Positions 1 through 64,000 of a DNA stretch of 64,000 nt are shown here, one piece after another. Every line of letters begins with the position of its first letter. Positions within the stretch are counted from its first letter, which is position 1. The stretch is from Trichobilharzia regenti. Its lineage: Eukaryota; Platyhelminthes; Trematoda; Strigeidida; Schistosomatidae. The stretch covers positions 85,198,319-85,262,318 of the forward strand of contig OX235264.1 in NCBI GenBank assembly GCA_944472135.2, given 5' to 3'. The notes below the pieces were generated by a model that saw only the letters and a list, made by a program, of their open reading frames with translations, had not been told where the DNA came from and searched no databases. A program made the position numbers and the translations under genes.

Positions 1-110
1 CCAAATTATGTGAATTATTCAGTGTGATTTATTGTACTCCTTAACAAAAAAAATCAGGTAATCACAGTACAGATCTTCAAATATGAGGTTATCTGCTTGT
101 ATTGATCATT

Positions 111-291
111 TGTAATCGTAGTATTAGTATTTCGAGATGACCGAATTACAAGAATCCAACCAAAACACAGAGAGGGCGGAATTCAGGAATTTGTATTCAG
201 CGGAATTATAATGCAATTCATATAAGAAATATATTACCAATCAACAGTAAGTATTTAAACAATACCGAGAGAGAAATTGTCAATCACCACA
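111..291 (-). repeat. 3' LTR of the deleted Gypsy element
   Basis: This 181-bp copy matches 1749-1929 base for base except for a handful of substitutions. It begins TGTAATCGTAG and ends TCACCACA in plus orientation. The Pol-remnant frame runs 12 bases into it, which is common in Gypsy elements. Confidence 0.88.
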
Positions 292-738
292 TCCGCCACA
301 CGTCGAATATCTCCTTGAGTATTTATAACGATGTCTCGGTTTGCTTGCAAGTAGCTGCGACCTTCTAACTGATTCTGTGATATTATTTTCATCAGTATTA
401 TCTGGACTTATTTCTGAATTATCTACAAAATCAGGATTAGTAGCGGAATCGTTGAAATTATAATTGGAACGACCTACTTCATTTATTGTCACTTTGTCCA
501 GGTGTCTTTTATGAACTGAGTGATCTTTGATGTCTAATATCTTCACCACTCGATTTCCCATTTTTTGTTGTATGATTCCAGCAGGAGGTCTATAGTCATT
601 CCCTTTGTAATAATGTACATTAGAAGTCGCGGACATCAAATGCTTTTTGAGAATTCGAGATTTGAATAGTTCTGCAGGACTTTCACGGGTACTTGCATGT
701 TCTGCATTCAACAGACGCAGTCTATGCATATGCAACAA
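280..738 (-). pseudogene. Remnant of Gypsy integrase C-terminus
   Basis: This 152-codon frame is the end of a Pol polyprotein. Its first part has the pattern of the region following the integrase catalytic core (SPAELFKSR, like the usual TGxSPAELLFGR), then a GPY/F-like end with IIQQKMGNRVVKI and HKRHLDKV. It is in the same frame as the Gag-like protein at 742-1722, separated by a single TAG and one further codon-length joint. Everything normally between Gag and this point (protease, RT, RNase H, integrase zinc finger and DDE core, about 3 kb) is missing. The last codons run into the LTR. It cannot encode an active integrase. The start given is the first ATG after the stop and need not be used. 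Confidence 0.75.
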
Positions 739-741
739 TTC

Positions 742-1722
742 CTACATTTTAATCAGTTGCTCTCTCATCTCATTCAGTTTTTTTCGTGTTTTCGACAGTT
801 CGCATTGTAACTCGGCTAACACATTTTTGAGAACAGTTGACGCTTGAGTTGCTGAACTTGTAGTGGAGGTTCTCATTAGATGAGAATGAGTATTTTCAGA
901 AGTTGAAAGACACATTGACTCCATTTTACTAGATAGATTGGGAGAATCATGAGAATTCTGAGTAACATAAGTATTCGAACTTCTGCAAACAGTTTTGATG
1001 TGTCCAACTTTACCACATTTATGGCACTTAGCACCCCGAAAACGGCAAGTGCTTCGTAGATGTAACTTTCCACAGGATAAACAAGGTTTAATGTTTTTGA
1101 TCTCTCGCTGCATTCTATTACCTGTGGGCGACAGTTTGGATTGATTTCCATGAACACTTGTATTTCCGACTTTGGACAGCATGACATCAGATACTGACGT
1201 AGTGGGAGCAGAGTATTCACTGTTGACGTCTTCATATGTAATACATAAATCTTTAGCAGTTTGAAAGGTACAAGAAGGAATTTGAATTAACTCTTTCTCT
1301 AACTTAGGAATATTGATTCCAGCAATTAGACGATCACGTAGTTGAGTATGCAGCTGATCTCCAAAGTTACACTTTGAAGCTTGAATTTGAAGTTGAAGAA
1401 TGAACTCTCGAATCTTCTGGTTGGGAGCACGAACCAGTTTGTTGAACTGAGCCCTCTCTCGCGTCTCAAAAGTAGTTATATGGAAGTGATGTATCAGAAG
1501 TTCACGGATCTTGTCAAATGACAGAGAAATAGGTTTATCTGGAAACGCCAGATTCTTCACTAGGGTATATGCATCTAGCCCAATAGCAGTAATGAAGTGT
1601 GCTGGAATTTTGTCATCCCGAACGTTCTTTGAAATGCACCGTGCTTCGAAGCATTCAAGATAATCAGCAATTTCCCCCGGTGAACCATTTATAGGAAATT
1701 TTCCAAGATTATTTAGTTCCAT
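742..1722 (-). CDS. Gag-like nucleocapsid/capsid protein with two zinc knuckles (326 aa)
   Basis: Structural Gag protein of a Ty3/Gypsy-type element; it would assemble the particle and bind the element RNA. The ATG at 1722 is a real start codon just inside the 5' LTR. Residues about 10-170 resemble the retrotransposon Gag (capsid) domain in composition and helical character. Two zinc knuckles follow: the first is CX2CX3HX4C (C214, C217, H221, C226), the second CX2CX4HX4C (C233, C236, H241, C246). The last 30 residues are a leucine- and glutamate-rich stretch that looks like a short coiled coil. The frame ends at a TAG (742-744). The next codons in the same frame continue into a Pol C-terminus, so only this one stop separates the two. 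The frame is otherwise uninterrupted although the element is defective. Confidence 0.85.
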   Translation of the reverse strand: MELNNLGKFPINGSPGEIADYLECFEARCISKNVRDDKIPAHFITAIGLDAYTLVKNLAFPDKPISLSFDKIRELLIHHFHITTFETRERAQFNKLVRAPNQKIREFILQLQIQASKCNFGDQLHTQLRDRLIAGINIPKLEKELIQIPSCTFQTAKDLCITYEDVNSEYSAPTTSVSDVMLSKVGNTSVHGNQSKLSPTGNRMQREIKNIKPCLSCGKLHLRSTCRFRGAKCHKCGKVGHIKTVCRSSNTYVTQNSHDSPNLSSKMESMCLSTSENTHSHLMRTSTTSSATQASTVLKNVLAELQCELSKTRKKLNEMREQLIKM

Positions 1723-1748
1723 CGCGACGCCAATTTGTTGTAATTAAT

Positions 1749-1929
1749 TGTAATCGTAGTATTAGTATTTCGAGATGACCGAATTACGAGAATCCAACCA
1801 AAACACAGAGAGGGCGGAATTCAGGAATTTGTATTCAGCGGAATTATAATGCAATTCATATAAGAAATATATTACGAATCAACAGTAAGTATTTAGACAA
1901 TACCGAGATAGAAATAGTCATTCACCACA
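1749..1929 (-). repeat. 5' LTR of the deleted Gypsy element
   Basis: Partner of the repeat at 111-291, same length and same TG...CA ends. Reading the minus strand inward from it, a TGG-containing stretch about 15 bases downstream could be the tRNA primer binding site. It lies just before the Gag start codon. Confidence 0.88.
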
Positions 1930-3339
1930 AGTACGTATAGTTTTTCTGATAGAATGGAATGTGTTTTCATCGAACTGAGGGTAAATCTTCCAACTCAATT
2001 TATATATAGTATGAAAAGGATATAAGTACCATTCCAGAAACTTTGAGGCAAAACACCTAGAGTCGAATGCAGTAAATGGGAAAAAAGCCCCTAATTTGGG
2101 ACACTGTTCTGCAATGAACCGTGAGTCTCTCCTTATGTTTCTACAGTGTGCCATATCACACGTATCAACTACTTCATGTGACTAAAACTACTCACATTCT
2201 CACTGTCACACATAAAACCATACTCTCCTGTCAACACAACGATTTTGTGTCATCAGCAGCCGGTGAAATTTTATTGCCATATTTACAATGTTTGTAAACT
2301 ACAAATGGTTCGCAAATTAAACAAGTCACTTGAAGTAGACAACCGAATGTTTCCCGTATACTTCTTGTTTTCGTTGTTCGAGTCTACGATGGTCTGAAAC
2401 TGAGGAAAATAAAAACCCTCAGCACATCAATGGGGAACATCTTCACCTCCTATTCTTGCCTTCATTCTGTTATGACTATAACAGAGCCATCTTTCATCTA
2501 ACGTTTTGCGTGGTAGTCAGTTTGTCAACACCACGTTCCTGGTGTAAATTGTTAACAGTGCCTGAAAACTGCAAAGAAAACAAAATTCACAAACTTATGA
2601 TGAGGCTGCATATTCTCATCTGCTTGAATGGCATCTTGTCCTTTGTTGCCACCACCGAGAAATGAGTGCTGCATATCGGGTCCGGAAAAACATTCACGGT
2701 GAAACTAAGTGAAGTTTGAATCCTTGGGTCGACCAGTTTTCTGAGGTCATCCACAACATTTCAGCGGTATCGTCCGTCAGATAATTTGTTTTCAGATTCA
2801 AATACACTGACTTCGCTATCTACCTGTCATCTGCCTGAAGACTTTGAAAGCTAAACATAACTCATTCCCGTGATATCCAGGTCCATGCTACTGACCAATT
2901 ATATTCATGGCAACTTAGGCGCAATCACTTTGAGGTGTGACTGTATAGCTTCCAGGCGTGCAGAAGCATTATGTCAACATTTATCAGTCTCCTCCGTATG
3001 TTCCTCATCTTTTATCGAATCTGCATGTAGTAATTTTAGTGAAATTTGACCTATATGCTAGTGGGAAACACACTTATAGTCGTCTATGGGTCAGCAGATA
3101 TAAACAAGCTGAAAAATAATATTGCCAAGAAACTTTCATCAGTGTTAAACTTGTCTGGCTGCTGAAAACTACGGGGTTTCCAACTGGAACAATTTATCTG
3201 CTAAAAGCCTAGATGGGTATTCTAGAGGCACTGCACCAACTGCTAATTTCTTCGTAGTCCTCTCAATACTGTGAGTATTAACTGAAAACAATAACTTACC
3301 AGTTCAATGTGCGTTTTACTGATAGGCTCAGTCTCCCCA
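1930..3339. other. Unassigned sequence, no gene seen
   Basis: AT-rich DNA between two mobile elements. Short frames here (for example 2456-2665) have no recognisable domain, no codon bias and no partner in the neighbourhood. No clear repeat relationship to the rest of the window was seen. Confidence 0.5.
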
Positions 3340-6300
3340 GATGATGACTCCTTGGGTTATGAGTACAGTAGTTCGGCTACTACCTGTCTGGATTCAACAT
3401 AGAACTTGGCACCGAAGTGCAGCAGTTCGAGTTGCCACGTTCCAAATAGCACACAGAGGTAGACAAGAAGATGAGTGAAGAGAATTAATAGAGTTTGACA
3501 AATATAAGAGTGAAACAGAATGGGTAATGGTAGAAAGGAATATGAAAGATTACAGAGATTGAATACATCTGCGCCATTGACAACGATTTTGAGCCATGTC
3601 ACCTATTGTCTCCAGCCATTGATTCCTAGAGTCCCGAGGGCCCCAACCCGGGAGTCTGCATCTCCCTACCTGACTCAGTTTAACTGTCAAGGATTTCATG
3701 GATTGATGCCATGTTTTTGTTTGGCCACCACTGGCTCTTTTCCAACCTGAACCTATATCAGCTAACAATGCCCGTCGGGGGAGGCGGTGGTTAGGCATGC
3801 GCACCACGTGACCTAGCCATCTTAGTCTATGTAACTTTATAACCTCGTCGATTGATTTTCCCTCTTTGCCCAACACTCTACGCCTAACGTCAACATTACT
3901 TACCTTATTAAACCACCTAACGTGAGACAGAGATCGCAGACATCTATGATCGAAAGCAGTCAACCTTTTCATGTCTTCAACGCGTATTGGCCATGTTTCA
4001 GAGCCATAGAGAAGGACGGAGCGAACTGATGAGCAGTACACACGTCCCTTGGTTGATAACCGGATGTCACGCCTACGCCAGAGATGGTGTAAGTCAGCGA
4101 AAGCAGCTCGAGCTTTTCGGATCCGTGCTGAGATTTCATCGCCAATCAGTCCGTTGGTGCTAATACAACTTCCCAAGTAGGTGAAGTGGTCAACATGTTC
4201 TATCACTTCACTCCCTATCACTAAGTTAGGGGTTGACGTCGTCCAGTCCTGTAGCAGCATCTTACATTTTGCAGGGGCGAATCGCATGCCAAACATACGA
4301 AGATTGCTGCTCAAGGTGTTCAGAAGACTCTGCATTTTGTCAGCATCCTCCCCTAACAGGACTATGTCATCTGCATATTCTAAGTCCATTAGATTATTCC
4401 CTGGTAACAAGTCGATTCCTAAGTCACTACGTTCAGTTAAGGATACTTCCATTAGCATATCTATGATGAAGTTAAACAGAAATGGGGAAAGTGGACATCC
4501 CTGTCGGACACCACTGGTTGTTACCAATTCAGATGACAATTCCCCATAAGCCCTTACACGACTACGTGAGTTTGAATAGAGTGCCTTGATTAGTGCAATG
4601 TACTTTCTTGGCACTCCCTTCACAGTCAGACATTGCCATAGTACTTTTCGGTCCACGGAGTCGAAGGCCGCCTTCAAGTCAAGAAATATGACAATTGTTG
4701 GACGCCGAAAAGTGTGTCTATGTTCTAGAATCTGTCGAAGAGTGAAGATATGATCTATGCACCCTCTACCTGGTCTAAAGCCTGCTTGATTTTCCCTTGT
4801 CTGTTCCTCCCGAGTTCTGCTTAGTCTATGCATGATTACTGAGCCTAGGATTTTAGAGACTATGTTCGTTAGGCTGATCCCCCTATGATTATCACACGAG
4901 GACTTGTTTCCCTTCTTGAATATCGGTATAATGAGTGACTTACCCCAGTCTGATGGTACTGTCTCTGATTCCCAGACTTTGCCTAGTACCTCAGTTAATC
5001 TACAAACTAGTATGTCACCCCCATATTTAAACACCTCCGGAATAATTCCGTCGGGTCCTGCCGCTTTGCCTCGTTTCAAATTACTGATAGCTTTTGTAAC
5101 CTCACCTACAGACGGCGGACCAGTGTCTATATCCCATTCGGGTACGTGGTGGATGGCGGGGAGGTTCAGTGTGGCTGTAGGCAAGTTAAATTGTTCCTCA
5201 AAGTGTTCTTTCCAGCGTTCAAGGCGTCTATCCTGAGAGCTAATTAAGGAGCCATTTTTCTCAGAAATAGTCTCACTTATGAATTGCCTTTTCCCGCCCG
5301 ATTCTGTGATGAGTCTAAAGAGTTGCCTAGTGTTGCCTATCGCCAATGCTTTTTCCATCTCTTTCGCCTTTGTCACCCACCACTGTTCACGGTCCTTGCG
5401 GAGACTTTTAGTAAGTTTCCTTTTGTGCAGCTTTCGCTCCTCATTGAATTCGGAGCTCGCCGGAATAAGTCTTCTAGCATCTATCAGTTCGGATGAGGCA
5501 GTCGAAATCCAGTGGTTTTTACTCACCTTTGGATTTGTCTTATTCACAGCTTTTACAGCTGTATCTATAGCTGACTGAATATTCTTCCAGGCTTCTCCAG
5601 GGTGAGCACAGCTGTCGGATTCAGATATGCGTTTAGCTAGTTCTTCCTCAAATAGGGATTTAGTTTCCTGATCGAGCTGGGGGCGTAATGGTTTTACCGC
5701 CAGCTGTTTCCTACGTCCGTTCAGTCGTAAGCACACACGAGCCCGGACCAGTGCGTGATCGGTATCTACACACGTGTTCCAGAAGGAGCGACAATCTCCT
5801 ACCGACCCACGCCAACGATAGCTTATTGCTATGTGGTCTATTTGTGTCCAGCGTTGGTTTGATGATGGGGGTCGCCAGGTTAAACAGTGTCTCTCCTTGT
5901 GTTTAAAGTTAGTGCTTACAAGAAACAAATGATTATCTGAACAGAACTGTAGGAGACGGTCACCGTTGTCGGTTCGCTGGCACGGAACTCCATAGGTGCC
6001 ACCGACATCCTTCTCAGATTGACACAATTTCCCTACTTGAGCGTTGAAGTCACCAGCTAGAACGACTATATCTGAGCGTTTAGCCTTTCTCACCAAACTA
6101 GACAGCTTTTGGTAGAACTCATCCTTCGTTTCATCCGAACTGCAGTCAGTGGGGGCGTAGGCGGAGATTACGAAAAGGCATCGGCGAGTAGTGCAGTCCT
6201 TTCTCCTTCTTACTGATCCGTTCAGACGGACAGCACACATTCGGCTATCTACTGGGATCCAGTCAAGCAATGTCTTTTCTGCCCTAGTACTCAGAGCTAT

Positions 6301-6475
6301 CCCTACGCCAGCTAATCCTCGTGAACTAGCTGTGGCATCTCCTGGCTACTACCTAGCCTTCACTGAGTCGTCAAAATTATCTGAAGATGAAAGTACATTT
6401 AAAATTAAACATACCGAAGAGGTCCAACACTGGGAACTTGTAACACAGCGAACCAGCCGCAGGTATTAAGCTCGA
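3340..6475 (-). mobile_element. RTE-clade non-LTR retrotransposon, 5' part decayed
   Basis: The element runs on the minus strand. It consists of a long open frame for an endonuclease-reverse transcriptase, about 200 bp of 3' untranslated sequence, and a short ATGATG-like run near 3340 that may mark the 3' terminus (RTE elements often end in short tandem repeats). The 5' side fades out just upstream of 6345, inside what should be the endonuclease domain, so the copy is truncated or degraded there. Confidence 0.85.
3550..6345 (-). CDS. RTE-type endonuclease/reverse transcriptase (open frame, N-terminus missing)
   Basis: This is the polyprotein that nicks target DNA and copies the LINE RNA into it. 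From the first alternative start (TTG at 6270) the frame is 906 codons; it stays open for 25 more codons up to a TAG at 6346-6348. The apurinic-type endonuclease keeps its middle and C-terminal boxes (AYAPT near residue 37, GDFNAQVG at 73-80, TDHALV at 170-175). The N-terminal box with the catalytic glutamate is not in frame. The RT domain is complete by eye: [12 protein letters not shown] near 401, [38 protein letters not shown], and EYADD with YADD at 632-635, then FTYLGS, LYGSETW and [12 protein letters not shown] typical of RTE elements. There are no stops or frameshifts over 2.7 kb, so the copy is fairly young, but without the endonuclease N-terminus it is probably not autonomous. It resembles SR2-type schistosome RTE elements, but that name is from memory. 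Confidence 0.85.
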
Positions 6476-6998
6476 AAAATCGAAAATTAAGTTGGCTATT
6501 CAGAATTCAGGACATATTTTCAACATGATTTTGACAAGGATGCAATATTGGTACATTGACTGTTCACGAGTAAACTGAATCAAAGCAAATTAGCATTTGA
6601 TCTTGAAGTGGTGGTTTGCGAGAATTTTTCAGGTTTGATCATGAATTGACATTAGTTATGAGACCGTCAATAAACCAGAGATTATTGGACAGCTGTATAA
6701 TCCTAGTATGGAACTATTTAGCCGACACAATGTACAGCATATATCAGAAGCATTGTCCCTCTTCCTAGAATAGAAAATTGGCTTATCAGTCAGTTCACAC
6801 AAAAACGATTAGATGTAGAACAATAGGGCACTAAATAGTATGTATACAGGACGATTAGCTATATAACCGGTCAAAATTTCGGAGTTCATCCTTCACATGA
6901 ATAGAAATATTATGCAGTTGCACGTCACTAGGTTAAGGGAATTATTTGCTATTACAGAAGAGTATGACGATGGGTTGTTGTAGTTTTGAAAATGAATC
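6476..6998. other. Unassigned AT-rich sequence
   Basis: No coding frame of note and no repeat recognised between the decayed LINE 5' end and the solo LTR. Confidence 0.4.
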
Positions 6999-7170
6999 TG
7001 TGTTAACCGACAATTTCTACTACCGTATTACTTTAAAGATGTACAGTTGTTTGTCGATATTTATCATATAAATTACAAATAATTCCGCCAAGTACAAATG
7101 GATTAGTTCCGCTCTCTCTGTGTCTTTTTTTCGGTTTCCTGTAATTTGGTCATTGCGAAATACTATTACA
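6999..7170 (-). repeat. Solo LTR related to the 111-1929 element
   Basis: On the minus strand this 172-bp segment follows the LTR at 111-291 throughout: a TGTAATAGTATTTCG-like start, the ACACAGAGAG block, a GCGGAA block, and an ending close to GAAATTGTCGGTTAACACA. Plus-strand ends are TG...CA. It is clearly more diverged than the pair at 111-1929. No internal sequence follows on either side, so it is a recombination-derived solo LTR. Flanking 4-mers (AATC, AATA) match at 3 of 4 positions. Confidence 0.7.
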
Positions 7171-7792
7171 AATAACTATTTCAGAATCTGATGAAAAAAG
7201 TTCTTAATACAAAAATAATTGTTCACATTTATCATATGAATTCGGTAATAAAAACGACTAAGGAAAACATGTATACGTAGTAGTAAAGTTGACTTGTCAC
7301 TTTAGTACAATTACAAGCATTGATTAGTACATAAAAGATTTTTGTGTAATCATCAGATCAACCTGTTTAAATCTAAAAATACGTAGAAGTACAATACTCA
7401 AGAGTTTTTCTACCTTTAAGTTGATCATAGTTGTTGGTCTTATCATCCTTACAAATTTTCTCATTGTCGGAATATTAGCCTCATAGACAGCTATCTATAA
7501 TAAACCTCTACTCATCCCTTCCTGAGATGTTCCTTATTTGCACATTCTGTGAGTCGTTCAGGCCTTCTTTTGTTTCGCACATTTTTAATCCCTTTTCTCC
7601 GGAAGTTAATTCAGTCATTTTAATTGATTGTATACAAGCTAACTTTAATTATTTCACCACTAATGCATATTTTTTAGATCATGAGATCATTAATCATCAC
7701 TGGTTCTTACAAAAGATGAATGAACCGCCAAGAAACTACTGAAGTGAACAAAAAGTAATGTTCTGTCGGGAAACATACAATACATACTATAT

Positions 7793-8010
7793 GTTGGTAA
7801 TTCAGTGGTAGAGTGGTCACTGACCACAAAGGAGATTCGGATTTGATTCTCAACGGAAGCGCTTCTAGACCTCTTCTGGTTTACTAGCCGGCAGTAAAGC
7901 TGGAAGAGAGAGAAGGCTGGGCGTAAGACAACCACTTCTAACTACCACTACTGAAGCGTCGAAACCCTGAAGCTTCATGTTCCACTCGTAACATCAAGAA
8001 ATGAAACATT
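7793..8010 (+). mobile_element. tRNA-derived SINE with RTE-2-like tail (old copy)
   Basis: It starts with a tRNA-like A box (TGGTAATTCAGTGGTAGAGT) and a B-box-like GGATTTGATTC about 40 bp later. A body of about 130 bp follows, and the tail GAAGCTTCATGTTCCACT resembles the 3' end of the RTE-2 LINE copies in this window. Several substitutions indicate age. Confidence 0.55.
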
Positions 8011-8171
8011 AGGTAATTCACAAACATCGATTCTATTGTAACAACAGATGACTAGACAAGGAAGCCAAGGTATACATTTTTCATTAATCAAACCTTTGTT
8101 TATATATATCTACAGTTTATATTCTTTAACCAGTAACTGAGCATGTAATTTAGGTTTACATCAAACGATAT

Positions 8172-8390
8172 GAAACAGAATGATCAAATATACATAGTAT
8201 TCTGTTGCTAACGCAGTATTTAACTGTGAGAATAATATTCGGACTCTAAGATCAAACAGAATGTTCAAATAGATATATCGCTTTCTGTTACTAATGCTGT
8301 ATTGAACAGTAGGAATATGTGAGAATAATATTTAGTTGGAACACACTGTCTATATCACACCACCACACTACATTTTCTAAATAATAGCAT
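8172..8390 (+). repeat. Imperfect tandem duplication / interspersed repeat
   Basis: Two units of about 80-90 bp follow each other (from 8172 and from 8253), each beginning AAACAGAATG(A/T)TCAAATA and ending GAGAATAATATT. The right part (8300-8390, with ACACTGTCTATATCACACC) recurs in reverse orientation at about 15915-16025. This shows it belongs to an interspersed family of unknown type. Confidence 0.5.
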
Positions 8391-8570
8391 CTTACTTAAT
8401 CGTTTCGCATTTGATTATTCTCAGTACTTATTTTTTACCTTCTTCTTGCTTTTCCCCTTCACTGACTTTTTCAATGACTCACAAATTATCATCGTTGGTC
8501 CGAAGAAATTACTCGACGCACTACTGATAGCTATTTATAAGTGGAATACACACCACATTATTTCCACATT

Positions 8571-8586
8571 AAGTGTTACACATTTA
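8571..8586 (+). repeat. Left target-site duplication of the RTE-2 insertion
   Basis: AAGTGTTACACATTTA matches 9594-9609 (AAGTGGTACACATTTA) at 15 of 16 positions. Confidence 0.75.
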
Positions 8587-9593
8587 TTCCAAACGGTTAG
8601 CTGAGTTTTCCGTTGTGGATCACTTGACATGTGCCGTTGTCGCACAGCTGTTGAATAAGGTTGGTGAATATTTGGAATACGCCGTAGTACTCGAGTAGTT
8701 TCCAAATCACTTTGCGGTCAACGCTGTCGAAAGCCTTCTCAAAGTCTATAAAGTTGAGGTAGATGTTTGATTGCCATTCCATGCTTTGTTCTGTGGTGAT
8801 GATGCGTAGAGATGCAATAGGTCAGAACATGATTTACCTTTCCTTAATCCAGCTTGTTCTGGTCGGAGTTCTGTCTCCAGTGCGTCCTTTATTCTCTCCA
8901 GGATGATGCGACTCAGGATTTTACTTGGCGTCGACAGGAGCATGATTCCTCGCCAGTTCTTGCAGAGTCCTAAGTCGCTCTTCTTTGATAGTTTCACGAG
9001 GCAACCTTTCCTCCAGTCAATAGGCACCTTTTCCTCCTTCCAGACCTTTTGCAATAATGGAATCAGCATGTCTGCTGTCGTCTCTGGGTCCGCTTTTAGT
9101 GCTTCAGGGGGTATTCCATCTGGTCCAGCTGCTTTTCCAGCTTTCAGAAGCTTGATTGCATTCAAGACTTCAGCTCTCGTTGGAGGATTGATGTCAACTT
9201 GCAGTTGTGTGCGCGCTGTTGTTAGTATTTCTGGTCGGGTTGCAGGTGGTGGTCGGTTCAAGAGTCCTTTGAAGTGATCCGCCCATTGTTTGATCTGTTT
9301 TTCTTCCTTGGTAATTGGGTTCCCTTGGGTGTCTTTTATAGGTTTCACATGTGTTGATCTCTTCCCGGATAGAGGCTAGGTTATCTGATATAATGTCCTC
9401 AGGTCTCTTTTGTCTGCTGCTTTCTCAGCTTCAGTGGCCAGGGTGACATAGAAGAAATCGTGTGAAGAGGAGTTGGAAGAGTATGGACTAACATGGATGT
9501 AGATGAAAAGTACAGCAGAAGACAGAAGCAAGTGGAGACGTGCAGTTGAAGCCCTATGTTCCACTAGGAACCCAAGAGAGTAATTATAATAAT
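8587..9593 (+). mobile_element. RTE-2 LINE insertion with 5' inversion
   Basis: One insertion bounded by a 16-bp target-site duplication. The left part (8587 to about 9440) is the endonuclease-RT linker and N-terminal half of RT in minus orientation. The right part (about 9435-9593) is the 3' end of the same LINE family in plus orientation, ending CTATGTTCCACTAGGAAC plus a short TAATTATAATAAT tail. The middle of the element is deleted. The layout (inverted upstream piece whose most 5' end is joined to the sense 3' piece) is what twin priming produces. Confidence 0.75.
8597..9443 (-). pseudogene. RTE-2 reverse transcriptase fragment (frameshifted)
   Basis: This is the N-terminal half of a LINE reverse transcriptase. 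Reading on the minus strand, the linker (ATEAEKAADKRDLRTLYQIT) is followed by a stop. A 200-codon frame (8746-9348) then carries [66 protein letters not shown] and RPEQAGLRKGKSC. A frameshift near 8760 moves the sequence to the frame 8597-8782 with [20 protein letters not shown]. The fragment stops before the YADD box. It belongs to the same family as the copies at 11482, 24446 and 40530 and differs clearly from the 906-codon RTE at 3550. Confidence 0.8.
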
Positions 9594-9609
9594 AAGTGGT
9601 ACACATTTA
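9594..9609 (+). repeat. Right target-site duplication of the RTE-2 insertion
   Basis: AAGTGGTACACATTTA, partner of 8571-8586; it directly follows the AT-rich LINE tail. Confidence 0.75.
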
Positions 9610-10043
9610 CTACTATTCCCTTCAGTCACTTAGATTTTAGTATTTCCTGGAACTCAGTCAAACCTTAGGGAAAAGACAAAAATCGAGTATGGTGACTTAA
9701 ACCTGTGGTCCTGACTGTTCATTCCAAATTTAACAACAATACATATACAGTGTAGGTAGTATTCTATCATATAACAGATAAGTCATTCTAAGACTTTAAG
9801 TAATAAAGAAGTATTCAAGTTTATTTGTAGAAATTCACTAAGAGTTTTCTTTGCGATTATATTATTATCATTAATAATAATAATGATAACAAAAATTTAA
9901 AAAAATTTGACTCCGAATATCACGCAGTTTGTGAAGGAAAGGAAGAAATTTTGTTTCATTTCTGACATCTGTGTAGAGTCATAAAAGTAGGATAAGTAAA
10001 TCAAAGGATTCAAAATTAATTGCTTTAATTCATTTTCATTCGC
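9610..10043. other. Unassigned AT-rich sequence
   Basis: No gene or repeat recognised. A short frame at 9897-10079 is low complexity and runs into the TA repeat. Confidence 0.4.

Positions 10044-10070
<27 letters not shown>
10044..10070. repeat. (TA)n microsatellite
   Basis: Uninterrupted AT dinucleotide run of 27 bp. Confidence 0.95.
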
Positions 10071-10075
<5 letters not shown>

Positions 10076-10211
10076 ACAATTGTCCCTCGTTTCATTGATT
10101 TCCTTTGTTTTAATCAATAGATGAATGGTTGGTTCAAAGGAAGATCTTATTGTGAATATCTAAAGTCCAGTGTAAAAACAACCTAGCTAATTTGTTGGTT
10201 TGTCTTTTCAG

Positions 10212-10325
10212 AAGCAAAATCGAATGAAAACGAGTGATGAAAAAAGTAATAATACTACTAATAATGATAATAACGATAGTAACGATGAGAATAAATCCAA
10301 TCTTGATTCACCAGAACGTAATTAG
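10212..10325 (+). CDS. Possible terminal coding exon of an unidentified host gene
   Basis: A pyrimidine-rich tract ending TTTGTCTTTTCAG (to 10211) resembles a splice acceptor. The next 38 codons are open and end with TAG at 10323-10325. They encode a hydrophilic tail: KQNRMKTSDEKSNN, then a run of N, D, S and T, then ENKSNLDSPERN. An AATAAA lies about 25 bases after the stop. Acceptor, open frame, stop and polyadenylation signal in this order are what a last exon looks like. However, the asparagine-rich part is low complexity (AAT/GAT triplets) and could stay open by chance. No upstream exon was recognised and no function can be given. Confidence 0.3.
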   Translation, partial: KQNRMKTSDEKSNNTTNNDNNDSNDENKSNLDSPERN

Positions 10326-10779
10326 AGATGCTTTGATTATATAAGCAAATAAAAGAAACAAATAGGAAATGTTAATTAACTTCTTTACTAAAAAATCAAA
10401 GAAAGTTTGAAAAGATGGTGAACAATAAGAAGAATGTTTGTATTTTAACTCTCTGTGACAGATTGACAGCTAACCTTAAGATGATAAATCACACCAAAAG
10501 ATGCGATTAATACCATGATAAAATAAATAGTAAGACAGCGAGGTGGATAAAATAATGACTTTTAAATTTTTAACTACAAGTTTTTAGAGATTTGACTTGA
10601 CCAACTAACTTCATTTAGGGATTTATTTGTAGCCAGGGAGTTCTTACCCAACTGTTTTTTCCTAGTTTAGACATCTTCATCAGTACTCACGCATAACCCC
10701 ACGATAGATGATTCTCTAACTGAACTCATATCTTGATCTAACTAGAAATCAGTCAAATCTTCCTAAACAGCACTCGGAA

Positions 10780-10915
10780 ATTAATCTATTGTTCACCACT
10801 GGCTGACTACTGAGTGAAATTACCTGGAGTTCTAGTCAGAAGTCATAACCAGTAGGATGTACCAAGCTGGGTGTGAGGACAAACAGTTGCCAATGAAATT
10901 AGCTGGCGGTGGCAT
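10780..10915 (+). repeat. Fragment of the hammerhead SINE family (5' part)
   Basis: The block with TTACCTGGAGTTCTAGTC, ATAACCAGTAGGATGTACC and GTGTGAGGACAAAC follows the 5' part of the full copies at 22145-22540 and 26522-26934 read on their minus strand. It is well diverged. Confidence 0.5.
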
Positions 10916-11393
10916 TAAATAATCTTAAGTAGTCAAGTAGTCATAATGAATAGTTATCTGGAGAGAAATGATGGGAAATAAGAGCACAAAGAATTGAATG
11001 TGGGTCGCAAAATAAAACTGTTGATAAGACATATACCAGCTGAACTAGGGTTAGACGGGCTTAAACCAGTTTGAGAAAATTAACCGATTATGCTGGGGCA
11101 AACTATTTATTACAGTGAGACTGGACAACCTAGAAGCTCAACCTTATGCAACTAATATAACTGATTACTTATTAGCTTAATTTTATGGAGTAAGCAATGT
11201 TCGTATATAATGAACTTCTATTTGAGAAAATCTAATTTTTCTCACTGCCACGAACCAGCCTGTGCACTGTTTTTAATTTTGTGGGTTCTGGAAGTCAGAT
11301 GTAATTGGTAATCAGTATCAGTATTGAATCCTCCCTTCAGTAATATTATTGTGCCATCGCCAACATAACATACTAAGACAACATATAATTATT

Positions 11394-11481
11394 TGTAGTG
11401 GTAGTATTTTGAAGTGACAAAATCACAGGAAATCAAACAATAACACAGAGAAGGATGAATTTAGGAATTTGTATTTGGCAG
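11394..11481 (+). repeat. LTR fragment of the 111-1929 family
   Basis: It starts TGTAGTGGTAGTATTTTGAAG and contains ACACAGAGAAGGATGAATTT and GGAATTTGTATTTGGCAG, aligning with the first half of the 181-bp LTR. It is cut off where the RTE-2 copy begins; the second LTR half was not found beyond that copy. Confidence 0.6.
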
Positions 11482-12568
11482 AAACTTACGGAATCCTCCA
11501 AAGTGAGAACGGGAGTGAGGAAAGGCTGTCTACTATCGCCAATGATCTTCCTGACTGCAGTAGATTGGATAATGAGACAGACAACGGGCCGGCTATTGAG
11601 GAAACAGGCATAAAATAGACTCACACAAAGACAAAATTGGAAGATCTGGACTTCGCCGATGATGACATCTGTCTGTCTGATTTCCCACAAACTGGAAGAT
11701 ATGCAAGTGAAAAGCAACAAGTTGGCAGAAGAAGCATCCAGAGAAGATAGAACTTCAGGTGAACATGAAGAGACGACAGAGGTGATGAAGACTCCTCGCC
11801 AACGGCAACACCAACAGCAACAACAACAACAGACAACAATCAGCCAGAATAAATGGGGAGAGGGAACCTGAAAGAAACAACCTCCTTCACCTACCTACCT
11901 ACCTACCTACTTACCTACCTACCTTGGAAGCATCGTTTCAACTACAGGCGGGTGGAACTGACAAGGATATCAAAGCGGGAATCAGAAAAGCAAGACAAGC
12001 TTTCATTACTCACGTCGAGTCTGTGTGGAGGTCAACAGCACTCACCATCAAAATGAAAATAACATCCGGATTTTCAACTCCAATGTGAAATCAGTCGGTG
12101 CTACTCACTATACGGATCAGAGACTTGGCCAGCGCGTCATAAAGAGGATCTCAAACAAACTTCAGACCTTCATTAACAGTTGCCTTCGCTCAGTACTACT
12201 CAGGATCAGATGGCTGGCCAGAAAAGATCAGAAACAGGGATCTCTGGAAATGAGCGAGCCAACCCAACAGGAACCGATTTTGAAACAAATAGGCAGGAAG
12301 AAAAGGGGGTGGATTGGCTGGTGATACTCTGAGGAAACCATCAAGTGACATCAGTAGACAAGCCATCGCTCAAGTGGAACCCGAAAGGGAAGCGGGCGGC
12401 GAGTTGGTCGTCAGTGTGAGGGTGACTTGGATGGGGTCATGTGAAGATGAGATGAAAGCGTGTGGGCAGACTTGGAGCGGGGTGAAAAAGTTGTCAGAAA
12501 ACAGAAGGTAATGGAGATGCGCAGCTGAATCCCTATGTTTCTCTAAGAATTAAAGGATTTAATAATGA
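11482..12568 (+). mobile_element. RTE-2 LINE, 5'-truncated copy (RT C-terminal half to 3' end)
   Basis: The copy starts inside RT at the GVRQGC-type box (read as GVRKGCLLSPMIFLTAVDWI). It continues through a degenerate LDFADD-type box, a region with (CAA)n and (CTAC)n repeats, the [12 protein letters not shown] box near 12100, and the family 3' end (CCCTATGTTTCTCTAAGAAT) with an ATAATGATAATAA tail. Several frameshifts and stops (for example TAG near 11615) make it non-coding. It is very similar to 24446-25462, including the simple repeats. Confidence 0.8.
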
Positions 12569-13559
12569 TAATAACTTGGACATCAATTTTCCCTACCATC
12601 TCATGATTTGTATGTATGTTGGTTTTCATTTTTGGTTTAAATACTGTGCTTTGAATAATATTCTATTGTATCTTGAAACTGCTAATAGAAGGTGATCAGT
12701 TTCATCCTGACTAATCCGTGTGTTTGCTTGCAAAAACAGATCATATTTCATTTATTTCTTTATTTTATCTTAATTAAACTTTTATATGAACTGTCAATTA
12801 ATTTCTGTGTAAAATTATTCATGCTTGTTGTAGTTTACAATTAATTAGCTCTATAACCTTCATTTGTATTTAAAAGGAAAATTTAATTTCACTGGTCTCA
12901 TTTTAAGTGTTCTAATCAACTGGTTGTCTATTTCCCTCAGGATCTTCTTTGACTTTAACTTACTTCTTCCATTCAGTGAAATACAATTTCACTACTGGTG
13001 GTTATATAATTTTTCAGTCGGGAGATATTAAAAGTTGTATATTTCTTACTTAATGTTTAAATTATTTAGGATTCTATTTTTTTTCTTTCAATGCACATAA
13101 CACATTTATTTATATTACATAAAATCTGTAAACAAAGAAAAGTTGAAAACTATACAGTTGATGTGAGTTTAGGCGAACTGACAGATAGTCATAATTTAAT
13201 TTAGACAAAATACAAGACAACCTGCTGTTTAATAATTAAATTCAGCATCTGACAAATGAAAAGTCATGAGAAATAAACAACATCTGATCAGTATTTAAGT
13301 GAATAATTAGCTGCAATGATTGACAGAATTACATATATACGTGTGTAGTCAGTTTTAAAGCCAATATTCATCAAAACTGAAGCTATGAAGGGAGTAATTT
13401 TCTTTAATTTAGTATAGTTTCTAAGGTAGATAGATCTACAATCAAAGGGTGTGAGACGGAAGAATGGTGAAATTACCAGAAAATTTAAAATACAAAGGGA
13501 GTGTTTATATTTTCGTCTCGATATTCTTATCTTTCTTCACTTCATTTACTTTTCAAACG
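12569..13559. other. Unassigned AT-rich sequence
   Basis: No gene, tRNA-like head or LINE domain recognised. Frames are short and AT-driven. Confidence 0.4.
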
Positions 13560-13775
13560 GAACACAGAACTTCAAGCTTTGGCTTTAAAGTACTAGCAGC
13601 TGTTGTGTTTCTTTTCTTTACAGATTGGCATTGTACTGGCTTTATACCCCACCTTCCTCCTTTGTCAAGCTTGCTGACAGCTAGAAAACAAGGTGAGGTG
13701 CAGTAGCGCGCAGGCCGTGAATAGAACTCAGATCACATGCACGATTAACGAGCATTCTGCCAGTGAACCAGTAAC
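13560..13775 (-). repeat. Old SINE with RTE-2-like tail
   Basis: Read on the minus strand it has the order of the intact copy at 52833-53040: a degraded tRNA-like head near 13700-13775, a body ending in a GAAGTTCTGTGTTCCGTTTG-like tail. Many substitutions. Confidence 0.4.
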
Positions 13776-15914
13776 GTAAAAAATGTTTGCTACCATCTGG
13801 ACAATAGAGACATGGTGAGTTGTAGCATTCGGGATTATCAACTTACTAAATTCTAAAATGCTTGATAAGTATCGGTATTATTTGTACCGCCAGGAAAGAC
13901 CGCTACTTCCACTAGAAAAATAAGTGAATTTTTGCCACAATTCATTTAAAACTTGTGTTTACACAATTTTTCAAACGACAATTACCACTCAGGTTCGTGG
14001 GACGCGTTTAGACGAATTATTATCAGTTCATATGAAGAGACGAACAGATAAAAGAGAGGTAAATGAGAATTAGCTTTAGGCTGTATCATCGGTCTTAGTG
14101 TATATGAAATATAACAATTTTCTCAGACTATATCATCATAACTATAAAGTAAGCCTACTGTTGAACGCTTCGTTGTTTAAACGATGACAGTTGGATTTAA
14201 ATCCTCCTGGAAACAGAATCTTTTTCATGAGAAACAGGCACATTCAGTTGACGCTCAGTGAACTCCACCGGTTGCTATCACCTATTAAATAATATCCAGC
14301 TGAAATAAAAGCGGTATCGTTCCACCCACTTTAGGTATCCATTTCACATCTCAGACCTAACTTTTTGATCTAGCGAAGGCAGACAACAGAAAAATACCAA
14401 GTTTCAATAAATAATTTCGAGTAATTCAAAGAACTAGTAAATGAATTAATCTGGTATTCTGCTGAATCGAACAGGGGACAGATTCCTAACTTAATTCTCT
14501 AAGAAAGCCGACAAAACGGGAGCAGCAGAATGAGTTTATTAGAAACTATAAGTTATGGCAGCTAGGAGGAAAAGTGACTTGTTAATCACTATTTTTTAAC
14601 TATCACCTGACTGTGTGAGCAAGCAGGATAATAGTTCCACGAAATTTCGTTCAGTTTTAAAGCTTTCAAACAGAACTCTTCAGAGCAGTCATAAGTTTCA
14701 TTAGTACAAGCTGGTATTTCAAGGAGTTGTGATAGTTTTGAAAATTGATAATGTCAAAATACTAAATCTTAACTAATACTAAATATTTATCAAACAGTTT
14801 TTATTCAACACTATACGGGCTATAAAAATTTTGGCGAAAATTTAACCCTGACGTTTAAATGCTTTCCGTATAACTGTACATTGTGTCATCAATCTCCATA
14901 TAGTTATGTAACAGTTATATAACATAAGCTGAAGAAATATGCAAATTATTCTAAGAAGGGAAAGGCTAACCATTTGACTTAAAATTCATCTTCACTTTGG
15001 ACAAAAGAAAGCCACCTACGAAATGGCTAAATTAATCTAGGGGAGTTCTTCTTATCATAAATTTACATATAAATACACAAAAAATGATAATAATGTAGAA
15101 TTGGTTAATCGCATAAATTTAAGCTATTTGTAAAGGCATTCATTCATCTGTGTATATCTTTGATAAGAAATTAGGAAATAAGATTTTGTTCCATTTCATT
15201 AAGTTTTAAATAATTGTTTAAACGAACTGATAACAACTTTGGTGTACATTTAAAATGGTTGCAAAATTGACAGTTCAAAGATTCATTGAATTTAAACAGA
15301 CAACGATAACAAGAATAAATTTTATATCTTGCTATACGCATACATTTTTTTTTCGCTGATTAGTAAGTGAACTAGTTGGATGAAGGAATTAGCATCACTA
15401 TTTCTTTTGCATTCTGTTGATTTGAACAATTAGGTGGGTGCTTGTTAGATATGCCGAAACTGTTAGTTTGAATCCTGTTGTTATAAAGCTTAGTTTCAAT
15501 CCCAGTTACTCATCCAGATAGGTTTGACTTATGACGCTGAAAACAAATGCTTATTCAATATTGAAAGGAATAAGTAAACCTTTAAACTCTTATATTGATT
15601 TTACAGTCAGTATATAAGGATATTAGACGTTTGGGGAAACCGTCTGCCAATAACTACACCAGTACCATTCCTAAAGAAGGTAGTTTGTCGATCAAATGGC
15701 ACACTGGTAACGTTTTCAACTACAGCACTCGGTGAGTTAGGTTCTGTTTCCTGAAATGATGTCTTTTCTTTTGAACGTTTAGATAAACTATGCTGACAGT
15801 TTCTAACATGCACAAAACTAGGTCTATGGCTTCCTGTAGATTCTCTTCAACAGTTTAATATAAATTTAATTAAGTCTCCTGGTTTGACTACAGTATTGCA
15901 AAGTACACTTATAG
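13776..15914. other. Unassigned AT-rich sequence
   Basis: No supported gene over about 2.1 kb. A 68-codon minus-strand frame at 15607-15813 has ordinary amino acid composition but no recognisable domain and no start, splice or repeat context. Confidence 0.35.
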
Positions 15915-16024
15915 AATGTGGTCAGCAGTAATGTGGTGGTGTGATACAGACAATGAGTTCCAAAGGAATAGTATTCTCACAGTAGGAATAATTGTATTTG
16001 TTGGTGCGAACGTTCAGTAGTTCA
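15915..16024 (-). repeat. Interspersed repeat shared with 8300-8390
   Basis: The minus strand carries CTACTGTGAGAATA, then GTCTGTATCACACCACCAC, in the order and spacing seen at 8300-8390. Type unknown. Confidence 0.45.
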
Positions 16025-16297
16025 TTGGCAACAGAATACCGTTAATTGGCAGAAGTTGGAATTCATGCACTGGTCATTGGATCGGGTCAAAGTGACTTAA
16101 TGGTGTACGAGCTGGCTTGCCTTGTAACCAGAAGTACCTGGGTTAGAATCCCACTGTGTGGTTGCGTACTTCTGGAGAATGCCAAACTAGGACGAAACAG
16201 CTGTCCAGTACTCCCAGGTTTTCCAATGGTTCTCTAACCAATGTCAGCTAATGATGAAATCCTGTAAACCAATCAAATCCCTACAAACCAACACTTT
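16025..16297 (+). mobile_element. tRNA-like SINE with hammerhead module
   Basis: Upstream block GAATTGGCAGAAGTTGGAAT-like, then a tRNA-like section (AAGTGACTTAATGGTGTACG as A box, GGGTTAGAATCCC as B box), the ribozyme module (16164-16213), and the conserved 3' part GTTTTCCAATGGTTCTCTAA ... GATGAAATCCTGTAAACC. It is immediately followed by an oppositely oriented SINE of another family. Confidence 0.7.
16164..16213 (+). ncRNA. Hammerhead ribozyme-like module (degenerate copy)
   Basis: Stem I strands GTACT and AGTAC flank the module. The second conserved box GGACGAAA and palindromic stem III (ACAGCTGT) with cleavage triplet GTC are intact. The first box reads CTGGAGA instead of CTGANGA, and the 5' strand of stem II (GTCC) is changed to TGCC, so this copy is probably inactive. 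Confidence 0.6.
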
Positions 16298-16528
16298 TTT
16301 TTCCTTCACGTTCCCAGTGGAACATAAAGCTTCAAGTTAGAGGCTTGAAGTTTCTGTAGCACTGGTGATTACTTTTACAGAATGGGGTTGCTAGCCTCAT
16401 GCCCAACATTTCCTCTTATCAGTCTTACTACTGGCTTAGTGAGGTAAAGGAGTGCGCCGGCCGAGGTTCGAACCCCGGACCACTTGCATGGTCGACAAGC
16501 GTCCTAACCGCTGTGCCGCCGACGCACT
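16298..16528 (-). mobile_element. tRNA-derived SINE with RTE-2-like tail
   Basis: On the minus strand: tRNA-like head 16443-16528 (GTGCGTCGGCGGCACAGCGG, then GGGGTTCGAACCTCGG), a body with GGCATGAGGCTAGCAACCCC, and a tail GAAGCTTTATGTTCCACTGG that matches the RTE-2 LINE 3' end, plus a short A run. The acceptor-like ends (GTGCGTC and GGCGCAC) still pair over 7 bp. Confidence 0.8.
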
Positions 16529-16620
16529 AAATATCAGGTATGCGTCGGCAGGGGATCGAACCTCGAACCATGTGTATGGTTGGCGAGCGTCCTAATCGCT
16601 ATGCCCCTGACGCAATGCTA
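16529..16620 (-). repeat. Second tRNA-like SINE head joined to the previous SINE
   Basis: The minus strand reads TTGCGTCAGGGGCATAGCG, GGTTCGATCCCCTGCCGACG and ends ACCTGATAT, identical in order to the start of the CR1-tailed SINE at 47714. It stops at ATAT and is followed directly by the head of the RTE-tailed SINE. Confidence 0.7.
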
Positions 16621-19134
16621 GAATACCGTATATATTTGAACATTCTATTTCATGTCATTTACTGTATATCTAAATCACACGCTCAGTGATTGGTTAAAGC
16701 ATATGAACTATATACATATAAATAGTAGTTTAATCAATTGAAAATATCCGTTGGCTTCCATGTCTTGCCTTCTGCTGTTATAGTAAGAACTAACACAATG
16801 TAAAACTATTCACTCCCTAAGAGCCAATCATTAAATCTGAAAGAATTTTTTTTTGATGAATAAACTAATTTTGAAAATCACGTGATCCTTTTTCCACCTT
16901 TGAAGAATATGATTACAAACGTACAATATTTGAAATCCAGAGATCTCTTACAACGCTAATGATACACTGGGCCTTGAATTGGTCATCTTAGTAGCTCTGA
17001 TATTCATCACAATTAAATTAACCAGCTCAGAGAACAGAACTAAATCAAAATCACTATCGAGATAGAAAATGGTTCTACTTACATATCTTGCACTTAGTAT
17101 CAAACAAAACCAAAATTTTGGGATAGAAAGTGACGAACTGATTGTAATTCATAGCCAGTTTTACTAGCTGCCAAAAGACTTCAATAACTAGACAGTATGC
17201 AGAAAAGCTCATCAAGTTAAATGATTTGTTAGATTTCTATAAAGGAAAGAGAGAAATGAAACGAAATGAACGTATCATATTTCATATTTCCTGAAACTTC
17301 TAGCTAAAATTCATTTTACTTAAAGAGGATTTCCAATGAACACACTACAGTGGATTATGTTTACCATCCAAATTAGTAAAAAAACTCGTGGTAGATTTAA
17401 AATAACAAGGGTACTTTAGAATAAGAGTAAACATAGTCATACTTTATAATGGGAACCTGGCAATTGCATCAAACTGTAGTTTAAGCACTTACGAAAACAA
17501 TTTCAGCATTATAAATCAATAAAGAACATGTCCCATGGAAAAAAAGTGAACTACAAAGTTAACAACATGATGAATACTGATACAAGTCACTCAAAGAATA
17601 AGAAAAGCCCTGAAGGCAACCAGGGCTTAGTCGACGAAATCAGAAAAAAAGCGGTTTTCTTGTTCGTGAAGATCCCCTCATTTAGAAATTAACGATGAGA
17701 ATTTTGCCTAGGATTGACAATGAAAGCCTCACAGTTAAACCAGTCAGCTCAGTGAACATAATAACACAAAAAACCTACCTCGCCTATAAGTGATTTGCCT
17801 TTAAAATGAACCTAAGGTTCCAATTCATCAGTGTGAAGTACAGTTTTATGTATATATTTCAAGTTGTAACCGTATATGGCCTAAGAAATTACATTTAAAA
17901 TAGTAGTAGTAATTGAAATTAAGTTATGTTCAATTCTCTATTCTTCATCTTATAGCTTATTTCAAAAATAAAGAATATATATACTCTTCAAAACTTCAAA
18001 GAATTCTCAGAGTTAGACAACTGTTAATGACTAATTCCTTATCATAGGGAAAATTAACAGACTTTCTGATCAAAGTCAGTCGTTTGTAGTGAAAGAAAAG
18101 TGTGATGAAAAAAAGGTTAAAAGCTAATTAAAGTTAAAATAGTTTTATGCCAGTAAAGAGTTTACTCCACTAGTAGATGATGTATCCAATCTTCTCTTTA
18201 CCACTATTATTTCTTTTAAGTGAGATATTGTAGTTGTGTCTACTTTAAGTTAAACACCAATTTCTATTTTCGATTCGCTGTTGTTGTTGTTGTTGTTTGC
18301 ACTTATAAGTTGGTTGTAAAAGAAGTGAACAAAAAGTAAAAAGAGGCGAGAAATTGGCAGAATAATAATGATAACACCACTAACAATGAAATAACATCAA
18401 TTGAAATAAGAGGTAGTTAACACATTTTGATTATCTGGAGATTTTCATTTTTGTCCTTTGATGAAATAGGTCAGTGAAGTGTTTTTATAATGAAGAAGTA
18501 ATTATTATGTTTGTGATAACGATCAAAAGAGAGAGAGAGAAAAAAAAATACAATACAGAAACAAGTGAGTAATTCAAGTTGAGTGTCTTTTTGAATTTTT
18601 CTGTGAAAGTAGCGTTGTTCATTTTCTTGGATTCTAGATCTTTTAAGGTCACATCAAATTAGAAAATAAAAAGCGATGGAAGTGGAATAAGGAATAAGGA
18701 AGAGAGAAAAGCGAAAAAAAATAATTATCAGCCTCCAGCTTAAAAAAAAATAGATAAACATTTTATGGGTTAATTGGTTGGTGTATTTTGAAAGTGATAA
18801 ATTCTTCTATAAATAAATAATAAAGTGAAATTATAATAAATAACAAATACCCAAATTTTTTTTCGCAAACTGTTAAAAGTGAACTTGGTTTGGCCATATA
18901 TAAAATAAAGTGAAATGTTTTAATGTATAATTGAATGACTAGATTTCTAGTTTGAACGTAGCACGCAACGTTAACTCTGTTAACCGTATCCTTGATTATT
19001 ATCTTTGTGGCATCAAAAATCATATAGGGGAAGAGTTATTAAAACAGTCTTGGTTTACATTACTCCATTACTAAAAAATCGTTAAGTTTTATGCTTGCTT
19101 TGATGCCAATATGAGCAGTTATTTAGGCTGATTG
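16621..19134. other. Unassigned AT-rich sequence
   Basis: About 2.5 kb with no supported gene. A (GTT)n run lies near 18281-18298 and AT-rich frames such as 18763-19023 lack any domain. Confidence 0.4.
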
Positions 19135-19435
19135 TTTGGTTACAGGGTTTCGTCATGAGCTACCATCGGTTAGAGAACCATTGGAAAACCTGAGAGTACT
19201 GAACAGCCATTTCGTCCTAGTTTGGGACTCTTCAGAATTATGCACCCACAGGGATTCGAACCCACGACCTTCTGGTTACAAGGCAAGCTTGTAGACCATT
19301 AGGCCACTGGGATCCGATCCAAGGGTCCATGAATTCCAACTTCTGCCAATTTAGAATATAGCACGACCACTAGTCAGTGTCTTAGGCGAATATTTGTCCT
19401 CACCCCCGACCTGCTGTACCCTACAAATCAATACT
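19135..19435 (-). mobile_element. tRNA-like SINE with hammerhead module
   Basis: Minus-strand order: GTGAGGACAAATATTCGCC block, GGCAGAAGTTGGAATTCATG, tRNA-like part (CAGTGGCCTAATGGTCTACA as A box, GGGTTCGAATCCC as B box, nearly perfect polymerase III boxes), hammerhead module (19194-19243), GGTTTTCCAATGGTTCTCTA, and a 3' end GAAACCCTGTAACC. Confidence 0.8.
19194..19243 (-). ncRNA. Hammerhead ribozyme with both consensus boxes
   Basis: The minus strand has box CTGAAGA (fits CTGANGA), stem II GTCC/GGAC with loop CAAACTA, box GAAA, and a short stem III followed by GTT and CAGTACTC. The stem III palindrome has one change (ATGGCTGT for ACAGCTGT), and the 5' strand of stem I is altered (ATAATT against AGTAC). 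The catalytic boxes are the best preserved of all copies in the window, but the pairing is weakened. Confidence 0.65.
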
Positions 19436-19779
19436 TGAATAAGCTAGTTGTGTTACACAAGAAGCAGTACTGAAATAAAGCATGATAATACCACACAGAC
19501 TAATCTTAAATGAAATTATATTCGAACATATTATACAAACTATACATTGAATTAACATTGTTATCTGTGTTTTATATTATGGAACATCACTTAGCGGTTT
19601 TGTTGAGTTAAATCTAAATTAATAAAAACTGAAGGCAGTCGTTATGTGTGGAGAACACAAAACATCAAATAAAAGTTAGATCAAACAGGCCTCAGTTTAT
19701 CACAAATTCTGTCATTATTTGAAAGCAAACTGGATTTTGGCCGACATAGAAAGAAATTTTATCAGGTTTATTGGGCAAT

Positions 19780-19965
19780 AAAATTTATTATTAATTTTTA
19801 TATTATAGCTTGATTCCACACCGTATTTTTGGTACAGGTATGGAATTTTCAGCATGTGATATCAGTAGTCCAAATTTTGCAGGCCGACCATTGATACCAG
19901 GTGTGCATCGGCAGGAAATCGAACTCCGAACATGTGTATGGCCGGTGAGAGTCCTAACCATTATT
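19780..19965 (-). mobile_element. tRNA-derived SINE with CR1-like tail
   Basis: The minus strand carries a tRNA-like head remnant (GGTTAGGACTCTCACCGGCC), CTGCCGATGCACACCTGGTA, GGTCGGCCTGCAAAATTTGG, and the tail GCTGAAAATTCCATACCTGT ... GTGGAATCAAGCTATAAT. This tail is the 3' end of the CR1-like LINE at 38510-38613. Confidence 0.7.
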
Positions 19966-20134
19966 TTTCAACTAGTTAGTAGCAGTGATATGTGTGATCT
20001 TATTAAAGAATATTTTGACATTTATCAACTGCTTTCGAAACTAATCTGATGAACCATAATTCTAACAACTCACCTAACATAAACATCAGTGAAAAAATGA
20101 GGAAAGATTGAGTACTTTAAATTATTGTCTTCTA

Positions 20135-20785
20135 AGAGTGAAACTCCAACTGGCAGAAGAAACAGTGAAGACAGGACTTCAAGTGAACATAGCGAAGAGA
20201 AGTACCAATCACCACCAATGGAAGAAAGTGCACTTTCACCTATCTGAAGTCAGTGTGAGAATCTTTTTCTCTACGTCAGCTTAAAGAACAAAATTCAGAT
20301 TTCCAATAGAAACTTTAAATTTGTCCTTCTATATGGGTCAGGAGCTCGGCCATTATGTCATGCAAAGTATCTTTAACAGGCTACTGCGGAATTTTATCAG
20401 CAGCTGTCTTCACTGGTTCCATATTAAATGTTAGATAGCCAGAAAGAGTTAGCAACAAGAGCTAGCTGACTAGAGACCAACCAAGAACTTATCGTTCATC
20501 AAGTATGTGTGAGAAAATGAAGATGGATTGGGTACACGCTGGAAAGATCATCGAATGTCATCACGAACCAGGCTATGGCTCCAGTGCAGCCCGAATTGGA
20601 AACGGCAAGGTACATATGGGTTAGAGGGTGAAATGGAGGAGACGTCACGATAAGGAGATCAGAGACTATGAAAAATCATGGAGCCAGCTAAAATGGACTA
20701 CAGAAAATGGGACAAAGTGTGTACATGTGCTACTGAATCCTTATGTTCCATTCGGAAACCAATGGAACAATTATAACAAATGCAA
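20135..20785 (+). mobile_element. Old RTE-2-like LINE 3' fragment
   Basis: It follows the 3' third of the RTE-2 copies in order: CTGGCAGAAGAAAC with GACTTCAAGTGAACAT, a [12 protein letters not shown] box (CTATATGGGTCAGGAGCTCG), the GGATTGGGTACACGCTG region and the tail GAATCCTTATGTTCCATTCGG. It is more diverged than the copies at 11482 and 24446. Frames are broken. Confidence 0.65.
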
Positions 20786-21685
20786 TATAAGTGAAATTAT
20801 TAGTTTAGGAAAAACTATTTTAAATTTTATCATCAGTAACTTAAAAATACCGCAGAGGGCTAAGTAGCTGATCATGAAAGGCTTAAATGTGACTGACTGA
20901 TTCAGTAATTATCTAGACATCATCTATAGGAGTATTTTTTCTCATGCATCCTACACTTATTATTGATTTATGTGTTCTCCACTGGATTGTATATCTGATT
21001 ACTTTCAGTGTATCTACGGACTGCTAATTGATTTGGATACCGATCTTCAAAAGTTTCACACTTTTTCAATGCCATTTATGCAACATTTCTCCATATTCAA
21101 TGGTCTGAGAGGATCTTTATATTGACAAATTAGACGTCAACTGATGCTCACTTACATCGAAGACCAGATGGGAGACTGCTTTTCTCATTGTCGGATTCTT
21201 TCCGAGCTACTGAAGTTAACCTTTGAGACTTTACCACGACTGTTTATTTTTTTCTGACTCACGTTTTAGCCTGCTGGATATACAGTAAAGGTATTTATAC
21301 GTTTATAAGATACAGTGGTTTCAGAAAGCTTTAAAATTGTAATGGTGATCTCCAATTGACTTTCTATTCATGGTAATATACTCCTTCTTTTAGTTTCACA
21401 AACTACTCTGTAATTAACTGCGAATATTTTAAACATACCTTGATAAAATTATTTGAATTTCTGTGCTTTCTTGGATGAGAATTTTGTGATCAAGTTACTC
21501 ATTTAAAGAAACCAAACTCAGAAAAAATCGTCTTATTGAACTGAATATCCTTCTCCTGATCTCAAAGGTTAAAAGTCTCTAAAGGATCTAATCAAAGGGA
21601 AACTTAGAATCAACTTTTATGGTTGTTTGCATTCTTCGGCAACATTAAGCTATTCTAATCTCAACTAAATGCCTAAAATTTGACA
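20786..21685. other. Unassigned AT-rich sequence
   Basis: No gene or recognised repeat. Confidence 0.4.
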
Positions 21686-21740
21686 ATACATCCAGATGAC
21701 GAGTCCCAACTAGGACGAAATGCGCATCCTAGATTCCACT
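21686..21740 (+). ncRNA. Hammerhead ribozyme sequence of the schistosome alpha-SINE type
   Basis: Stem I strands ATCCAG (21690-21695) and CTAGAT (21729-21734) pair at 5 of 6 positions. Box 1 is ATGACGA (consensus CTGANGA with the first C changed), stem II is GTCC/GGAC closed by CAACTA, box 2 is GAAA (21717-21720), stem III is the palindrome ATGCGCAT, and the cleavage triplet is ATC before CTAGAT. Downstream ATTCCACTGCCAGTCACC also fits what I recall of the S. mansoni alpha element. The first-box change suggests this fossil is inactive. No long SINE body is evident around it. Confidence 0.7.
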
Positions 21741-22144
21741 GCCAGTCACCATCCACCAGTTGAATGCCTAAAAGACTGAGTTATTTATGCCTGGTGATAT
21801 TTTTAACAAAATCTTGTTAAGAAGTGAAGTATAGTAGTAAGTTACATGAATTTTGAGTTATCGTTTTTCTTATATTTACCTAGATGTTTATGCAGTTTGT
21901 CAACGTGTTTTACTTCTTAACAGGGTTTAATTCTGAAGATGTTATGAAGTCTGCTGGCACGACATCTATGGTCAAATGTAAAGGCTTGGAACACTAGACG
22001 AAATTAGTGAAAACTTTTAAGTTATCTTAAATCTTCTGAGTACTCAGTTATGTATGATGACTGTCCGTTGTATGATTAGGCAGAAAACGATTTGAAGGAA
22101 TTGTTCTGTCAAGTTTCTTTATTAAAATCTGATATCTGGAGGGA

Positions 22145-22540
22145 AACTTTTTTATCATGCGCTGACATCAGTTAGAGGACCATTGGAAAACCTATGGGGA
22201 GTACTAAACAGCTGTTTCGTCCTAGTTAGGGACTCTTCATCAGCACGCACCCACCGCGATTCCAACACACGACCTTCTGGTTACAAGGCCAGCGAGATCG
22301 TAGACCATTAAGCCACTGGGAGCCGATCCAATGACCAGTGCATGAATTCCAACTTCTGCCAATTCACGATATAGCGCAACCGCTAGCCAATGTCTTCGGT
22401 GAGTATTTGTCCTCACCCGCGACCTTCTGCACCCTACTGGTCAAGACTTCGCACTGGAACTGCAGGTAACTACCTACCTGAATAGGGCCAGTAGCCAGTG
22501 AGCATCTCATTGGTATTCAAGTATTGGTTTGTAGGGATTT
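22145..22540 (-). mobile_element. tRNA-like SINE with hammerhead module, near full length
   Basis: About 390 bp, very similar throughout to 26522-26934. On the minus strand: 5' block ending CTACAAACCAATACTTGAAT, CTATTCAGGTAGGTAGTTAC, GTGAGGACAAATACTC, GAATTGGCAGAAGTTGGAAT, tRNA-like part (CAGTGGCTTAATGGTCTACG as A box), hammerhead module, and GGTTTTCCAATGGTCCTCTA at the 3' side. Its right end overlaps the start of a large inverted repeat. Confidence 0.8.
22199..22248 (-). ncRNA. Hammerhead ribozyme module (C3-to-A copy)
   Basis: The minus strand has stem I GTGCTG/TAGTAC, box 1 ATGAAGA in place of CTGAAGA, stem II GTCC/GGAC, box 2 GAAA, stem III ACAGCTGT and cleavage triplet GTT. Only the first core base departs from consensus, a change expected to abolish activity. 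Confidence 0.65.
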
Positions 22541-22760
22541 GGTTGATTGGTTACAGGATTTCATCATGAGCTGACATCAGTTAGAGAACCATTGGAAAAC
22601 CTGGGAGTACTGGACAGCTGTTTCGTCCAGAAGTTAGAGTCCCAAACTAGGACCAAAAAGCTGTCCAGTACTCTCAGGTTTTTCAAGGGTTCTCTAGCCA
22701 ATGTCAGCTCATGATGAAATCCTGTAACCAATCAACCAAATCCCTACAAACTAATACTTG
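22518..22760. repeat. 111-bp inverted repeat (hairpin) made of two SINE 3' parts
   Basis: Left arm 22518-22628 and right arm 22650-22760 are reverse complements with few mismatches and the same length, separated by 21 bases. Both arms are the hammerhead-SINE 3' part (from the GGACGAAACAGCTG region to CTACAAACCAATACTTG). Each arm stops inside the ribozyme, so neither is complete. Confidence 0.85.
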
Positions 22761-23332
22761 GAAAATTTTTAAACAGCTAAAACGTCTTTCTAATGCAGTA
22801 TTAAAATGATCATGTAAGTAGACATTTGCCTTGTATTTAACACTGGTTTCCTCATCAATAAATCAAATGTAGAACAACCAACCATCCTTTAAAAACCTAG
22901 TTGATTGTCTAACCACCTTTAACATAATTCCTTCCATAAATTTCCATATTTGAGTTTATCCTTATCGCATAAATATATTTCACTTCTATTGATTACAACA
23001 AACAAATTCATTCTTTGTCATCGTCTTCTGCTTGTAGGCTATTTTGAATTAGTAGTGATAATCATTTCAACCAGTGATCAAAAATATTTGCTGTAAACCT
23101 TACAAAACTCTACGCTCATTGTATATAGTGTATAATTTCTTCAAATCAAAACTCATTCATACACAAGCATACAGTATAAGAAATATACGTCTATATGATT
23201 ATATCTAGAATAGATTTGTACATATATACAGAAGAAAAACCATTATGTCTTCTAAAAAAAATCAGAATATGCAGACATTGAATAGAATTCTACAATATCC
23301 TAGACATAAAGATAAGCATATACTCACTCACA
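22761..23332. other. Unassigned AT-rich sequence
   Basis: No gene or recognised repeat. Confidence 0.4.
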
Positions 23333-23368
23333 TACACACACACACACACGCACACACACACACGCATA
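23333..23368. repeat. (CA)n microsatellite
   Basis: CA repeat with single CG interruptions. Confidence 0.9.
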
Positions 23369-23589
23369 CAGATATTTTCAGGAAAATTAGATAATTTGGA
23401 TTTTTCGATGGAATTCCGAATGACCTATATACATACATATATATATATTGTACCTTGAGGGTGCGGGGAAAAGACTAATAGGAATAGGATTATTAATTAA
23501 CCATTGTCTGATAAGGTTGAGCATCATGATGTTGTTGGTTTTGTTGATAACAGTGGGGGTTGATAAAAAATGGCCATACTAAGCATAAC

Positions 23590-23648
23590 ATTACTACTAC
23601 TACTAGTATTATTATTATTATTATTATTAGTAGTAATAATAATAATAG
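23590..23648. repeat. (TAT/TAC)n trinucleotide repeat
   Basis: TACTACTAC changing to TATTATTAT and back to TAGTAATAAT; a translated glycine-free poly-I/V frame here is an artefact of this repeat. Confidence 0.85.
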
Positions 23649-23876
23649 TACTGAAAATAAAACTTTATTCATCACCATCCATCCACACTGTCGTCATCAC
23701 CATCAACTCGACAAAAAAGATTGAGAAGAGAAATTGAAGATAATTAAATTTGTCAGATACTTAAGAGGAAATCGATTTGATAATGTGAAGGGGTAACAGG
23801 AGAAGAGAATAATAACGAGAACAGAAAATGCTAACCTTTGAGGACAATTGGTGAAGTTAATCAAACACTATAAGGC

Positions 23877-23912
<36 letters not shown>

Positions 23913-24430
23913 ATATAAGTAGTTTCTGTAAAAGTTAAACACAGAAAAAAACTATGAGAAAAAGAAGAAAAAAAGTTTCCCTGAATATTCTTCACCAATG
24001 AATATACATATTGGGATAAAGAAAAGGAGAAAGAAAATGAAAAAAAAATATGAGGCAACCAGAACCAAGAATGCCTTTCATTCAGCACAGCCTTTGTATC
24101 TCATTCTGTTTTTTCCTATTTCGCTTTCAGTTATTCGTTGAAACGAGAAAAAAACGATATCTGCGGATTAGTTGAATAGTGACTGGAAAAATAGAAAAAT
24201 GCAAAGAGAAGCGAATATATATATATACAAAAAATTCACAAATGAATTAGAATATTACAGGAGATTAGTAAAGATTATTGTTTGTGATTGGAAATTTTTC
24301 TTTTTTTTGACTTTGAAACATTGAAGCAAAATGGAATCATTGAGTAGTTGGTTGATTTTCGCTTTCAAATGAACTGAATATCTGAGGATGAATATGATAA
24401 TCACTCATTGAAAGACAATTTCTATAATAT
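23649..24430. other. Low-complexity sequence with (TA)n at 23878-23909
   Basis: Purine-rich (GAAAAAG-type) and TA-repeat DNA. The minus-strand frame 23861-24088 is a low-complexity artefact. Confidence 0.5.
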
Positions 24431-25477
24431 TAATGATTTATTTGCTGATTGCAGTAGAATGGATAATGAGACAGACAACGGGCCGGCCAATGAGGAAACA
24501 GGCATGAAATGGACTCACACAAAGACAAAATTGGAAGATCTGGACTTCGCCGATGATGACATCTGTCTGTCTGATTTCCCACAAACTGGAAGATAGGCAA
24601 GTGAAAAGCAACAAGCTGGCAGAAGAAGCATCCAGAGAAGATAGAACTTCAGGTGAACATGAAGAGAAGACAGAGGTGATGAAGATTCCTCGCCAACGGC
24701 AACACCAACAGCAACAACAACAACAGACAACAATCAGCCAGAATAAATGGGTGGGGGGGGGAACCTGAAAGAAACAACCTCCTTCACCTACCTACCTACC
24801 TACCTACCTACTTACCTTCCTACCTACCTTGGAAGCATCGTTTCAACTACAGGCGGGTGGAACTGACGAGGATATCAAAGCGGGAATCGGAAAAGCAAGA
24901 CAAGCTTTCATTACTCACGTCAAGTCTGTGTGGAGGTTAACAGCATTCACCATCAAAATGAAAATAAGATCCGGATTTTCAACTCCAATGTGAAGTCAGT
25001 GCTACTCACTATACGGATCAGAGACTTGGCCAGCGCGTCATAAAGAGCATCTCAAACAAACTACAGACCTTCATTAACAGTTGTCTTCGCTCAATAACAC
25101 TCAAGATCAGATGGCCAGCGAGAAAGGATCATCAACAGGGGTCTCTAGAAATGAGCGAACCAACTCATCAGGAACCGGTTGTGAAACAAATAGGTAGGAA
25201 GAAATGGAAATGAATTGGTTAGCCATACTCTGAGGAAACCATCAAGTGACATCACTAAACAAGCCATTGTTCGAGTGGAACCTGAAAGGGAAGCGGCGAG
25301 TTGGTCGTCAGTGCGAGGGTGACTTGGAGGAGGTGATGTGCAGGGGAAATGAAAACATGTGGGCAGACTTGGAGCGGGGTGAAAAAGTTGACAGAAAACC
25401 GAAGGAAATGAAGACGCGCAGCTGAAGCCCTATGTTCCTCTAGGAATTAAAGGATATAATAATAATGATTTATTTGC
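24431..25477 (+). mobile_element. RTE-2 LINE, 5'-truncated copy with target-site duplication
   Basis: The insertion 24446-25462 is flanked by the 15-bp duplication TAATGATTTATTTGC (24431-24445 and 25463-25477). It starts just inside RT (GCAGTAGAATGGATAATGAG) and runs through the LDFADD-like box, (CAA)n, (CTAC)n, [12 protein letters not shown] box and the 3' end CTATGTTCCTCTAGGAATT with a short AT-rich tail. Frames are broken by several indels. It is closely related to 11482-12568. Confidence 0.85.
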
Positions 25478-25749
25478 AGTAGAATAAGTAATATATTCAC
25501 TAGTTAGTTCTAAGGTTCTACTTTTCAGTGTGAGATAATTAATGTTTGACTACAACTGACAACTTTATTGCTGACACACACACTGTCACCATATCAATTA
25601 CGAGCGATTGTTTGATGTAAAATCCCTATTAGAGCATTTGCAGAAATAAAAGGTGAATGAACCAACAGGCTTCTTTCTAAGATTTCATTTTCACTACAAT
25701 CCCACAGTAGTCACCATGCTACACAAATTCAGGTTGGATTTCTTTACAA
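25478..25749. other. Unassigned sequence
   Basis: No gene or recognised repeat. Confidence 0.35.
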
Positions 25750-25990
25750 GTAGACATCAGTTATAGAATTATAGAAAACTACTAAGTATTCATCCATGAC
25801 CTTATTGAGGATCGAACGAAGGTTACTAGGCGAACCCGTTAACCATTCAGCCACTAAGATAGATTGTGATGGCCCATGAATTATAAATCCTGCCAGCCCA
25901 CGATACATACCAACAGAGTCAGCTAACGTCATCTGAGAGTATCTGTCCTCATACCCGGCTTGTTGAGTGGCACTGGTCACAGCTTCTCAT
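25750..25990 (-). repeat. Old copy of the hammerhead SINE family
   Basis: Minus strand: GTATGAGGACAGATACTCTC, GGCAGGATTTATAATTCATG, TTAGTGGCTGAATGGTTAAC as A box, and CCTTCGTTCGATCCTCA as B box. The ribozyme part is not recognisable. Confidence 0.55.
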
Positions 25991-26510
25991 AATGTACTCG
26001 GTTTTTAATGATGCTTTTGTGTTAATTTACCCGTATTCAGTTGTTGTCGAGTTAGAAACCATGACAAGTCTATATCAGTTAGAGAACAATTTGTTCCATG
26101 AATATGTCCAGTAGTTTTTTACATTTAAGATATATTGGATTTATCGTTTATCGTTTCTAGATATGTCTGCATCCTATATCATTAGATAAATAAGTGGTAA
26201 ACTGACGTTTCGGAAAATGTTAGAGGACAATTACCTATTTACTCCTGCTGTGATATCTTTGAAATCGCCGACTGTATACGGCACATGAATCTCACTAATT
26301 AATATATAATACTTCTTGACGTTGAATTCTTTTTCACTCACCCTCCACTGACACAGACTACTTGTTCTCTATGTGAGTGTAAAGAAAGTTACAGGCTTAA
26401 TGTTTGAATACTAAATACATGCCTAAAGAAGTTATTTCTGAGATGCATAACAAATGTACAGCTTACATTTAAGCTAACTATCTACCGAAAAGAGTACAAA
26501 ATTGTCATAA

Positions 26511-26945
26511 GATATCCTATGAATTGGTTACAGGATTTCATTATGAGCTGACATCAGTTAGAGAACCATTGGAAAACCTGTAGGGAGTACTAAACAGCTG
26601 TTTCGTCCTAGTTTGGGACTGTTCAGCAGCACGCACCCACCGCGATTCCAACCCACGACCTTCTTGTTACAAGGCCAGCGAGATCGTAGACCATTAAGCC
26701 ACTGGGACCCAATCCAATGACCAGTGCATGAATTCCAACTTCTGCCAATTCACGATATAGCGTAACCGCTAGCCAATGTCTTCGGCGAGTATTTGTCCTC
26801 ACCCCAGACTTTCTGCACCCTACTGGTCAAGACTTCGCACTGGAACTGCAGGTAACTACCTACCTGAATAGGGCCAGTAGCCAGTGAGCATCTCATTGGT
26901 ATTCAAGTATTGGTTTGTAGGGATTTCCTGTAGGGATATCCTATG
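26511..26945 (-). mobile_element. Full-length hammerhead SINE with 11-bp target-site duplication
   Basis: GATATCCTATG at 26511-26521 and 26935-26945 flanks a 413-bp element (26522-26934). The minus-strand order is the same as at 22145-22540, including the tRNA-like A box CAGTGGCTTAATGGTCTACG and ribozyme module. The perfect duplication shows it moved as a retrotransposed unit and fixes the element ends: 5' CTACAGGAAATCCCTACAAA, 3' CCTGTAACCAATT. Confidence 0.85.
26584..26634 (-). ncRNA. Hammerhead ribozyme module (G8-to-C copy)
   Basis: The minus strand has stem I GTGCTG/TAGTAC (six pairs with wobbles), box 1 CTGAACA (one change from CTGANGA), stem II GTCC/GGAC with loop CAAACTA, box 2 GAAA, stem III ACAGCTGT and cleavage triplet GTT. 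Confidence 0.65.
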
Positions 26946-28214
26946 TATCTATTTACTGTAGGCTGTTTATTGGCCAGTCTAGAGAATGCTTAGATAAAGT
27001 CAACAACACATGTGTGGACTGATCAGGATAAAAAGTATGGCATACAATATCAAGGACTTTTCTTTCATCCATTCTTGCAGATTCCTAACACTTCTGTACT
27101 ATATCGCTTTACTTCGTCTGAAACGTAACCAGTCTTGCCAGCCAGCCAGCCTCAGAGATGTGCTGGACATTTTGGGTCCATACGCTTACTTTTGTTTCCA
27201 TCTGAAGAAGCCACACTGTTCGACTAGTTGCCCGAAGGCTTTCACCCACCATCGTGATTCGTCCCCTAATTGAAAGCAAATTTATTTCTTCCATGTTCTG
27301 AAGTTTCAGTAATGATTGTATTTTCTGCAATGTGGAATTTCTAGCCACACAGGAAACCTTCCCTCTTTTTTTCAGGATTAGGACTAACTGGCAAATTAAG
27401 TAAGGTTGAATTTTTGAATTATAAGAGAAAGATAACAGCACAGTAAAACAAGGGATAATATTAAACAGCGTGATCCTACGTCAGTCAATCAGTCAGTGAA
27501 CATCACTTAATTACTTCATATTGCATGTAATAAAAAAGATTCCACTTTTATCTTGGAAAGTAACTCCGAATAAAAACTAAACCAATCATGCATTGAATAT
27601 TACAACTTTAGATGAATTTCATCATCATTTAGCATCAGATAAAGAATAATAAACAAAATGTAAAAGTTATGATAAGAATTGTTTTGTGAAAAATGGCCAG
27701 TAAGGTAACAACATATTCTCAGGTAAGATTACTTCTCTGTTTTGCTGGGAAACAGATAATAAAAGTTTTGACATTTTAGTTATGCCTACAGAAAGGGAAT
27801 GAAGTGTATTTGTTTTGATTAACACAACCGGTAGTGAATAATGTCAGGGAAACATACATACTTACTGTGCACAGTGAATCACCTGCATTGTATCGAGTTA
27901 TCTTTCAATAAATCAGGTATTCATTATTTGCAAGTTTATCTAAGTGTAAAGCTTTACTTATGAATCAAAAAGTTAAGTTAATAAACTTCTAGAGCTTACA
28001 CACAGTGCATTGTAACATTTCTACACTTTCGTAACACTACACTTGATGAAGTATGATATGTCACTTAAAGTTTAAGAATCAACCTTAGAGAACAGTTTAG
28101 TAAAAGAAATATATTCATAAATCATAAATTCAGTCTACAGCAAACAAAGGACTAGACACATTAAACTAGTTACTAGCTAGTTTCCAATAAAAATTATCCA
28201 ATAGAGTCTTATAA
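26946..28214. other. Unassigned AT-rich sequence
   Basis: About 1.3 kb. Overlapping frames at 27010-27273 (plus) and 27109-27441 (minus) have no recognisable domain and oppose each other; neither is supported. Confidence 0.4.
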
Positions 28215-28405
28215 GATATCAGTCAGGAGCCTGAATAGCTCAGTGGTAACGTCTCTGACTGCAACAGTGGGTGATGTGGGTTCGAGTCTCAGAAATGACA
28301 TGAGTTCCTTCAATGTTACAGATACGCTTTGTTGACAGGTACCAACTATCATGAGTCCTAGGCCCAAGGATTTCAGCCGATTTCCTCCAACCATCTAATA
28401 TGTTC
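28215..28405 (+). mobile_element. tRNA-derived SINE, separate family
   Basis: A tRNA-like head (TGAATAGCTCAGTGGTAACG as A box, GGGTTCGAGTCTC as B box) is followed by a body with GAGTCCTAGGCCCAAGG and a 3' end CCAACCATCTAATATGTTC. A degraded copy lies at 46075-46200 on the other strand. Its 3' end matches neither LINE tail described here. Confidence 0.6.
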
Positions 28406-28599
28406 AGAATTTTTTATTCTTCTTTTATGAGGTGACATGAAACACACCATGTTTTTCATTATCAGATTTTCTTAAACTTTCCCGAAAATATTATAATGGG
28501 TACATTTTAAACTGGTTTCGCTTTCTACTGCCATTAGATCTACATTGCATTTCAGCTTTCGATTACCTGGATAACATGATACTTTCCCTATACTGCTGA

Positions 28600-29935
28600 C
28601 ACCGTACGGGTTAAAGACTTCTTGAAGACTGTCTTTAAATATTATAGAGAAGATCTGTAGCTCAGGTGGGTGATTTTGATATGGTTATGTTCTCTGAGCT
28701 GGATGGTTAATTTGCGAAGCTTTCATCACCCTACTAGGTGAAATCTTCAGCGCATACTTCAATTCGAGGAAGTGAGCTTTTAGATTTCTCCACGAGTTTA
28801 TTAATCATCTCTGCTGGTGATCTGGGACGTGATTGGTTGCTTTCGTGTGTTTTCACACCTTCTAGGCAGCTACTTGTATTGAAACTGATTGTTTCTTTGA
28901 CTTGAACTTTGACCCTTTGTGTGTGAGGTTACTTTCTCATCGGTTGATAAATTTTGTCTATCTCTATGTGTCTATTGATTGATGATTCAGTGGAATATTA
29001 GGCTGGCTTCTAAAAATTCTTTAGCACTCTTGTTGTTTCCTCTGTCTAATATTTGAACACTGGTTGTCTCAGTCGAATTGATGTCTGTGGTTGTCTGTAT
29101 GCAGCTAGTGATATGAGCGAGGGAGTGGATATCATGTCTTTTGACGGCTAGCTTATGATCGTGGATTAGAAGATGAAGAGGAAGGGACGTCCACTTTGGC
29201 CAATGTAGTATTTTCCGCAGTTGTTACAATTTATTTGTAGATACTGATGTTGGTTTTATCTTCGTTTGCTGTTGAGTCTTTTGGTTGACGTGGAATTGAG
29301 CGAAGTGACTTTGTTGGTTTGTGTACGACGTCAGTTCCTAAAGGTCTGAAGAGTTTTGTAGTGATTTCTGAGATATCCTTTATATATGGTTAGGAGATTT
29401 TCTTTGTGCTTTCCTTGGTGGCTTTTGCTTTGATAAGTTGGCTTGGGGTATATGTCTTTTGATGAAATTCCGTGGATATCCATTCTTTTGAAAGACGTCC
29501 ATGAGATATCTTTCTTCAATTTTCCTTAAGGTATGAGTCTTTGCTCTCTTGAATAGAGTTTTTATTCATTTCCTTTTATGTGTTATTGGATTTTTGCTGT
29601 TGTAATTCAGGATTTAGTCTGTGTGAGTTGATTTTCTATAAACTTGAGTTTCTAATTCCCCTGTGGTTGTTCGCTTGACTAAGACGTCTAAAAAAAATGG
29701 GATTTTGGTTCTCGGATTTCTCTCCTCTTGTGGATTTGACGTCGATGAAGACGTTGCTTATGAAGTTGTGAGTTTTATCTAACTCGTTTCTTCTGATTAT
29801 TACAAATGTGTCATCAACGTAACGTATCCAAATCTTGGGTTTGATCTTTGGTAGAATTATGTTTTCGAGCCTTTGCATCACTGCTTCTGCAATCAAACCT
29901 GATATTGGCGATCCAAAAATAAATTGTAACAACTG
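28600..29935 (-). mobile_element. Penelope-like element, 5'-truncated and decayed
   Basis: The minus strand holds the second half of a Penelope-type RT: SPISGLIAEAVMQRLE, then IRYVDDTFVII with the catalytic YVDD (29636-29932 frame). A frameshift follows, then the region with ERYLMDVFQKNGYP-like and GIYPKPTYQS-like residues, and a GIY-YIG endonuclease remnant (CGKYYIGQSGR near 29215). A C-terminal region rich in polar residues extends to about 28640. It is interrupted by stops and frameshifts. It is only distantly similar to the Penelope copies at 36300 and 59930. Confidence 0.8.
29636..29932 (-). pseudogene. Penelope-like reverse transcriptase fragment
   Basis: A 98-codon piece of RT from a Penelope-like retroelement, covering motifs 4 to 5. 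SPISGLIAEAVMQRLE corresponds to the conserved SPxSPxLAE motif and YVDD (in IRYVDDTFVII) is the catalytic pair. About 60 residues further on, the frame is lost at a GEKSENQNPIFF-type position where a PFLDV motif is expected. Upstream sequence is absent beyond 29935, so the fingers domain is missing and no activity is possible. Confidence 0.78.
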
Positions 29936-30399
29936 TCTTTAAATGTTTAATGCTGAGTCATCCGACAGTCAGTATTTGTTTGTTTCCTAGTTTCACTTTG
30001 ATGGTGAGGATATTTAGGACTGTCTTTGGTTGACAGACTACTACTAACTTCCTCGGTTGATTAATGAAGATGAAATGAAAATGAGTCGTAGCAGACTTCA
30101 ACATTAATGTTTCAAATGAAGAACATCCTAGACGGTCTCACCAGAATTTCACCAGTCTCTTTCTCTCTCTCACTTTGGCATGTTTATTAATAATAACCAA
30201 AGTAAACCCATCTGAACAGCAAGTGTTGTGATAAATGTACAGTTATCTATTTTCTTTCTCTTATGTGCAGCTTTGTTTCTTTTTTTTGTTTACGCCAGTA
30301 AATATGCTAGAACCTACTTTTCCAACACCTTCTAACACTCTGTTTATTTTGGCTTTGCTATCGACGTGCCAATATTTTGTTGTCAAAACTAACTGAGAT
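29936..30399. other. Unassigned sequence
   Basis: No gene or recognised repeat. Confidence 0.35.
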
Positions 30400-30540
30400 A
30401 ACCCTTAATCTATGTAGAACTTTATTTATTGTTAATGTACTAGCTGGATGCAATATTGTAGTAAAATGCTGAGAATTGCATTCTGTATCACAAGTACTGT
30501 TTTGGAATAAAGCTATTGTTATCTTATCTTATCTTGCTTA
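30400..30540 (+). repeat. CR1-like LINE 3' end fragment
   Basis: GATGCAATATTG, GCTGAGAATTGCATTCTGTA, CACAAGTACTGTTTTGGAAT and AAAGCTATTG, followed by a (TTATC)n tail, match the 3' ends at 38510-38613 and 44930-45040. Confidence 0.7.
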
Positions 30541-32494
30541 TTAATATGGCAGTAACACATGATCAGCAGCTGGAAATCTTAGCTCAGTTGTTAAGGTATC
30601 GGACTAGTTGTTTGCTATAGAAATTAATTGAAGGATATTTTGGGTATAGCCTTAAGTTTCAATCAGATTGTTAAGAATTATTGTAACTAGCAGTAGAATT
30701 CTAAAGTCTTTTTGTGGTGTGAGTATTTAGTCAAATGGTTTTATATAGATTTCTGTATTTCAAGCAATGAATGGTGAATCAGTAATCAGAATATGCCAAC
30801 ATATTGCTAAGCAGACACCAATGCACTGAAATGCTTGTCGTAGGTTAGTTACACTAAAATCCAGAATGAAGTAGAGAATAATCTGAATGCTCTAAGCATC
30901 TTATAAGCCTGACATACTTTCTCATAATCCTAAATGAAATGGGAAATAATAGAAGGTTTTTAGTTCTTGGATTTCATGGATTTTACTGGGACATTATCTG
31001 ATTTCTCCTGTTCCCTAGTTTTATAAACATCAATTTCAGAGTAAAGATGCATTGTTTGATTTTCGGTGATTTACGCTACGAAGATATTTTAACTAGAGAT
31101 ATGACATTTTGAATTGAAAAAAAACAAGCTAACAATGGTCAACTGGTCTCTGCAATAACATTGGATTAGTAGAAAATAATGCAAAAGAGGTAGAAAATAT
31201 TTGTTCACTAAAAATGGCAATGACTGCGAACAACACTCGAATCTCTTATGCTAACATTCAGAGTCGAGTGGAGACAGGTACATCGCATACGCAAAAACAA
31301 TCCCTCTCACTTAACAAACATATTTAAACCCTCTTACAATTTCCAATACATATTTTATGCATCATCCATGTGCATTAATTATTTGTTATCATTTAAATAA
31401 GTACCGGGGTTAAATAAAGCTGAATGCTGCGATGTTAACCAAATTATAAGTCATAAATCATGAGACATTAGGTTCCGACCTCCATTGGCTTAACTCATGA
31501 CTTGAGAGTTTTAGGTTTGGCCTCTAACGTGGTTAAGAGGGAGGATTGTTAAAGAGTTTCATAGTGAAAAATAACAGCTGTCCACCTCCTCTATTGATGT
31601 TAAAAATTACATTATTTGTTCGTTGTCTTTGGCGGTGTTCACTACAGTGAATTAAAAGCTTGAAATATACTCACACGGCCTACTCAAAGCTCTTGCATAG
31701 TTTTGTTAAACAGCGGCTAAAACATACTCTACTTTGTTAAATTCCCTCCAAACAAATGTCGTTTATTGATGGAAAATTAATAATTGTCAATTGTTTCACT
31801 ACTCTTGTCTAAGTTGACTGTCTGAATCTCTTCAGTGTTTACTATTGTTTCTATGGAGTTTTGAACCCAGAAGTATTCGAACCAGTATTCCTCCGATTAA
31901 CACCCTAATAACGAACTGTATCCCGCAAGACTCGTTCTTTTCGCTTTATTTGTCTGAACACAGTCTGTCAAGATTTATGGTGTTTTCAAGATTATGGTTT
32001 ACTGACCAATGGAATTTCAGATATGTTGAAAATGCTTCCAACTATTTCAGTTTAAACCATTCTTTCTATAGATAGTGATGCCACGTTACAATGTCTATTA
32101 TCTATTGAAATTGTTATGGTCTTGGGTGCATAGGAAGTGAAAGGTAGGCGAATTTTAGAAACATTGAACCACAAAGGCTTTCTTTCATAAATCCTGTTGC
32201 TCATAGCAGGAAAATGAAAGACAAAACAATGTTGAGCTTTTATAATATTTATTTATTAAAGTTTTATTTTGTTAGAACAAAATGGCTGAAGTCTGTTTTA
32301 ATTATTTGTAGGTAAAAATTAATAAAAGTAGGCGTAGGTTAAAAAAAAACTTCAAGATGAAACAGTCACATAACAGTCCATTAAGTCCATGTAATATAAT
32401 TTATAAGGGGGAAATAGAAAAGATTATTAAAAAGAGATAAGGACTGTTATTAGGGATCACTGAGAGAACATAATCTGATACTCTTTTATTCTTA
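30541..32494. other. Unassigned AT-rich sequence
   Basis: About 2 kb with no supported gene. The frame 31845-32075 has no recognisable domain. Confidence 0.4.
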
Positions 32495-32735
32495 CATTTT
32501 TATGCGTTCTCAGTGGACTGTATGACTTTGGACTTTGGCTTTGAAGATTCAATCGAAGTGGTGTTTTTTACGAGATGGAGTTACTAGTCTTACGTTCAGC
32601 TATCCCTCTTTGTCAGGTTTACGGCCAGCAAAGGGAGGCAGAGATGGTCGCATGTCATGGAGTGAACGTTAGACAGTGTGTATGGTTAGAGAGAATTTTA
32701 CCCTTAACCACCGGCGCACGATTTTACACTCTTCA
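32495..32735 (-). repeat. Old SINE with RTE-2-like tail
   Basis: Minus strand: a degraded head near 32700 (GGTTAAGGGTAAAATTCTCT), a body with GACAAAGAGGGATAGCTGAA and a tail ending CAGTCCACTGAGAACGC. The layout matches 52833-53040, but the copy is old. Confidence 0.4.
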
Positions 32736-33149
32736 GGTATTATATTCAGTCTTTCTCCTACAACGTGAGCTATGTCTATACCAACGTATTCATCATTCAA
32801 CCTACGCTCAGTCATTTTACGTAAACTTCTGCCCTTTTGCCTGTCTACTTTCCAGTAAAATTTCCTCGTGAAATATCATTTACATAAAATAAGTCAGTTG
32901 TAAGCTATTTATTCAACGAATCCATGACCCTTTTGGAATTTTTTTAAGTTAAGTAATCGTTCTTGACATTATAAGTTACGCGCAATAATCCCTACTTGTA
33001 GTAGGTCCATTTTTAATGCAGCTACATTGAAATTAAAATAAAACTGTCTCACATTATCTGAGCTAAATAAATCTTCCATTTTCATTTAATAACGATAAGT
33101 GATAGGTGTGTCGGTGGTGGCATTCAAGATCATCCCCAAAAAACACGCT

Positions 33150-33385
33150 TAGTTCGTCAATGCTTCAGTGGTAGAATACTCTACCGATTATGCACATGAT
33201 CTGAGGTTCGATTTTCGAATAATGCACTCCTAGACCTTACTCAATTTACTAGTTGGCGTTAAGGCCTGGAAAGCGTGAATTTAGTAACCTCACCCTGTAG
33301 AAACAACACTACAGCTCCTGAAACTTTAAGGCTTCTCAGCCTGAAGCCTATGTTCTACTTGGGATGTGAATCAATAAAAAGAAAA
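33150..33385 (+). repeat. Old tRNA-headed SINE with RTE-2-like tail
   Basis: A box TGCTTCAGTGGTAGAATACT, B box TGAGGTTCGATTTTC, body with AGTTGGCGTTAAGGCCTGGA, and tail GAAGCCTATGTTCTACTTGG followed by an A-rich end. Confidence 0.6.
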
Positions 33386-35415
33386 ATAAGACAACAATTG
33401 ACAGCTTTAAATGTAAACATTAAGGACAATGCTTTATCCCATATGGACGTTTTTATAGGAATTCGATATGACTGAGCTGACAAGAAGGCAACGAAATAAA
33501 AGATGGTACCATTTTATTCTGCTAAAACTGTAGTTCTTGCTTTGTTCAAATTCATTAAGGGGAATGTATGAAAAGGTATATCGTTTTGACTCAGAATATT
33601 TCGGTCCCAACAGTACTCAATAAGTATAAAGTAGATGTAACTTACACTTTAAGTTTCAAGAAAACTGCAGAAAATAATGATGATAATTAAAGTTTAGAAA
33701 TCGGGAGTGTATTTACAAAACATTGATACAAAATGTCTAACAGTGGTAAAACTAGCATTATTGTTCCAGCTTCATATTCGACAGTCGTCACCGATGTTAA
33801 CAAGAAATGCTAAAATCAGTAACATGAACATGGAGCAGTCAATGGTAAGATCTAATTTACTTTCACTTCAGTTTACAAATCAGATCATAGCTACATTGAA
33901 ACTTATCTATGTAGAAGAATAGATCATTGGATGGTAACCAATGTGGCTTACGAATCATTAAATGTTAAAGCATCAGACTGCCAAATTAAAGTATGTCTTA
34001 ATTTCTCAGAATTCAAGTTTTGTATGAATAGAAGAATAATTGGATCTTCTAGGTCATAAGTATAGACTGAGAAAAGTGTCGAATACAAGTAATCTAAAGA
34101 TAAGACGATGAACTAAATATTCAAGAAATGCAAGACAATTCTAGTGTCTTATGTATGAAGATGTCAAAACTGTATCCTCAGCGACCTGGAGTTTTCACTT
34201 TGTAGGAAAACAGTCTCGGTTGTTAACACACAGCTTCTATGACTTCAATGACCTCAAAATAATGATTTTTATTTCAATTTATTGGATGTGTAAGTTTGTT
34301 TTAATACAGAGATATGCAGTAGTACAGTTAACATAGAGGTGGTTTTAAAAGACAGTCAGTAATGCTTGGCCACTTATCCTTATTTGCTATATATAATCTC
34401 TATAGGAAGAATATAATATTTGACCGATTTCGCATGTGAAAAGGAATGTTTTCATCTAAATAACCATTATTCAATACATAGTACTTATTTCTTCGTTTTA
34501 CTCTTCGATATAAGTAGTATGTAATCAAAACCGACGATGTTATTTAAATAGACAGGGCTCTTGAAGTTAATTTACAGGAATAAACACTTTAGTGTTGCTT
34601 CAACTTCTTAAATTAATAGCCTAGTTAAATATTTTGAAAAAAAAAACAATAAACGCTTATCTTCGATTGCAAGTTTAAACTAATGAAAATGGATATTTTC
34701 GTTTGATAAATAAATTAATCTTAAACTTAGTCCTGATAATATTATCGAAGTAAAACTTCTTTGACTGAAAAAGTAACATACACAGTAAAGCTAGAACATG
34801 ACAATGAATTTCATTCGTAAGAAAGGAATCTTATAAGTAATTACACTGCCTTAGGCGAATTCATAACAGGATTGTTGGTTTGCTTTTTTTGCCATCTAAT
34901 TTTAGCACATAAATCTATGGTAAACCTTTAAATACTGGTCACTCTCAAAATGAAGTTAAGTGAAGATTATTCCAATTTGACGTCATTTTAACTTAAAGAT
35001 GAAATTTATATAACTAAAGTGGGGCAGACAGTGAAGAATAGTGCACCATAGGTAATGCAATGTAAACTGGAAACTAATTTCTATCCACATTGACCACGTT
35101 TCCATAGTTTATTTACTTTTCTTATGTAGATCAACTCTCACATCAATTGTTGATAGTTATTTCTACGTTGAAAAAAGTTAACTTGAAAAATGTATAATCG
35201 AAATAAGAAATATTGCAACACACAAACACTTTAGGTTTTTCTTCATCTTGTTCGTAAGCATATACATCTCTGAGTAATTATAAGCACTTTATTGCGTAAA
35301 TTATATGTAGGATGCTTCAATATTCAAACAGTTATTACGAGCTTTCAGATTGAACAGAACATTGTTGAGTACCCAATGTACTACACACATGCATAAACAC
35401 GAATAAGCACTAAAC
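33386..35415. other. Unassigned AT-rich sequence
   Basis: About 2 kb. Small frames such as 33707-33922 and 34151-34336 have no domain or context support. Confidence 0.4.
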
Positions 35416-35793
35416 TGAGGCAGTTCATATTCTATTTGAGCAAACAACCATTTCTAATAACTTTTCCACTCTTTAGCGAGATGAATCTATGCATAAAGCT
35501 ATACAATACTAAACAGACATTCTCTCGGAGAAATAAATCTACACTAATTTTAATCCACAGCCCTATAAAGACCCATAGTCGAAATATAAATCTCCAACTC
35601 ATTGGCAATTACTAGATGGGTGTCGTGAAAGTGTAATGCGAAGTCGCAGTTATTGGGGGCCACCAAGTCAGTGTGAAAAGCATGTTCATTGATGGCATAA
35701 GTTGGCGGCTGTACTGTATCAGGGGAATGACAGAATTCACGTATCCCTGAATTCCGGCTCAAATATTTGGATGATCAACCGGCTTTGCCTTAT
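35416..35793 (-). repeat. Left arm of a 378-bp inverted repeat
   Basis: Reverse complement of 39369-39746 with only about seven mismatches (roughly 98%). It contains, on the minus strand, a 70-codon frame (35550-35762) whose translation is identical to that in the other arm (39400-39612). The spacer is 3575 bp and holds a Penelope-like element with a nested CR1-like insertion. The repeat family is not recognised. Confidence 0.88.
35550..35762 (-). CDS. 70-codon frame in the inverted repeat, function unknown
   Basis: The frame begins at an ATG, ends at a stop inside the repeat arm, and translates to a polypeptide identical to the copy at 39400-39612. The product is small and fairly polar, with histidines and aspartates (for example NEHAFHTDLV and LHFHDTHLV), no signal peptide and no membrane segment. 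Identity of the two translations is largely explained by the 98% identity of the DNA and is not by itself proof of coding. It could be a fragment of a longer mobile-element protein. I do not recognise the family. Confidence 0.25.
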   Translation of the reverse strand: MSRNSGIREFCHSPDTVQPPTYAINEHAFHTDLVAPNNCDFALHFHDTHLVIANELEIYISTMGLYRAVD

Positions 35794-35829
35794 GTATATA
35801 TATCCCGATGTAGTTGGATTGTTGATCAG

Positions 35830-35970
35830 AAAATCTCACCTTAACAATTTACTTATAACATTGGAATTTATTTGAATATGTTGACTAATTCTGCAATTAT
35901 TACCTTTCTTTCATCATTGAAGGCCTGTTTGAATCTCTTGACTACCTGAATTTCCATTGGAGACCATGCA
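35830..35970 (+). repeat. Fragment of an unknown interspersed repeat
   Basis: The GGAATTTATTTGAATATGTT region, with CTAATTCTGCAATTATTACC after it, resembles the beginning of the repeats at 42935 and 61840. Confidence 0.35.
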
Positions 35971-36174
35971 TCTTATTTTATTTACTTCATGTTGTTATAA
36001 TCATTCAGTTAAATCCATACATTTCCAAATGTACTCGTACAGCCTATTGTTGAGCATTTCTATGGGACCTAAGAAAAATACTATAGTGAATTATTTATAA
36101 TGTTTTAGATCTAACATCACTGGGTCACATTATGTACTAAAGATGGCTGTTTTTCTTGAAACTCCCGTATGAAG

Positions 36175-36265
36175 AGTATATATTATGCACTAAACTACAC
36201 TGAAAATTGCGCATTTTGTGTAAACTTACTGTGCATAATAAAGCTAGTGTTATTATCTTTATTCT
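36175..36265 (+). repeat. Diverged CR1-like LINE 3' end
   Basis: CACTGAAAATTGCGCATTTT, then GTGCATAATAAAGCTAGTGT and a TTATTATC tail, parallel to the 3' ends at 30400 and 44930. Confidence 0.45.
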
Positions 36266-36382
36266 AACATTTGCACATCTCATTGATGTAAGTATAAAAC
36301 TTGGGCACTGTGGCAGTAGAGTATAACTCCATAATGGATAAGATTTCGTTTTGATAAATCACACAGTGTTATAGAAAAATAT

Positions 36383-36435
36383 TAACTGATGACGTTTCGA
36401 GCACAAACTATCGCCACTCATAATCATATCAAGTT
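36383..36435 (-). ncRNA. Hammerhead-like motif in Penelope 3' region (degenerate)
   Basis: The minus strand has GAAACGTC (box GAAA with the ACGT mini stem III and cleavage triplet GTC), a possible stem II GAGT/GCTC, and stem I strands AACTTGAT and ATCAGTT. The first box reads ATTATGA instead of CTGANGA, so activity is unlikely. Hammerheads are known in Penelope-like elements. Confidence 0.45.
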
Positions 36436-36954
36436 ACTCACACAACTTTTTTCTTTCATTTATATACATGAGTGGAATCGATTAGATATTTCAATAAAAA
36501 ATCAATATAGGATAATGTACATTCAGAATTACTAATATGAGTGTTATTGATCAATAACAATCAGATGGGAAATAAGACGAGTGTTTTTATAGTCATAATA
36601 AGTAACTTGTTAGAATGTTGTGATGTGCTTGAATTGATATAGAATTTTAAGATTATTTATTATCCTCTTCTGATTTGACCGGAGGTAGTAATATCTTCCA
36701 TATCTCTGGTATTTGTATTGAGTCATTCCTATTGCATATGTTGAGTGTAGACTAGATGAACAAGGATTCAGTAATCAATCTCTTTTTACCTCCACCCAAA
36801 TAGATTAATTTTTAGGATTTTGACTGTGCCCCACCCTATTGTGTGGTTGTGTGCTAATGCATGCAAGGCTATAGCTGAGTTTCTGCTAAATTACTTACCT
36901 TCGTGGGACCAATCATTCTAACCTTAACTAAATTCTTTTGTTCTGATAATCTGA

Positions 36955-37045
36955 GTACCGTCGACCTACTAGTTTGACCTATGTAGTTGACCTCACAGTC
37001 ATTGCAGGGTATTTTGTAAATCATATTGTTTTGTCTAATTGGGTC
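36955..37045 (-). pseudogene. GIY-YIG endonuclease remnant of the Penelope-like element
   Basis: The minus-strand translation gives NNMIYKIPCNDCEVNYIGQT and SRSTVLRLSEQKN. The MIYKIPC/NYIGQTSR pair is the family's version of the GIY and YIG boxes, followed by the conserved arginine. The domain breaks down soon after, with a stop in the region that should carry the catalytic glutamate. In intact elements this nuclease nicks DNA to prime reverse transcription. Confidence 0.7.
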
Positions 37046-37302
37046 AACAGGGTCCTTTAACCTACACAGCTTGTCCTACCTGAGTGAGTTTATGGGTTTG
37101 AATGCTACTCTAATTCCTGCCCTATTAAGAATCCTACGCAGGGGCTCAGATGTCCCCTCTTTAAATGGTATAACTGTAGATTATTATTATTTATGTTATT
37201 ATTCATAGTTTCACAATTATTTTTATTTTGGCCTTTTTCGATCTTCCTAATGAACTTTATAGGATAGTTAGTTATTTAACACCAATGCCTCTTCTATCTG
37301 TT

Positions 37303-37602
37303 TTATTTCATCATATAAGTCTTTGTTGTGCAACTTAGTGCTACTGCTCGGTTTTTTAAACACTTAACTAAGCCTGCCTTAACAGTTAACGGATGAGATG
37401 AATTAAAGCTTAAATATCTATTAGAATGCGTTGGTTTTTTATAAACGCTGGTGTGCAGTTTACCTTCTTCTATTTGTTTTATTTTACAATCTAACATAAC
37501 AAATTCTCCTTCTTCATTGTCCGATTCAAATGTAACTTGTATTCCCTTCACTAATGAGTTTATATGTGTCAAGAAGCTAGAGATATGTTCCGTTTTTAAC
37601 AC
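37303..37602 (-). pseudogene. C-terminal part of Penelope-like reverse transcriptase
   Basis: This open frame covers the RT region just after the catalytic box. With the codons up to 37620 it starts ADDTF, then TEHISSFLTHINSLVKGIQV, FVMLDCKIKQIEEGKLHTSV (the LD motif of the palm), and YKKPTHSNRYLSFNSSHP (a typical Penelope YRKPTHTDRYL-like motif). The frame breaks at KNRAVALS. The upstream half of RT is displaced to 38614-38800 by the nested LINE. The product would be inactive. Confidence 0.82.
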
Positions 37603-37639
37603 TGTGAAAGTGTCATCCGCTTGAGCTTAATCCGTCTAA

Positions 37640-38288
37640 ATGTCAGGTAGTCAATTTCACTTTCAGACGTAAATGTGACCTACAGCAACTAGTTAGCTCA
37701 CATGGCCCCACTCTCATTGACGGCACAGAGGTTGAAAATACATCTAATGTCAAATACCTTGGGCTGAGTTTATCTGACGATCTTTCCTGGTCTTCCCACA
37801 TCTTGCTAGTTACTAGAAAGATGTTTCGCTTAACGTTCTACATTGGGAAATTTAGGCAGTCTGGTATAAAGCAATCTTTACTTTCTCAATTTGTAAATTC
37901 TTGTATTCTACCCATCCCCCTTTACTGCTCCCCATTAATCTTTCCTGGACTACTTAAGAAAGACTTTGCTTCGCTGAGAAGGGCACTAAAAGCTGTTAGT
38001 AGGGCAAGTGGGATATCGTTAAACCAACTGGTGAACACTATTTTAGATAGACATATTATGTCATGTAAGAAACTAGCGAATACAATATTGTCGGACCCCG
38101 AGCATCCTCTCTATACGCATCTATCTCCTTGCATTTCATCTGGTAGAACTAGAAGCAGCTATAGGCGGCTATATGCTAGGACTACCAAATACAAAAACTC
38201 CACAATACCATATCTGGCACAGCTGTTATGTGATGAGAAATCCATTAGGTATGACACGATAAACTTACTGCAGCACTCTAACAAATAG
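37640..38288 (+). pseudogene. CR1-like reverse transcriptase C-terminal fragment
   Basis: This is the end of the LINE polyprotein downstream of the catalytic RT core. Up to 37802 the sequence reads CQVVNFTF ... LSLSDDLSWSSH. It continues with a 161-codon frame (37803-38288): RLTFYIGKFRQSGIKQSLLS, SCILPIPLYCSPLIFPGLLK, a LRRALKAVSRASGI segment, and the conserved tail HPLYTHLSPCISSGRTRSSY, KYKNSTIPYLAQLL ending HSNK. The same tail is found at 44278-44559. It is 5'-truncated, so it lacks endonuclease and the catalytic residues; it reads as a dead but fairly young copy. The assignment to CR1/Jockey-superfamily LINEs is from recognition of the tail pattern. Confidence 0.8.
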
Positions 38289-38414
38289 TCTCATTAGTTT
38301 TTGTTTTCCTTTCCTCGTTACTACTACACTGTTGTTCTCATCTTCTACCACACATCAACTTTATATTTCAAATCCTGTGTTGCATTGTTTGAAATGAAAT
38401 ACTCTACGCTGTTT

Positions 38415-38490
38415 TTTCTTAATTTTTAATTTTTATTTATTTTATTTATTTATAACTTATTTATTTTATTTTTATTTATTTATCTTTGAT
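38415..38490. repeat. (TTTA)n low-complexity tract
   Basis: TTTATTTATTTATT-type sequence in the 3' UTR of the nested LINE. Confidence 0.8.
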
Positions 38491-38894
38491 TTTTAAAAAT
38501 CTTATATAATTTATGAGGTAATTAGATGCAATATACTGTAATGCACGCTGAAAATTCCATACCTGTACCACAAATACCGTTTGGAATAAAGCTGTTATTA
38601 TTATTATTATTATATCTCCACGATATTTTTGGAGTAGGATTAAATGTGTCAAGAGCACTATTTTTCCAGCTGTCCATAAATATGCCTGCTACGATAGGGA
38701 ATATTGGTGATTCCATTGCTAAACCTTCTGTTTGTCTACATATTTTGCCTTGGAATTTAAAGATAGTAGATGTGAGGCATAACTGAATCTCCTTTCAACA
38801 TAATTATTATTAATTGCCTTTGTTTCCGGTTAACCCCCATTTCTTATGCTTCTGGTTTTGGTTTGTGACAGGAGTGATAATAGTACTTTGTTCT

Positions 38895-39215
38895 GCGACT
38901 GCGATTTTGTTAGAATGAAGTTGAGGTTACATCATTCAGTAACTGCTTGATGATAGGCTTTCTGAGGGAAACATGTTTCTTCTGTCTGATTCTTGCAGAC
39001 ACAGTTCTTAACTCATATTGTTGCCAAAATCCTACTTGATCCTCAAGTAGTTTTCGATGTTGTCTGGTCAACTACATTTGTTCTATAGTATGTATTTTTT
39101 GCCTGAGAAACTTTTGGACTGTACAACTGACTGACGGCATTGTTGAGGTATTTTTATTTTGACATTACTATTATTGCTGTATAGTGCCACAGATTCTAAC
39201 AAACATAAACATCTT
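38895..39215 (+). repeat. Unknown interspersed repeat, copy 1
   Basis: TTTTTGCCTGAGAAACTTTT, GGCATTGTTGAGGTATTTTT and neighbouring blocks recur in the same order at 43300-43480 and 62150-62300. No coding sequence. Confidence 0.5.
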
Positions 39216-39368
39216 TTAATTTTATTGGAACATAATTTTGGGCTGCTTCACTTCTGGAGTTCGCCTAGCTATATATTAGAAAGCATCAACTGGTTTCTTC
39301 GACAGCTGTTTCTTCATACTTTACACACTAACGATCTAATCGAGAATCGAACATTGGGACTTCAGATT

Positions 39369-39746
39369 ATGAGGCAAAGCCCGTTGATCATCCAAATACT
39401 TGAGCCGGAATTCAGGGATCCGTGAATTCTGTCATTCCCCTGATACAGTACAGCCGCCAACTTATGCCATCAATGAACATGCTTTTCACACTGACTTGGT
39501 GGCCCCCAATAACTGCGACTTCGCATTACACTTTCACGACACCCATCTAGTAATTGCCAATGAGTTGGAGATTTATATTTCGACTATGGGTCTTTATAGG
39601 GCTGTGGATTAAAATCAGTGTAGATTTATTTCTCCGAGAGAATGTCTGTTTAGTATTGTATAGCTTTATGCATAGATTCATCTCGCTAAAGAGTGGAAAA
39701 TTTATTAGAAATGGTTGTTTGCTCAAATAGAATATGAACTGCCTCA
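39369..39746 (+). repeat. Right arm of the 378-bp inverted repeat
   Basis: Partner of 35416-35793 in opposite orientation, same length. It carries the plus-strand 70-codon frame 39400-39612, identical in translation to the left arm's frame. Confidence 0.88.
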
Positions 39747-40529
39747 TGTGAGTGCACTTCAGCAATTAATTAATAAACTGCTGATTTCGAGACCTATGGA
39801 CAGTGCTATAAATCCCTTGCACACTCACCACGAAATACTGCTATTAAGCATAAACTCATAATGAAAAAATCTTTAAGCATTTCTTTATTTGCACTTTTAA
39901 CGTTGAGTTTTCAACGGACACATTTTGAAGCGAATGATGAATGTTTTATTAAATATTTTTAGTGTTCTGTTTTTCTTGTCTGAGTAGTTGGGCACGGAAG
40001 GATGGAAAACCGCCTGCATTCAGTGTCAGCCTCAGGATAGACATGAAACCTAAACTTGTGCATATGCAAATTAAATGCTTACTTTTTCCAACTATCTACT
40101 CGATATAGCGTCTATAACAAACGAGAAAGCTTTTTGATAAATCTACTTAGCCCATATGACACGAAAGCATAGATGACATATGAACACTTTACAAAGATTA
40201 GATGAGAACAGCGACCTGTTTTTCTTCATCGCTTGAGAAAATTGTATTCAAGATTAAGGTGCTGAAAACTTCTCCCTCGTCGAAGGATTTTTCTATTTTT
40301 CTCTTTCCAAGTCTAATTCTTTTCTTTTCTTTCCCTGAAGGCTTTATTAGTGTTATGAAAGTGAATAGTCTCTCTGTCAGCTACTCTGTATATTCCAACT
40401 TTTCATTAATGTTATGAAACTGCCAATGGTAAGCTGTCTGTATACACATATAAATACTTAATATTTTTTAATTTAAAATTGTTAAAAATTATGCGAATGT
40501 ATTGTTTGTTTGTTATTAAGGGCTTTGTA
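39747..40529. other. Unassigned AT-rich sequence
   Basis: No gene or recognised repeat; the frame 40202-40417 has no domain. Confidence 0.4.
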
Positions 40530-41970
40530 TGAATTTTATTTGCTGGCGCCAATATTCCAAAAGGTTTGGAAGGAAAGAAAGGTGTCTACTGACTGAAAGA
40601 AAGGCAGGCAACCTAATCAAACTACCAAAGAAGGATGAGTTACGTCTCTGGAAGGACTGGCGTGGAATCATGCCCTTGTCAAGGCTTTGTCGCCTTATCT
40701 TGGGGAGAATAGAAAGTGTACTGGATGCAGAACTCCGTCAGCATGGAACAGGTGGGATCCAGGAAAGGCAAATCATATACTGATCAATTTGCAACTCTAC
40801 GCATCATCATCACAGAACAAAGCATAGAATGACAGTCAAACCTCTTTACCTGAACTTCATCGACTATGAAAAGGTCTTCATCAGACAGTGTTGACCAAGA
40901 AGTAATTTGGAAGCTGCTTCAACACTATGGCGTGCAGTGCCAAAGTCTTTACCAACCTCTTTCAGCAAATGGTTATATTGCAGCAGCACGTGTCAGGTGA
41001 TCTGCAGTGGAAAACTCGGTGGGGTGTTTAAAAAGAATTTAGGAGTAGGATAAGCTGGCTATCTATTACTACTAATGATATTCTTAACTGTGATGGACTG
41101 AATTATGAGTCAGACTATGCACATAGAGTGAGAAGACAGGAATACCCTGGACCATCGATAAGAAAACTCTAAAAGATCTGAATTTAGCATGTGGATGATT
41201 TATGTCTAATGTCACACAAACTCGAAGACTTACTGGCGAAAACCAACAAAATGGCTGTAGTCACAGGCAGTGAATACAAGACTCCAGGTGGGCATAGAGA
41301 AGATGGAGGTGATGAAGATAACCAACCAACCAACCAACCAACAACCGTCACCAATCAACATCAACGGGAGAGATTTGGAAGAGGTCACTTCCATAGATTT
41401 TCCAGCCAAGAAGCATCGTTTCAACCACAGCCAGCGGAACGGGTATAGATGTCGAAGCTGGCCTGAATCCGGAAGGCAAGATCTGAAATCAGTTTGGAAG
41501 TCTTATGCACTCATCACGAAGAAGAGGATTCCGAGTTACAACACAAATATGAAGTCAGGCAGTTCTTTTAAACTGGTCAGAAACTTGCACCGCATTTCAC
41601 AAAAAGCGTTTCCAACAAGTTACAGACTCTTAGCAACATCTGCCCGCTTTGCCAGCTCCATACCGGAGATTAAATGACCTACTAGAAATAATTAGCAACA
41701 AGGAACTCTGGCAAAAAACGGGGATGGATCGTGCATATATTGAAGAGGCCGTCGAATGACACTGCACATCACACCGCTGCTCGAGTGGAACCTCAATTGG
41801 GAGGAAAAGGTGTGTCGTCTGAGGGTGACGTGGAGGAGATCGTGAGAGGGAGGAGTGAGAAATTATTGACAAGGACGGACCCAGCTGAAGATGACAGCAG
41901 AAAATAGAAGAAAGTGGAGACGTGTTGTTGCAGCCCTATGTTCCACTTAGAATCCAAGGGAATAATAATA
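40530..41970 (+). mobile_element. RTE-2 LINE copy, decayed
   Basis: It starts in the RT fingers (PIFQKVW-like, 40545) and covers WRKGNLIKLPKKDELRLWKD, DWRGIMPLS, the AFDSVDR-like region (broken), and VIWKLLQHYGV. From about 41170 it has the LxADD-side region with HKLEDLLAKTNKMA and a (CCAA)n run at 41318-41345. The C-terminal part follows, and the 3' end CCCTATGTTCCACTTAGAAT with (AAT)n tail. Multiple stops and indels. It overlaps the portion present in inverted form at 8597-9443. Confidence 0.8.
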
Positions 41971-42059
41971 ATAATCCACTTTATTGTTGATTTTTAATAA
42001 TTCCACTGTCTAATGCAAACCTGTTAAGAAGACATCTTCACTCAATTAGTTTATTATTA

Positions 42060-42385
42060 TTATTGTTTCTTTGGGTTCCTAGTGGAAAATAGGGCTTCAA
42101 GTGCACGTCTCCCTTTGCCTATGTCTTTTGATTTTTTTTTCCTACCTGCATCCATGTTAGTCCATACTGCTTCAACTCCTCTCTCTTCACACTATCTCCT
42201 TCATGTCATTCTTGCATTGACGTCACACTCGCTGCTTTCCTTTTGGCCCGGTTCCACTCGAGCAATGGCCTGACGCGTGCGCCATGTCACCCAGAGGCCT
42301 CCTCAGCGAGTTTCCAATCCATCTCCACTTTCTCCTGCATATTTGCTGAGCGATTGGTCCTTGTTTCGTTTGTTCCCATAGTTTT
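42060..42385 (-). mobile_element. RTE-2 LINE 3' end, opposite orientation
   Basis: The minus strand ends GAAGCCCTATTTTCCACTAG and AACCCAAAG with an (AATA)n tail, preceded by GTAGTATGGACTAACATGGA, which also occurs at 9475-9500, and a C-terminal coding region remnant. It lies tail-to-tail with the copy ending at 41970, about 90 bp away. Confidence 0.75.
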
Positions 42386-42934
42386 TTTTGTTTTTAATTA
42401 GATTGTTAGCCAAAAAGTAATAATTTTTACTTCCCTTATATGTCTTTTCATTAAATCATCAATGATTCCCCATATAATCTGAATGAATGATTGTGGAAGA
42501 GTCTGAACATTATAAATTGTACCAATGCTATGAACTGAATTACCTAGCACATCACTCTGACAATTTTTCTCCATAAATTTGTCTGAATTTAGTGCTCATG
42601 TCGAAGGTTCAAAGCGGTCTAAATATAATGAACATAATTTATTTTACAATAAATGTTCTCCTTCCTATACAAGACTTACCATAAAAAATTCTCTTACCTC
42701 ATTTGAAATGAAATAATGAGCTTCGTAAAATTTACGTGATTTAAACGACACCGTTGTCCTTCCTTTAACGTCTTAAAAGCAGTTAACTTTCTAACTTGTG
42801 AATATAAATGTTTATAAATAATATAAATACCATGTGACCATTGTCCGAAATTTTCCGAATTCATACCTAAATTTCTTTCTTTTTACATTATACAGACGAT
42901 GGCTAAAAATAAGGTTTTATGACATTAAGCGTAA
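42386..42934. other. Unassigned AT-rich sequence
   Basis: No gene or recognised repeat. Confidence 0.4.
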
Positions 42935-43510
42935 AGTAATATTTGTGACAGAATAATCGATACAAAAATCCCATAATATTTTTCATAATATTGGTACTTA
43001 TTTGAATATTACAACTAATGTTTGTAGTTATCACTACTTTTCTTTTATTTGCATGTCATAGTCTTAACATATCTTCTTTTAACTTAATCCTTATTTGCCT
43101 TATTTGTTTGCCTCTTTGATTGATCCTCTCTCTCCTTTTAAGGCTGCTTTTTTGTGTTGTGTAATAAGTATTAGTAATAATGTGTTGTTTAACAACAGTG
43201 TGACTGAATTTAAGGATACTGATTGTTTGACTAGGGAATTTTCTCGGCAAACCTCTTTTATTCTGTTTTGCTGGTAATGAATGTTCTTATTGATTTTCAG
43301 TCAAGTTAAAGTTGTGTTTATTTAGTTAATTTTAGTGTACAGTAAGTATTTTGTACATGAGAAACTTTTGAACTATATTGCTGCTGGATGGTACTTGTTG
43401 AAGTAGTTTTGTATTTTTGATATAATTGGTATCACATATTTTTATAATTGACAAGTATTTTCGCTGTTGTGGGAATATAATTTCAGACCCTGCATACATA
43501 ACTCATGGGA
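42935..43510 (+). repeat. Unknown interspersed repeat, copy 2
   Basis: The longest recognisable copy of the family: GGTACTTATTTGAATATTAC near 42996, AACTTAATCCTTATTTGCC, CATGAGAAACTTTTGAACTA, CTTGTTGAAGTAGTTTTGTA. It has no long frame, tRNA-like boxes or terminal repeats. Confidence 0.5.
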
Positions 43511-43899
43511 GTTTGACAAATTGTAAAGTAAAATGTACTGATTGGTTCAGACTATTCACACTTAAATAACTATACTTACCCATAGGTTCCTTACAGCATA
43601 TGAGCTAAACAATTCCCCTGTTGCTGATTATTGTTGATTTATTAATACAACTTTACTCGCTTAACTGAATACTAACTGTTTTAGTGAGCCGCTCAAAGAT
43701 GATGTTGCCGAAAAAACATTATTGTCGGTGAATTAACTAACGTTTGACAGGCTATTTTTATACTTTTGTGAATAGTTCATTGTATTTGCCAATTATAACG
43801 CATACTTCAGTTGTTAAGCGAATTTTCGCCAAAATCAAACAATAATAGTGCCTAAGATTGTATTATTTAAATTGCTTTTACCTATGTACAGTGAGCCTA

Positions 43900-43941
<42 letters not shown>

Positions 43942-44274
43942 ATGTATAAATATACATATATATCCTGTGTAATTGAATAATTGTAAGTATGCTTACTCCA
44001 TGTATATATTATTTTTCGTATTGGTGATGCTTGTAAACTGGTGTCCACCATTTACAAAAACAGAGAATATATATATATTATTAAACCGTTGTTATTTCAG
44101 ATTTCCTGTTTTTAGGGAATTTGAAAGACATTAAGAAAGAAACTAAGACCATTCAAATGACTGTTAATGCAAAAAGTCTGACATATATGCCTAAATAGAC
44201 GATTCACAGCTAATGGAGCACAACCTTTGGATATACAGTCTTTTACACAGAGATTTCTCACTGAATGAACCAGT
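43511..44274. other. Unassigned sequence with (TA)n at 43903-43938
   Basis: No supported gene. A short open stretch after a TTTCAG at 44100 (to a TAG near 44197) is too weak to call an exon. Confidence 0.4.
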
Positions 44275-45040
44275 AGGGTGAGTGGTGTCCCAGTGGACCA
44301 CATAGTTAACGTCGTTGTCGATAGGTACTTGACTTCGTGCAATAAATTTGCTGAAGGGATTTTGTCTGACTTGGAGCATCCACTTTATCCTCAGCTTTCA
44401 CCTTGCATCTCCTCAGATACAACAAGAAGTAACTTCAGAAAACTGTATGCTCGCACGTCTAAGTATAAAAATTCTATGATACCATACTTGACACGTATTT
44501 TATGTGATGAAAATAGTGTCAGGCAAGAATTAACTAACCTTTTTTCATCTAGTAAATAAACAATTTCCTCCATCCATCCTTATATATACCTTCAAGTTTT
44601 ACTTTTATTATTTCCATTATATTTATGATCCTGTTGCTTCTTTGTTTTACTCTTATAACTGCAAACACCAACTTATCTCCATGACTGCTGTAATCTTGGT
44701 TTTTCCCCTCACCATAACATGTAAAGAGAACATTACATTCAATATTTTTAAACATGTTAGGATTTCTATACCACATTGCCAATACTGTGTGAAACAAGCC
44801 CACAGTAATTTTCACTTGTATTATTATTACCCTAGCTGTTATCATTATTATTATTATTTCCATTTTATATGCTGCATGTCTTTGACATTACCCCTATTGT
44901 AATTGTGGAAGATATTCCGTGTGATTAATTTTTATTTATAATTTGAGGAAATTAGATGCAATATTGTGATTAATGCTAAAAATCCCATTATGTATCACAA
45001 GTACTGTTTTGGGAATAAAGTAAAACATTATTATTATTTC
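44275..45040 (+). mobile_element. CR1-like LINE 3' end
   Basis: A 5'-truncated copy: coding tail 44278-44559, then about 370 bp of 3' UTR, ATTAGATGCAATATTGTGAT, GCTAAAAATCCCATTATGTA, CACAAGTACTGTTTTGGGAA and TAAAG plus a TTATTATT tail. It belongs to the same family as 37621-38613. Confidence 0.8.
44278..44559 (+). pseudogene. CR1-like polyprotein C-terminal fragment
   Basis: 93 codons from an in-frame ATG ending at the natural element stop. The sequence aligns with the 37803-38288 fragment: VDHIVNVVVDRYLTSCNKFA, LEHPLYPQLSPCISSDTTRS, LYARTSKYKNSMIPYLTRIL and a short variable end. It starts in the region after RT, so it contains no catalytic residue. The frame is intact only because it is short. 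It differs from the other copy at about one residue in three, so the two come from distinct subfamilies or old insertions. Confidence 0.78.
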
Positions 45041-45364
45041 CCTCATAAATTTGAGGACTTTGAAAGAGTGCAGCTAATCTATTGAATTACCATAACTTAC
45101 CTTCTGTCGTGAAGCACCATTATGATTTCTCAACTATTCAAAAAGTGAACTTATCATTTAATGAAGATATGGCGAGTGTTCTTATTATAACCAAAGATAA
45201 TGAAAAATGAATTCATATTTTAGGTTTTGTAGTCACATCGGTAAAGCTTAATGCACATTTCACCACAAAAGGGTATCGATCAGTTAGTTCATGAAATCAG
45301 TATGCGGTAGGGCGATATCACGGTATGTTGGAGGTTAAAACCTACCGGTTATTAAATTCCAACC
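45041..45364. other. Unassigned sequence
   Basis: No gene or recognised repeat. Confidence 0.35.
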
Positions 45365-45545
45365 CATTAGCTGTATGGTCAATTGGCTCGTCATGTAGCC
45401 TAAAGATCAGGGATCCGAACTCTGGTGTAGTTGTCGATGCTTACTGTTACAAGGCCTCAAACTAGGACTCAGGATCTATCCAAACCTCCCTGGTTTTCTA
45501 TGATTTTCCAACTGATTTCAGTTCTTGAGGAAACTTTCACTGTTG
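45365..45545 (+). repeat. Old copy of the hammerhead SINE family
   Basis: TGGCTCGTCATGTAGCC and GGGATCCGAACTC stand for the A and B boxes. CTCAAACTAGGACTCAGGAT is the former ribozyme stem II region and CCCTGGTTTTCTATGATTTT the 3' part. The ribozyme is destroyed. Confidence 0.5.
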
Positions 45546-46074
45546 CAAGTGGCCTTACAATATTCCAAAGCCATCATTTTTTTCATAAGATTAATGGATG
45601 TTGAATAAAGTCAAAATTTTGGTTTTAAATTGTGTAATTTTTGTTGTATTCATTTCTAATACTTTAGTAATTTATTGTGTAGTGCATTGATGGTGCAATA
45701 AAATCTGGTAATTAATCGAACTTATGCACTTTTATAAAATTCAACCTTCATTGCTGCAGTGAACATGAATGACTTGCAAAACGGTATATTTGTATGTAAA
45801 CACTTTATCTTACAAAATTTTATGTTTTCCCATCGATTATGCTATAAAATATGATTGCCACTCTACCTTTCAAGTTTTACCAATTCACTAAATAATCAGA
45901 TTGTAAAGACTAAATCATCTCTATTCACAGTGAAACGGTTTCTTGATTATTACACTGATTCAACTAGTCAGTAGCGCTTCTTTATAACTGATATAAAAAA
46001 AGTTGAATGGAATGTATTTAGAATAAAATTATACACTTTAGTCCATGAATCTCACAGTACAAGTTTGTTGGTAT
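45546..46074. other. Unassigned AT-rich sequence
   Basis: No gene or recognised repeat. Confidence 0.4.
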
Positions 46075-46200
46075 TAGATGATTGAGGCAATCTGCAGGAA
46101 GCCTTGGGTCTAGGTTTCGTGCCAGCTGAAACTCACCAGTCAGCAAGACATACCTGCAACCTTGGAGAAATTCATATCCCTCCTGATGAAGAGCCACCTA
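46075..46200 (-). repeat. Degraded copy of the 28215-28405 SINE
   Basis: ATTAGATGATTGAGGCAATC and GCCTTGGGTCTAGG followed by AAGACATACCTGCAACC match the minus strand of the SINE at 28215. Confidence 0.45.
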
Positions 46201-47713
46201 GAATCGTGGCCACATTGGAAAACCTTACGGATAGAATTTAAACCGTACTAAATAAAGGACTAGACACACCAGGCTAATTACTGGTGTCCAATGATGGTAC
46301 AAGTTGGTTCATACTACATTATTTAGATCATGTTTTCATAGTCCATAAAGGAAGTGGATTTTACAAATTGACACTAAATACTACAAAAATGATACTCTGT
46401 GTCTTAGAGTAACGTTGGATTAGAAATCATCACTTGACTACTGATTGGCTATCTACTTATTTTACTGAACTTGTGTTTATATTCTGACGTAATTCTCGTC
46501 ATCGATCGGTAAGCTACTGATCCACAGAATACTAAGTATCCCTATGTATACGTCTTTTCTTAGATTGTAACTTTGTCCGACCTTTGAAGACTATTCAGTA
46601 TAGAGGGTAACTGATAACTGTTAACCCTCTCAACAACCATATAGTCACCGAGCGATTGATACAAGGCCAACTGGTACTGAAAGTAAAGAAAAAAACCCAG
46701 TAGTAAATCACCCTCTCTCTACCAAAGTCGTGTGTATAGAGTGTCTATCTCAGTCTTTTTGTGCGACTAAACATCTAATATACGTCCATACCAGCTATCG
46801 GTTGTTAGTGATATTTGACCTCAACCCCTATTAAATAGAAAATTTCACTATACAGACCTTTAAATCTCTCTAAAATATCAAGGAAAGCTAGGTTCAAATT
46901 TTAAAGAACATTTTACCAATATATTTTTCACCAGAGGAGTGTCATTTATGCAAACGTTTACGCCAATAAACTGAATAGCCTAGCCAGCAGAATACAGTAC
47001 TATTGATTTAAGAATAGAGCTTGGACACTGTGATAGACAGAGGTAAATATGACATTAGCTAAGTTTGTTTCGAAGAACATACCGTATTAGTATGTGTTTG
47101 AAACGTCGCTAATACTCTCTCATCGGGTGTTATATCAAGTGAACTCATATGATACAACATCATCCTAGGAAACTTATACCGTATGAACACAGGAGGTTCT
47201 GTATCTAACCAACAGGATTTATTCTTTATCTTTCAAAAGATGCGTAAGCAGTAAATTTAAATAATTTAGTCAGTTAAGGCTGTGGTGAGAGATGGTTGCT
47301 AGCAAAAGTTGGTAGACAGTAATTTATATCAATGTTTTTTCCCCAATATTGGTCGTGAGAAAAATAAGAACAAAGGCCTTGAGTAGGCGGACACACTCAA
47401 CATATAGATGATCTGACATTCAAGAAACAGTCACAAAGAGATGCAAGGTTAACTTACTGTGAGAAACAACCAATCAGAGGACTGTGTTTGTCTACTAACA
47501 ATAATCTATATTAATGTACATGAAAATCTATAAACATGTGTTGATTTCCTTAATAAACGATTTGTTTCCTGGACCTTGTCTTCTGTTGTTACAAGGGTAC
47601 ATTTTGTGATGCTCATAGTCTATCAATGATTTCATGCTGATTTATTCCAATCACTTTAAGCTCTAAATGTTACTTTGATCCATTCATTAGGACTAATCGT
47701 CTAGTTTTACAAC
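46201..47713. other. Unassigned sequence
   Basis: No supported gene in 1.5 kb. 46990-47160 weakly resembles the Penelope 3' region at 36300-36440 and contains a compact hairpin (47067-47104). Confidence 0.4.
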
Positions 47714-47900
47714 TGCGTCAGTGGCACAGTGGTTAGGAATCTCGCCGACCATCCACATGGTCCCAAGTTCGATCCCCTGCCGACGTACACCTGATATCTA
47801 TGGTCGGCCTGCAAAATTTGGGCTACCGATATCCATGCTGAGAATTCCATACTTGTACCAAAACTACAGTGTGGAATCAAGCTGTAATCAAAAATAAAAA
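47714..47900 (+). mobile_element. tRNA-derived SINE with CR1-like tail, best copy
   Basis: It starts TGCGTCAGTGGCACAGTGGT (A box) and AAGTTCGATCCCCTG (B box). ACCTGATATCTATGGTCGGC, TGCAAAATTTGGGCTACCGA and the tail GCTGAGAATTCCATACTTGT ... GTGGAATCAAGCTGTAATC with an A-rich end follow. The tail resembles the CR1-like LINE 3' end (38545-38600). Confidence 0.78.
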
Positions 47901-48449
47901 GTGAAAAATAATATACCTATAGTTCCGACTCCTTCAATATACTACAACATGACGATATCCATCAGATACGTGTTTTCATCCTTTTGAGTTATCATTCTCA
48001 AAATTCAATATTTATGTAAACAATGTTTGTTTATCCATTTTAGTGAGTAATCATGGTTGAGTTCACATGATAAAATAGTAAAATGCCTGAGGAAAGCAAA
48101 TTAAGAGTCTCCCCCAAAAAATTTCTCAAAACGACCTTGTTTTGTTCCTAATATTTGCGATTGAGAAATTGTTTATATGTGAACTACATAATAACCCCTT
48201 AAATATAGGGATTACATGGTAGAGCATAAATCATTCGATATGTGAATGTATCACATAATATCGTAGATGATAGAGGGAGATAAAATATATATATATAGAA
48301 AACACTCTTCAAATAACTTTCCCGTTCCAAAACTAGTTGAACATAAACATGATTCATTTTCTCCCCTAATATTATCTATTGCACGAGAACAATAGCCTAG
48401 AGTTGAAAACAACTTATTCTCAGCGATGACTGAAATTCGTACTTATTTT
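47901..48449. other. Unassigned AT-rich sequence
   Basis: No gene or recognised repeat. Confidence 0.4.
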
Positions 48450-48625
48450 TATTCCCTTACCTTTTCAGTGAAGCATAGAGCTTCAAGCTAGAGCCTGGAA
48501 GTTCGGGTAGCAGTTGTGTTTATTCTTACGGGATGCCGTTACTGGCCTCATGCCTAACCTTCCATCTTTACCAGCCTTATTACTGGCTTAGCCGAGGATT
48601 GAAACCCGGACCGCCTGCGTCAAAG
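48450..48625 (-). mobile_element. tRNA-derived SINE with RTE-2-like tail, 5' truncated
   Basis: Minus strand: CCGGGTTTCAATCCTCGG as the B-box region, GGCATGAGGCCAGTAACGGC body, TCCAGGCTCTAGCTTGAAGC and a tail CTCTATGCTTCACTG. Confidence 0.65.
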
Positions 48626-49227
48626 AAGGAGAAATGGTTGGCAGTTCCCTACACAAGACTGTAGATATCAAAAAATCTAAATTTAGTCTTTCATATATAG
48701 CTGCCTTAAAAGTTTGTTTCTAAATAAAATTTACTGTTTCGTATGACTTTCAGAACTAATCAGAATGTGAATTGGTCTAAACTTTCCTTTCCACATCAAG
48801 AAGGAGAATTAAGTGAAATGCTAGTCACTGTCAAAGGCTAAACTTGCTGATATCATTCTGCTTATGACTGGGAGTATTAGTTTACCCTCAAATTCACACC
48901 ACAGTGTAAACTTTATTTACTTTAACTGCTTCATTCATTAAATATAAATAAAGTCACTGTATCTCAGTAGATAACTGCGAAGTGATAGTCCAAACACTTA
49001 CTCAGGTTAATGGATTACTTAGCTTAAGTAATGTTGAAATTATTTTAGAGATGCCCACTATTATCAGTTAACTCATCTTGCAATTACAAAATGCATTTCA
49101 GAAAAGTATATATCTTCTTATTCGAGTCAGACGCAGCTGTGGATGAACCTTTTTACATTTATAGTTTATGAATTTAAGAACTAACTAAGCCTATTCATTT
49201 GCATACAGTTTAATATGCTCGCAGTTT

Positions 49228-49445
49228 TTTTTTTGCATTCCTCACGTTCCTAGTGGAACATAGGACTTTAAAAGTTAAAGTTTCAGAAGCAGTTGTGTTA
49301 TTCTCTTTACGCAGTGGGGTTGTATTAGGCCCATTGTCAACCTGTCATCAATTCTCGTTTAACAATAGACTTGGCAAGATTTAGCAGCGTGTCCGCCGGC
49401 AATCGAACCCGACACTCCCACATGGCTAGTGAACACTGCACCACT
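49228..49445 (-). mobile_element. tRNA-derived SINE with RTE-2-like tail
   Basis: Minus strand: head with GTGCAGTGTTCACTAGCC and GTCGGGTTCGATTGCCGG, body, and tail CCTATGTTCCACTAGGAACG followed by an AAAAAAAA run. Confidence 0.7.
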
Positions 49446-50694
49446 AAAAAACCATCAATGCATTTTAACGAGAAATTTATAATGAATGAAGAAAAGAGAT
49501 TCTGAAACCCAAAAAATTCCTGCTACTCCAAAGTATCAACGCTTAGCATCATTTCTAACAAGTTCATAAGATTTATAATTACTTTCTAACTTATGCACAA
49601 TAACAGTAAATTTCTTTTACGTTTCAATTATTATTTAGCCCATCAATCATCACCAAATTTAATTAGTCGTAATTGTAAGGGTGATAGAATCATAGTAAAA
49701 GATACAATTATAACAAATTAGAAGTACTTTTAATATAAGAAGATAGGAAATTCCCAAACGATATTTAATGGTAGGATAAAAACTAGAACAAAATCCATTC
49801 AAGCTAATGACATTCTGATTTATACAGATGTCGTATTAATCATTAATTTATTACATTCAAGATCTCCACGTAGATAATTAAAAAGGAAGAAAATGTACAA
49901 TAAAGCGAAAGTAACAGTTTAATTGCTTCTTTGGTGGTAATGACGACAGTTTACCGAAATGAATAGTCTTTATATATTTTCGTTATGCTTGTCTCTGTAA
50001 ATATACGACCATATTGATCAACCATGTCATACTATTTCATCAAGAGCACAGTCAGTATTTATTTGAAAGTCATTGGTAATTCCAGTGCGATATACTGAAT
50101 TTTCTGTAATCCTTTTGTAGGTACACTACATGTTTTGATACATAGCTGAAAACACAACAATCAAAAAAGCTTAGGTATTCATGACTAGGTGCCATATACT
50201 AGAAAGTCAGCATACTCTTATTGATCGACAAAATCATATTGACAGAAGCTGGAAAAAAATTTGTGACTGAACTCCAATATGCATACGTTGACACTTAAAC
50301 CATCACCAATTAGAGGAACAAATATCCTAAGCTGCTTGTTTTCAGAGAAAGTTTTTTAGCCGGTGCCATTTTGAGACGTTGTTTAATTGTAAAGTAAAAA
50401 TGAATGACAGTATAATTTTAAGCCTCAGATTACTGTCTAATCTGCACGTGTTAAAATCTCAACTTCGGCTAACTGACAGGCAAATCAGTATTTGGATGAA
50501 CAAGGAATCAACTCAAATTTATATCAGAGGAAGTGCTTCACTGAGCTTTACATTTGGTGTGCTCAGCTCGCGTTAGTTAAACAATACATTTAAAGTGGCA
50601 GGGAAAAGTAAGTGAAAATATTCATTAGCATCAATTTTCCTTGTTTTAAATATGTAGTAGAGGCCTTTCAATATTAATCCTTGTTTGACTACAA
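49446..50694. other. Unassigned AT-rich sequence
   Basis: No supported gene; the frame 50379-50576 has no domain. Confidence 0.4.
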
Positions 50695-50760
50695 ACAGAC
50701 AACAATTAAAGAACCACTGAAAGCTAGAGAGTACTGGAGAGCTGATTCGTCCTAGTGTCA
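50695..50760 (-). repeat. Fragment of the hammerhead SINE (ribozyme and 3' part)
   Basis: Plus strand GAACCACTGAAAGCTAGAGA, GTACTGGAGAGCTGATTCGT and CCTAGTG correspond to the 3' half of the module with stem III altered. Confidence 0.5.
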
Positions 50761-51234
50761 TAGCAGAAAACTGTGATATTTGGTAGCGGAATTGTTTATT
50801 TGGGTCAAATAACGGACAGTAATGGTAAAATATAGAAAATTTACATTGAAAATTTAATTTGCAAAAACTACTCATGTTGTGATTCTTTTGTTGTTTCCTA
50901 AGGATTTTCATTTCGTCTCTTTGCAGTTTAATACGTCGTCCCGCTATTCAATATTCTTGCAGTTGATGTTACCAGTACACTACTTATTTATGAGACAAAA
51001 AAAATTATAATTGTAATTCAGTAGATTGTTGGATTTAAAGCAAACTGACGACATATCATTATGTTACTGATATGACTATTTCCATCAGTGAGCTGGACGA
51101 CCAGAAAGTTTAGGAAGAATTCTTGACTGTCTGTCAACTTGTGGTGGTGTAGCACATTATGCATTTTCACTGATAAAGGCTAACAACGAAAAGCATTATT
51201 ATTACTGAATAATGATACCTTATTTAAGTTTGAC

Positions 51235-51495
51235 CAAAGATTGATGTCAGTCAGAGAGCTGTTTCGTCCTCTTTTGAGGCTCTTCAATAGTACGCACCTA
51301 CTGGAATTCAAAGCCATAACCTTTTGGTTACAAGGTAAGCCCGTAGACAATCCCCACACTGGGACCCGGACCAATGGCCTATGAATTCCACCTTATGCCA
51401 ATTCGTGGTTTTTGCGCGTCCACCAGCCAATGTCACGGCCAGTATTTGTTCTCACGTGATCCGGTATGAAACAAATCAAGTCCCTTCAAACTAAC
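51235..51495 (-). mobile_element. tRNA-like SINE with hammerhead module
   Basis: Minus strand: GTGAGAACAAATACTGGCCG, GGCATAAGGTGGAATTCATA, tRNA-like part with CAGTGTGGGGATTGTCTACG and GGCTTTGAATTCC, then the ribozyme module at 51252-51296. In this module box 1 is TTGAAGA and stem II is rearranged, while GGACGAAACAGCT is kept. It faces the copy at 51590-51850. Confidence 0.65.
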
Positions 51496-51589
51496 TTTGA
51501 AAATAAATCTGATACCCGTATATGACTGGCTACAAGACGAAATTGATTGGCGTTCTAATAAGAATTCGTGGATAGTTTAATCCTCCAGG

Positions 51590-51850
51590 TTAGACGTGAT
51601 GGTAAATCCTCTCCTATTGCACTGGCTGGTAGTGCAGCTAAAATCCTGAATTAGTAGAAGTTAGAATTAATAGGCCATTGCATCAGTTCCCTAAGACTGA
51701 ATGATCTACAGGCTTGCCTTGTAACTGGAGGGTTCTAACCCTGTTGGCTGCATACTACAGAGGAGTCCCGAACTTGAACAAGGCAGCTGCCCAGTACTCC
51801 TTGGTTTCCCAACAGTTCTCTAGATGATACCAGTTCCTGACCAAACTTGA
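51590..51850 (+). mobile_element. tRNA-like SINE with degraded hammerhead module
   Basis: Plus strand: GAATTAGTAGAAGTTAGAAT, GATCTACAGGCTTGCCTTGT, GGGTTCTAACCC as B box, then GCATACTACAGAGGAGTCCC ... GGCAGCTGCCCAGTACTCC (51749-51799), where stem I and stem III remain but the catalytic boxes are lost, and GGTTTCCCAACAGTTCTCTA. Confidence 0.65.
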
Positions 51851-52101
51851 CAACATTCTTGTTAAGAAATATTCGTTTAGCTTGTAAGTGAAATAGTTTA
51901 TTTTACATTCAGATATTCCTTAAAATTATACTTAGACAAACATTTCCATTTGATGATAGGATGCTGTTAATCCAGGCCAATGATAGCTGAGGTTATTATA
52001 ATAACTTAATTTAGCATTCAGTACCACAAATATCATTCTGTTGATCTAAGGCTATGTCACATACTCCAACCAAAATTAGCTTTTTAGTTCAACCCTATGT
52101 T

Positions 52102-52145
<44 letters not shown>

Positions 52146-52819
52146 TACTTGTTTATTTGAGGTCATCTGTGTTTTGGATTAATTGTTGACTAAGTAAACA
52201 AATGCAAACAAAATTTCACTGATATTTAGATAAAATTTTATAGATGACGATTGGCCTATAAATTATAATATCCAGCCATTGGATTGACTTTGATAATATT
52301 GACATCATTCAGGAAAAAGTTTCGAAGCCATATAGAACGCTTCATTGTAGAATCACTTTTTATAAAATATAATTCAAAATTTTGTAGGTTAGAATACATT
52401 TCACCTGACTTCAACGCCCTACTCATATACACTAACACTGTTAGCAAAAATATAACCAAAGTTTTCATATTCTGCACTACTTCTATAATTCATATATTTT
52501 TCTTATAGAGCAATATGTACATATCTGTTGATTGTATCATTTTTCTCAGTAGACAACACAGAATTGCTTCAAAATGAAGAATCTTAGTCGGGTTACCATA
52601 AACAATCCGAGATTTTGAAAATTCCGCTTTGCCATTACTGTGATAATTGCTTTAATATGATTTAAGAAAGTTTGGTTGTTCAATTAAACAAAACAAAAAT
52701 ATGCGTTAATTTTTATCAGGTTTTTTAGCCACTTCAGTGATATTGCCCTTCTTCCAAATTTAGAAGCAAAATAACCATCCTGCAATGCTCCAGTGACTGA
52801 TTAATAACACTGCAACTAC
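51851..52819. other. Unassigned AT-rich sequence with (TA)n at 52104-52142
   Basis: No supported gene. Opposed frames at 52256-52508 have no domain. Confidence 0.45.
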
Positions 52820-53053
52820 CATGACTGAGATTTGTTCCCTTCACGTTCCCCAGTGGAACACAGGGCTTCAAGCTAGAGGCTTGAAGTTTCTGTAGCAGTG
52901 TTTATTTTACAGGATGGGGTTGCTAGCCTCATGCCAAACCTTTCCTCTTTACCAGCATTATTTCTGGCTTAGAGAAGGGGATCGAACTCTGGACCATGTG
53001 CATGGTCGGCGAGCGTCTTAATTGCTATGCCACCGACGCTCATGACTGAGATT
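52820..53053 (-). mobile_element. tRNA-derived SINE with RTE-2-like tail and 13-bp target-site duplication
   Basis: CATGACTGAGATT at 52820-52832 and 53041-53053 flanks a 208-bp element. Minus strand: AGCGTCGGTGGCATAGCAAT (A box), GAGTTCGATCCCC (B box), GGCATGAGGCTAGCAACCCC, CTTCAAGCCTCTAGCTTGAA (an imperfect palindrome) and the tail CCTGTGTTCCACTGGGGAAC. This defines the family's full length. Confidence 0.88.
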
Positions 53054-53476
53054 AGTTGAGTAAATGTTTACTACAGCAATATTTACGCACTTCTGAAGAG
53101 CTTACATTCATACACTCGGTTTCTTTGATTACGTTGAACAAGGTTACATGGAATAAAAAGATCTAATTTTATTTCATGACTTTTCTTCAGCTTCCAACAG
53201 CTCTCAAAATCTCATCAGTTATCTTAAATGTAAATCTAGAAGACATTTCGAAATTATTTCACATCAGGAGACATTCGATTATTCTTCGCATGGTTACCGA
53301 GCAAAACGTATGGACATAAGATAGTTTAAAAAAAATCACACTATCACAGTTTATATAAGCATATTATAACGTAAAGTAGAAGTAAAACTATGAAATAAAT
53401 AAACAGATTAATACGTAGTTTAGCTCAGTCAGTGAAAACGGAAATCAGGTAAAGGTTATGACGCAACAGTAGATTT
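53054..53476. other. Unassigned AT-rich sequence
   Basis: Host DNA into which the Gypsy element at 53481 inserted; no gene seen. Confidence 0.4.
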
Positions 53477-53480
53477 AGTC

Positions 53481-53870
53481 TGTAGTGCACATTGTACCTT
53501 TGAACTTTTGTTTAAACTGACTCACCCACGGTGATCCACGTTTTACCTTTTGACTTGTGAGTCTTCCTTACGTTCATAGGTTCGCTCTCTTGTTGTGCTC
53601 TCCTTCTGCACACTCTCCGAGCCTACCTCCAGCAACGTCTGCAGATAAGTTGTACGACTTCTTTATTTATTGAATTTTATATTTCGTCGAATAAAATATA
53701 ATTCTCCCAGGTACTCTTGTCACATCAAGTCTTTTTACAACGATACAGTTCGTCAGTATTTGCGCGTCCAGTAGTGTACTGCTAAGCTTAGTAGGTCGCC
53801 AAAACGGTGAAGAAGTTTGTAAGGGTGTTTAGAGTATAGGTCCACTCTAAGCCGTAGTAGAACTCTTACA
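53481..53870 (+). repeat. 5' LTR (390 bp)
   Basis: It begins TGTAGTGCACATT and ends AACTCTTACA. AATAAA at 53690-53695 may serve as polyadenylation signal. No difference from 58908-59297 was found when the two were read side by side. Confidence 0.95.
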
Positions 53871-53872
53871 AG

Positions 53873-53890
53873 TGGTGAGCCCGTTTTCAC
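53873..53890 (+). promoter_or_regulatory. Putative primer binding site
   Basis: TGGTGAGCCCG lies two bases after the 5' LTR, beginning with the TGG complementary to a tRNA CCA end. Beyond 11 bases no tRNA match was assigned. Confidence 0.5.
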
Positions 53891-54051
53891 CGTTTTCCGC
53901 CATAGCTTAACGTGTTAACAATTCTCTTTACGTATCGTTTATTTTGTTATTTTTTTTCTTTTTCACGCACGGATATAAAGATTTGATTTGTTTTCTTTGT
54001 ACTTATATTGTTTTTTTTATCACCTTGTTAATACTGTGTCCTGTGTGCAAG

Positions 54052-54327
54052 ATGGCTGATGGGGGGTCATCAAGCTTTGACGTGGTGGCCCATATTGCCA
54101 AGCTATACGAGGAGATCTGTAGTATCCGACAGGAGATGAACTCCAGGAGTCGTGGACGCAGTCCCTCAAGTTCGCGCAGTAGCAGACCCTTGCCACGTGC
54201 TAGCAGCAAGCGCCGACAGTCCCGAAGTAACCAGCCTGGAGTGTGCTGGTATCATCGACGTTACGGAGCAAAAGCCCAAAAGTGCACTCGCCCGTGCACC
54301 TTCGATGTTCAACAGTCGGGAAACTAG
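54052..54327 (+). CDS. Truncated Gag with CHCC zinc finger, no capsid domain (91 aa)
   Basis: The chosen ATG (54052) starts [20 protein letters not shown]; the frame could begin 36 codons earlier at 53944, but that part is a hydrophobic 5'-UTR-like stretch. The protein consists of a short helix (residues 1-27), an arginine/serine-rich region ([20 protein letters not shown]) and the finger [18 protein letters not shown], pattern CX2HX9CX3C. Relatives have a capsid domain of around 200 residues before this part; it is missing here. The nucleocapsid part could still bind RNA but the protein should not form particles alone. The frame ends in G GGA AAC TAG, where a -1 shift enters pol. Confidence 0.75.
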
Positions 54328-57300
54328 CAAGCCAGCACGTACTGGCGACTAACGTCGCTGGCGAACCACTCTCATGTCGCCTCTTCTATGTTACCGACCG
54401 TAACACTGGGATACGCTTCCTAATTGATACCGGAGCAGAGGTCAGTGTAATCCCACCCACAGTAGAGGAGCGCAGGCGGCCAATGTCTCTTCAACTACGA
54501 GCCGCAAACGGTTCGCCAATTGCTACGTTCGGCAGGCGCTTTATAGATCTTAACATCGGTTTGCGTCGTTCACTTCGTTGGGTCTTCCTGGTGGCAGACG
54601 TTACCACAGGTATAATTGGCATGGATCTATTGCAGCACTACCAATTACTGGTAGATACAGGTAATCATAAGTTAAAAGATCCTGTCACAAACCTCTCCGT
54701 CAGCGGTATTGTCACACAAGGCCCAGCCCTCAGCCCGGTATATGCCACACCCACTAGCACTGGTCCTTATTCGCATATACTGCAGTCTTTTTCAGATTTG
54801 TTCAAACCTAGCAGCGGCCTGCCATGTGCGACTTCCAACGTCAAACACCATATTGTCACTACTGGCCCGCCAGTTTTCGCAAAGCCGAGGCGACTATCCC
54901 CAGAAAAACTAAAGGTTGTCAAAGCGGAGTTTGAGCATATGCTGGAAATGGGGATTATTAGGCCATCCAGCAGCCCGTGGTCCTCACCGTTGCACCTGGT
55001 ACCTAAGAATAACGGTTTAGATTGGCGTCCTTGTGGCGACTACCGCAGACTAAACGCACAAACTGTTCCCGATCGCTACCCTGTCCCGCACATACACGAT
55101 TTAACCGCCTCACTCAAGGGAGCTCGAGTATTCAGCAAACTGGACCTTACACGGGCTTACTACCAGATTCCCGTCGACCCCGAAGATATACCTAAGACTG
55201 CTGTGATTACACCGTTTGGCCTGTTCGAGTTTCTTCGAATGCCTTTTGGCTTACGGAACGCTGCACAAACCTTCCAGCGTTTTATACATGACGTTTTGCG
55301 CGGGCTTGATTTCGCCTTCGCCTATCTGGACGATATCTTGGTAGCTAGTCCAGATGAAGCCACTCATCAACTTCATTTGCAGACAGTTTTCCAAAGACTT
55401 GTGACACACTCCCTCACACTCAACTTGCCGAAGTGTCAGATTGGAGTCACTTCCCTGAAATTTTTGGGACATAGGATAGACAAAGATGGAATTTATCCGT
55501 TACCTGACCGGGTAGAAGCTATTCAAAACTTCCCTCTACCCACTTCTCCCAAGGCACTACGCACTTTTCTCGGGATGGTTAGTTACTACCGTCGCTTTAT
55601 CCCACAGTGTGCTCATATCGTGACCCCCTTGACTGACATGCTTAAAGGGAAATGCAAGTCTTTGGTGTTCACTAAGGAAGCCTCGACAGCTTTTGCAGCT
55701 ATCAAGAAAGCTATTGCTGACGCCACAATGTTGGTCCATCTAGATGTTCAACTTCCAATCAGCATCTCCGTAGATGCCTCTAATACTGCGATCGGAGCCG
55801 TCCTTCAACAGCGTATGGCTAATGTATGGCTACCGATTGCTTTCTTTTCACGTAAACTTACCGCATGCGAATCTCGATACAGCACATTCGGTAGGGAACT
55901 TCTCGCTGTCTACGCTGCTGTCAAGCATTTTCGTCACTTCGTGGAAGGCCGGCAATTTACGGTATTTACCGACCATAAGCCATTGACGTACGCCCTCCAC
56001 ACTACTTCAGACCGGTATTCACCGCGAGAATCACGCCATTTAGACTATATTTCCCAGTTCACTTCTGATATCCAGCACGTTTCTGGATCGGATAACGCGG
56101 TAGCAGACGCTTTGTCTCGCGTATGTGCTACGTCCGTACCACCAACCATCGATCTTCATAAAATGGCCGAACTCCAACTGAACGATTTGAACTTAGAACA
56201 CCTGTCAAATAAAACCTCACTGAAAATAGAACGCGTCCCCTTGCTAAACAGTGAGGCAACTATACTTTGCGATATGTCAACTGGTACTCCTCGACCGATT
56301 GTTCCCACGTCTTTACGCCGAACTGTGTTTGAGTCACTCCACAACCTCTCCCATCCTGGCATACGAGCAACGGACAAGTTGATTTCTGCGAGATTTGCGT
56401 GGCCCGGTATGAACCGTGATGTGCGTCAATGGACACGTGCTTGTGTGCAATGCCAACGTGCTAAAGTCACCAAGCATAACATCACGCCGTTGGGGACGTT
56501 TGCGACCCCAGACGCTCGGTTCCATCATATCCACCTGGATATAGTAGGGCCTCTGCCCCCGTCTAACGGCTGCTCGTATTTACTCACATGTGTGGATCGT
56601 TTCACACGTTGGCCGGAAGCCATTCCGATACCTGATGTAACGGCTCAAACCGTCTGTCGTGCCTTCATGGATGGCTGGGTTGCCCATTTTGGATGTCCCG
56701 CAACTGTCACTACCGACCGCGGACAACAATTTGAATCCACAAGCTTCAAAGAATTGTTAGAGATGCTGGGATGCAAACGCATTCGCACAACCGCGTATCA
56801 TCCCGCGGCAAATGGCCTAGTAGAACGTTTCCACCGTCAACTCAAAGCTGCGTTGATGGCAGTGGACAACAGTAAGTGGACAGATTCGCTACCACTGGTC
56901 CTGCTTAGCATCCGGGCTACGCTTAAGGGGGATCTGCAGTGCTCGCCAGCTGAATTGGTGTACGGTACCACCATGCGTTTACCAGGCGAGCTAATCGCTC
57001 CCGAAACTTTCGAGCCAAATTTCCCGGATACCACCCGTTACGCTCAGCAACTTAAAAGTTTTATGCAGCGACTCCGACCAGTTTCCACACGCACTCAGAA
57101 CCGAAAGGTTCAGGTTGATCGGCGACTTGATGACTGTACACACGTTTTCGTGCGTCACGACGCCATACGAAAGCCATTACAACCACCGTATGACGGGCCT
57201 TTTAAGGTCCTTAGTCGTAAAGATAAATTTTTCGTTATTGACCGATGCGGCCGCCCAGACACTGTCAGCATAGACAGACTTAAAGCGGCATACACTGAAG

Positions 57301-57482
57301 AACCTTCACCCTCCCCATCGGCTCAATCAAATAGCCCCACTGAACCTAGTCCTTGTCCAGACTCAACTACTTCACCTCCGGTGGTGAATGATGATTCTCC
57401 TACCGTCACCAGTAAGACCCCTGTCACACGTGCTGGTCGACGTGTTCACTGGCCCAAGAGGTTCGTAGAATTCTTTCACTGA
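54231..57482 (+). CDS. pol: Gypsy Pol polyprotein: protease, RT, RNase H, integrase
   Basis: This enzyme set copies the element RNA and inserts the DNA. The frame is open from 54231 to the stop at 57480-57482 with no ATG before the protease, so it is expected to be made by -1 frameshifting from gag. Numbering from the GTG at 54243, 1079 codons: protease with [14 protein letters not shown] (active site DTG 62-64); RT with [35 protein letters not shown] and YLDD at 361-364; RNase H with D511 (SVDAS), E552, D577 (FTDHKPL) and D617; integrase with HHCC finger (H700, H704, C734, C737) and catalytic D766, D825, E861 (D,D-35-E), then a GPF-type module ([10 protein letters not shown]). All catalytic residues looked for are present and no stop interrupts it, so the enzymes may be active. 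Confidence 0.93.
54318..54324 (+). promoter_or_regulatory. Putative -1 ribosomal frameshift heptamer
   Basis: GGGAAAC is read G GGA AAC in the gag frame, immediately followed by the gag stop TAG (54325-54327). A -1 slip gives GGG AAA CTA and continues in the pol frame, which is open from 54231. The heptamer fits the X XXY YYZ rule. Confidence 0.7.
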
Positions 57483-58907
57483 ACTAATCCATAGGTAAGG
57501 CTACTAGTGATTTTTTATTCCTTGTCACAATTTCTTATTCAATTCTGCTATATTTAATCTATTTGGTCCCGCTTCTGGGAGTAGTCGTTTTAACCCTCAC
57601 TAATCCTTTTAATCTTTATCTCTCGTTACAGAGGACCAGCAGCAGTTTGTTTTTACCCCTAATTTTTCATATCAATCTACTCGCTAGATCAGTTGGCGTC
57701 TCATGTCATCTTGTAACCCACACCAAAAGAGGAATTATGAATAGTATATTACCTTTCCAAAAAAAAATTTAATTATTATGTAAAAAAAAAAATTTTATAA
57801 AATATATTTAAAAAAAAAGTAAAAAAAAATGTAAAATAATAATAAATAAACAAAAAAAATTATTTTTAAATAAAAAAAAGATTATAAAAAAAAAAAACTT
57901 CCACTGTATAGTTAAATGTACAGATATACATATTTTTTTTTGCGCATAAATGCTTCACTTCTATGCTGTACATAGTAATTCGCTCAATTTATTTTCACAG
58001 CCTGTACTATATTCCTTCGGGTTTATGCCCTCCCGCAATTCATTTATTTTGTGAACCGTACTTATAAACATTATGCATCATCTTAGTTATGCACTTAGCA
58101 ACATGAACAAAGTAATTTTGGTAATGATAACTACTCATAGCTATGGGTTATGTACTAACTTCTCTGTAATTTTATAAGTTCTCACAGGGTAGAAACTTCC
58201 TTTGTTTTATCTCATTCTAACGTACTACTTCCAAGTTGCACCACTTTTCCTCGCATTGATTTCGCACAAGCTTTTGTAGTACCTTTACACCGATTTTGAA
58301 ATCTTAACCTTTCTTTCCCATTTTCTTCTGTTGTTTTTTTTTTACCCTGCTCCTTATCATACGCTGGTATAATGATTGCCTTTAACATGACTGCTAGGTT
58401 CTGTTGAAGCGGAGGAAGGGAGCATTGGTCTAATATGAAAGTTAGACATAATGAGTCACCTTCTTGCTACGACAGCCTCGGCGCCAGAGGTTTACCATCA
58501 AACCTCCACATAAGTAAGCTTGTAATAGTGCGGAATTAAAAAAAAAAGAATGAATCGATACAATAAAAAAAAAATTAAAAAAAAAAAGATTAATAAAAAT
58601 ATGAAAGACAAAAAAAAAAGAAAAAAAAAAAAAAACATCAGACCGCAGAAGCTTACAACCACACAAGGCACCAGCGTCATTTCTTATCATATTCCGTCTT
58701 ACTTCACTAATCATGTACATACCACTTCCAACTTACCTTAATTTTTTTCTCTTTTCTTTTGCTTTCTTTCCTTTCGGTAAAATTTCTTTTTTTTACTATT
58801 GCTATTTTCAAACCTTCTCATTCACTCATTGCTATTGTGCCAAGCCATCCTACTGTTGTATATCGAAGCTTGCTGGTTTCCCACCAACCTTCTAGGGGGG
58901 GATAACC
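57483..58907 (+). other. Long 3' non-coding internal region of the Gypsy element
   Basis: About 1.4 kb between pol and the 3' LTR. It contains A-rich tracts (57764-57897 and 58541-58635) and pyrimidine-rich stretches, and no frame with a recognisable domain. Frames across the A tracts are low complexity. Its end is the polypurine run. Confidence 0.8.
58894..58902 (+). promoter_or_regulatory. Polypurine tract for plus-strand priming
   Basis: AGGGGGGGA followed by TAACC and then the 3' LTR at 58908. Confidence 0.7.
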
Positions 58908-59297
58908 TGTAGTGCACATTGTACCTTTGAACTTTTGTTTAAACTGACTCACCCACGGTGATCCACGTTTTACCTTTTGACTTGTGAGTCTTCCTTACGT
59001 TCATAGGTTCGCTCTCTTGTTGTGCTCTCCTTCTGCACACTCTCCGAGCCTACCTCCAGCAACGTCTGCAGATAAGTTGTACGACTTCTTTATTTATTGA
59101 ATTTTATATTTCGTCGAATAAAATATAATTCTCCCAGGTACTCTTGTCACATCAAGTCTTTTTACAACGATACAGTTCGTCAGTATTTGCGCGTCCAGTA
59201 GTGTACTGCTAAGCTTAGTAGGTCGCCAAAACGGTGAAGAAGTTTGTAAGGGTGTTTAGAGTATAGGTCCACTCTAAGCCGTAGTAGAACTCTTACA
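58908..59297 (+). repeat. 3' LTR (390 bp)
   Basis: Same length and, by eye, same sequence as 53481-53870. Followed by the target duplication AGTC. Confidence 0.95.
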
Positions 59298-59301
59298 AGT
59301 C

Positions 59302-59929
59302 ACCCGTGTGATGTTAAGTTTATCATATTATCTTTCTTTATACAATAGTTTTGTTGGAATCATGAGGTAAGAATGATTTCTGTGAAACGGTAAAGAAGAA
59401 TATTTAGTTCTTCTTATTATCCAGTGTCTTTCTGACATGAATTGGCAGAACTTAGAATTCATGAGCCATTGGGTCGTGTCCCGTAAAGGTTTATATGCAC
59501 TACAGTGTTACTTGAATTTTATGTAGTTGGGTGTTTGTAATCGATTCACTTCTTCGCCAACATAATAATAATGCAACTGATCTGATTAGCCAATAGAGCA
59601 CTAAAAAGACCTGAAACCAGCTACCTAGAGATCTCTTTAGATTCAGAGTCTCGTTTTAACCTCCGGTATTCTTCTAATGGAGCTGAAGTTTGAATAAGTT
59701 CGTCTACATGCAAGTACTTTACACTTAAAAACATGAAAATAGATTCGATGCAAGTGTACTGTTTGCGAGTTTATTGTTCATTGCAGTGTAGAACTTGAAT
59801 TACTCACACATATAAACTCACTAGTAAAGCGTTTATAAAAAAGTGATGCATTCTAATAGATACTGAGATTTTAATTCATCTCATTCGTTGTCTGCAAAGG
59901 CAAGCTTAGCTAAGTGTCTAACAAATCGA
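59302..59929. other. Unassigned sequence
   Basis: Continuation of the host DNA. A fragment near 59441-59480 (ATTGGCAGAACTTAGAATTC) may be an old hammerhead-SINE piece; nothing else recognised. Confidence 0.4.
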
Positions 59930-60975
59930 GCAGTAGCGCTAAGTAGTACAAAAAAAGACCTAAATGATGAAATAAAACAGATAGAAGAGGCGTTGGTATT
60001 AAATAACTAACTATCCTATAAACTTCATTAGGACGATCAAAATGGTCAAAAGCAAAATAAAAATAATGGTGAAACTAATAATGAAAACTTAAATAACAGA
60101 ATATAAGGCATCTACAGTGATACCATATAAGAAGGGGACATCTGAGGCTCTAAGTAGGATTCTCAATAAAGCAGGAATTAAGGTGGCATTCAAACCTACA
60201 AGCTCACTCGGGTACAGACTCTGAAGGTTAAAGGACCCTGTTGACCCAACTAGATAAAATAATACAATTTTCAAAATACCTTGCAACGACTGTTAGTTAA
60301 GTCAACTACACAGGTCAAACTAGTAGGTCGACGGTAGTCAGATTATCAGAACAAAAGAATTTAGCCATGGTTAGAATGATTGATGCCACGAAGGTAAGTA
60401 ATTTATAAAAAAGCTCAGCGATTACACTGTATACATTAACACCAATCTACCCAATCGGGTGGAACAAAGTTAAAATTCTAAAGAGTAATATAGGTAGGTG
60501 CATGTAAAGAGAGATTGACTACTGAATCCTTGTTCATCACCCAACACATACAACAGAAATGACTCAACGCAGATACCAGAGATATGGGAGATATTATTAC
60601 CGCCAGGCAAATCAGAGGATGACATGATTTTAAAATGTATTTCAGCTCATATTGTAACATTCTAACAAGTTACTCTTTTTGACTATAAAGCCACTCATCT
60701 TATTTCCCATCCGATTGTATTTTATTAATAAGACTTATATTATTTCCGAATGTACTTCATCTTATATTGATTTCAATCAAATGTCTAATCAGTTTTTACT
60801 CCTGTATATAAACGAAGCAAGAAAGTTATGTGAGTACCTTGATATGATTATGAGTAATAATTTGTGCTCAAAACGTCATCAGTTAATATTACTCTGTAAC
60901 ACTTTATGACTTTATCAAGACAAAATTTTATTCATAATAGAGTTACACTCTACCGCACTGCCCGCGTTTTATAAT
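59930..60975 (+). mobile_element. Penelope-like element 3' half, decayed
   Basis: Plus-strand copy of the family at 36300-37620: the IEEAL/NN region, TVIPYKKGTSEALSRILNKA, AGIKVAFKPTSSLGYRL, then RLKDPVDPTR and the GIY-YIG remnant with NYTGQTSRSTVVRLSEQKN, and the 3' region including the hammerhead-like motif and GAGTTACACTCTACCGCACT. Several stops interrupt it. The RT catalytic box is not included. Confidence 0.78.
60836..60890 (+). ncRNA. Hammerhead-like motif in Penelope 3' region (degenerate)
   Basis: Counterpart of 36383-36435: ATTATGAGT, GTGCTC, AAAACGTC and ATCAGTT. Box 2 is AAAA instead of GAAA and box 1 is ATTATGA, so it is inactive by sequence. Confidence 0.4.
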
Positions 60976-61839
60976 TATATCAAAAGAACATGCATTAATT
61001 CACATAGAAAACGTTAATTAGTAGTAATACAGATGTGTATTTTCCTCACTTATTTTGACTGAGGGACTATCATTTAGGCATGATCTGCAATGACGATTTT
61101 TTTGTCTTTGCTGTAGAGTGTAAATCTGCTTATCAATTAATTCACAGGGAAATATTTCCTGCAATACAATTAATCATGGAGAAAAGAGACCACCTATTAT
61201 AAATATGAACTCACATCTCTATGTGTAAGTATGTACGCACGTTTGGACATACAGTTTTAACTTCATATAGACGTATTTTTTAAATTTAGTACACAGAAGT
61301 GTTAAAGTATTCAATATGGTAATTAATTTTACAGATGGTATGATTTAAACAACATTCTGGTGGACACATATAGGCGCTTAACTTGACATTTACTTTATCT
61401 ATCTTAATTCTATACTTCTCCGATACAGAAAAAACAACCAATTATTATGCAAAATAAAAAACAACAACAGCAAGACCAACTGACAGGATAAGTTCTTATC
61501 ATTCATTGGTTTTGATGCGTTTACTTCATTCTAACCGTCATCTTAACGCGTCATCTTGCTATATTGGATAGGAAATAATTAACAAATCCTTCGCCTGTTT
61601 ATTAATTTTCTTTTGTAGTATTAACCGAGTAGGCGTTTTCGAATATATGCTAAATGAAACACTGTGAGGAATAAATCGCCAAAGTGATTTGTTAATCTAA
61701 GATCATTAGATAAGAGTACGTCAGTTCTAAATATAACATCATATGTTATTCTCACGAAGAGTTATTTTCACAAATTGTTTTCTGATGACGTAATAAATCC
61801 CTTCTGTATGAGAAATGTACTCATTATTGATCGTAAAAA
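60976..61839. other. Unassigned AT-rich sequence
   Basis: No gene or recognised repeat. Confidence 0.4.
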
Positions 61840-62300
61840 AGACGGAAATTAGCTTCATTTCATAAATATCGCAATAGAATAACTGTCTGGGTAAATCCAT
61901 TCTAAGAGATCTAATCATGGTATTTATACGTATTTGGATATTTCAACTAACTTTGTAATTATTATGCGTTTTTCTCCTAGACTGTAGGTCACTTTCCTGA
62001 CGTTTTCACATCATTTGTTGACTTAATCCTTATCGTTTGAGTCCAAGGGATTCTGACCTTGGACTGTCTGCAAGAAATGTGTACTACGTGATTCTTGCTG
62101 ACGGAGTTTTAATCTACTTGATTCTCAAGTACTTCACAAGGCTGATTCTTAGTTAACTAGCTTTCTTCTACAGTACTTGTTTTGTACGGGAAAATCCTCT
62201 TTTCTGTACAGTTGCCTAGCTGCATTGTTGAGGTAATTCTGAGTTGTTGATATGTTAACTAGTACCTGAGATTTTATCGTAAATAAGTGTCTTTCTGCTG
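61840..62300 (+). repeat. Unknown interspersed repeat, copy 3
   Basis: GGTATTTATACGTATTTGGA, GACTTAATCCTTATCGTTTG, GTGATTCTTGCTGACGGAGT and GCATTGTTGAGGTAATTCTG follow the order seen at 42935-43510 and 38895-39215. Confidence 0.5.
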
Positions 62301-63479
62301 TCGTTGGAGCACTTTATGACTTCAAGTAATTCAAGGAGGATTTTGTTAGCTATACAGTAGAACGAGAAGATTAGCTTCCAGTGTTCAGACTACAACACGT
62401 AGGTCTCAGTTGCTACAAATTTTGTCGCTTTCAAGATAAATATTTTTGTCTTTAGGTGCAAGCGTTGCAACTGTAACCTACTGTTTGTGATTCTTCAATA
62501 TCATTCGAAAAATAGAAGAAGACTAGTAATCTTGTTTTACCATGCAACTGCAGAACTATGACACATACTTTCCATACAGTTCTTCGGAACCGAAATACGA
62601 CGTAAAATAAATACACTTTTAGTAAAATAACTCAATATCAGCAAAGTTAATTAGAAAAAAGGCCTTTGGTTGCCTAACCTTTGTTTTAAAGAGTAAATAT
62701 GCAAGCAGATTCCACTTTCATTTTCCTGCATCCATTGCAGTGTTCATCGCGTTAACGTGTAGAGTTCATAGCTCATCTGTCACCAGCCATATGAATTTCC
62801 ATATTTTCCTAAAGGAGACAAGACATTTTCACCTATCAAGTATATTGACCTTAGACGAACTCCTTTAAGGTTATTTGCTAACAATACTTATAAATAAGGC
62901 AAGCTAAATGGTAATGTTGATAACAGTGCTACCTACAATTTTCAGTAACTTTACACAATTATTCCACTTTGTAGATTTGAACAAAGCAGAAACACCGGTT
63001 TGTGCAGAGTAACATGGCACAATTGTTTAGTTCTTCAACTTTTCATCAACTATGTACAGCGTAAAAGCAAACCGAGTCTATGTACTGGGCAATTTTAACG
63101 TACCTGCAAATGTGTCATGATGTCAGTTGACAGGAGACTCCAAACTTAATAAACAATGCTCAGAAATTACACTTCTATGGCTTATACGCAGAAGGTCTAA
63201 GTTAACACGAAGCTAAGTCAGAGAAACAAATTTTGTTGTACAATGAGAAAGGAGTTGCGCAATAAAGACAAGGGTTGGCAATTGATAAGTTGTGTAACAG
63301 TATGTTAAGTTCAACTCATATCATAAAAACAAAAAACAAGCAAAATTATATTGTGGCAAAAGCGGAAGATATTGATGCATTTAGATGTATTTACAGGTCC
63401 ATTCAGTGATAATTTGATTTCCAGATTATGGGTTTTGTTGGGATTTAGATTAGTTCAAATGGTGGTTTGGTCTAGAACC
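62301..63479. other. Unassigned AT-rich sequence
   Basis: No gene or recognised repeat; the frame 63351-63563 runs into a SINE fragment. Confidence 0.4.
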
Positions 63480-63545
63480 AAGATCAGTCAGAGAATCTTT
63501 GAAAACCTGGGTTCACTGGACAGCTGCTTCCTCCAACCTCTCTGC
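63480..63545 (-). repeat. Fragment of the hammerhead SINE 3' part
   Basis: Plus strand AGATCAGTCAGAGAATCTTT, GAAAACCTGGGTTCACTGGA and CAGCTG correspond to the 3' end through stem III. Confidence 0.5.
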
Positions 63546-63639
63546 AGCAGCCTATCCGACTAAATAGATTTTTTATCCATCAAAATGCATCCTGTTTACT
63601 CTGTTTCACATTCTTTTATTCAACTAATCATCACAGGGA

Positions 63640-63895
63640 GTTAAAATTCATACTCTCCCACTATTTTAAATAAGTCTCTACCAACCGCCGGGAATTTTTT
63701 GAGAGAAGTGGTGGAGGAACATTGTGGAGTAGTTTTGGAGCAAGTTTCAGGTGGCACAATATTGCTTCAGATTATATATTATCGATTATTACATTATTTA
63801 AAGATTCTAAACAATCAGTAAATACCTCGCAATTAAACTCTCTGAGAATTACGTATTGTGTATAACGCAGCTTTAAGAATAAAGCTATTATTATT
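63640..63895 (+). repeat. CR1-like LINE 3' end (old copy)
   Basis: GAGAATTACGTATTGTGTAT and CAGCTTTAAGAATAAAGCTA with a TTATTATTAC tail, parallel to the 3' end at 30400. Confidence 0.5.
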
Positions 63896-63897
63896 AC

Positions 63898-64000
63898 TTT
63901 GGGAGTCTTTATCAGTGCGAACCCAAGGCACCAGCAAGGACCGGATGGAAGACCATCAGGTTACAATGACAAGCTCTCCAAGAGTTCAGAAACTTTGGAG
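63898..64000 (-). repeat. Hammerhead-SINE fragment at the window edge
   Basis: Plus strand TTGGGAGTCTTTATCAGTGC, ACCATCAGGTTACAATGACA and TTCAGAAAC resemble the ribozyme stem II side and the tRNA-like part on the minus strand. It is cut by the end of the window. Confidence 0.35.

Follow-up and report, generated by a model that had tools for sequence, protein, structure and literature searches.

A high-copy tRNA-related element with a hammerhead ribozyme in Trichobilharzia regenti, and candidate routes of its mobilisation

The window analysed here (the whole stretch of 64,000 nucleotides of T. regenti DNA) carries several copies of a short element, below called the long family, in which a tRNA-like part is joined to a type-I hammerhead ribozyme (HHR). 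Copies were delimited as homology chains to the repeat unit, and their coordinates are given in Table 1. The six copies listed in a first-pass annotation of this DNA are all real, although the two placed at 51235 and 51590 proved to be the halves of one head-to-head insertion. The same list is to be corrected for the copy starting at 22150, which has an inverted partner. Weaker relatives lie at 6597, 39301 and 59433, in addition to the two old insertions of Table 1, and head-to-head arrangements make up 3 of the 10 long-family insertions in the window.

Table 1. Long-family copies and related features in the window
Feature	Positions	Strand	Remarks
Old head-to-head insertion	10649-10913	10649-10693 (-), 10708-10913 (+)	weaker relative; absent from the first-pass list
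Long-family copy	16040-16296	+	unit 240-397, then tail 1-90; HHR 16166-16211, 35.5 bits, first box CTGGAGA broken
Long-family copy	19132-19436	-	HHR 19196-19241, 27.5 bits; both boxes intact, stem I broken
Sm-alpha-like HHR	21690-21734	+	57 bits, first box ATGACGA (C3A); within remnant 21687-21765
Long-family copy	22150-22612	-	head-to-head left half, about one full unit; HHR 22201-22246, 34.5 bits, first box ATGAAGA (C3A)
Long-family copy	22636-22760	+	right half, inverted partner of 22150-22612; unit 368-397, tail 1-91
Old long-family copy	25821-25989	-	weaker relative; unit 155-325; HHR part did not align
Long-family copy	26523-26926	-	nearly whole unit, 69-396 then 2-67; HHR 26587-26632, 37.6 bits, first box CTGAACA broken; 11-base direct repeat flanking both sides
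Penelope-type 3' region	28634-28802	-	89% identity to the 3' region of the L036 element; candidate mobiliser type
Long-family copy	51254-51455	-	head-to-head left half; a deletion removes the 3' strand of stem I and the cleavage site
Long-family copy	51467-51858	+	right half, same insertion as 51254-51455; first box CAGAGGA broken

Three of the window copies (those with HHRs at 26587, 16166 and 22201) reach the 34-bit cut-off of the Rfam hammerhead model RF00163. The first boxes quoted earlier for the motifs at 19196, 22201 and 26587 had been read correctly; the first of these scores just 27.5 bits because 3 of the 6 positions of its stem I are paired, though both boxes are intact. We defined an intact HHR by the boxes CUGANGA and GAA, an NUH site and stems I and II. 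By these full criteria none of the 8 scorable window copies is intact, nor is any of 16 long-family copies lying near Sm-alpha-like loci. The count is 1 of 19 copies in a 200-kb sample, which sits at round coordinates chosen by the analyst, and 11 of 16 in a set of young copies picked by similarity to a window copy; the array unit described below also qualifies, by sequence. In the young set, 16 RF00163 matches were found in 12 loci, 15 of them at 34 bits or more and the best at 54.1 bits, while 4 of the 11 matches in the 200-kb sample belong to the long family. Because the consensus of the unit is itself a draft, typed from young copies, being young and lying close to it overlap in part.

A 36-base word from the HHR and tail occurs 3,011 times in the genome and its reversed control 0 times, which speaks against chance, and a 33-base word spanning both HHR boxes occurs 2,439 times. 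Many of the youngest copies have a self-cutting motif that looks intact, as does at least one array; in the window copies it looks broken. The earlier description of a short element combining a tRNA-like part and a type-I HHR is supported, and the scores of the young copies and of one array, with the count of the 33-base word, bear out an ancestor with an intact core. The first-pass annotation had named the lack of a hammerhead covariance match as grounds against its reading; RF00163 does match, the query being real young copies and not the consensus. Its other ground was that most copies lack the paired stems; counting boxes, site and stems together, 1 of the 19 copies sampled is intact.

The repeat unit is about 394 bp long and circularly permuted, in the order tail, body, tRNA-like part and HHR. 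What had been taken for a 5' extension before the tRNA-like part is the rest of the permuted unit and no extra leader. Tandem arrays of 13 units of 394 bp, 17 of 399 bp, at least 34 of 393 bp (one step of 392) and 3 of 400 bp were found. The core word is intact in all 13 units of the first; in array L063 the 107 bases read in two adjoining units are identical, and the HHRs of two neighbouring units both score 54.1 bits. GC content is 50.9% in the draft unit and 49.7% in the array unit. We estimate about 71,600 insertions (35,000-108,000) in the 954-Mb genome.

The ribozyme decays about as fast as its flanks, as neutral decay would give: divergence from the consensus was 0.104 in the HHR versus 0.115 in the flanks (n=46, p=0.08, rows with more than 25% divergence or fewer than 60 flank bases being excluded). 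The claim of different core mutations in each copy is supported in part, since some changes are shared: U4C marks one branch, and many copies carry C3A. These were placed on a tree of 54 copies, with Sm-alpha-like rows excluded and no support values printed. Since the U4C branch has reached 5 or more of the loci analysed, retroposition may not require the ribozyme, and a need for an intact ribozyme in mobilisation is probably unsupported.

The tRNA-like part gave an Rfam tRNA match of 21.6 bits, below the cut-off of 29, and ARAGORN calls tRNA-?(Gln|Thr) solely under relaxed scoring. The genome also holds a family with a 329-bp unit, which we presume to be Sm-alpha-like from its unit length and order of parts rather than from a named record. 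Like Sm-alpha and Sj-alpha, the long family has a tRNA-like part, a type-I HHR and a tail in the same order. Its unit can be aligned with the Sm-alpha-like one in the tRNA part and the HHR core only, the tRNA part scoring 50 versus a maximum of 38 in 500 shuffles. Sm-alpha identity over the whole unit was not found against the Sm-alpha-like unit of the T. regenti genome, and the latter differs from the long family in its shorter length (as does W36.2 of S. mansoni, 332-335 bp; PMC8490949), stem I, loop II, tail and 3' ends. The long family is a second family beside the Sm-alpha-like one. Sm-alpha of S. mansoni is derived from tRNA-Gln-TTG (PMC2770079). It should be added that stretches related to tRNA may be alignable even in elements that do not share descent.

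HHR repeats of 399-428 bp are already in print from S. mansoni (PMC8490949), and it is these that the long family most resembles. W25.2, W26.2 and W27.2 carry a type-I HHR with a very short stem III, are weakly similar to Sm-alpha, form tandem arrays of units of 415-428, 399-402 and 403 bp, and are present as 39,648, 25,162 and 55,303 autosomal pieces, respectively; a possible target duplication was noted for W25.2, and in vitro cleavage was seen for 3 of the 5 candidates assayed, variants of W25.2 and W36.2 (PMC8490949). The accessions of W25, W26 and W27 are HQ880231-HQ880233 (PMC3701142). The long family likewise has such an HHR, array units of 393-400 bp and a copy number in the tens of thousands; size, copy number and motif suggest orthology. 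Two differences from the long family, with its tRNA-like part and head-to-head copies, are seen: that paper names no tRNA part, its main text never using the word "tRNA", and the sections consulted describe no head-to-head anatomy. Metazoan non-LTR retrozymes are 150-450-bp repeats with a type-I HHR, found as dimers to long multimers, with target duplications, when present, of more than 4 bp (PMC7229834). The long family shares the short tandem repeats and the type-I HHR with them, but has a tRNA-like part; its GC content of 49.7-50.9% lies at the margin of the low values (<45-50%) described for retrozymes (PMC7229834). Literature searches with long-family sequence words returned no relevant paper, and those combining Trichobilharzia with hammerhead returned none.

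What seems new is the integration anatomy, i.e., head-to-head inverted copies, flank repeats of 8-13 bp and two preferred 3' ends, as described for Penelope-like elements. Where neighbouring long-family halves lie at most 60 bp apart, 16 pairs are head-to-head, 2 tail-to-tail and 1 on the same strand. A list of 100 places has 8 head-to-head and 0 tail-to-tail cases, another list has 3 and 0, respectively, and the 15 insertions of the 200-kb sample include 3 and 1; such insertions are thus a minority, and their outer ends are both the element's 3' side. The Sm-alpha-like family has head-to-head copies too, at 29:3 over tail-to-tail in loci L001-L030, a count that includes overlapping or near-duplicate places and hence does not represent independent events. 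Flank repeats of at least 8 bases border 7 of 45 long-family insertions versus a shuffle mean of 1.2 (maximum 5), and 16 of 39 Sm-alpha-like ones versus 0.8 (maximum 4); target site duplications in the long family are therefore weak but above shuffles. The 3' ends of the long family are bimodal: of 43, 25 fall at unit positions 50-77, 17 at 90-102 and one at 33, with modes near 61 and 95, about 34 bp apart. These are the ends of lenient BLAST chains, with chosen and sampled loci pooled and both halves of head-to-head copies counted. The Sm-alpha-like family also has two 3' ends, about 110-120 bp apart.

We also considered whether 5' ends are fixed by ribozyme cleavage, a notion prompted by locus L056, whose copy starts at unit position 1, and by other young copies, which start at 16, 17, 24 and 26. 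As a genome-wide rule it was rejected on pattern counts. Full-length copies have no preferred start at the ribozyme cut: on C1-C4 an estimated 91 or so extend to position 1, and some 68-89 extend another 15 bases to the left (assuming a match rate of 0.46-0.60).

Taken together, we read the long family, with a probability of about 0.72, as a high-copy, non-autonomous, tRNA-related retroelement with a type-I HHR, of the SINE-like or animal retrozyme kind. In this picture arrays would yield monomers, and a Penelope-type reverse transcriptase, to which we give somewhat less than even odds, would copy them. Array transcription would rely on the tRNA-like promoter or on read-through, and the HHRs would cut the multimeric transcripts into monomers of about 394 nt, which may be circularised. 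A Penelope-type enzyme would then copy the RNA into nicked DNA, starting at one of two internal sites; where copying occasionally proceeds from the two sides of a break, head-to-head copies would result.

A strict circular-RNA retrozyme, in which tandem cDNA arises from going round a ribozyme-made circle, overlaps with this reading and seems to us somewhat short of an even chance. It would suit those copies that exceed one unit and have repeated ends, the private variants common to both repeats in some of them (the window copy at 22150 and those of L054, L056 and L060), and the array with perfect HHRs. However, the two repeats differ at 16 of 152 columns in L058 and at 11 of 79 in L060, and divergence is similar within and between insertions (0.044 vs 0.053). 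We consider it unlikely that the long family is an ordinary tRNA SINE moved by a LINE of the RTE, CR1 or R2 type, with inversions made by twin priming and the ribozyme as a passenger. LINE-type frames are present (e.g., window 3553-6345 on the minus strand, with RVT_1 and Exo_endo_phos_2), target duplications arise with LINEs too, and the tail sharing with Penelope-type elements (PLEs) is not robust. Against this, the outer ends of head-to-head copies are both the element's 3' side, 16 to 2 and 8 to 0, and the published PLE pattern is matched better by a pair of favoured 3' ends and by direct repeats of part of the element. A classical satellite with array pieces scattered by recombination or DNA circles, without retroposition, would account for the long regular arrays and is very improbable, as two classes take in 42 of the 43 3' ends, flank repeats exceed shuffles and 87 of the 100 listed places lie outside the 13-unit array.

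Returning to copying by a Penelope-type enzyme, PLEs are described with pLTRs in head-to-head arrangement, duplications of 8-10 bp and a tail of 31 bp (PMC3846280), and their reverse transcription uses two internal start sites, with both strands extended (PMC11167929). The long family resembles them in its HHR, direct pseudo-LTRs, head-to-head inverted copies, duplications of similar size and optional tail of about 31 bp, and differs in having neither coding capacity nor convincing sequence sharing. Two 3' ends spaced 30-40 bp apart, as in PLEs, are seen in the long family, unlike the Sm-alpha-like one. PLEs have been named strong candidate movers of metazoan retrozymes, on indirect grounds (PMC7229834). 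Here, visual inspection picked out Penelope-type frames in 5 loci, and Pfam supports one of these, L036, with RVT_1 above cut-off and GIY-YIG sub-threshold; L003 gave a sub-threshold GIY-YIG, and Pfam found nothing Penelope-like in the frames of L006, L012 and L034. A genome search for GIY-YIG gave 1 match with 150 of 1801 candidates scored, a count that says nothing of absence.

A shared 3' tail with PLEs was promising for L036, where shuffles were as good in 1 of 1000 and 0 of 300 cases, and was not reproduced with three other PLE copies (24, 121 and 223 of 300). When the old branch was compared with L036 and L046, 24-67 of 300 shuffles did equally well, and with the remaining PLEs more did; the tail similarity is unconvincing. 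Penelope-type mobilisation of the long family can be proposed tentatively, at somewhat less than even odds. With a similar degree of doubt, the tRNA-derived ribozyme SINEs of flukes (the long family and Sm-alpha) might be satellites of PLEs via internal start sites and double-ended target priming, the animal retrozyme and PLE worlds being one system.

With tens of thousands of copies with readable ends, the mover of ribozyme-bearing short elements in animals becomes directly testable, since the start points expected of a PLE enzyme follow from the two 3' ends. The altered core that one branch has in common bears on the need for the ribozyme and agrees with the lizard PLE, whose ribozyme mutants still insert in vitro (PMC11167929). 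The strongest HHR of the window is the Sm-alpha-like one, which was missing from the first-pass annotation.

The long family, a tRNA-like short retroelement with a type-I hammerhead, is real, richly sampled and of a known kind, and the part of it worth following is the anatomy of its insertions. Neighbouring halves lying at most 60 bp apart were head-to-head in 16 cases, tail-to-tail in two and on the same strand in one. In a list of the first 100 places where a 36-base word matches exactly, we found eight head-to-head pairs within 1.2 kb and no tail-to-tail pair, and a second list of places gave three and none, respectively. Counted per insertion, the head-to-head arrangement was seen in 3/15 and the tail-to-tail one in 1/15 in a 200-kb sample (twenty 10-kb stretches, placed at round coordinates chosen by the analyst), with 3/10 and 0/10 in the window. 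Flank repeats of at least 8 bases accompanied 7 of 45 insertions (shuffle mean 1.2, maximum 5), and the 3' ends of the 43 chains crossing the cleavage site were bimodal: 25 at 50–77, 17 at 90–102 and one at 33. For the Sm-alpha-like family, the other hammerhead-bearing SINE-like family described here, such repeats were present at 16 of 39 insertions (shuffle mean 0.8, maximum 4), 8–15 bp long; in these fetched loci (L001–L030, L031, L043, L045) the copies were often head-to-head inverted and ended at unit positions 32–52 or 153–161.

This anatomy, together with the published Penelope pattern and the presence of Penelope-type frames, would make a Penelope-type enzyme the likeliest mobiliser of the long family, a tentative reading to which we assign a probability of about 0.4. 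Published Penelope elements have head-to-head inverted pseudo-LTRs and 8–10-bp duplications and may carry a 31-bp tail (PMC3846280), and their reverse transcription has two internal start sites, with both strands cleaved and extended (PMC11167929). Frames of this type were recognised by eye in five fetched loci; that in L036 is backed by Pfam (RVT_1), with GIY-YIG below its cut-off. Against this mobiliser, however, count the tail similarity between the long family and Penelope-like elements (PLEs), which was not reproducible, the two 3' ends of Sm-alpha-like copies, about 110–120 bp apart, and the presence of LINE-type frames.

All six long-family copies listed in the first-pass annotation are present in the window, and its hammerhead claim was borne out by three of them reaching the cut-off of the Rfam type-I model RF00163. 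The hammerhead at 19196–19241 has both boxes intact, but its stem I is broken and it scores 27.5 bits.

Features of the window (plain coordinates) and long-family tandem arrays on contigs C1 and C7
Feature	Location	Strand	Details
Long-family hammerhead	26587-26632		Rfam covariance match at or above RF00163 cut-off
Long-family hammerhead	16166-16211		Rfam covariance match at or above RF00163 cut-off
Long-family hammerhead	22201-22246		Rfam covariance match at or above RF00163 cut-off
Sm-alpha-like hammerhead	21690-21734	+	Best RF00163 match of the window, 57 bits; first box ATGACGA; absent from the first-pass list
Single head-to-head insertion	51254-51455 and 51467-51858		Two halves
Inverted pair	22150-22612 with 22636-22760
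LINE frame	3553-6345	-	931 aa; endonuclease and RT domains
Array	C1:3878989		13 copies, 394-bp steps
Array	C1:106570287		17 copies, 399 bp
Array	C7:11942429		At least 34 copies, 393 bp, one step 392
Array	C1:190336601		3 copies, 400 bp

The genome searched comprises 954,079,586 bases, 911 Mb of them in eight contigs of 58–198 Mb each; the window corresponds to C3:85198319–85262318. The 200-kb sample held 15 long-family and 7 Sm-alpha-like insertions, and scaling from these 15 gives about 71,600 long-family insertions per genome (Poisson 35,000–108,000), or 2.4% of bases. The most suitable way to draw the unit is as a circle that opens where cleavage is predicted and runs through tail, body, tRNA-like part and hammerhead; the tandem arrays show it directly. 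Among the arrays, sequence-level data cover 501 bases of the 13-unit one. These bases contain two hammerheads of 54.1 bits each, with the 107 bases covered twice identical, and the intact core word occurs in 13/13 units.

In young copies from 12 loci, 15 of 16 hammerhead matches reached the cut-off (best 54.1 bits). Judged explicitly on its boxes, NUH site and stems, the core was intact in 11/16 young copies, 1/19 copies of the 200-kb sample, 0/16 near Sm-alpha-like loci and 0/8 in the window. A 33-base word spanning both boxes, stem II and one stem I strand occurs 2,439 times in the genome, array units included. Since the hammerhead is about as diverged from the consensus as its flanks (0.104 vs 0.115, n = 46, p = 0.08), single copies seem to decay freely, and the amplifying lineage seems to retain an intact core. 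The core mutations had been proposed to differ in each copy, but two of them are not private: U4C, with its own tail variant, is common to one branch (L011, L044, L036, L047, L029), and C3A recurs in several. In the 46 copies, C3 departs from consensus in 36% and U4 in 26%. Such sharing suggests that changed-core copies were probably amplified too; recurrent mutation may also be the source of the repeated C3A and U4C. On contigs C1–C4, arrays left out, no 5'-end mark of ribozyme processing was found for the long family; copies with a left end at or beyond −15, 1 and 17 were estimated at about 68–89, 91 and 103, from three pattern sets of 41, 42 and 73 places.

The Sm-alpha-like family, with a 329-bp unit, is abundant in the genome, has hammerhead matches of up to 69.5 bits and is presumably Sm-alpha, judging by unit length and part order; its abundance makes a schistosomatid the likely source. 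It has the same part order as the long family, and the tRNA parts of the two align (score 50 vs a maximum of 38 in 500 shuffles), which could alternatively reflect common descent from tRNA. The likely orthologues of the long family, compared by published description, are the S. mansoni repeats W25.2, W26.2 and W27.2, which PMC8490949 describes as having hammerheads, 399–428-bp units, long arrays and 25,162–55,303 autosomal pieces; there, 3/5 of the hammerhead candidates tested (W25.2 and W36.2 variants) showed in vitro cleavage. PMC7229834 gives an account of animal retrozymes in which PLEs are put forward as mobilisers. The long family's insertion anatomy appeared in no title or abstract start among the matches listed for PLE mobilisation, SINEs and hammerheads, nor in those for schistosome SINEs with inverted repeats, both from incomplete literature coverage.

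Other repeats were also seen. Penelope-type 3' regions lie at window 28634–28802 (minus strand), at L036:4360–4480 and in L032, L046, L028 and L037; in L036 and at 28634–28802 a putative hammerhead-like core, CTGAAGA ... GAAA, picked out by eye, sits at the end of the coding part. An LTR retrotransposon pol frame of 1,083 aa (RT, RNase H, integrase) occupies window 54231–57479 on the plus strand, with a protease-like match below cut-off. On the minus strand, window 16453–16620 has by eye two consecutive tRNA-like B-box stretches and is possibly another short SINE without a hammerhead; the tRNA model gives 21.0 bits at 16453–16525, below its cut-off. L038:1339–1743 partially matches small-subunit rRNA (104.5 bits, model 32–596) and is perhaps an rRNA pseudogene or rRNA-derived repeat.
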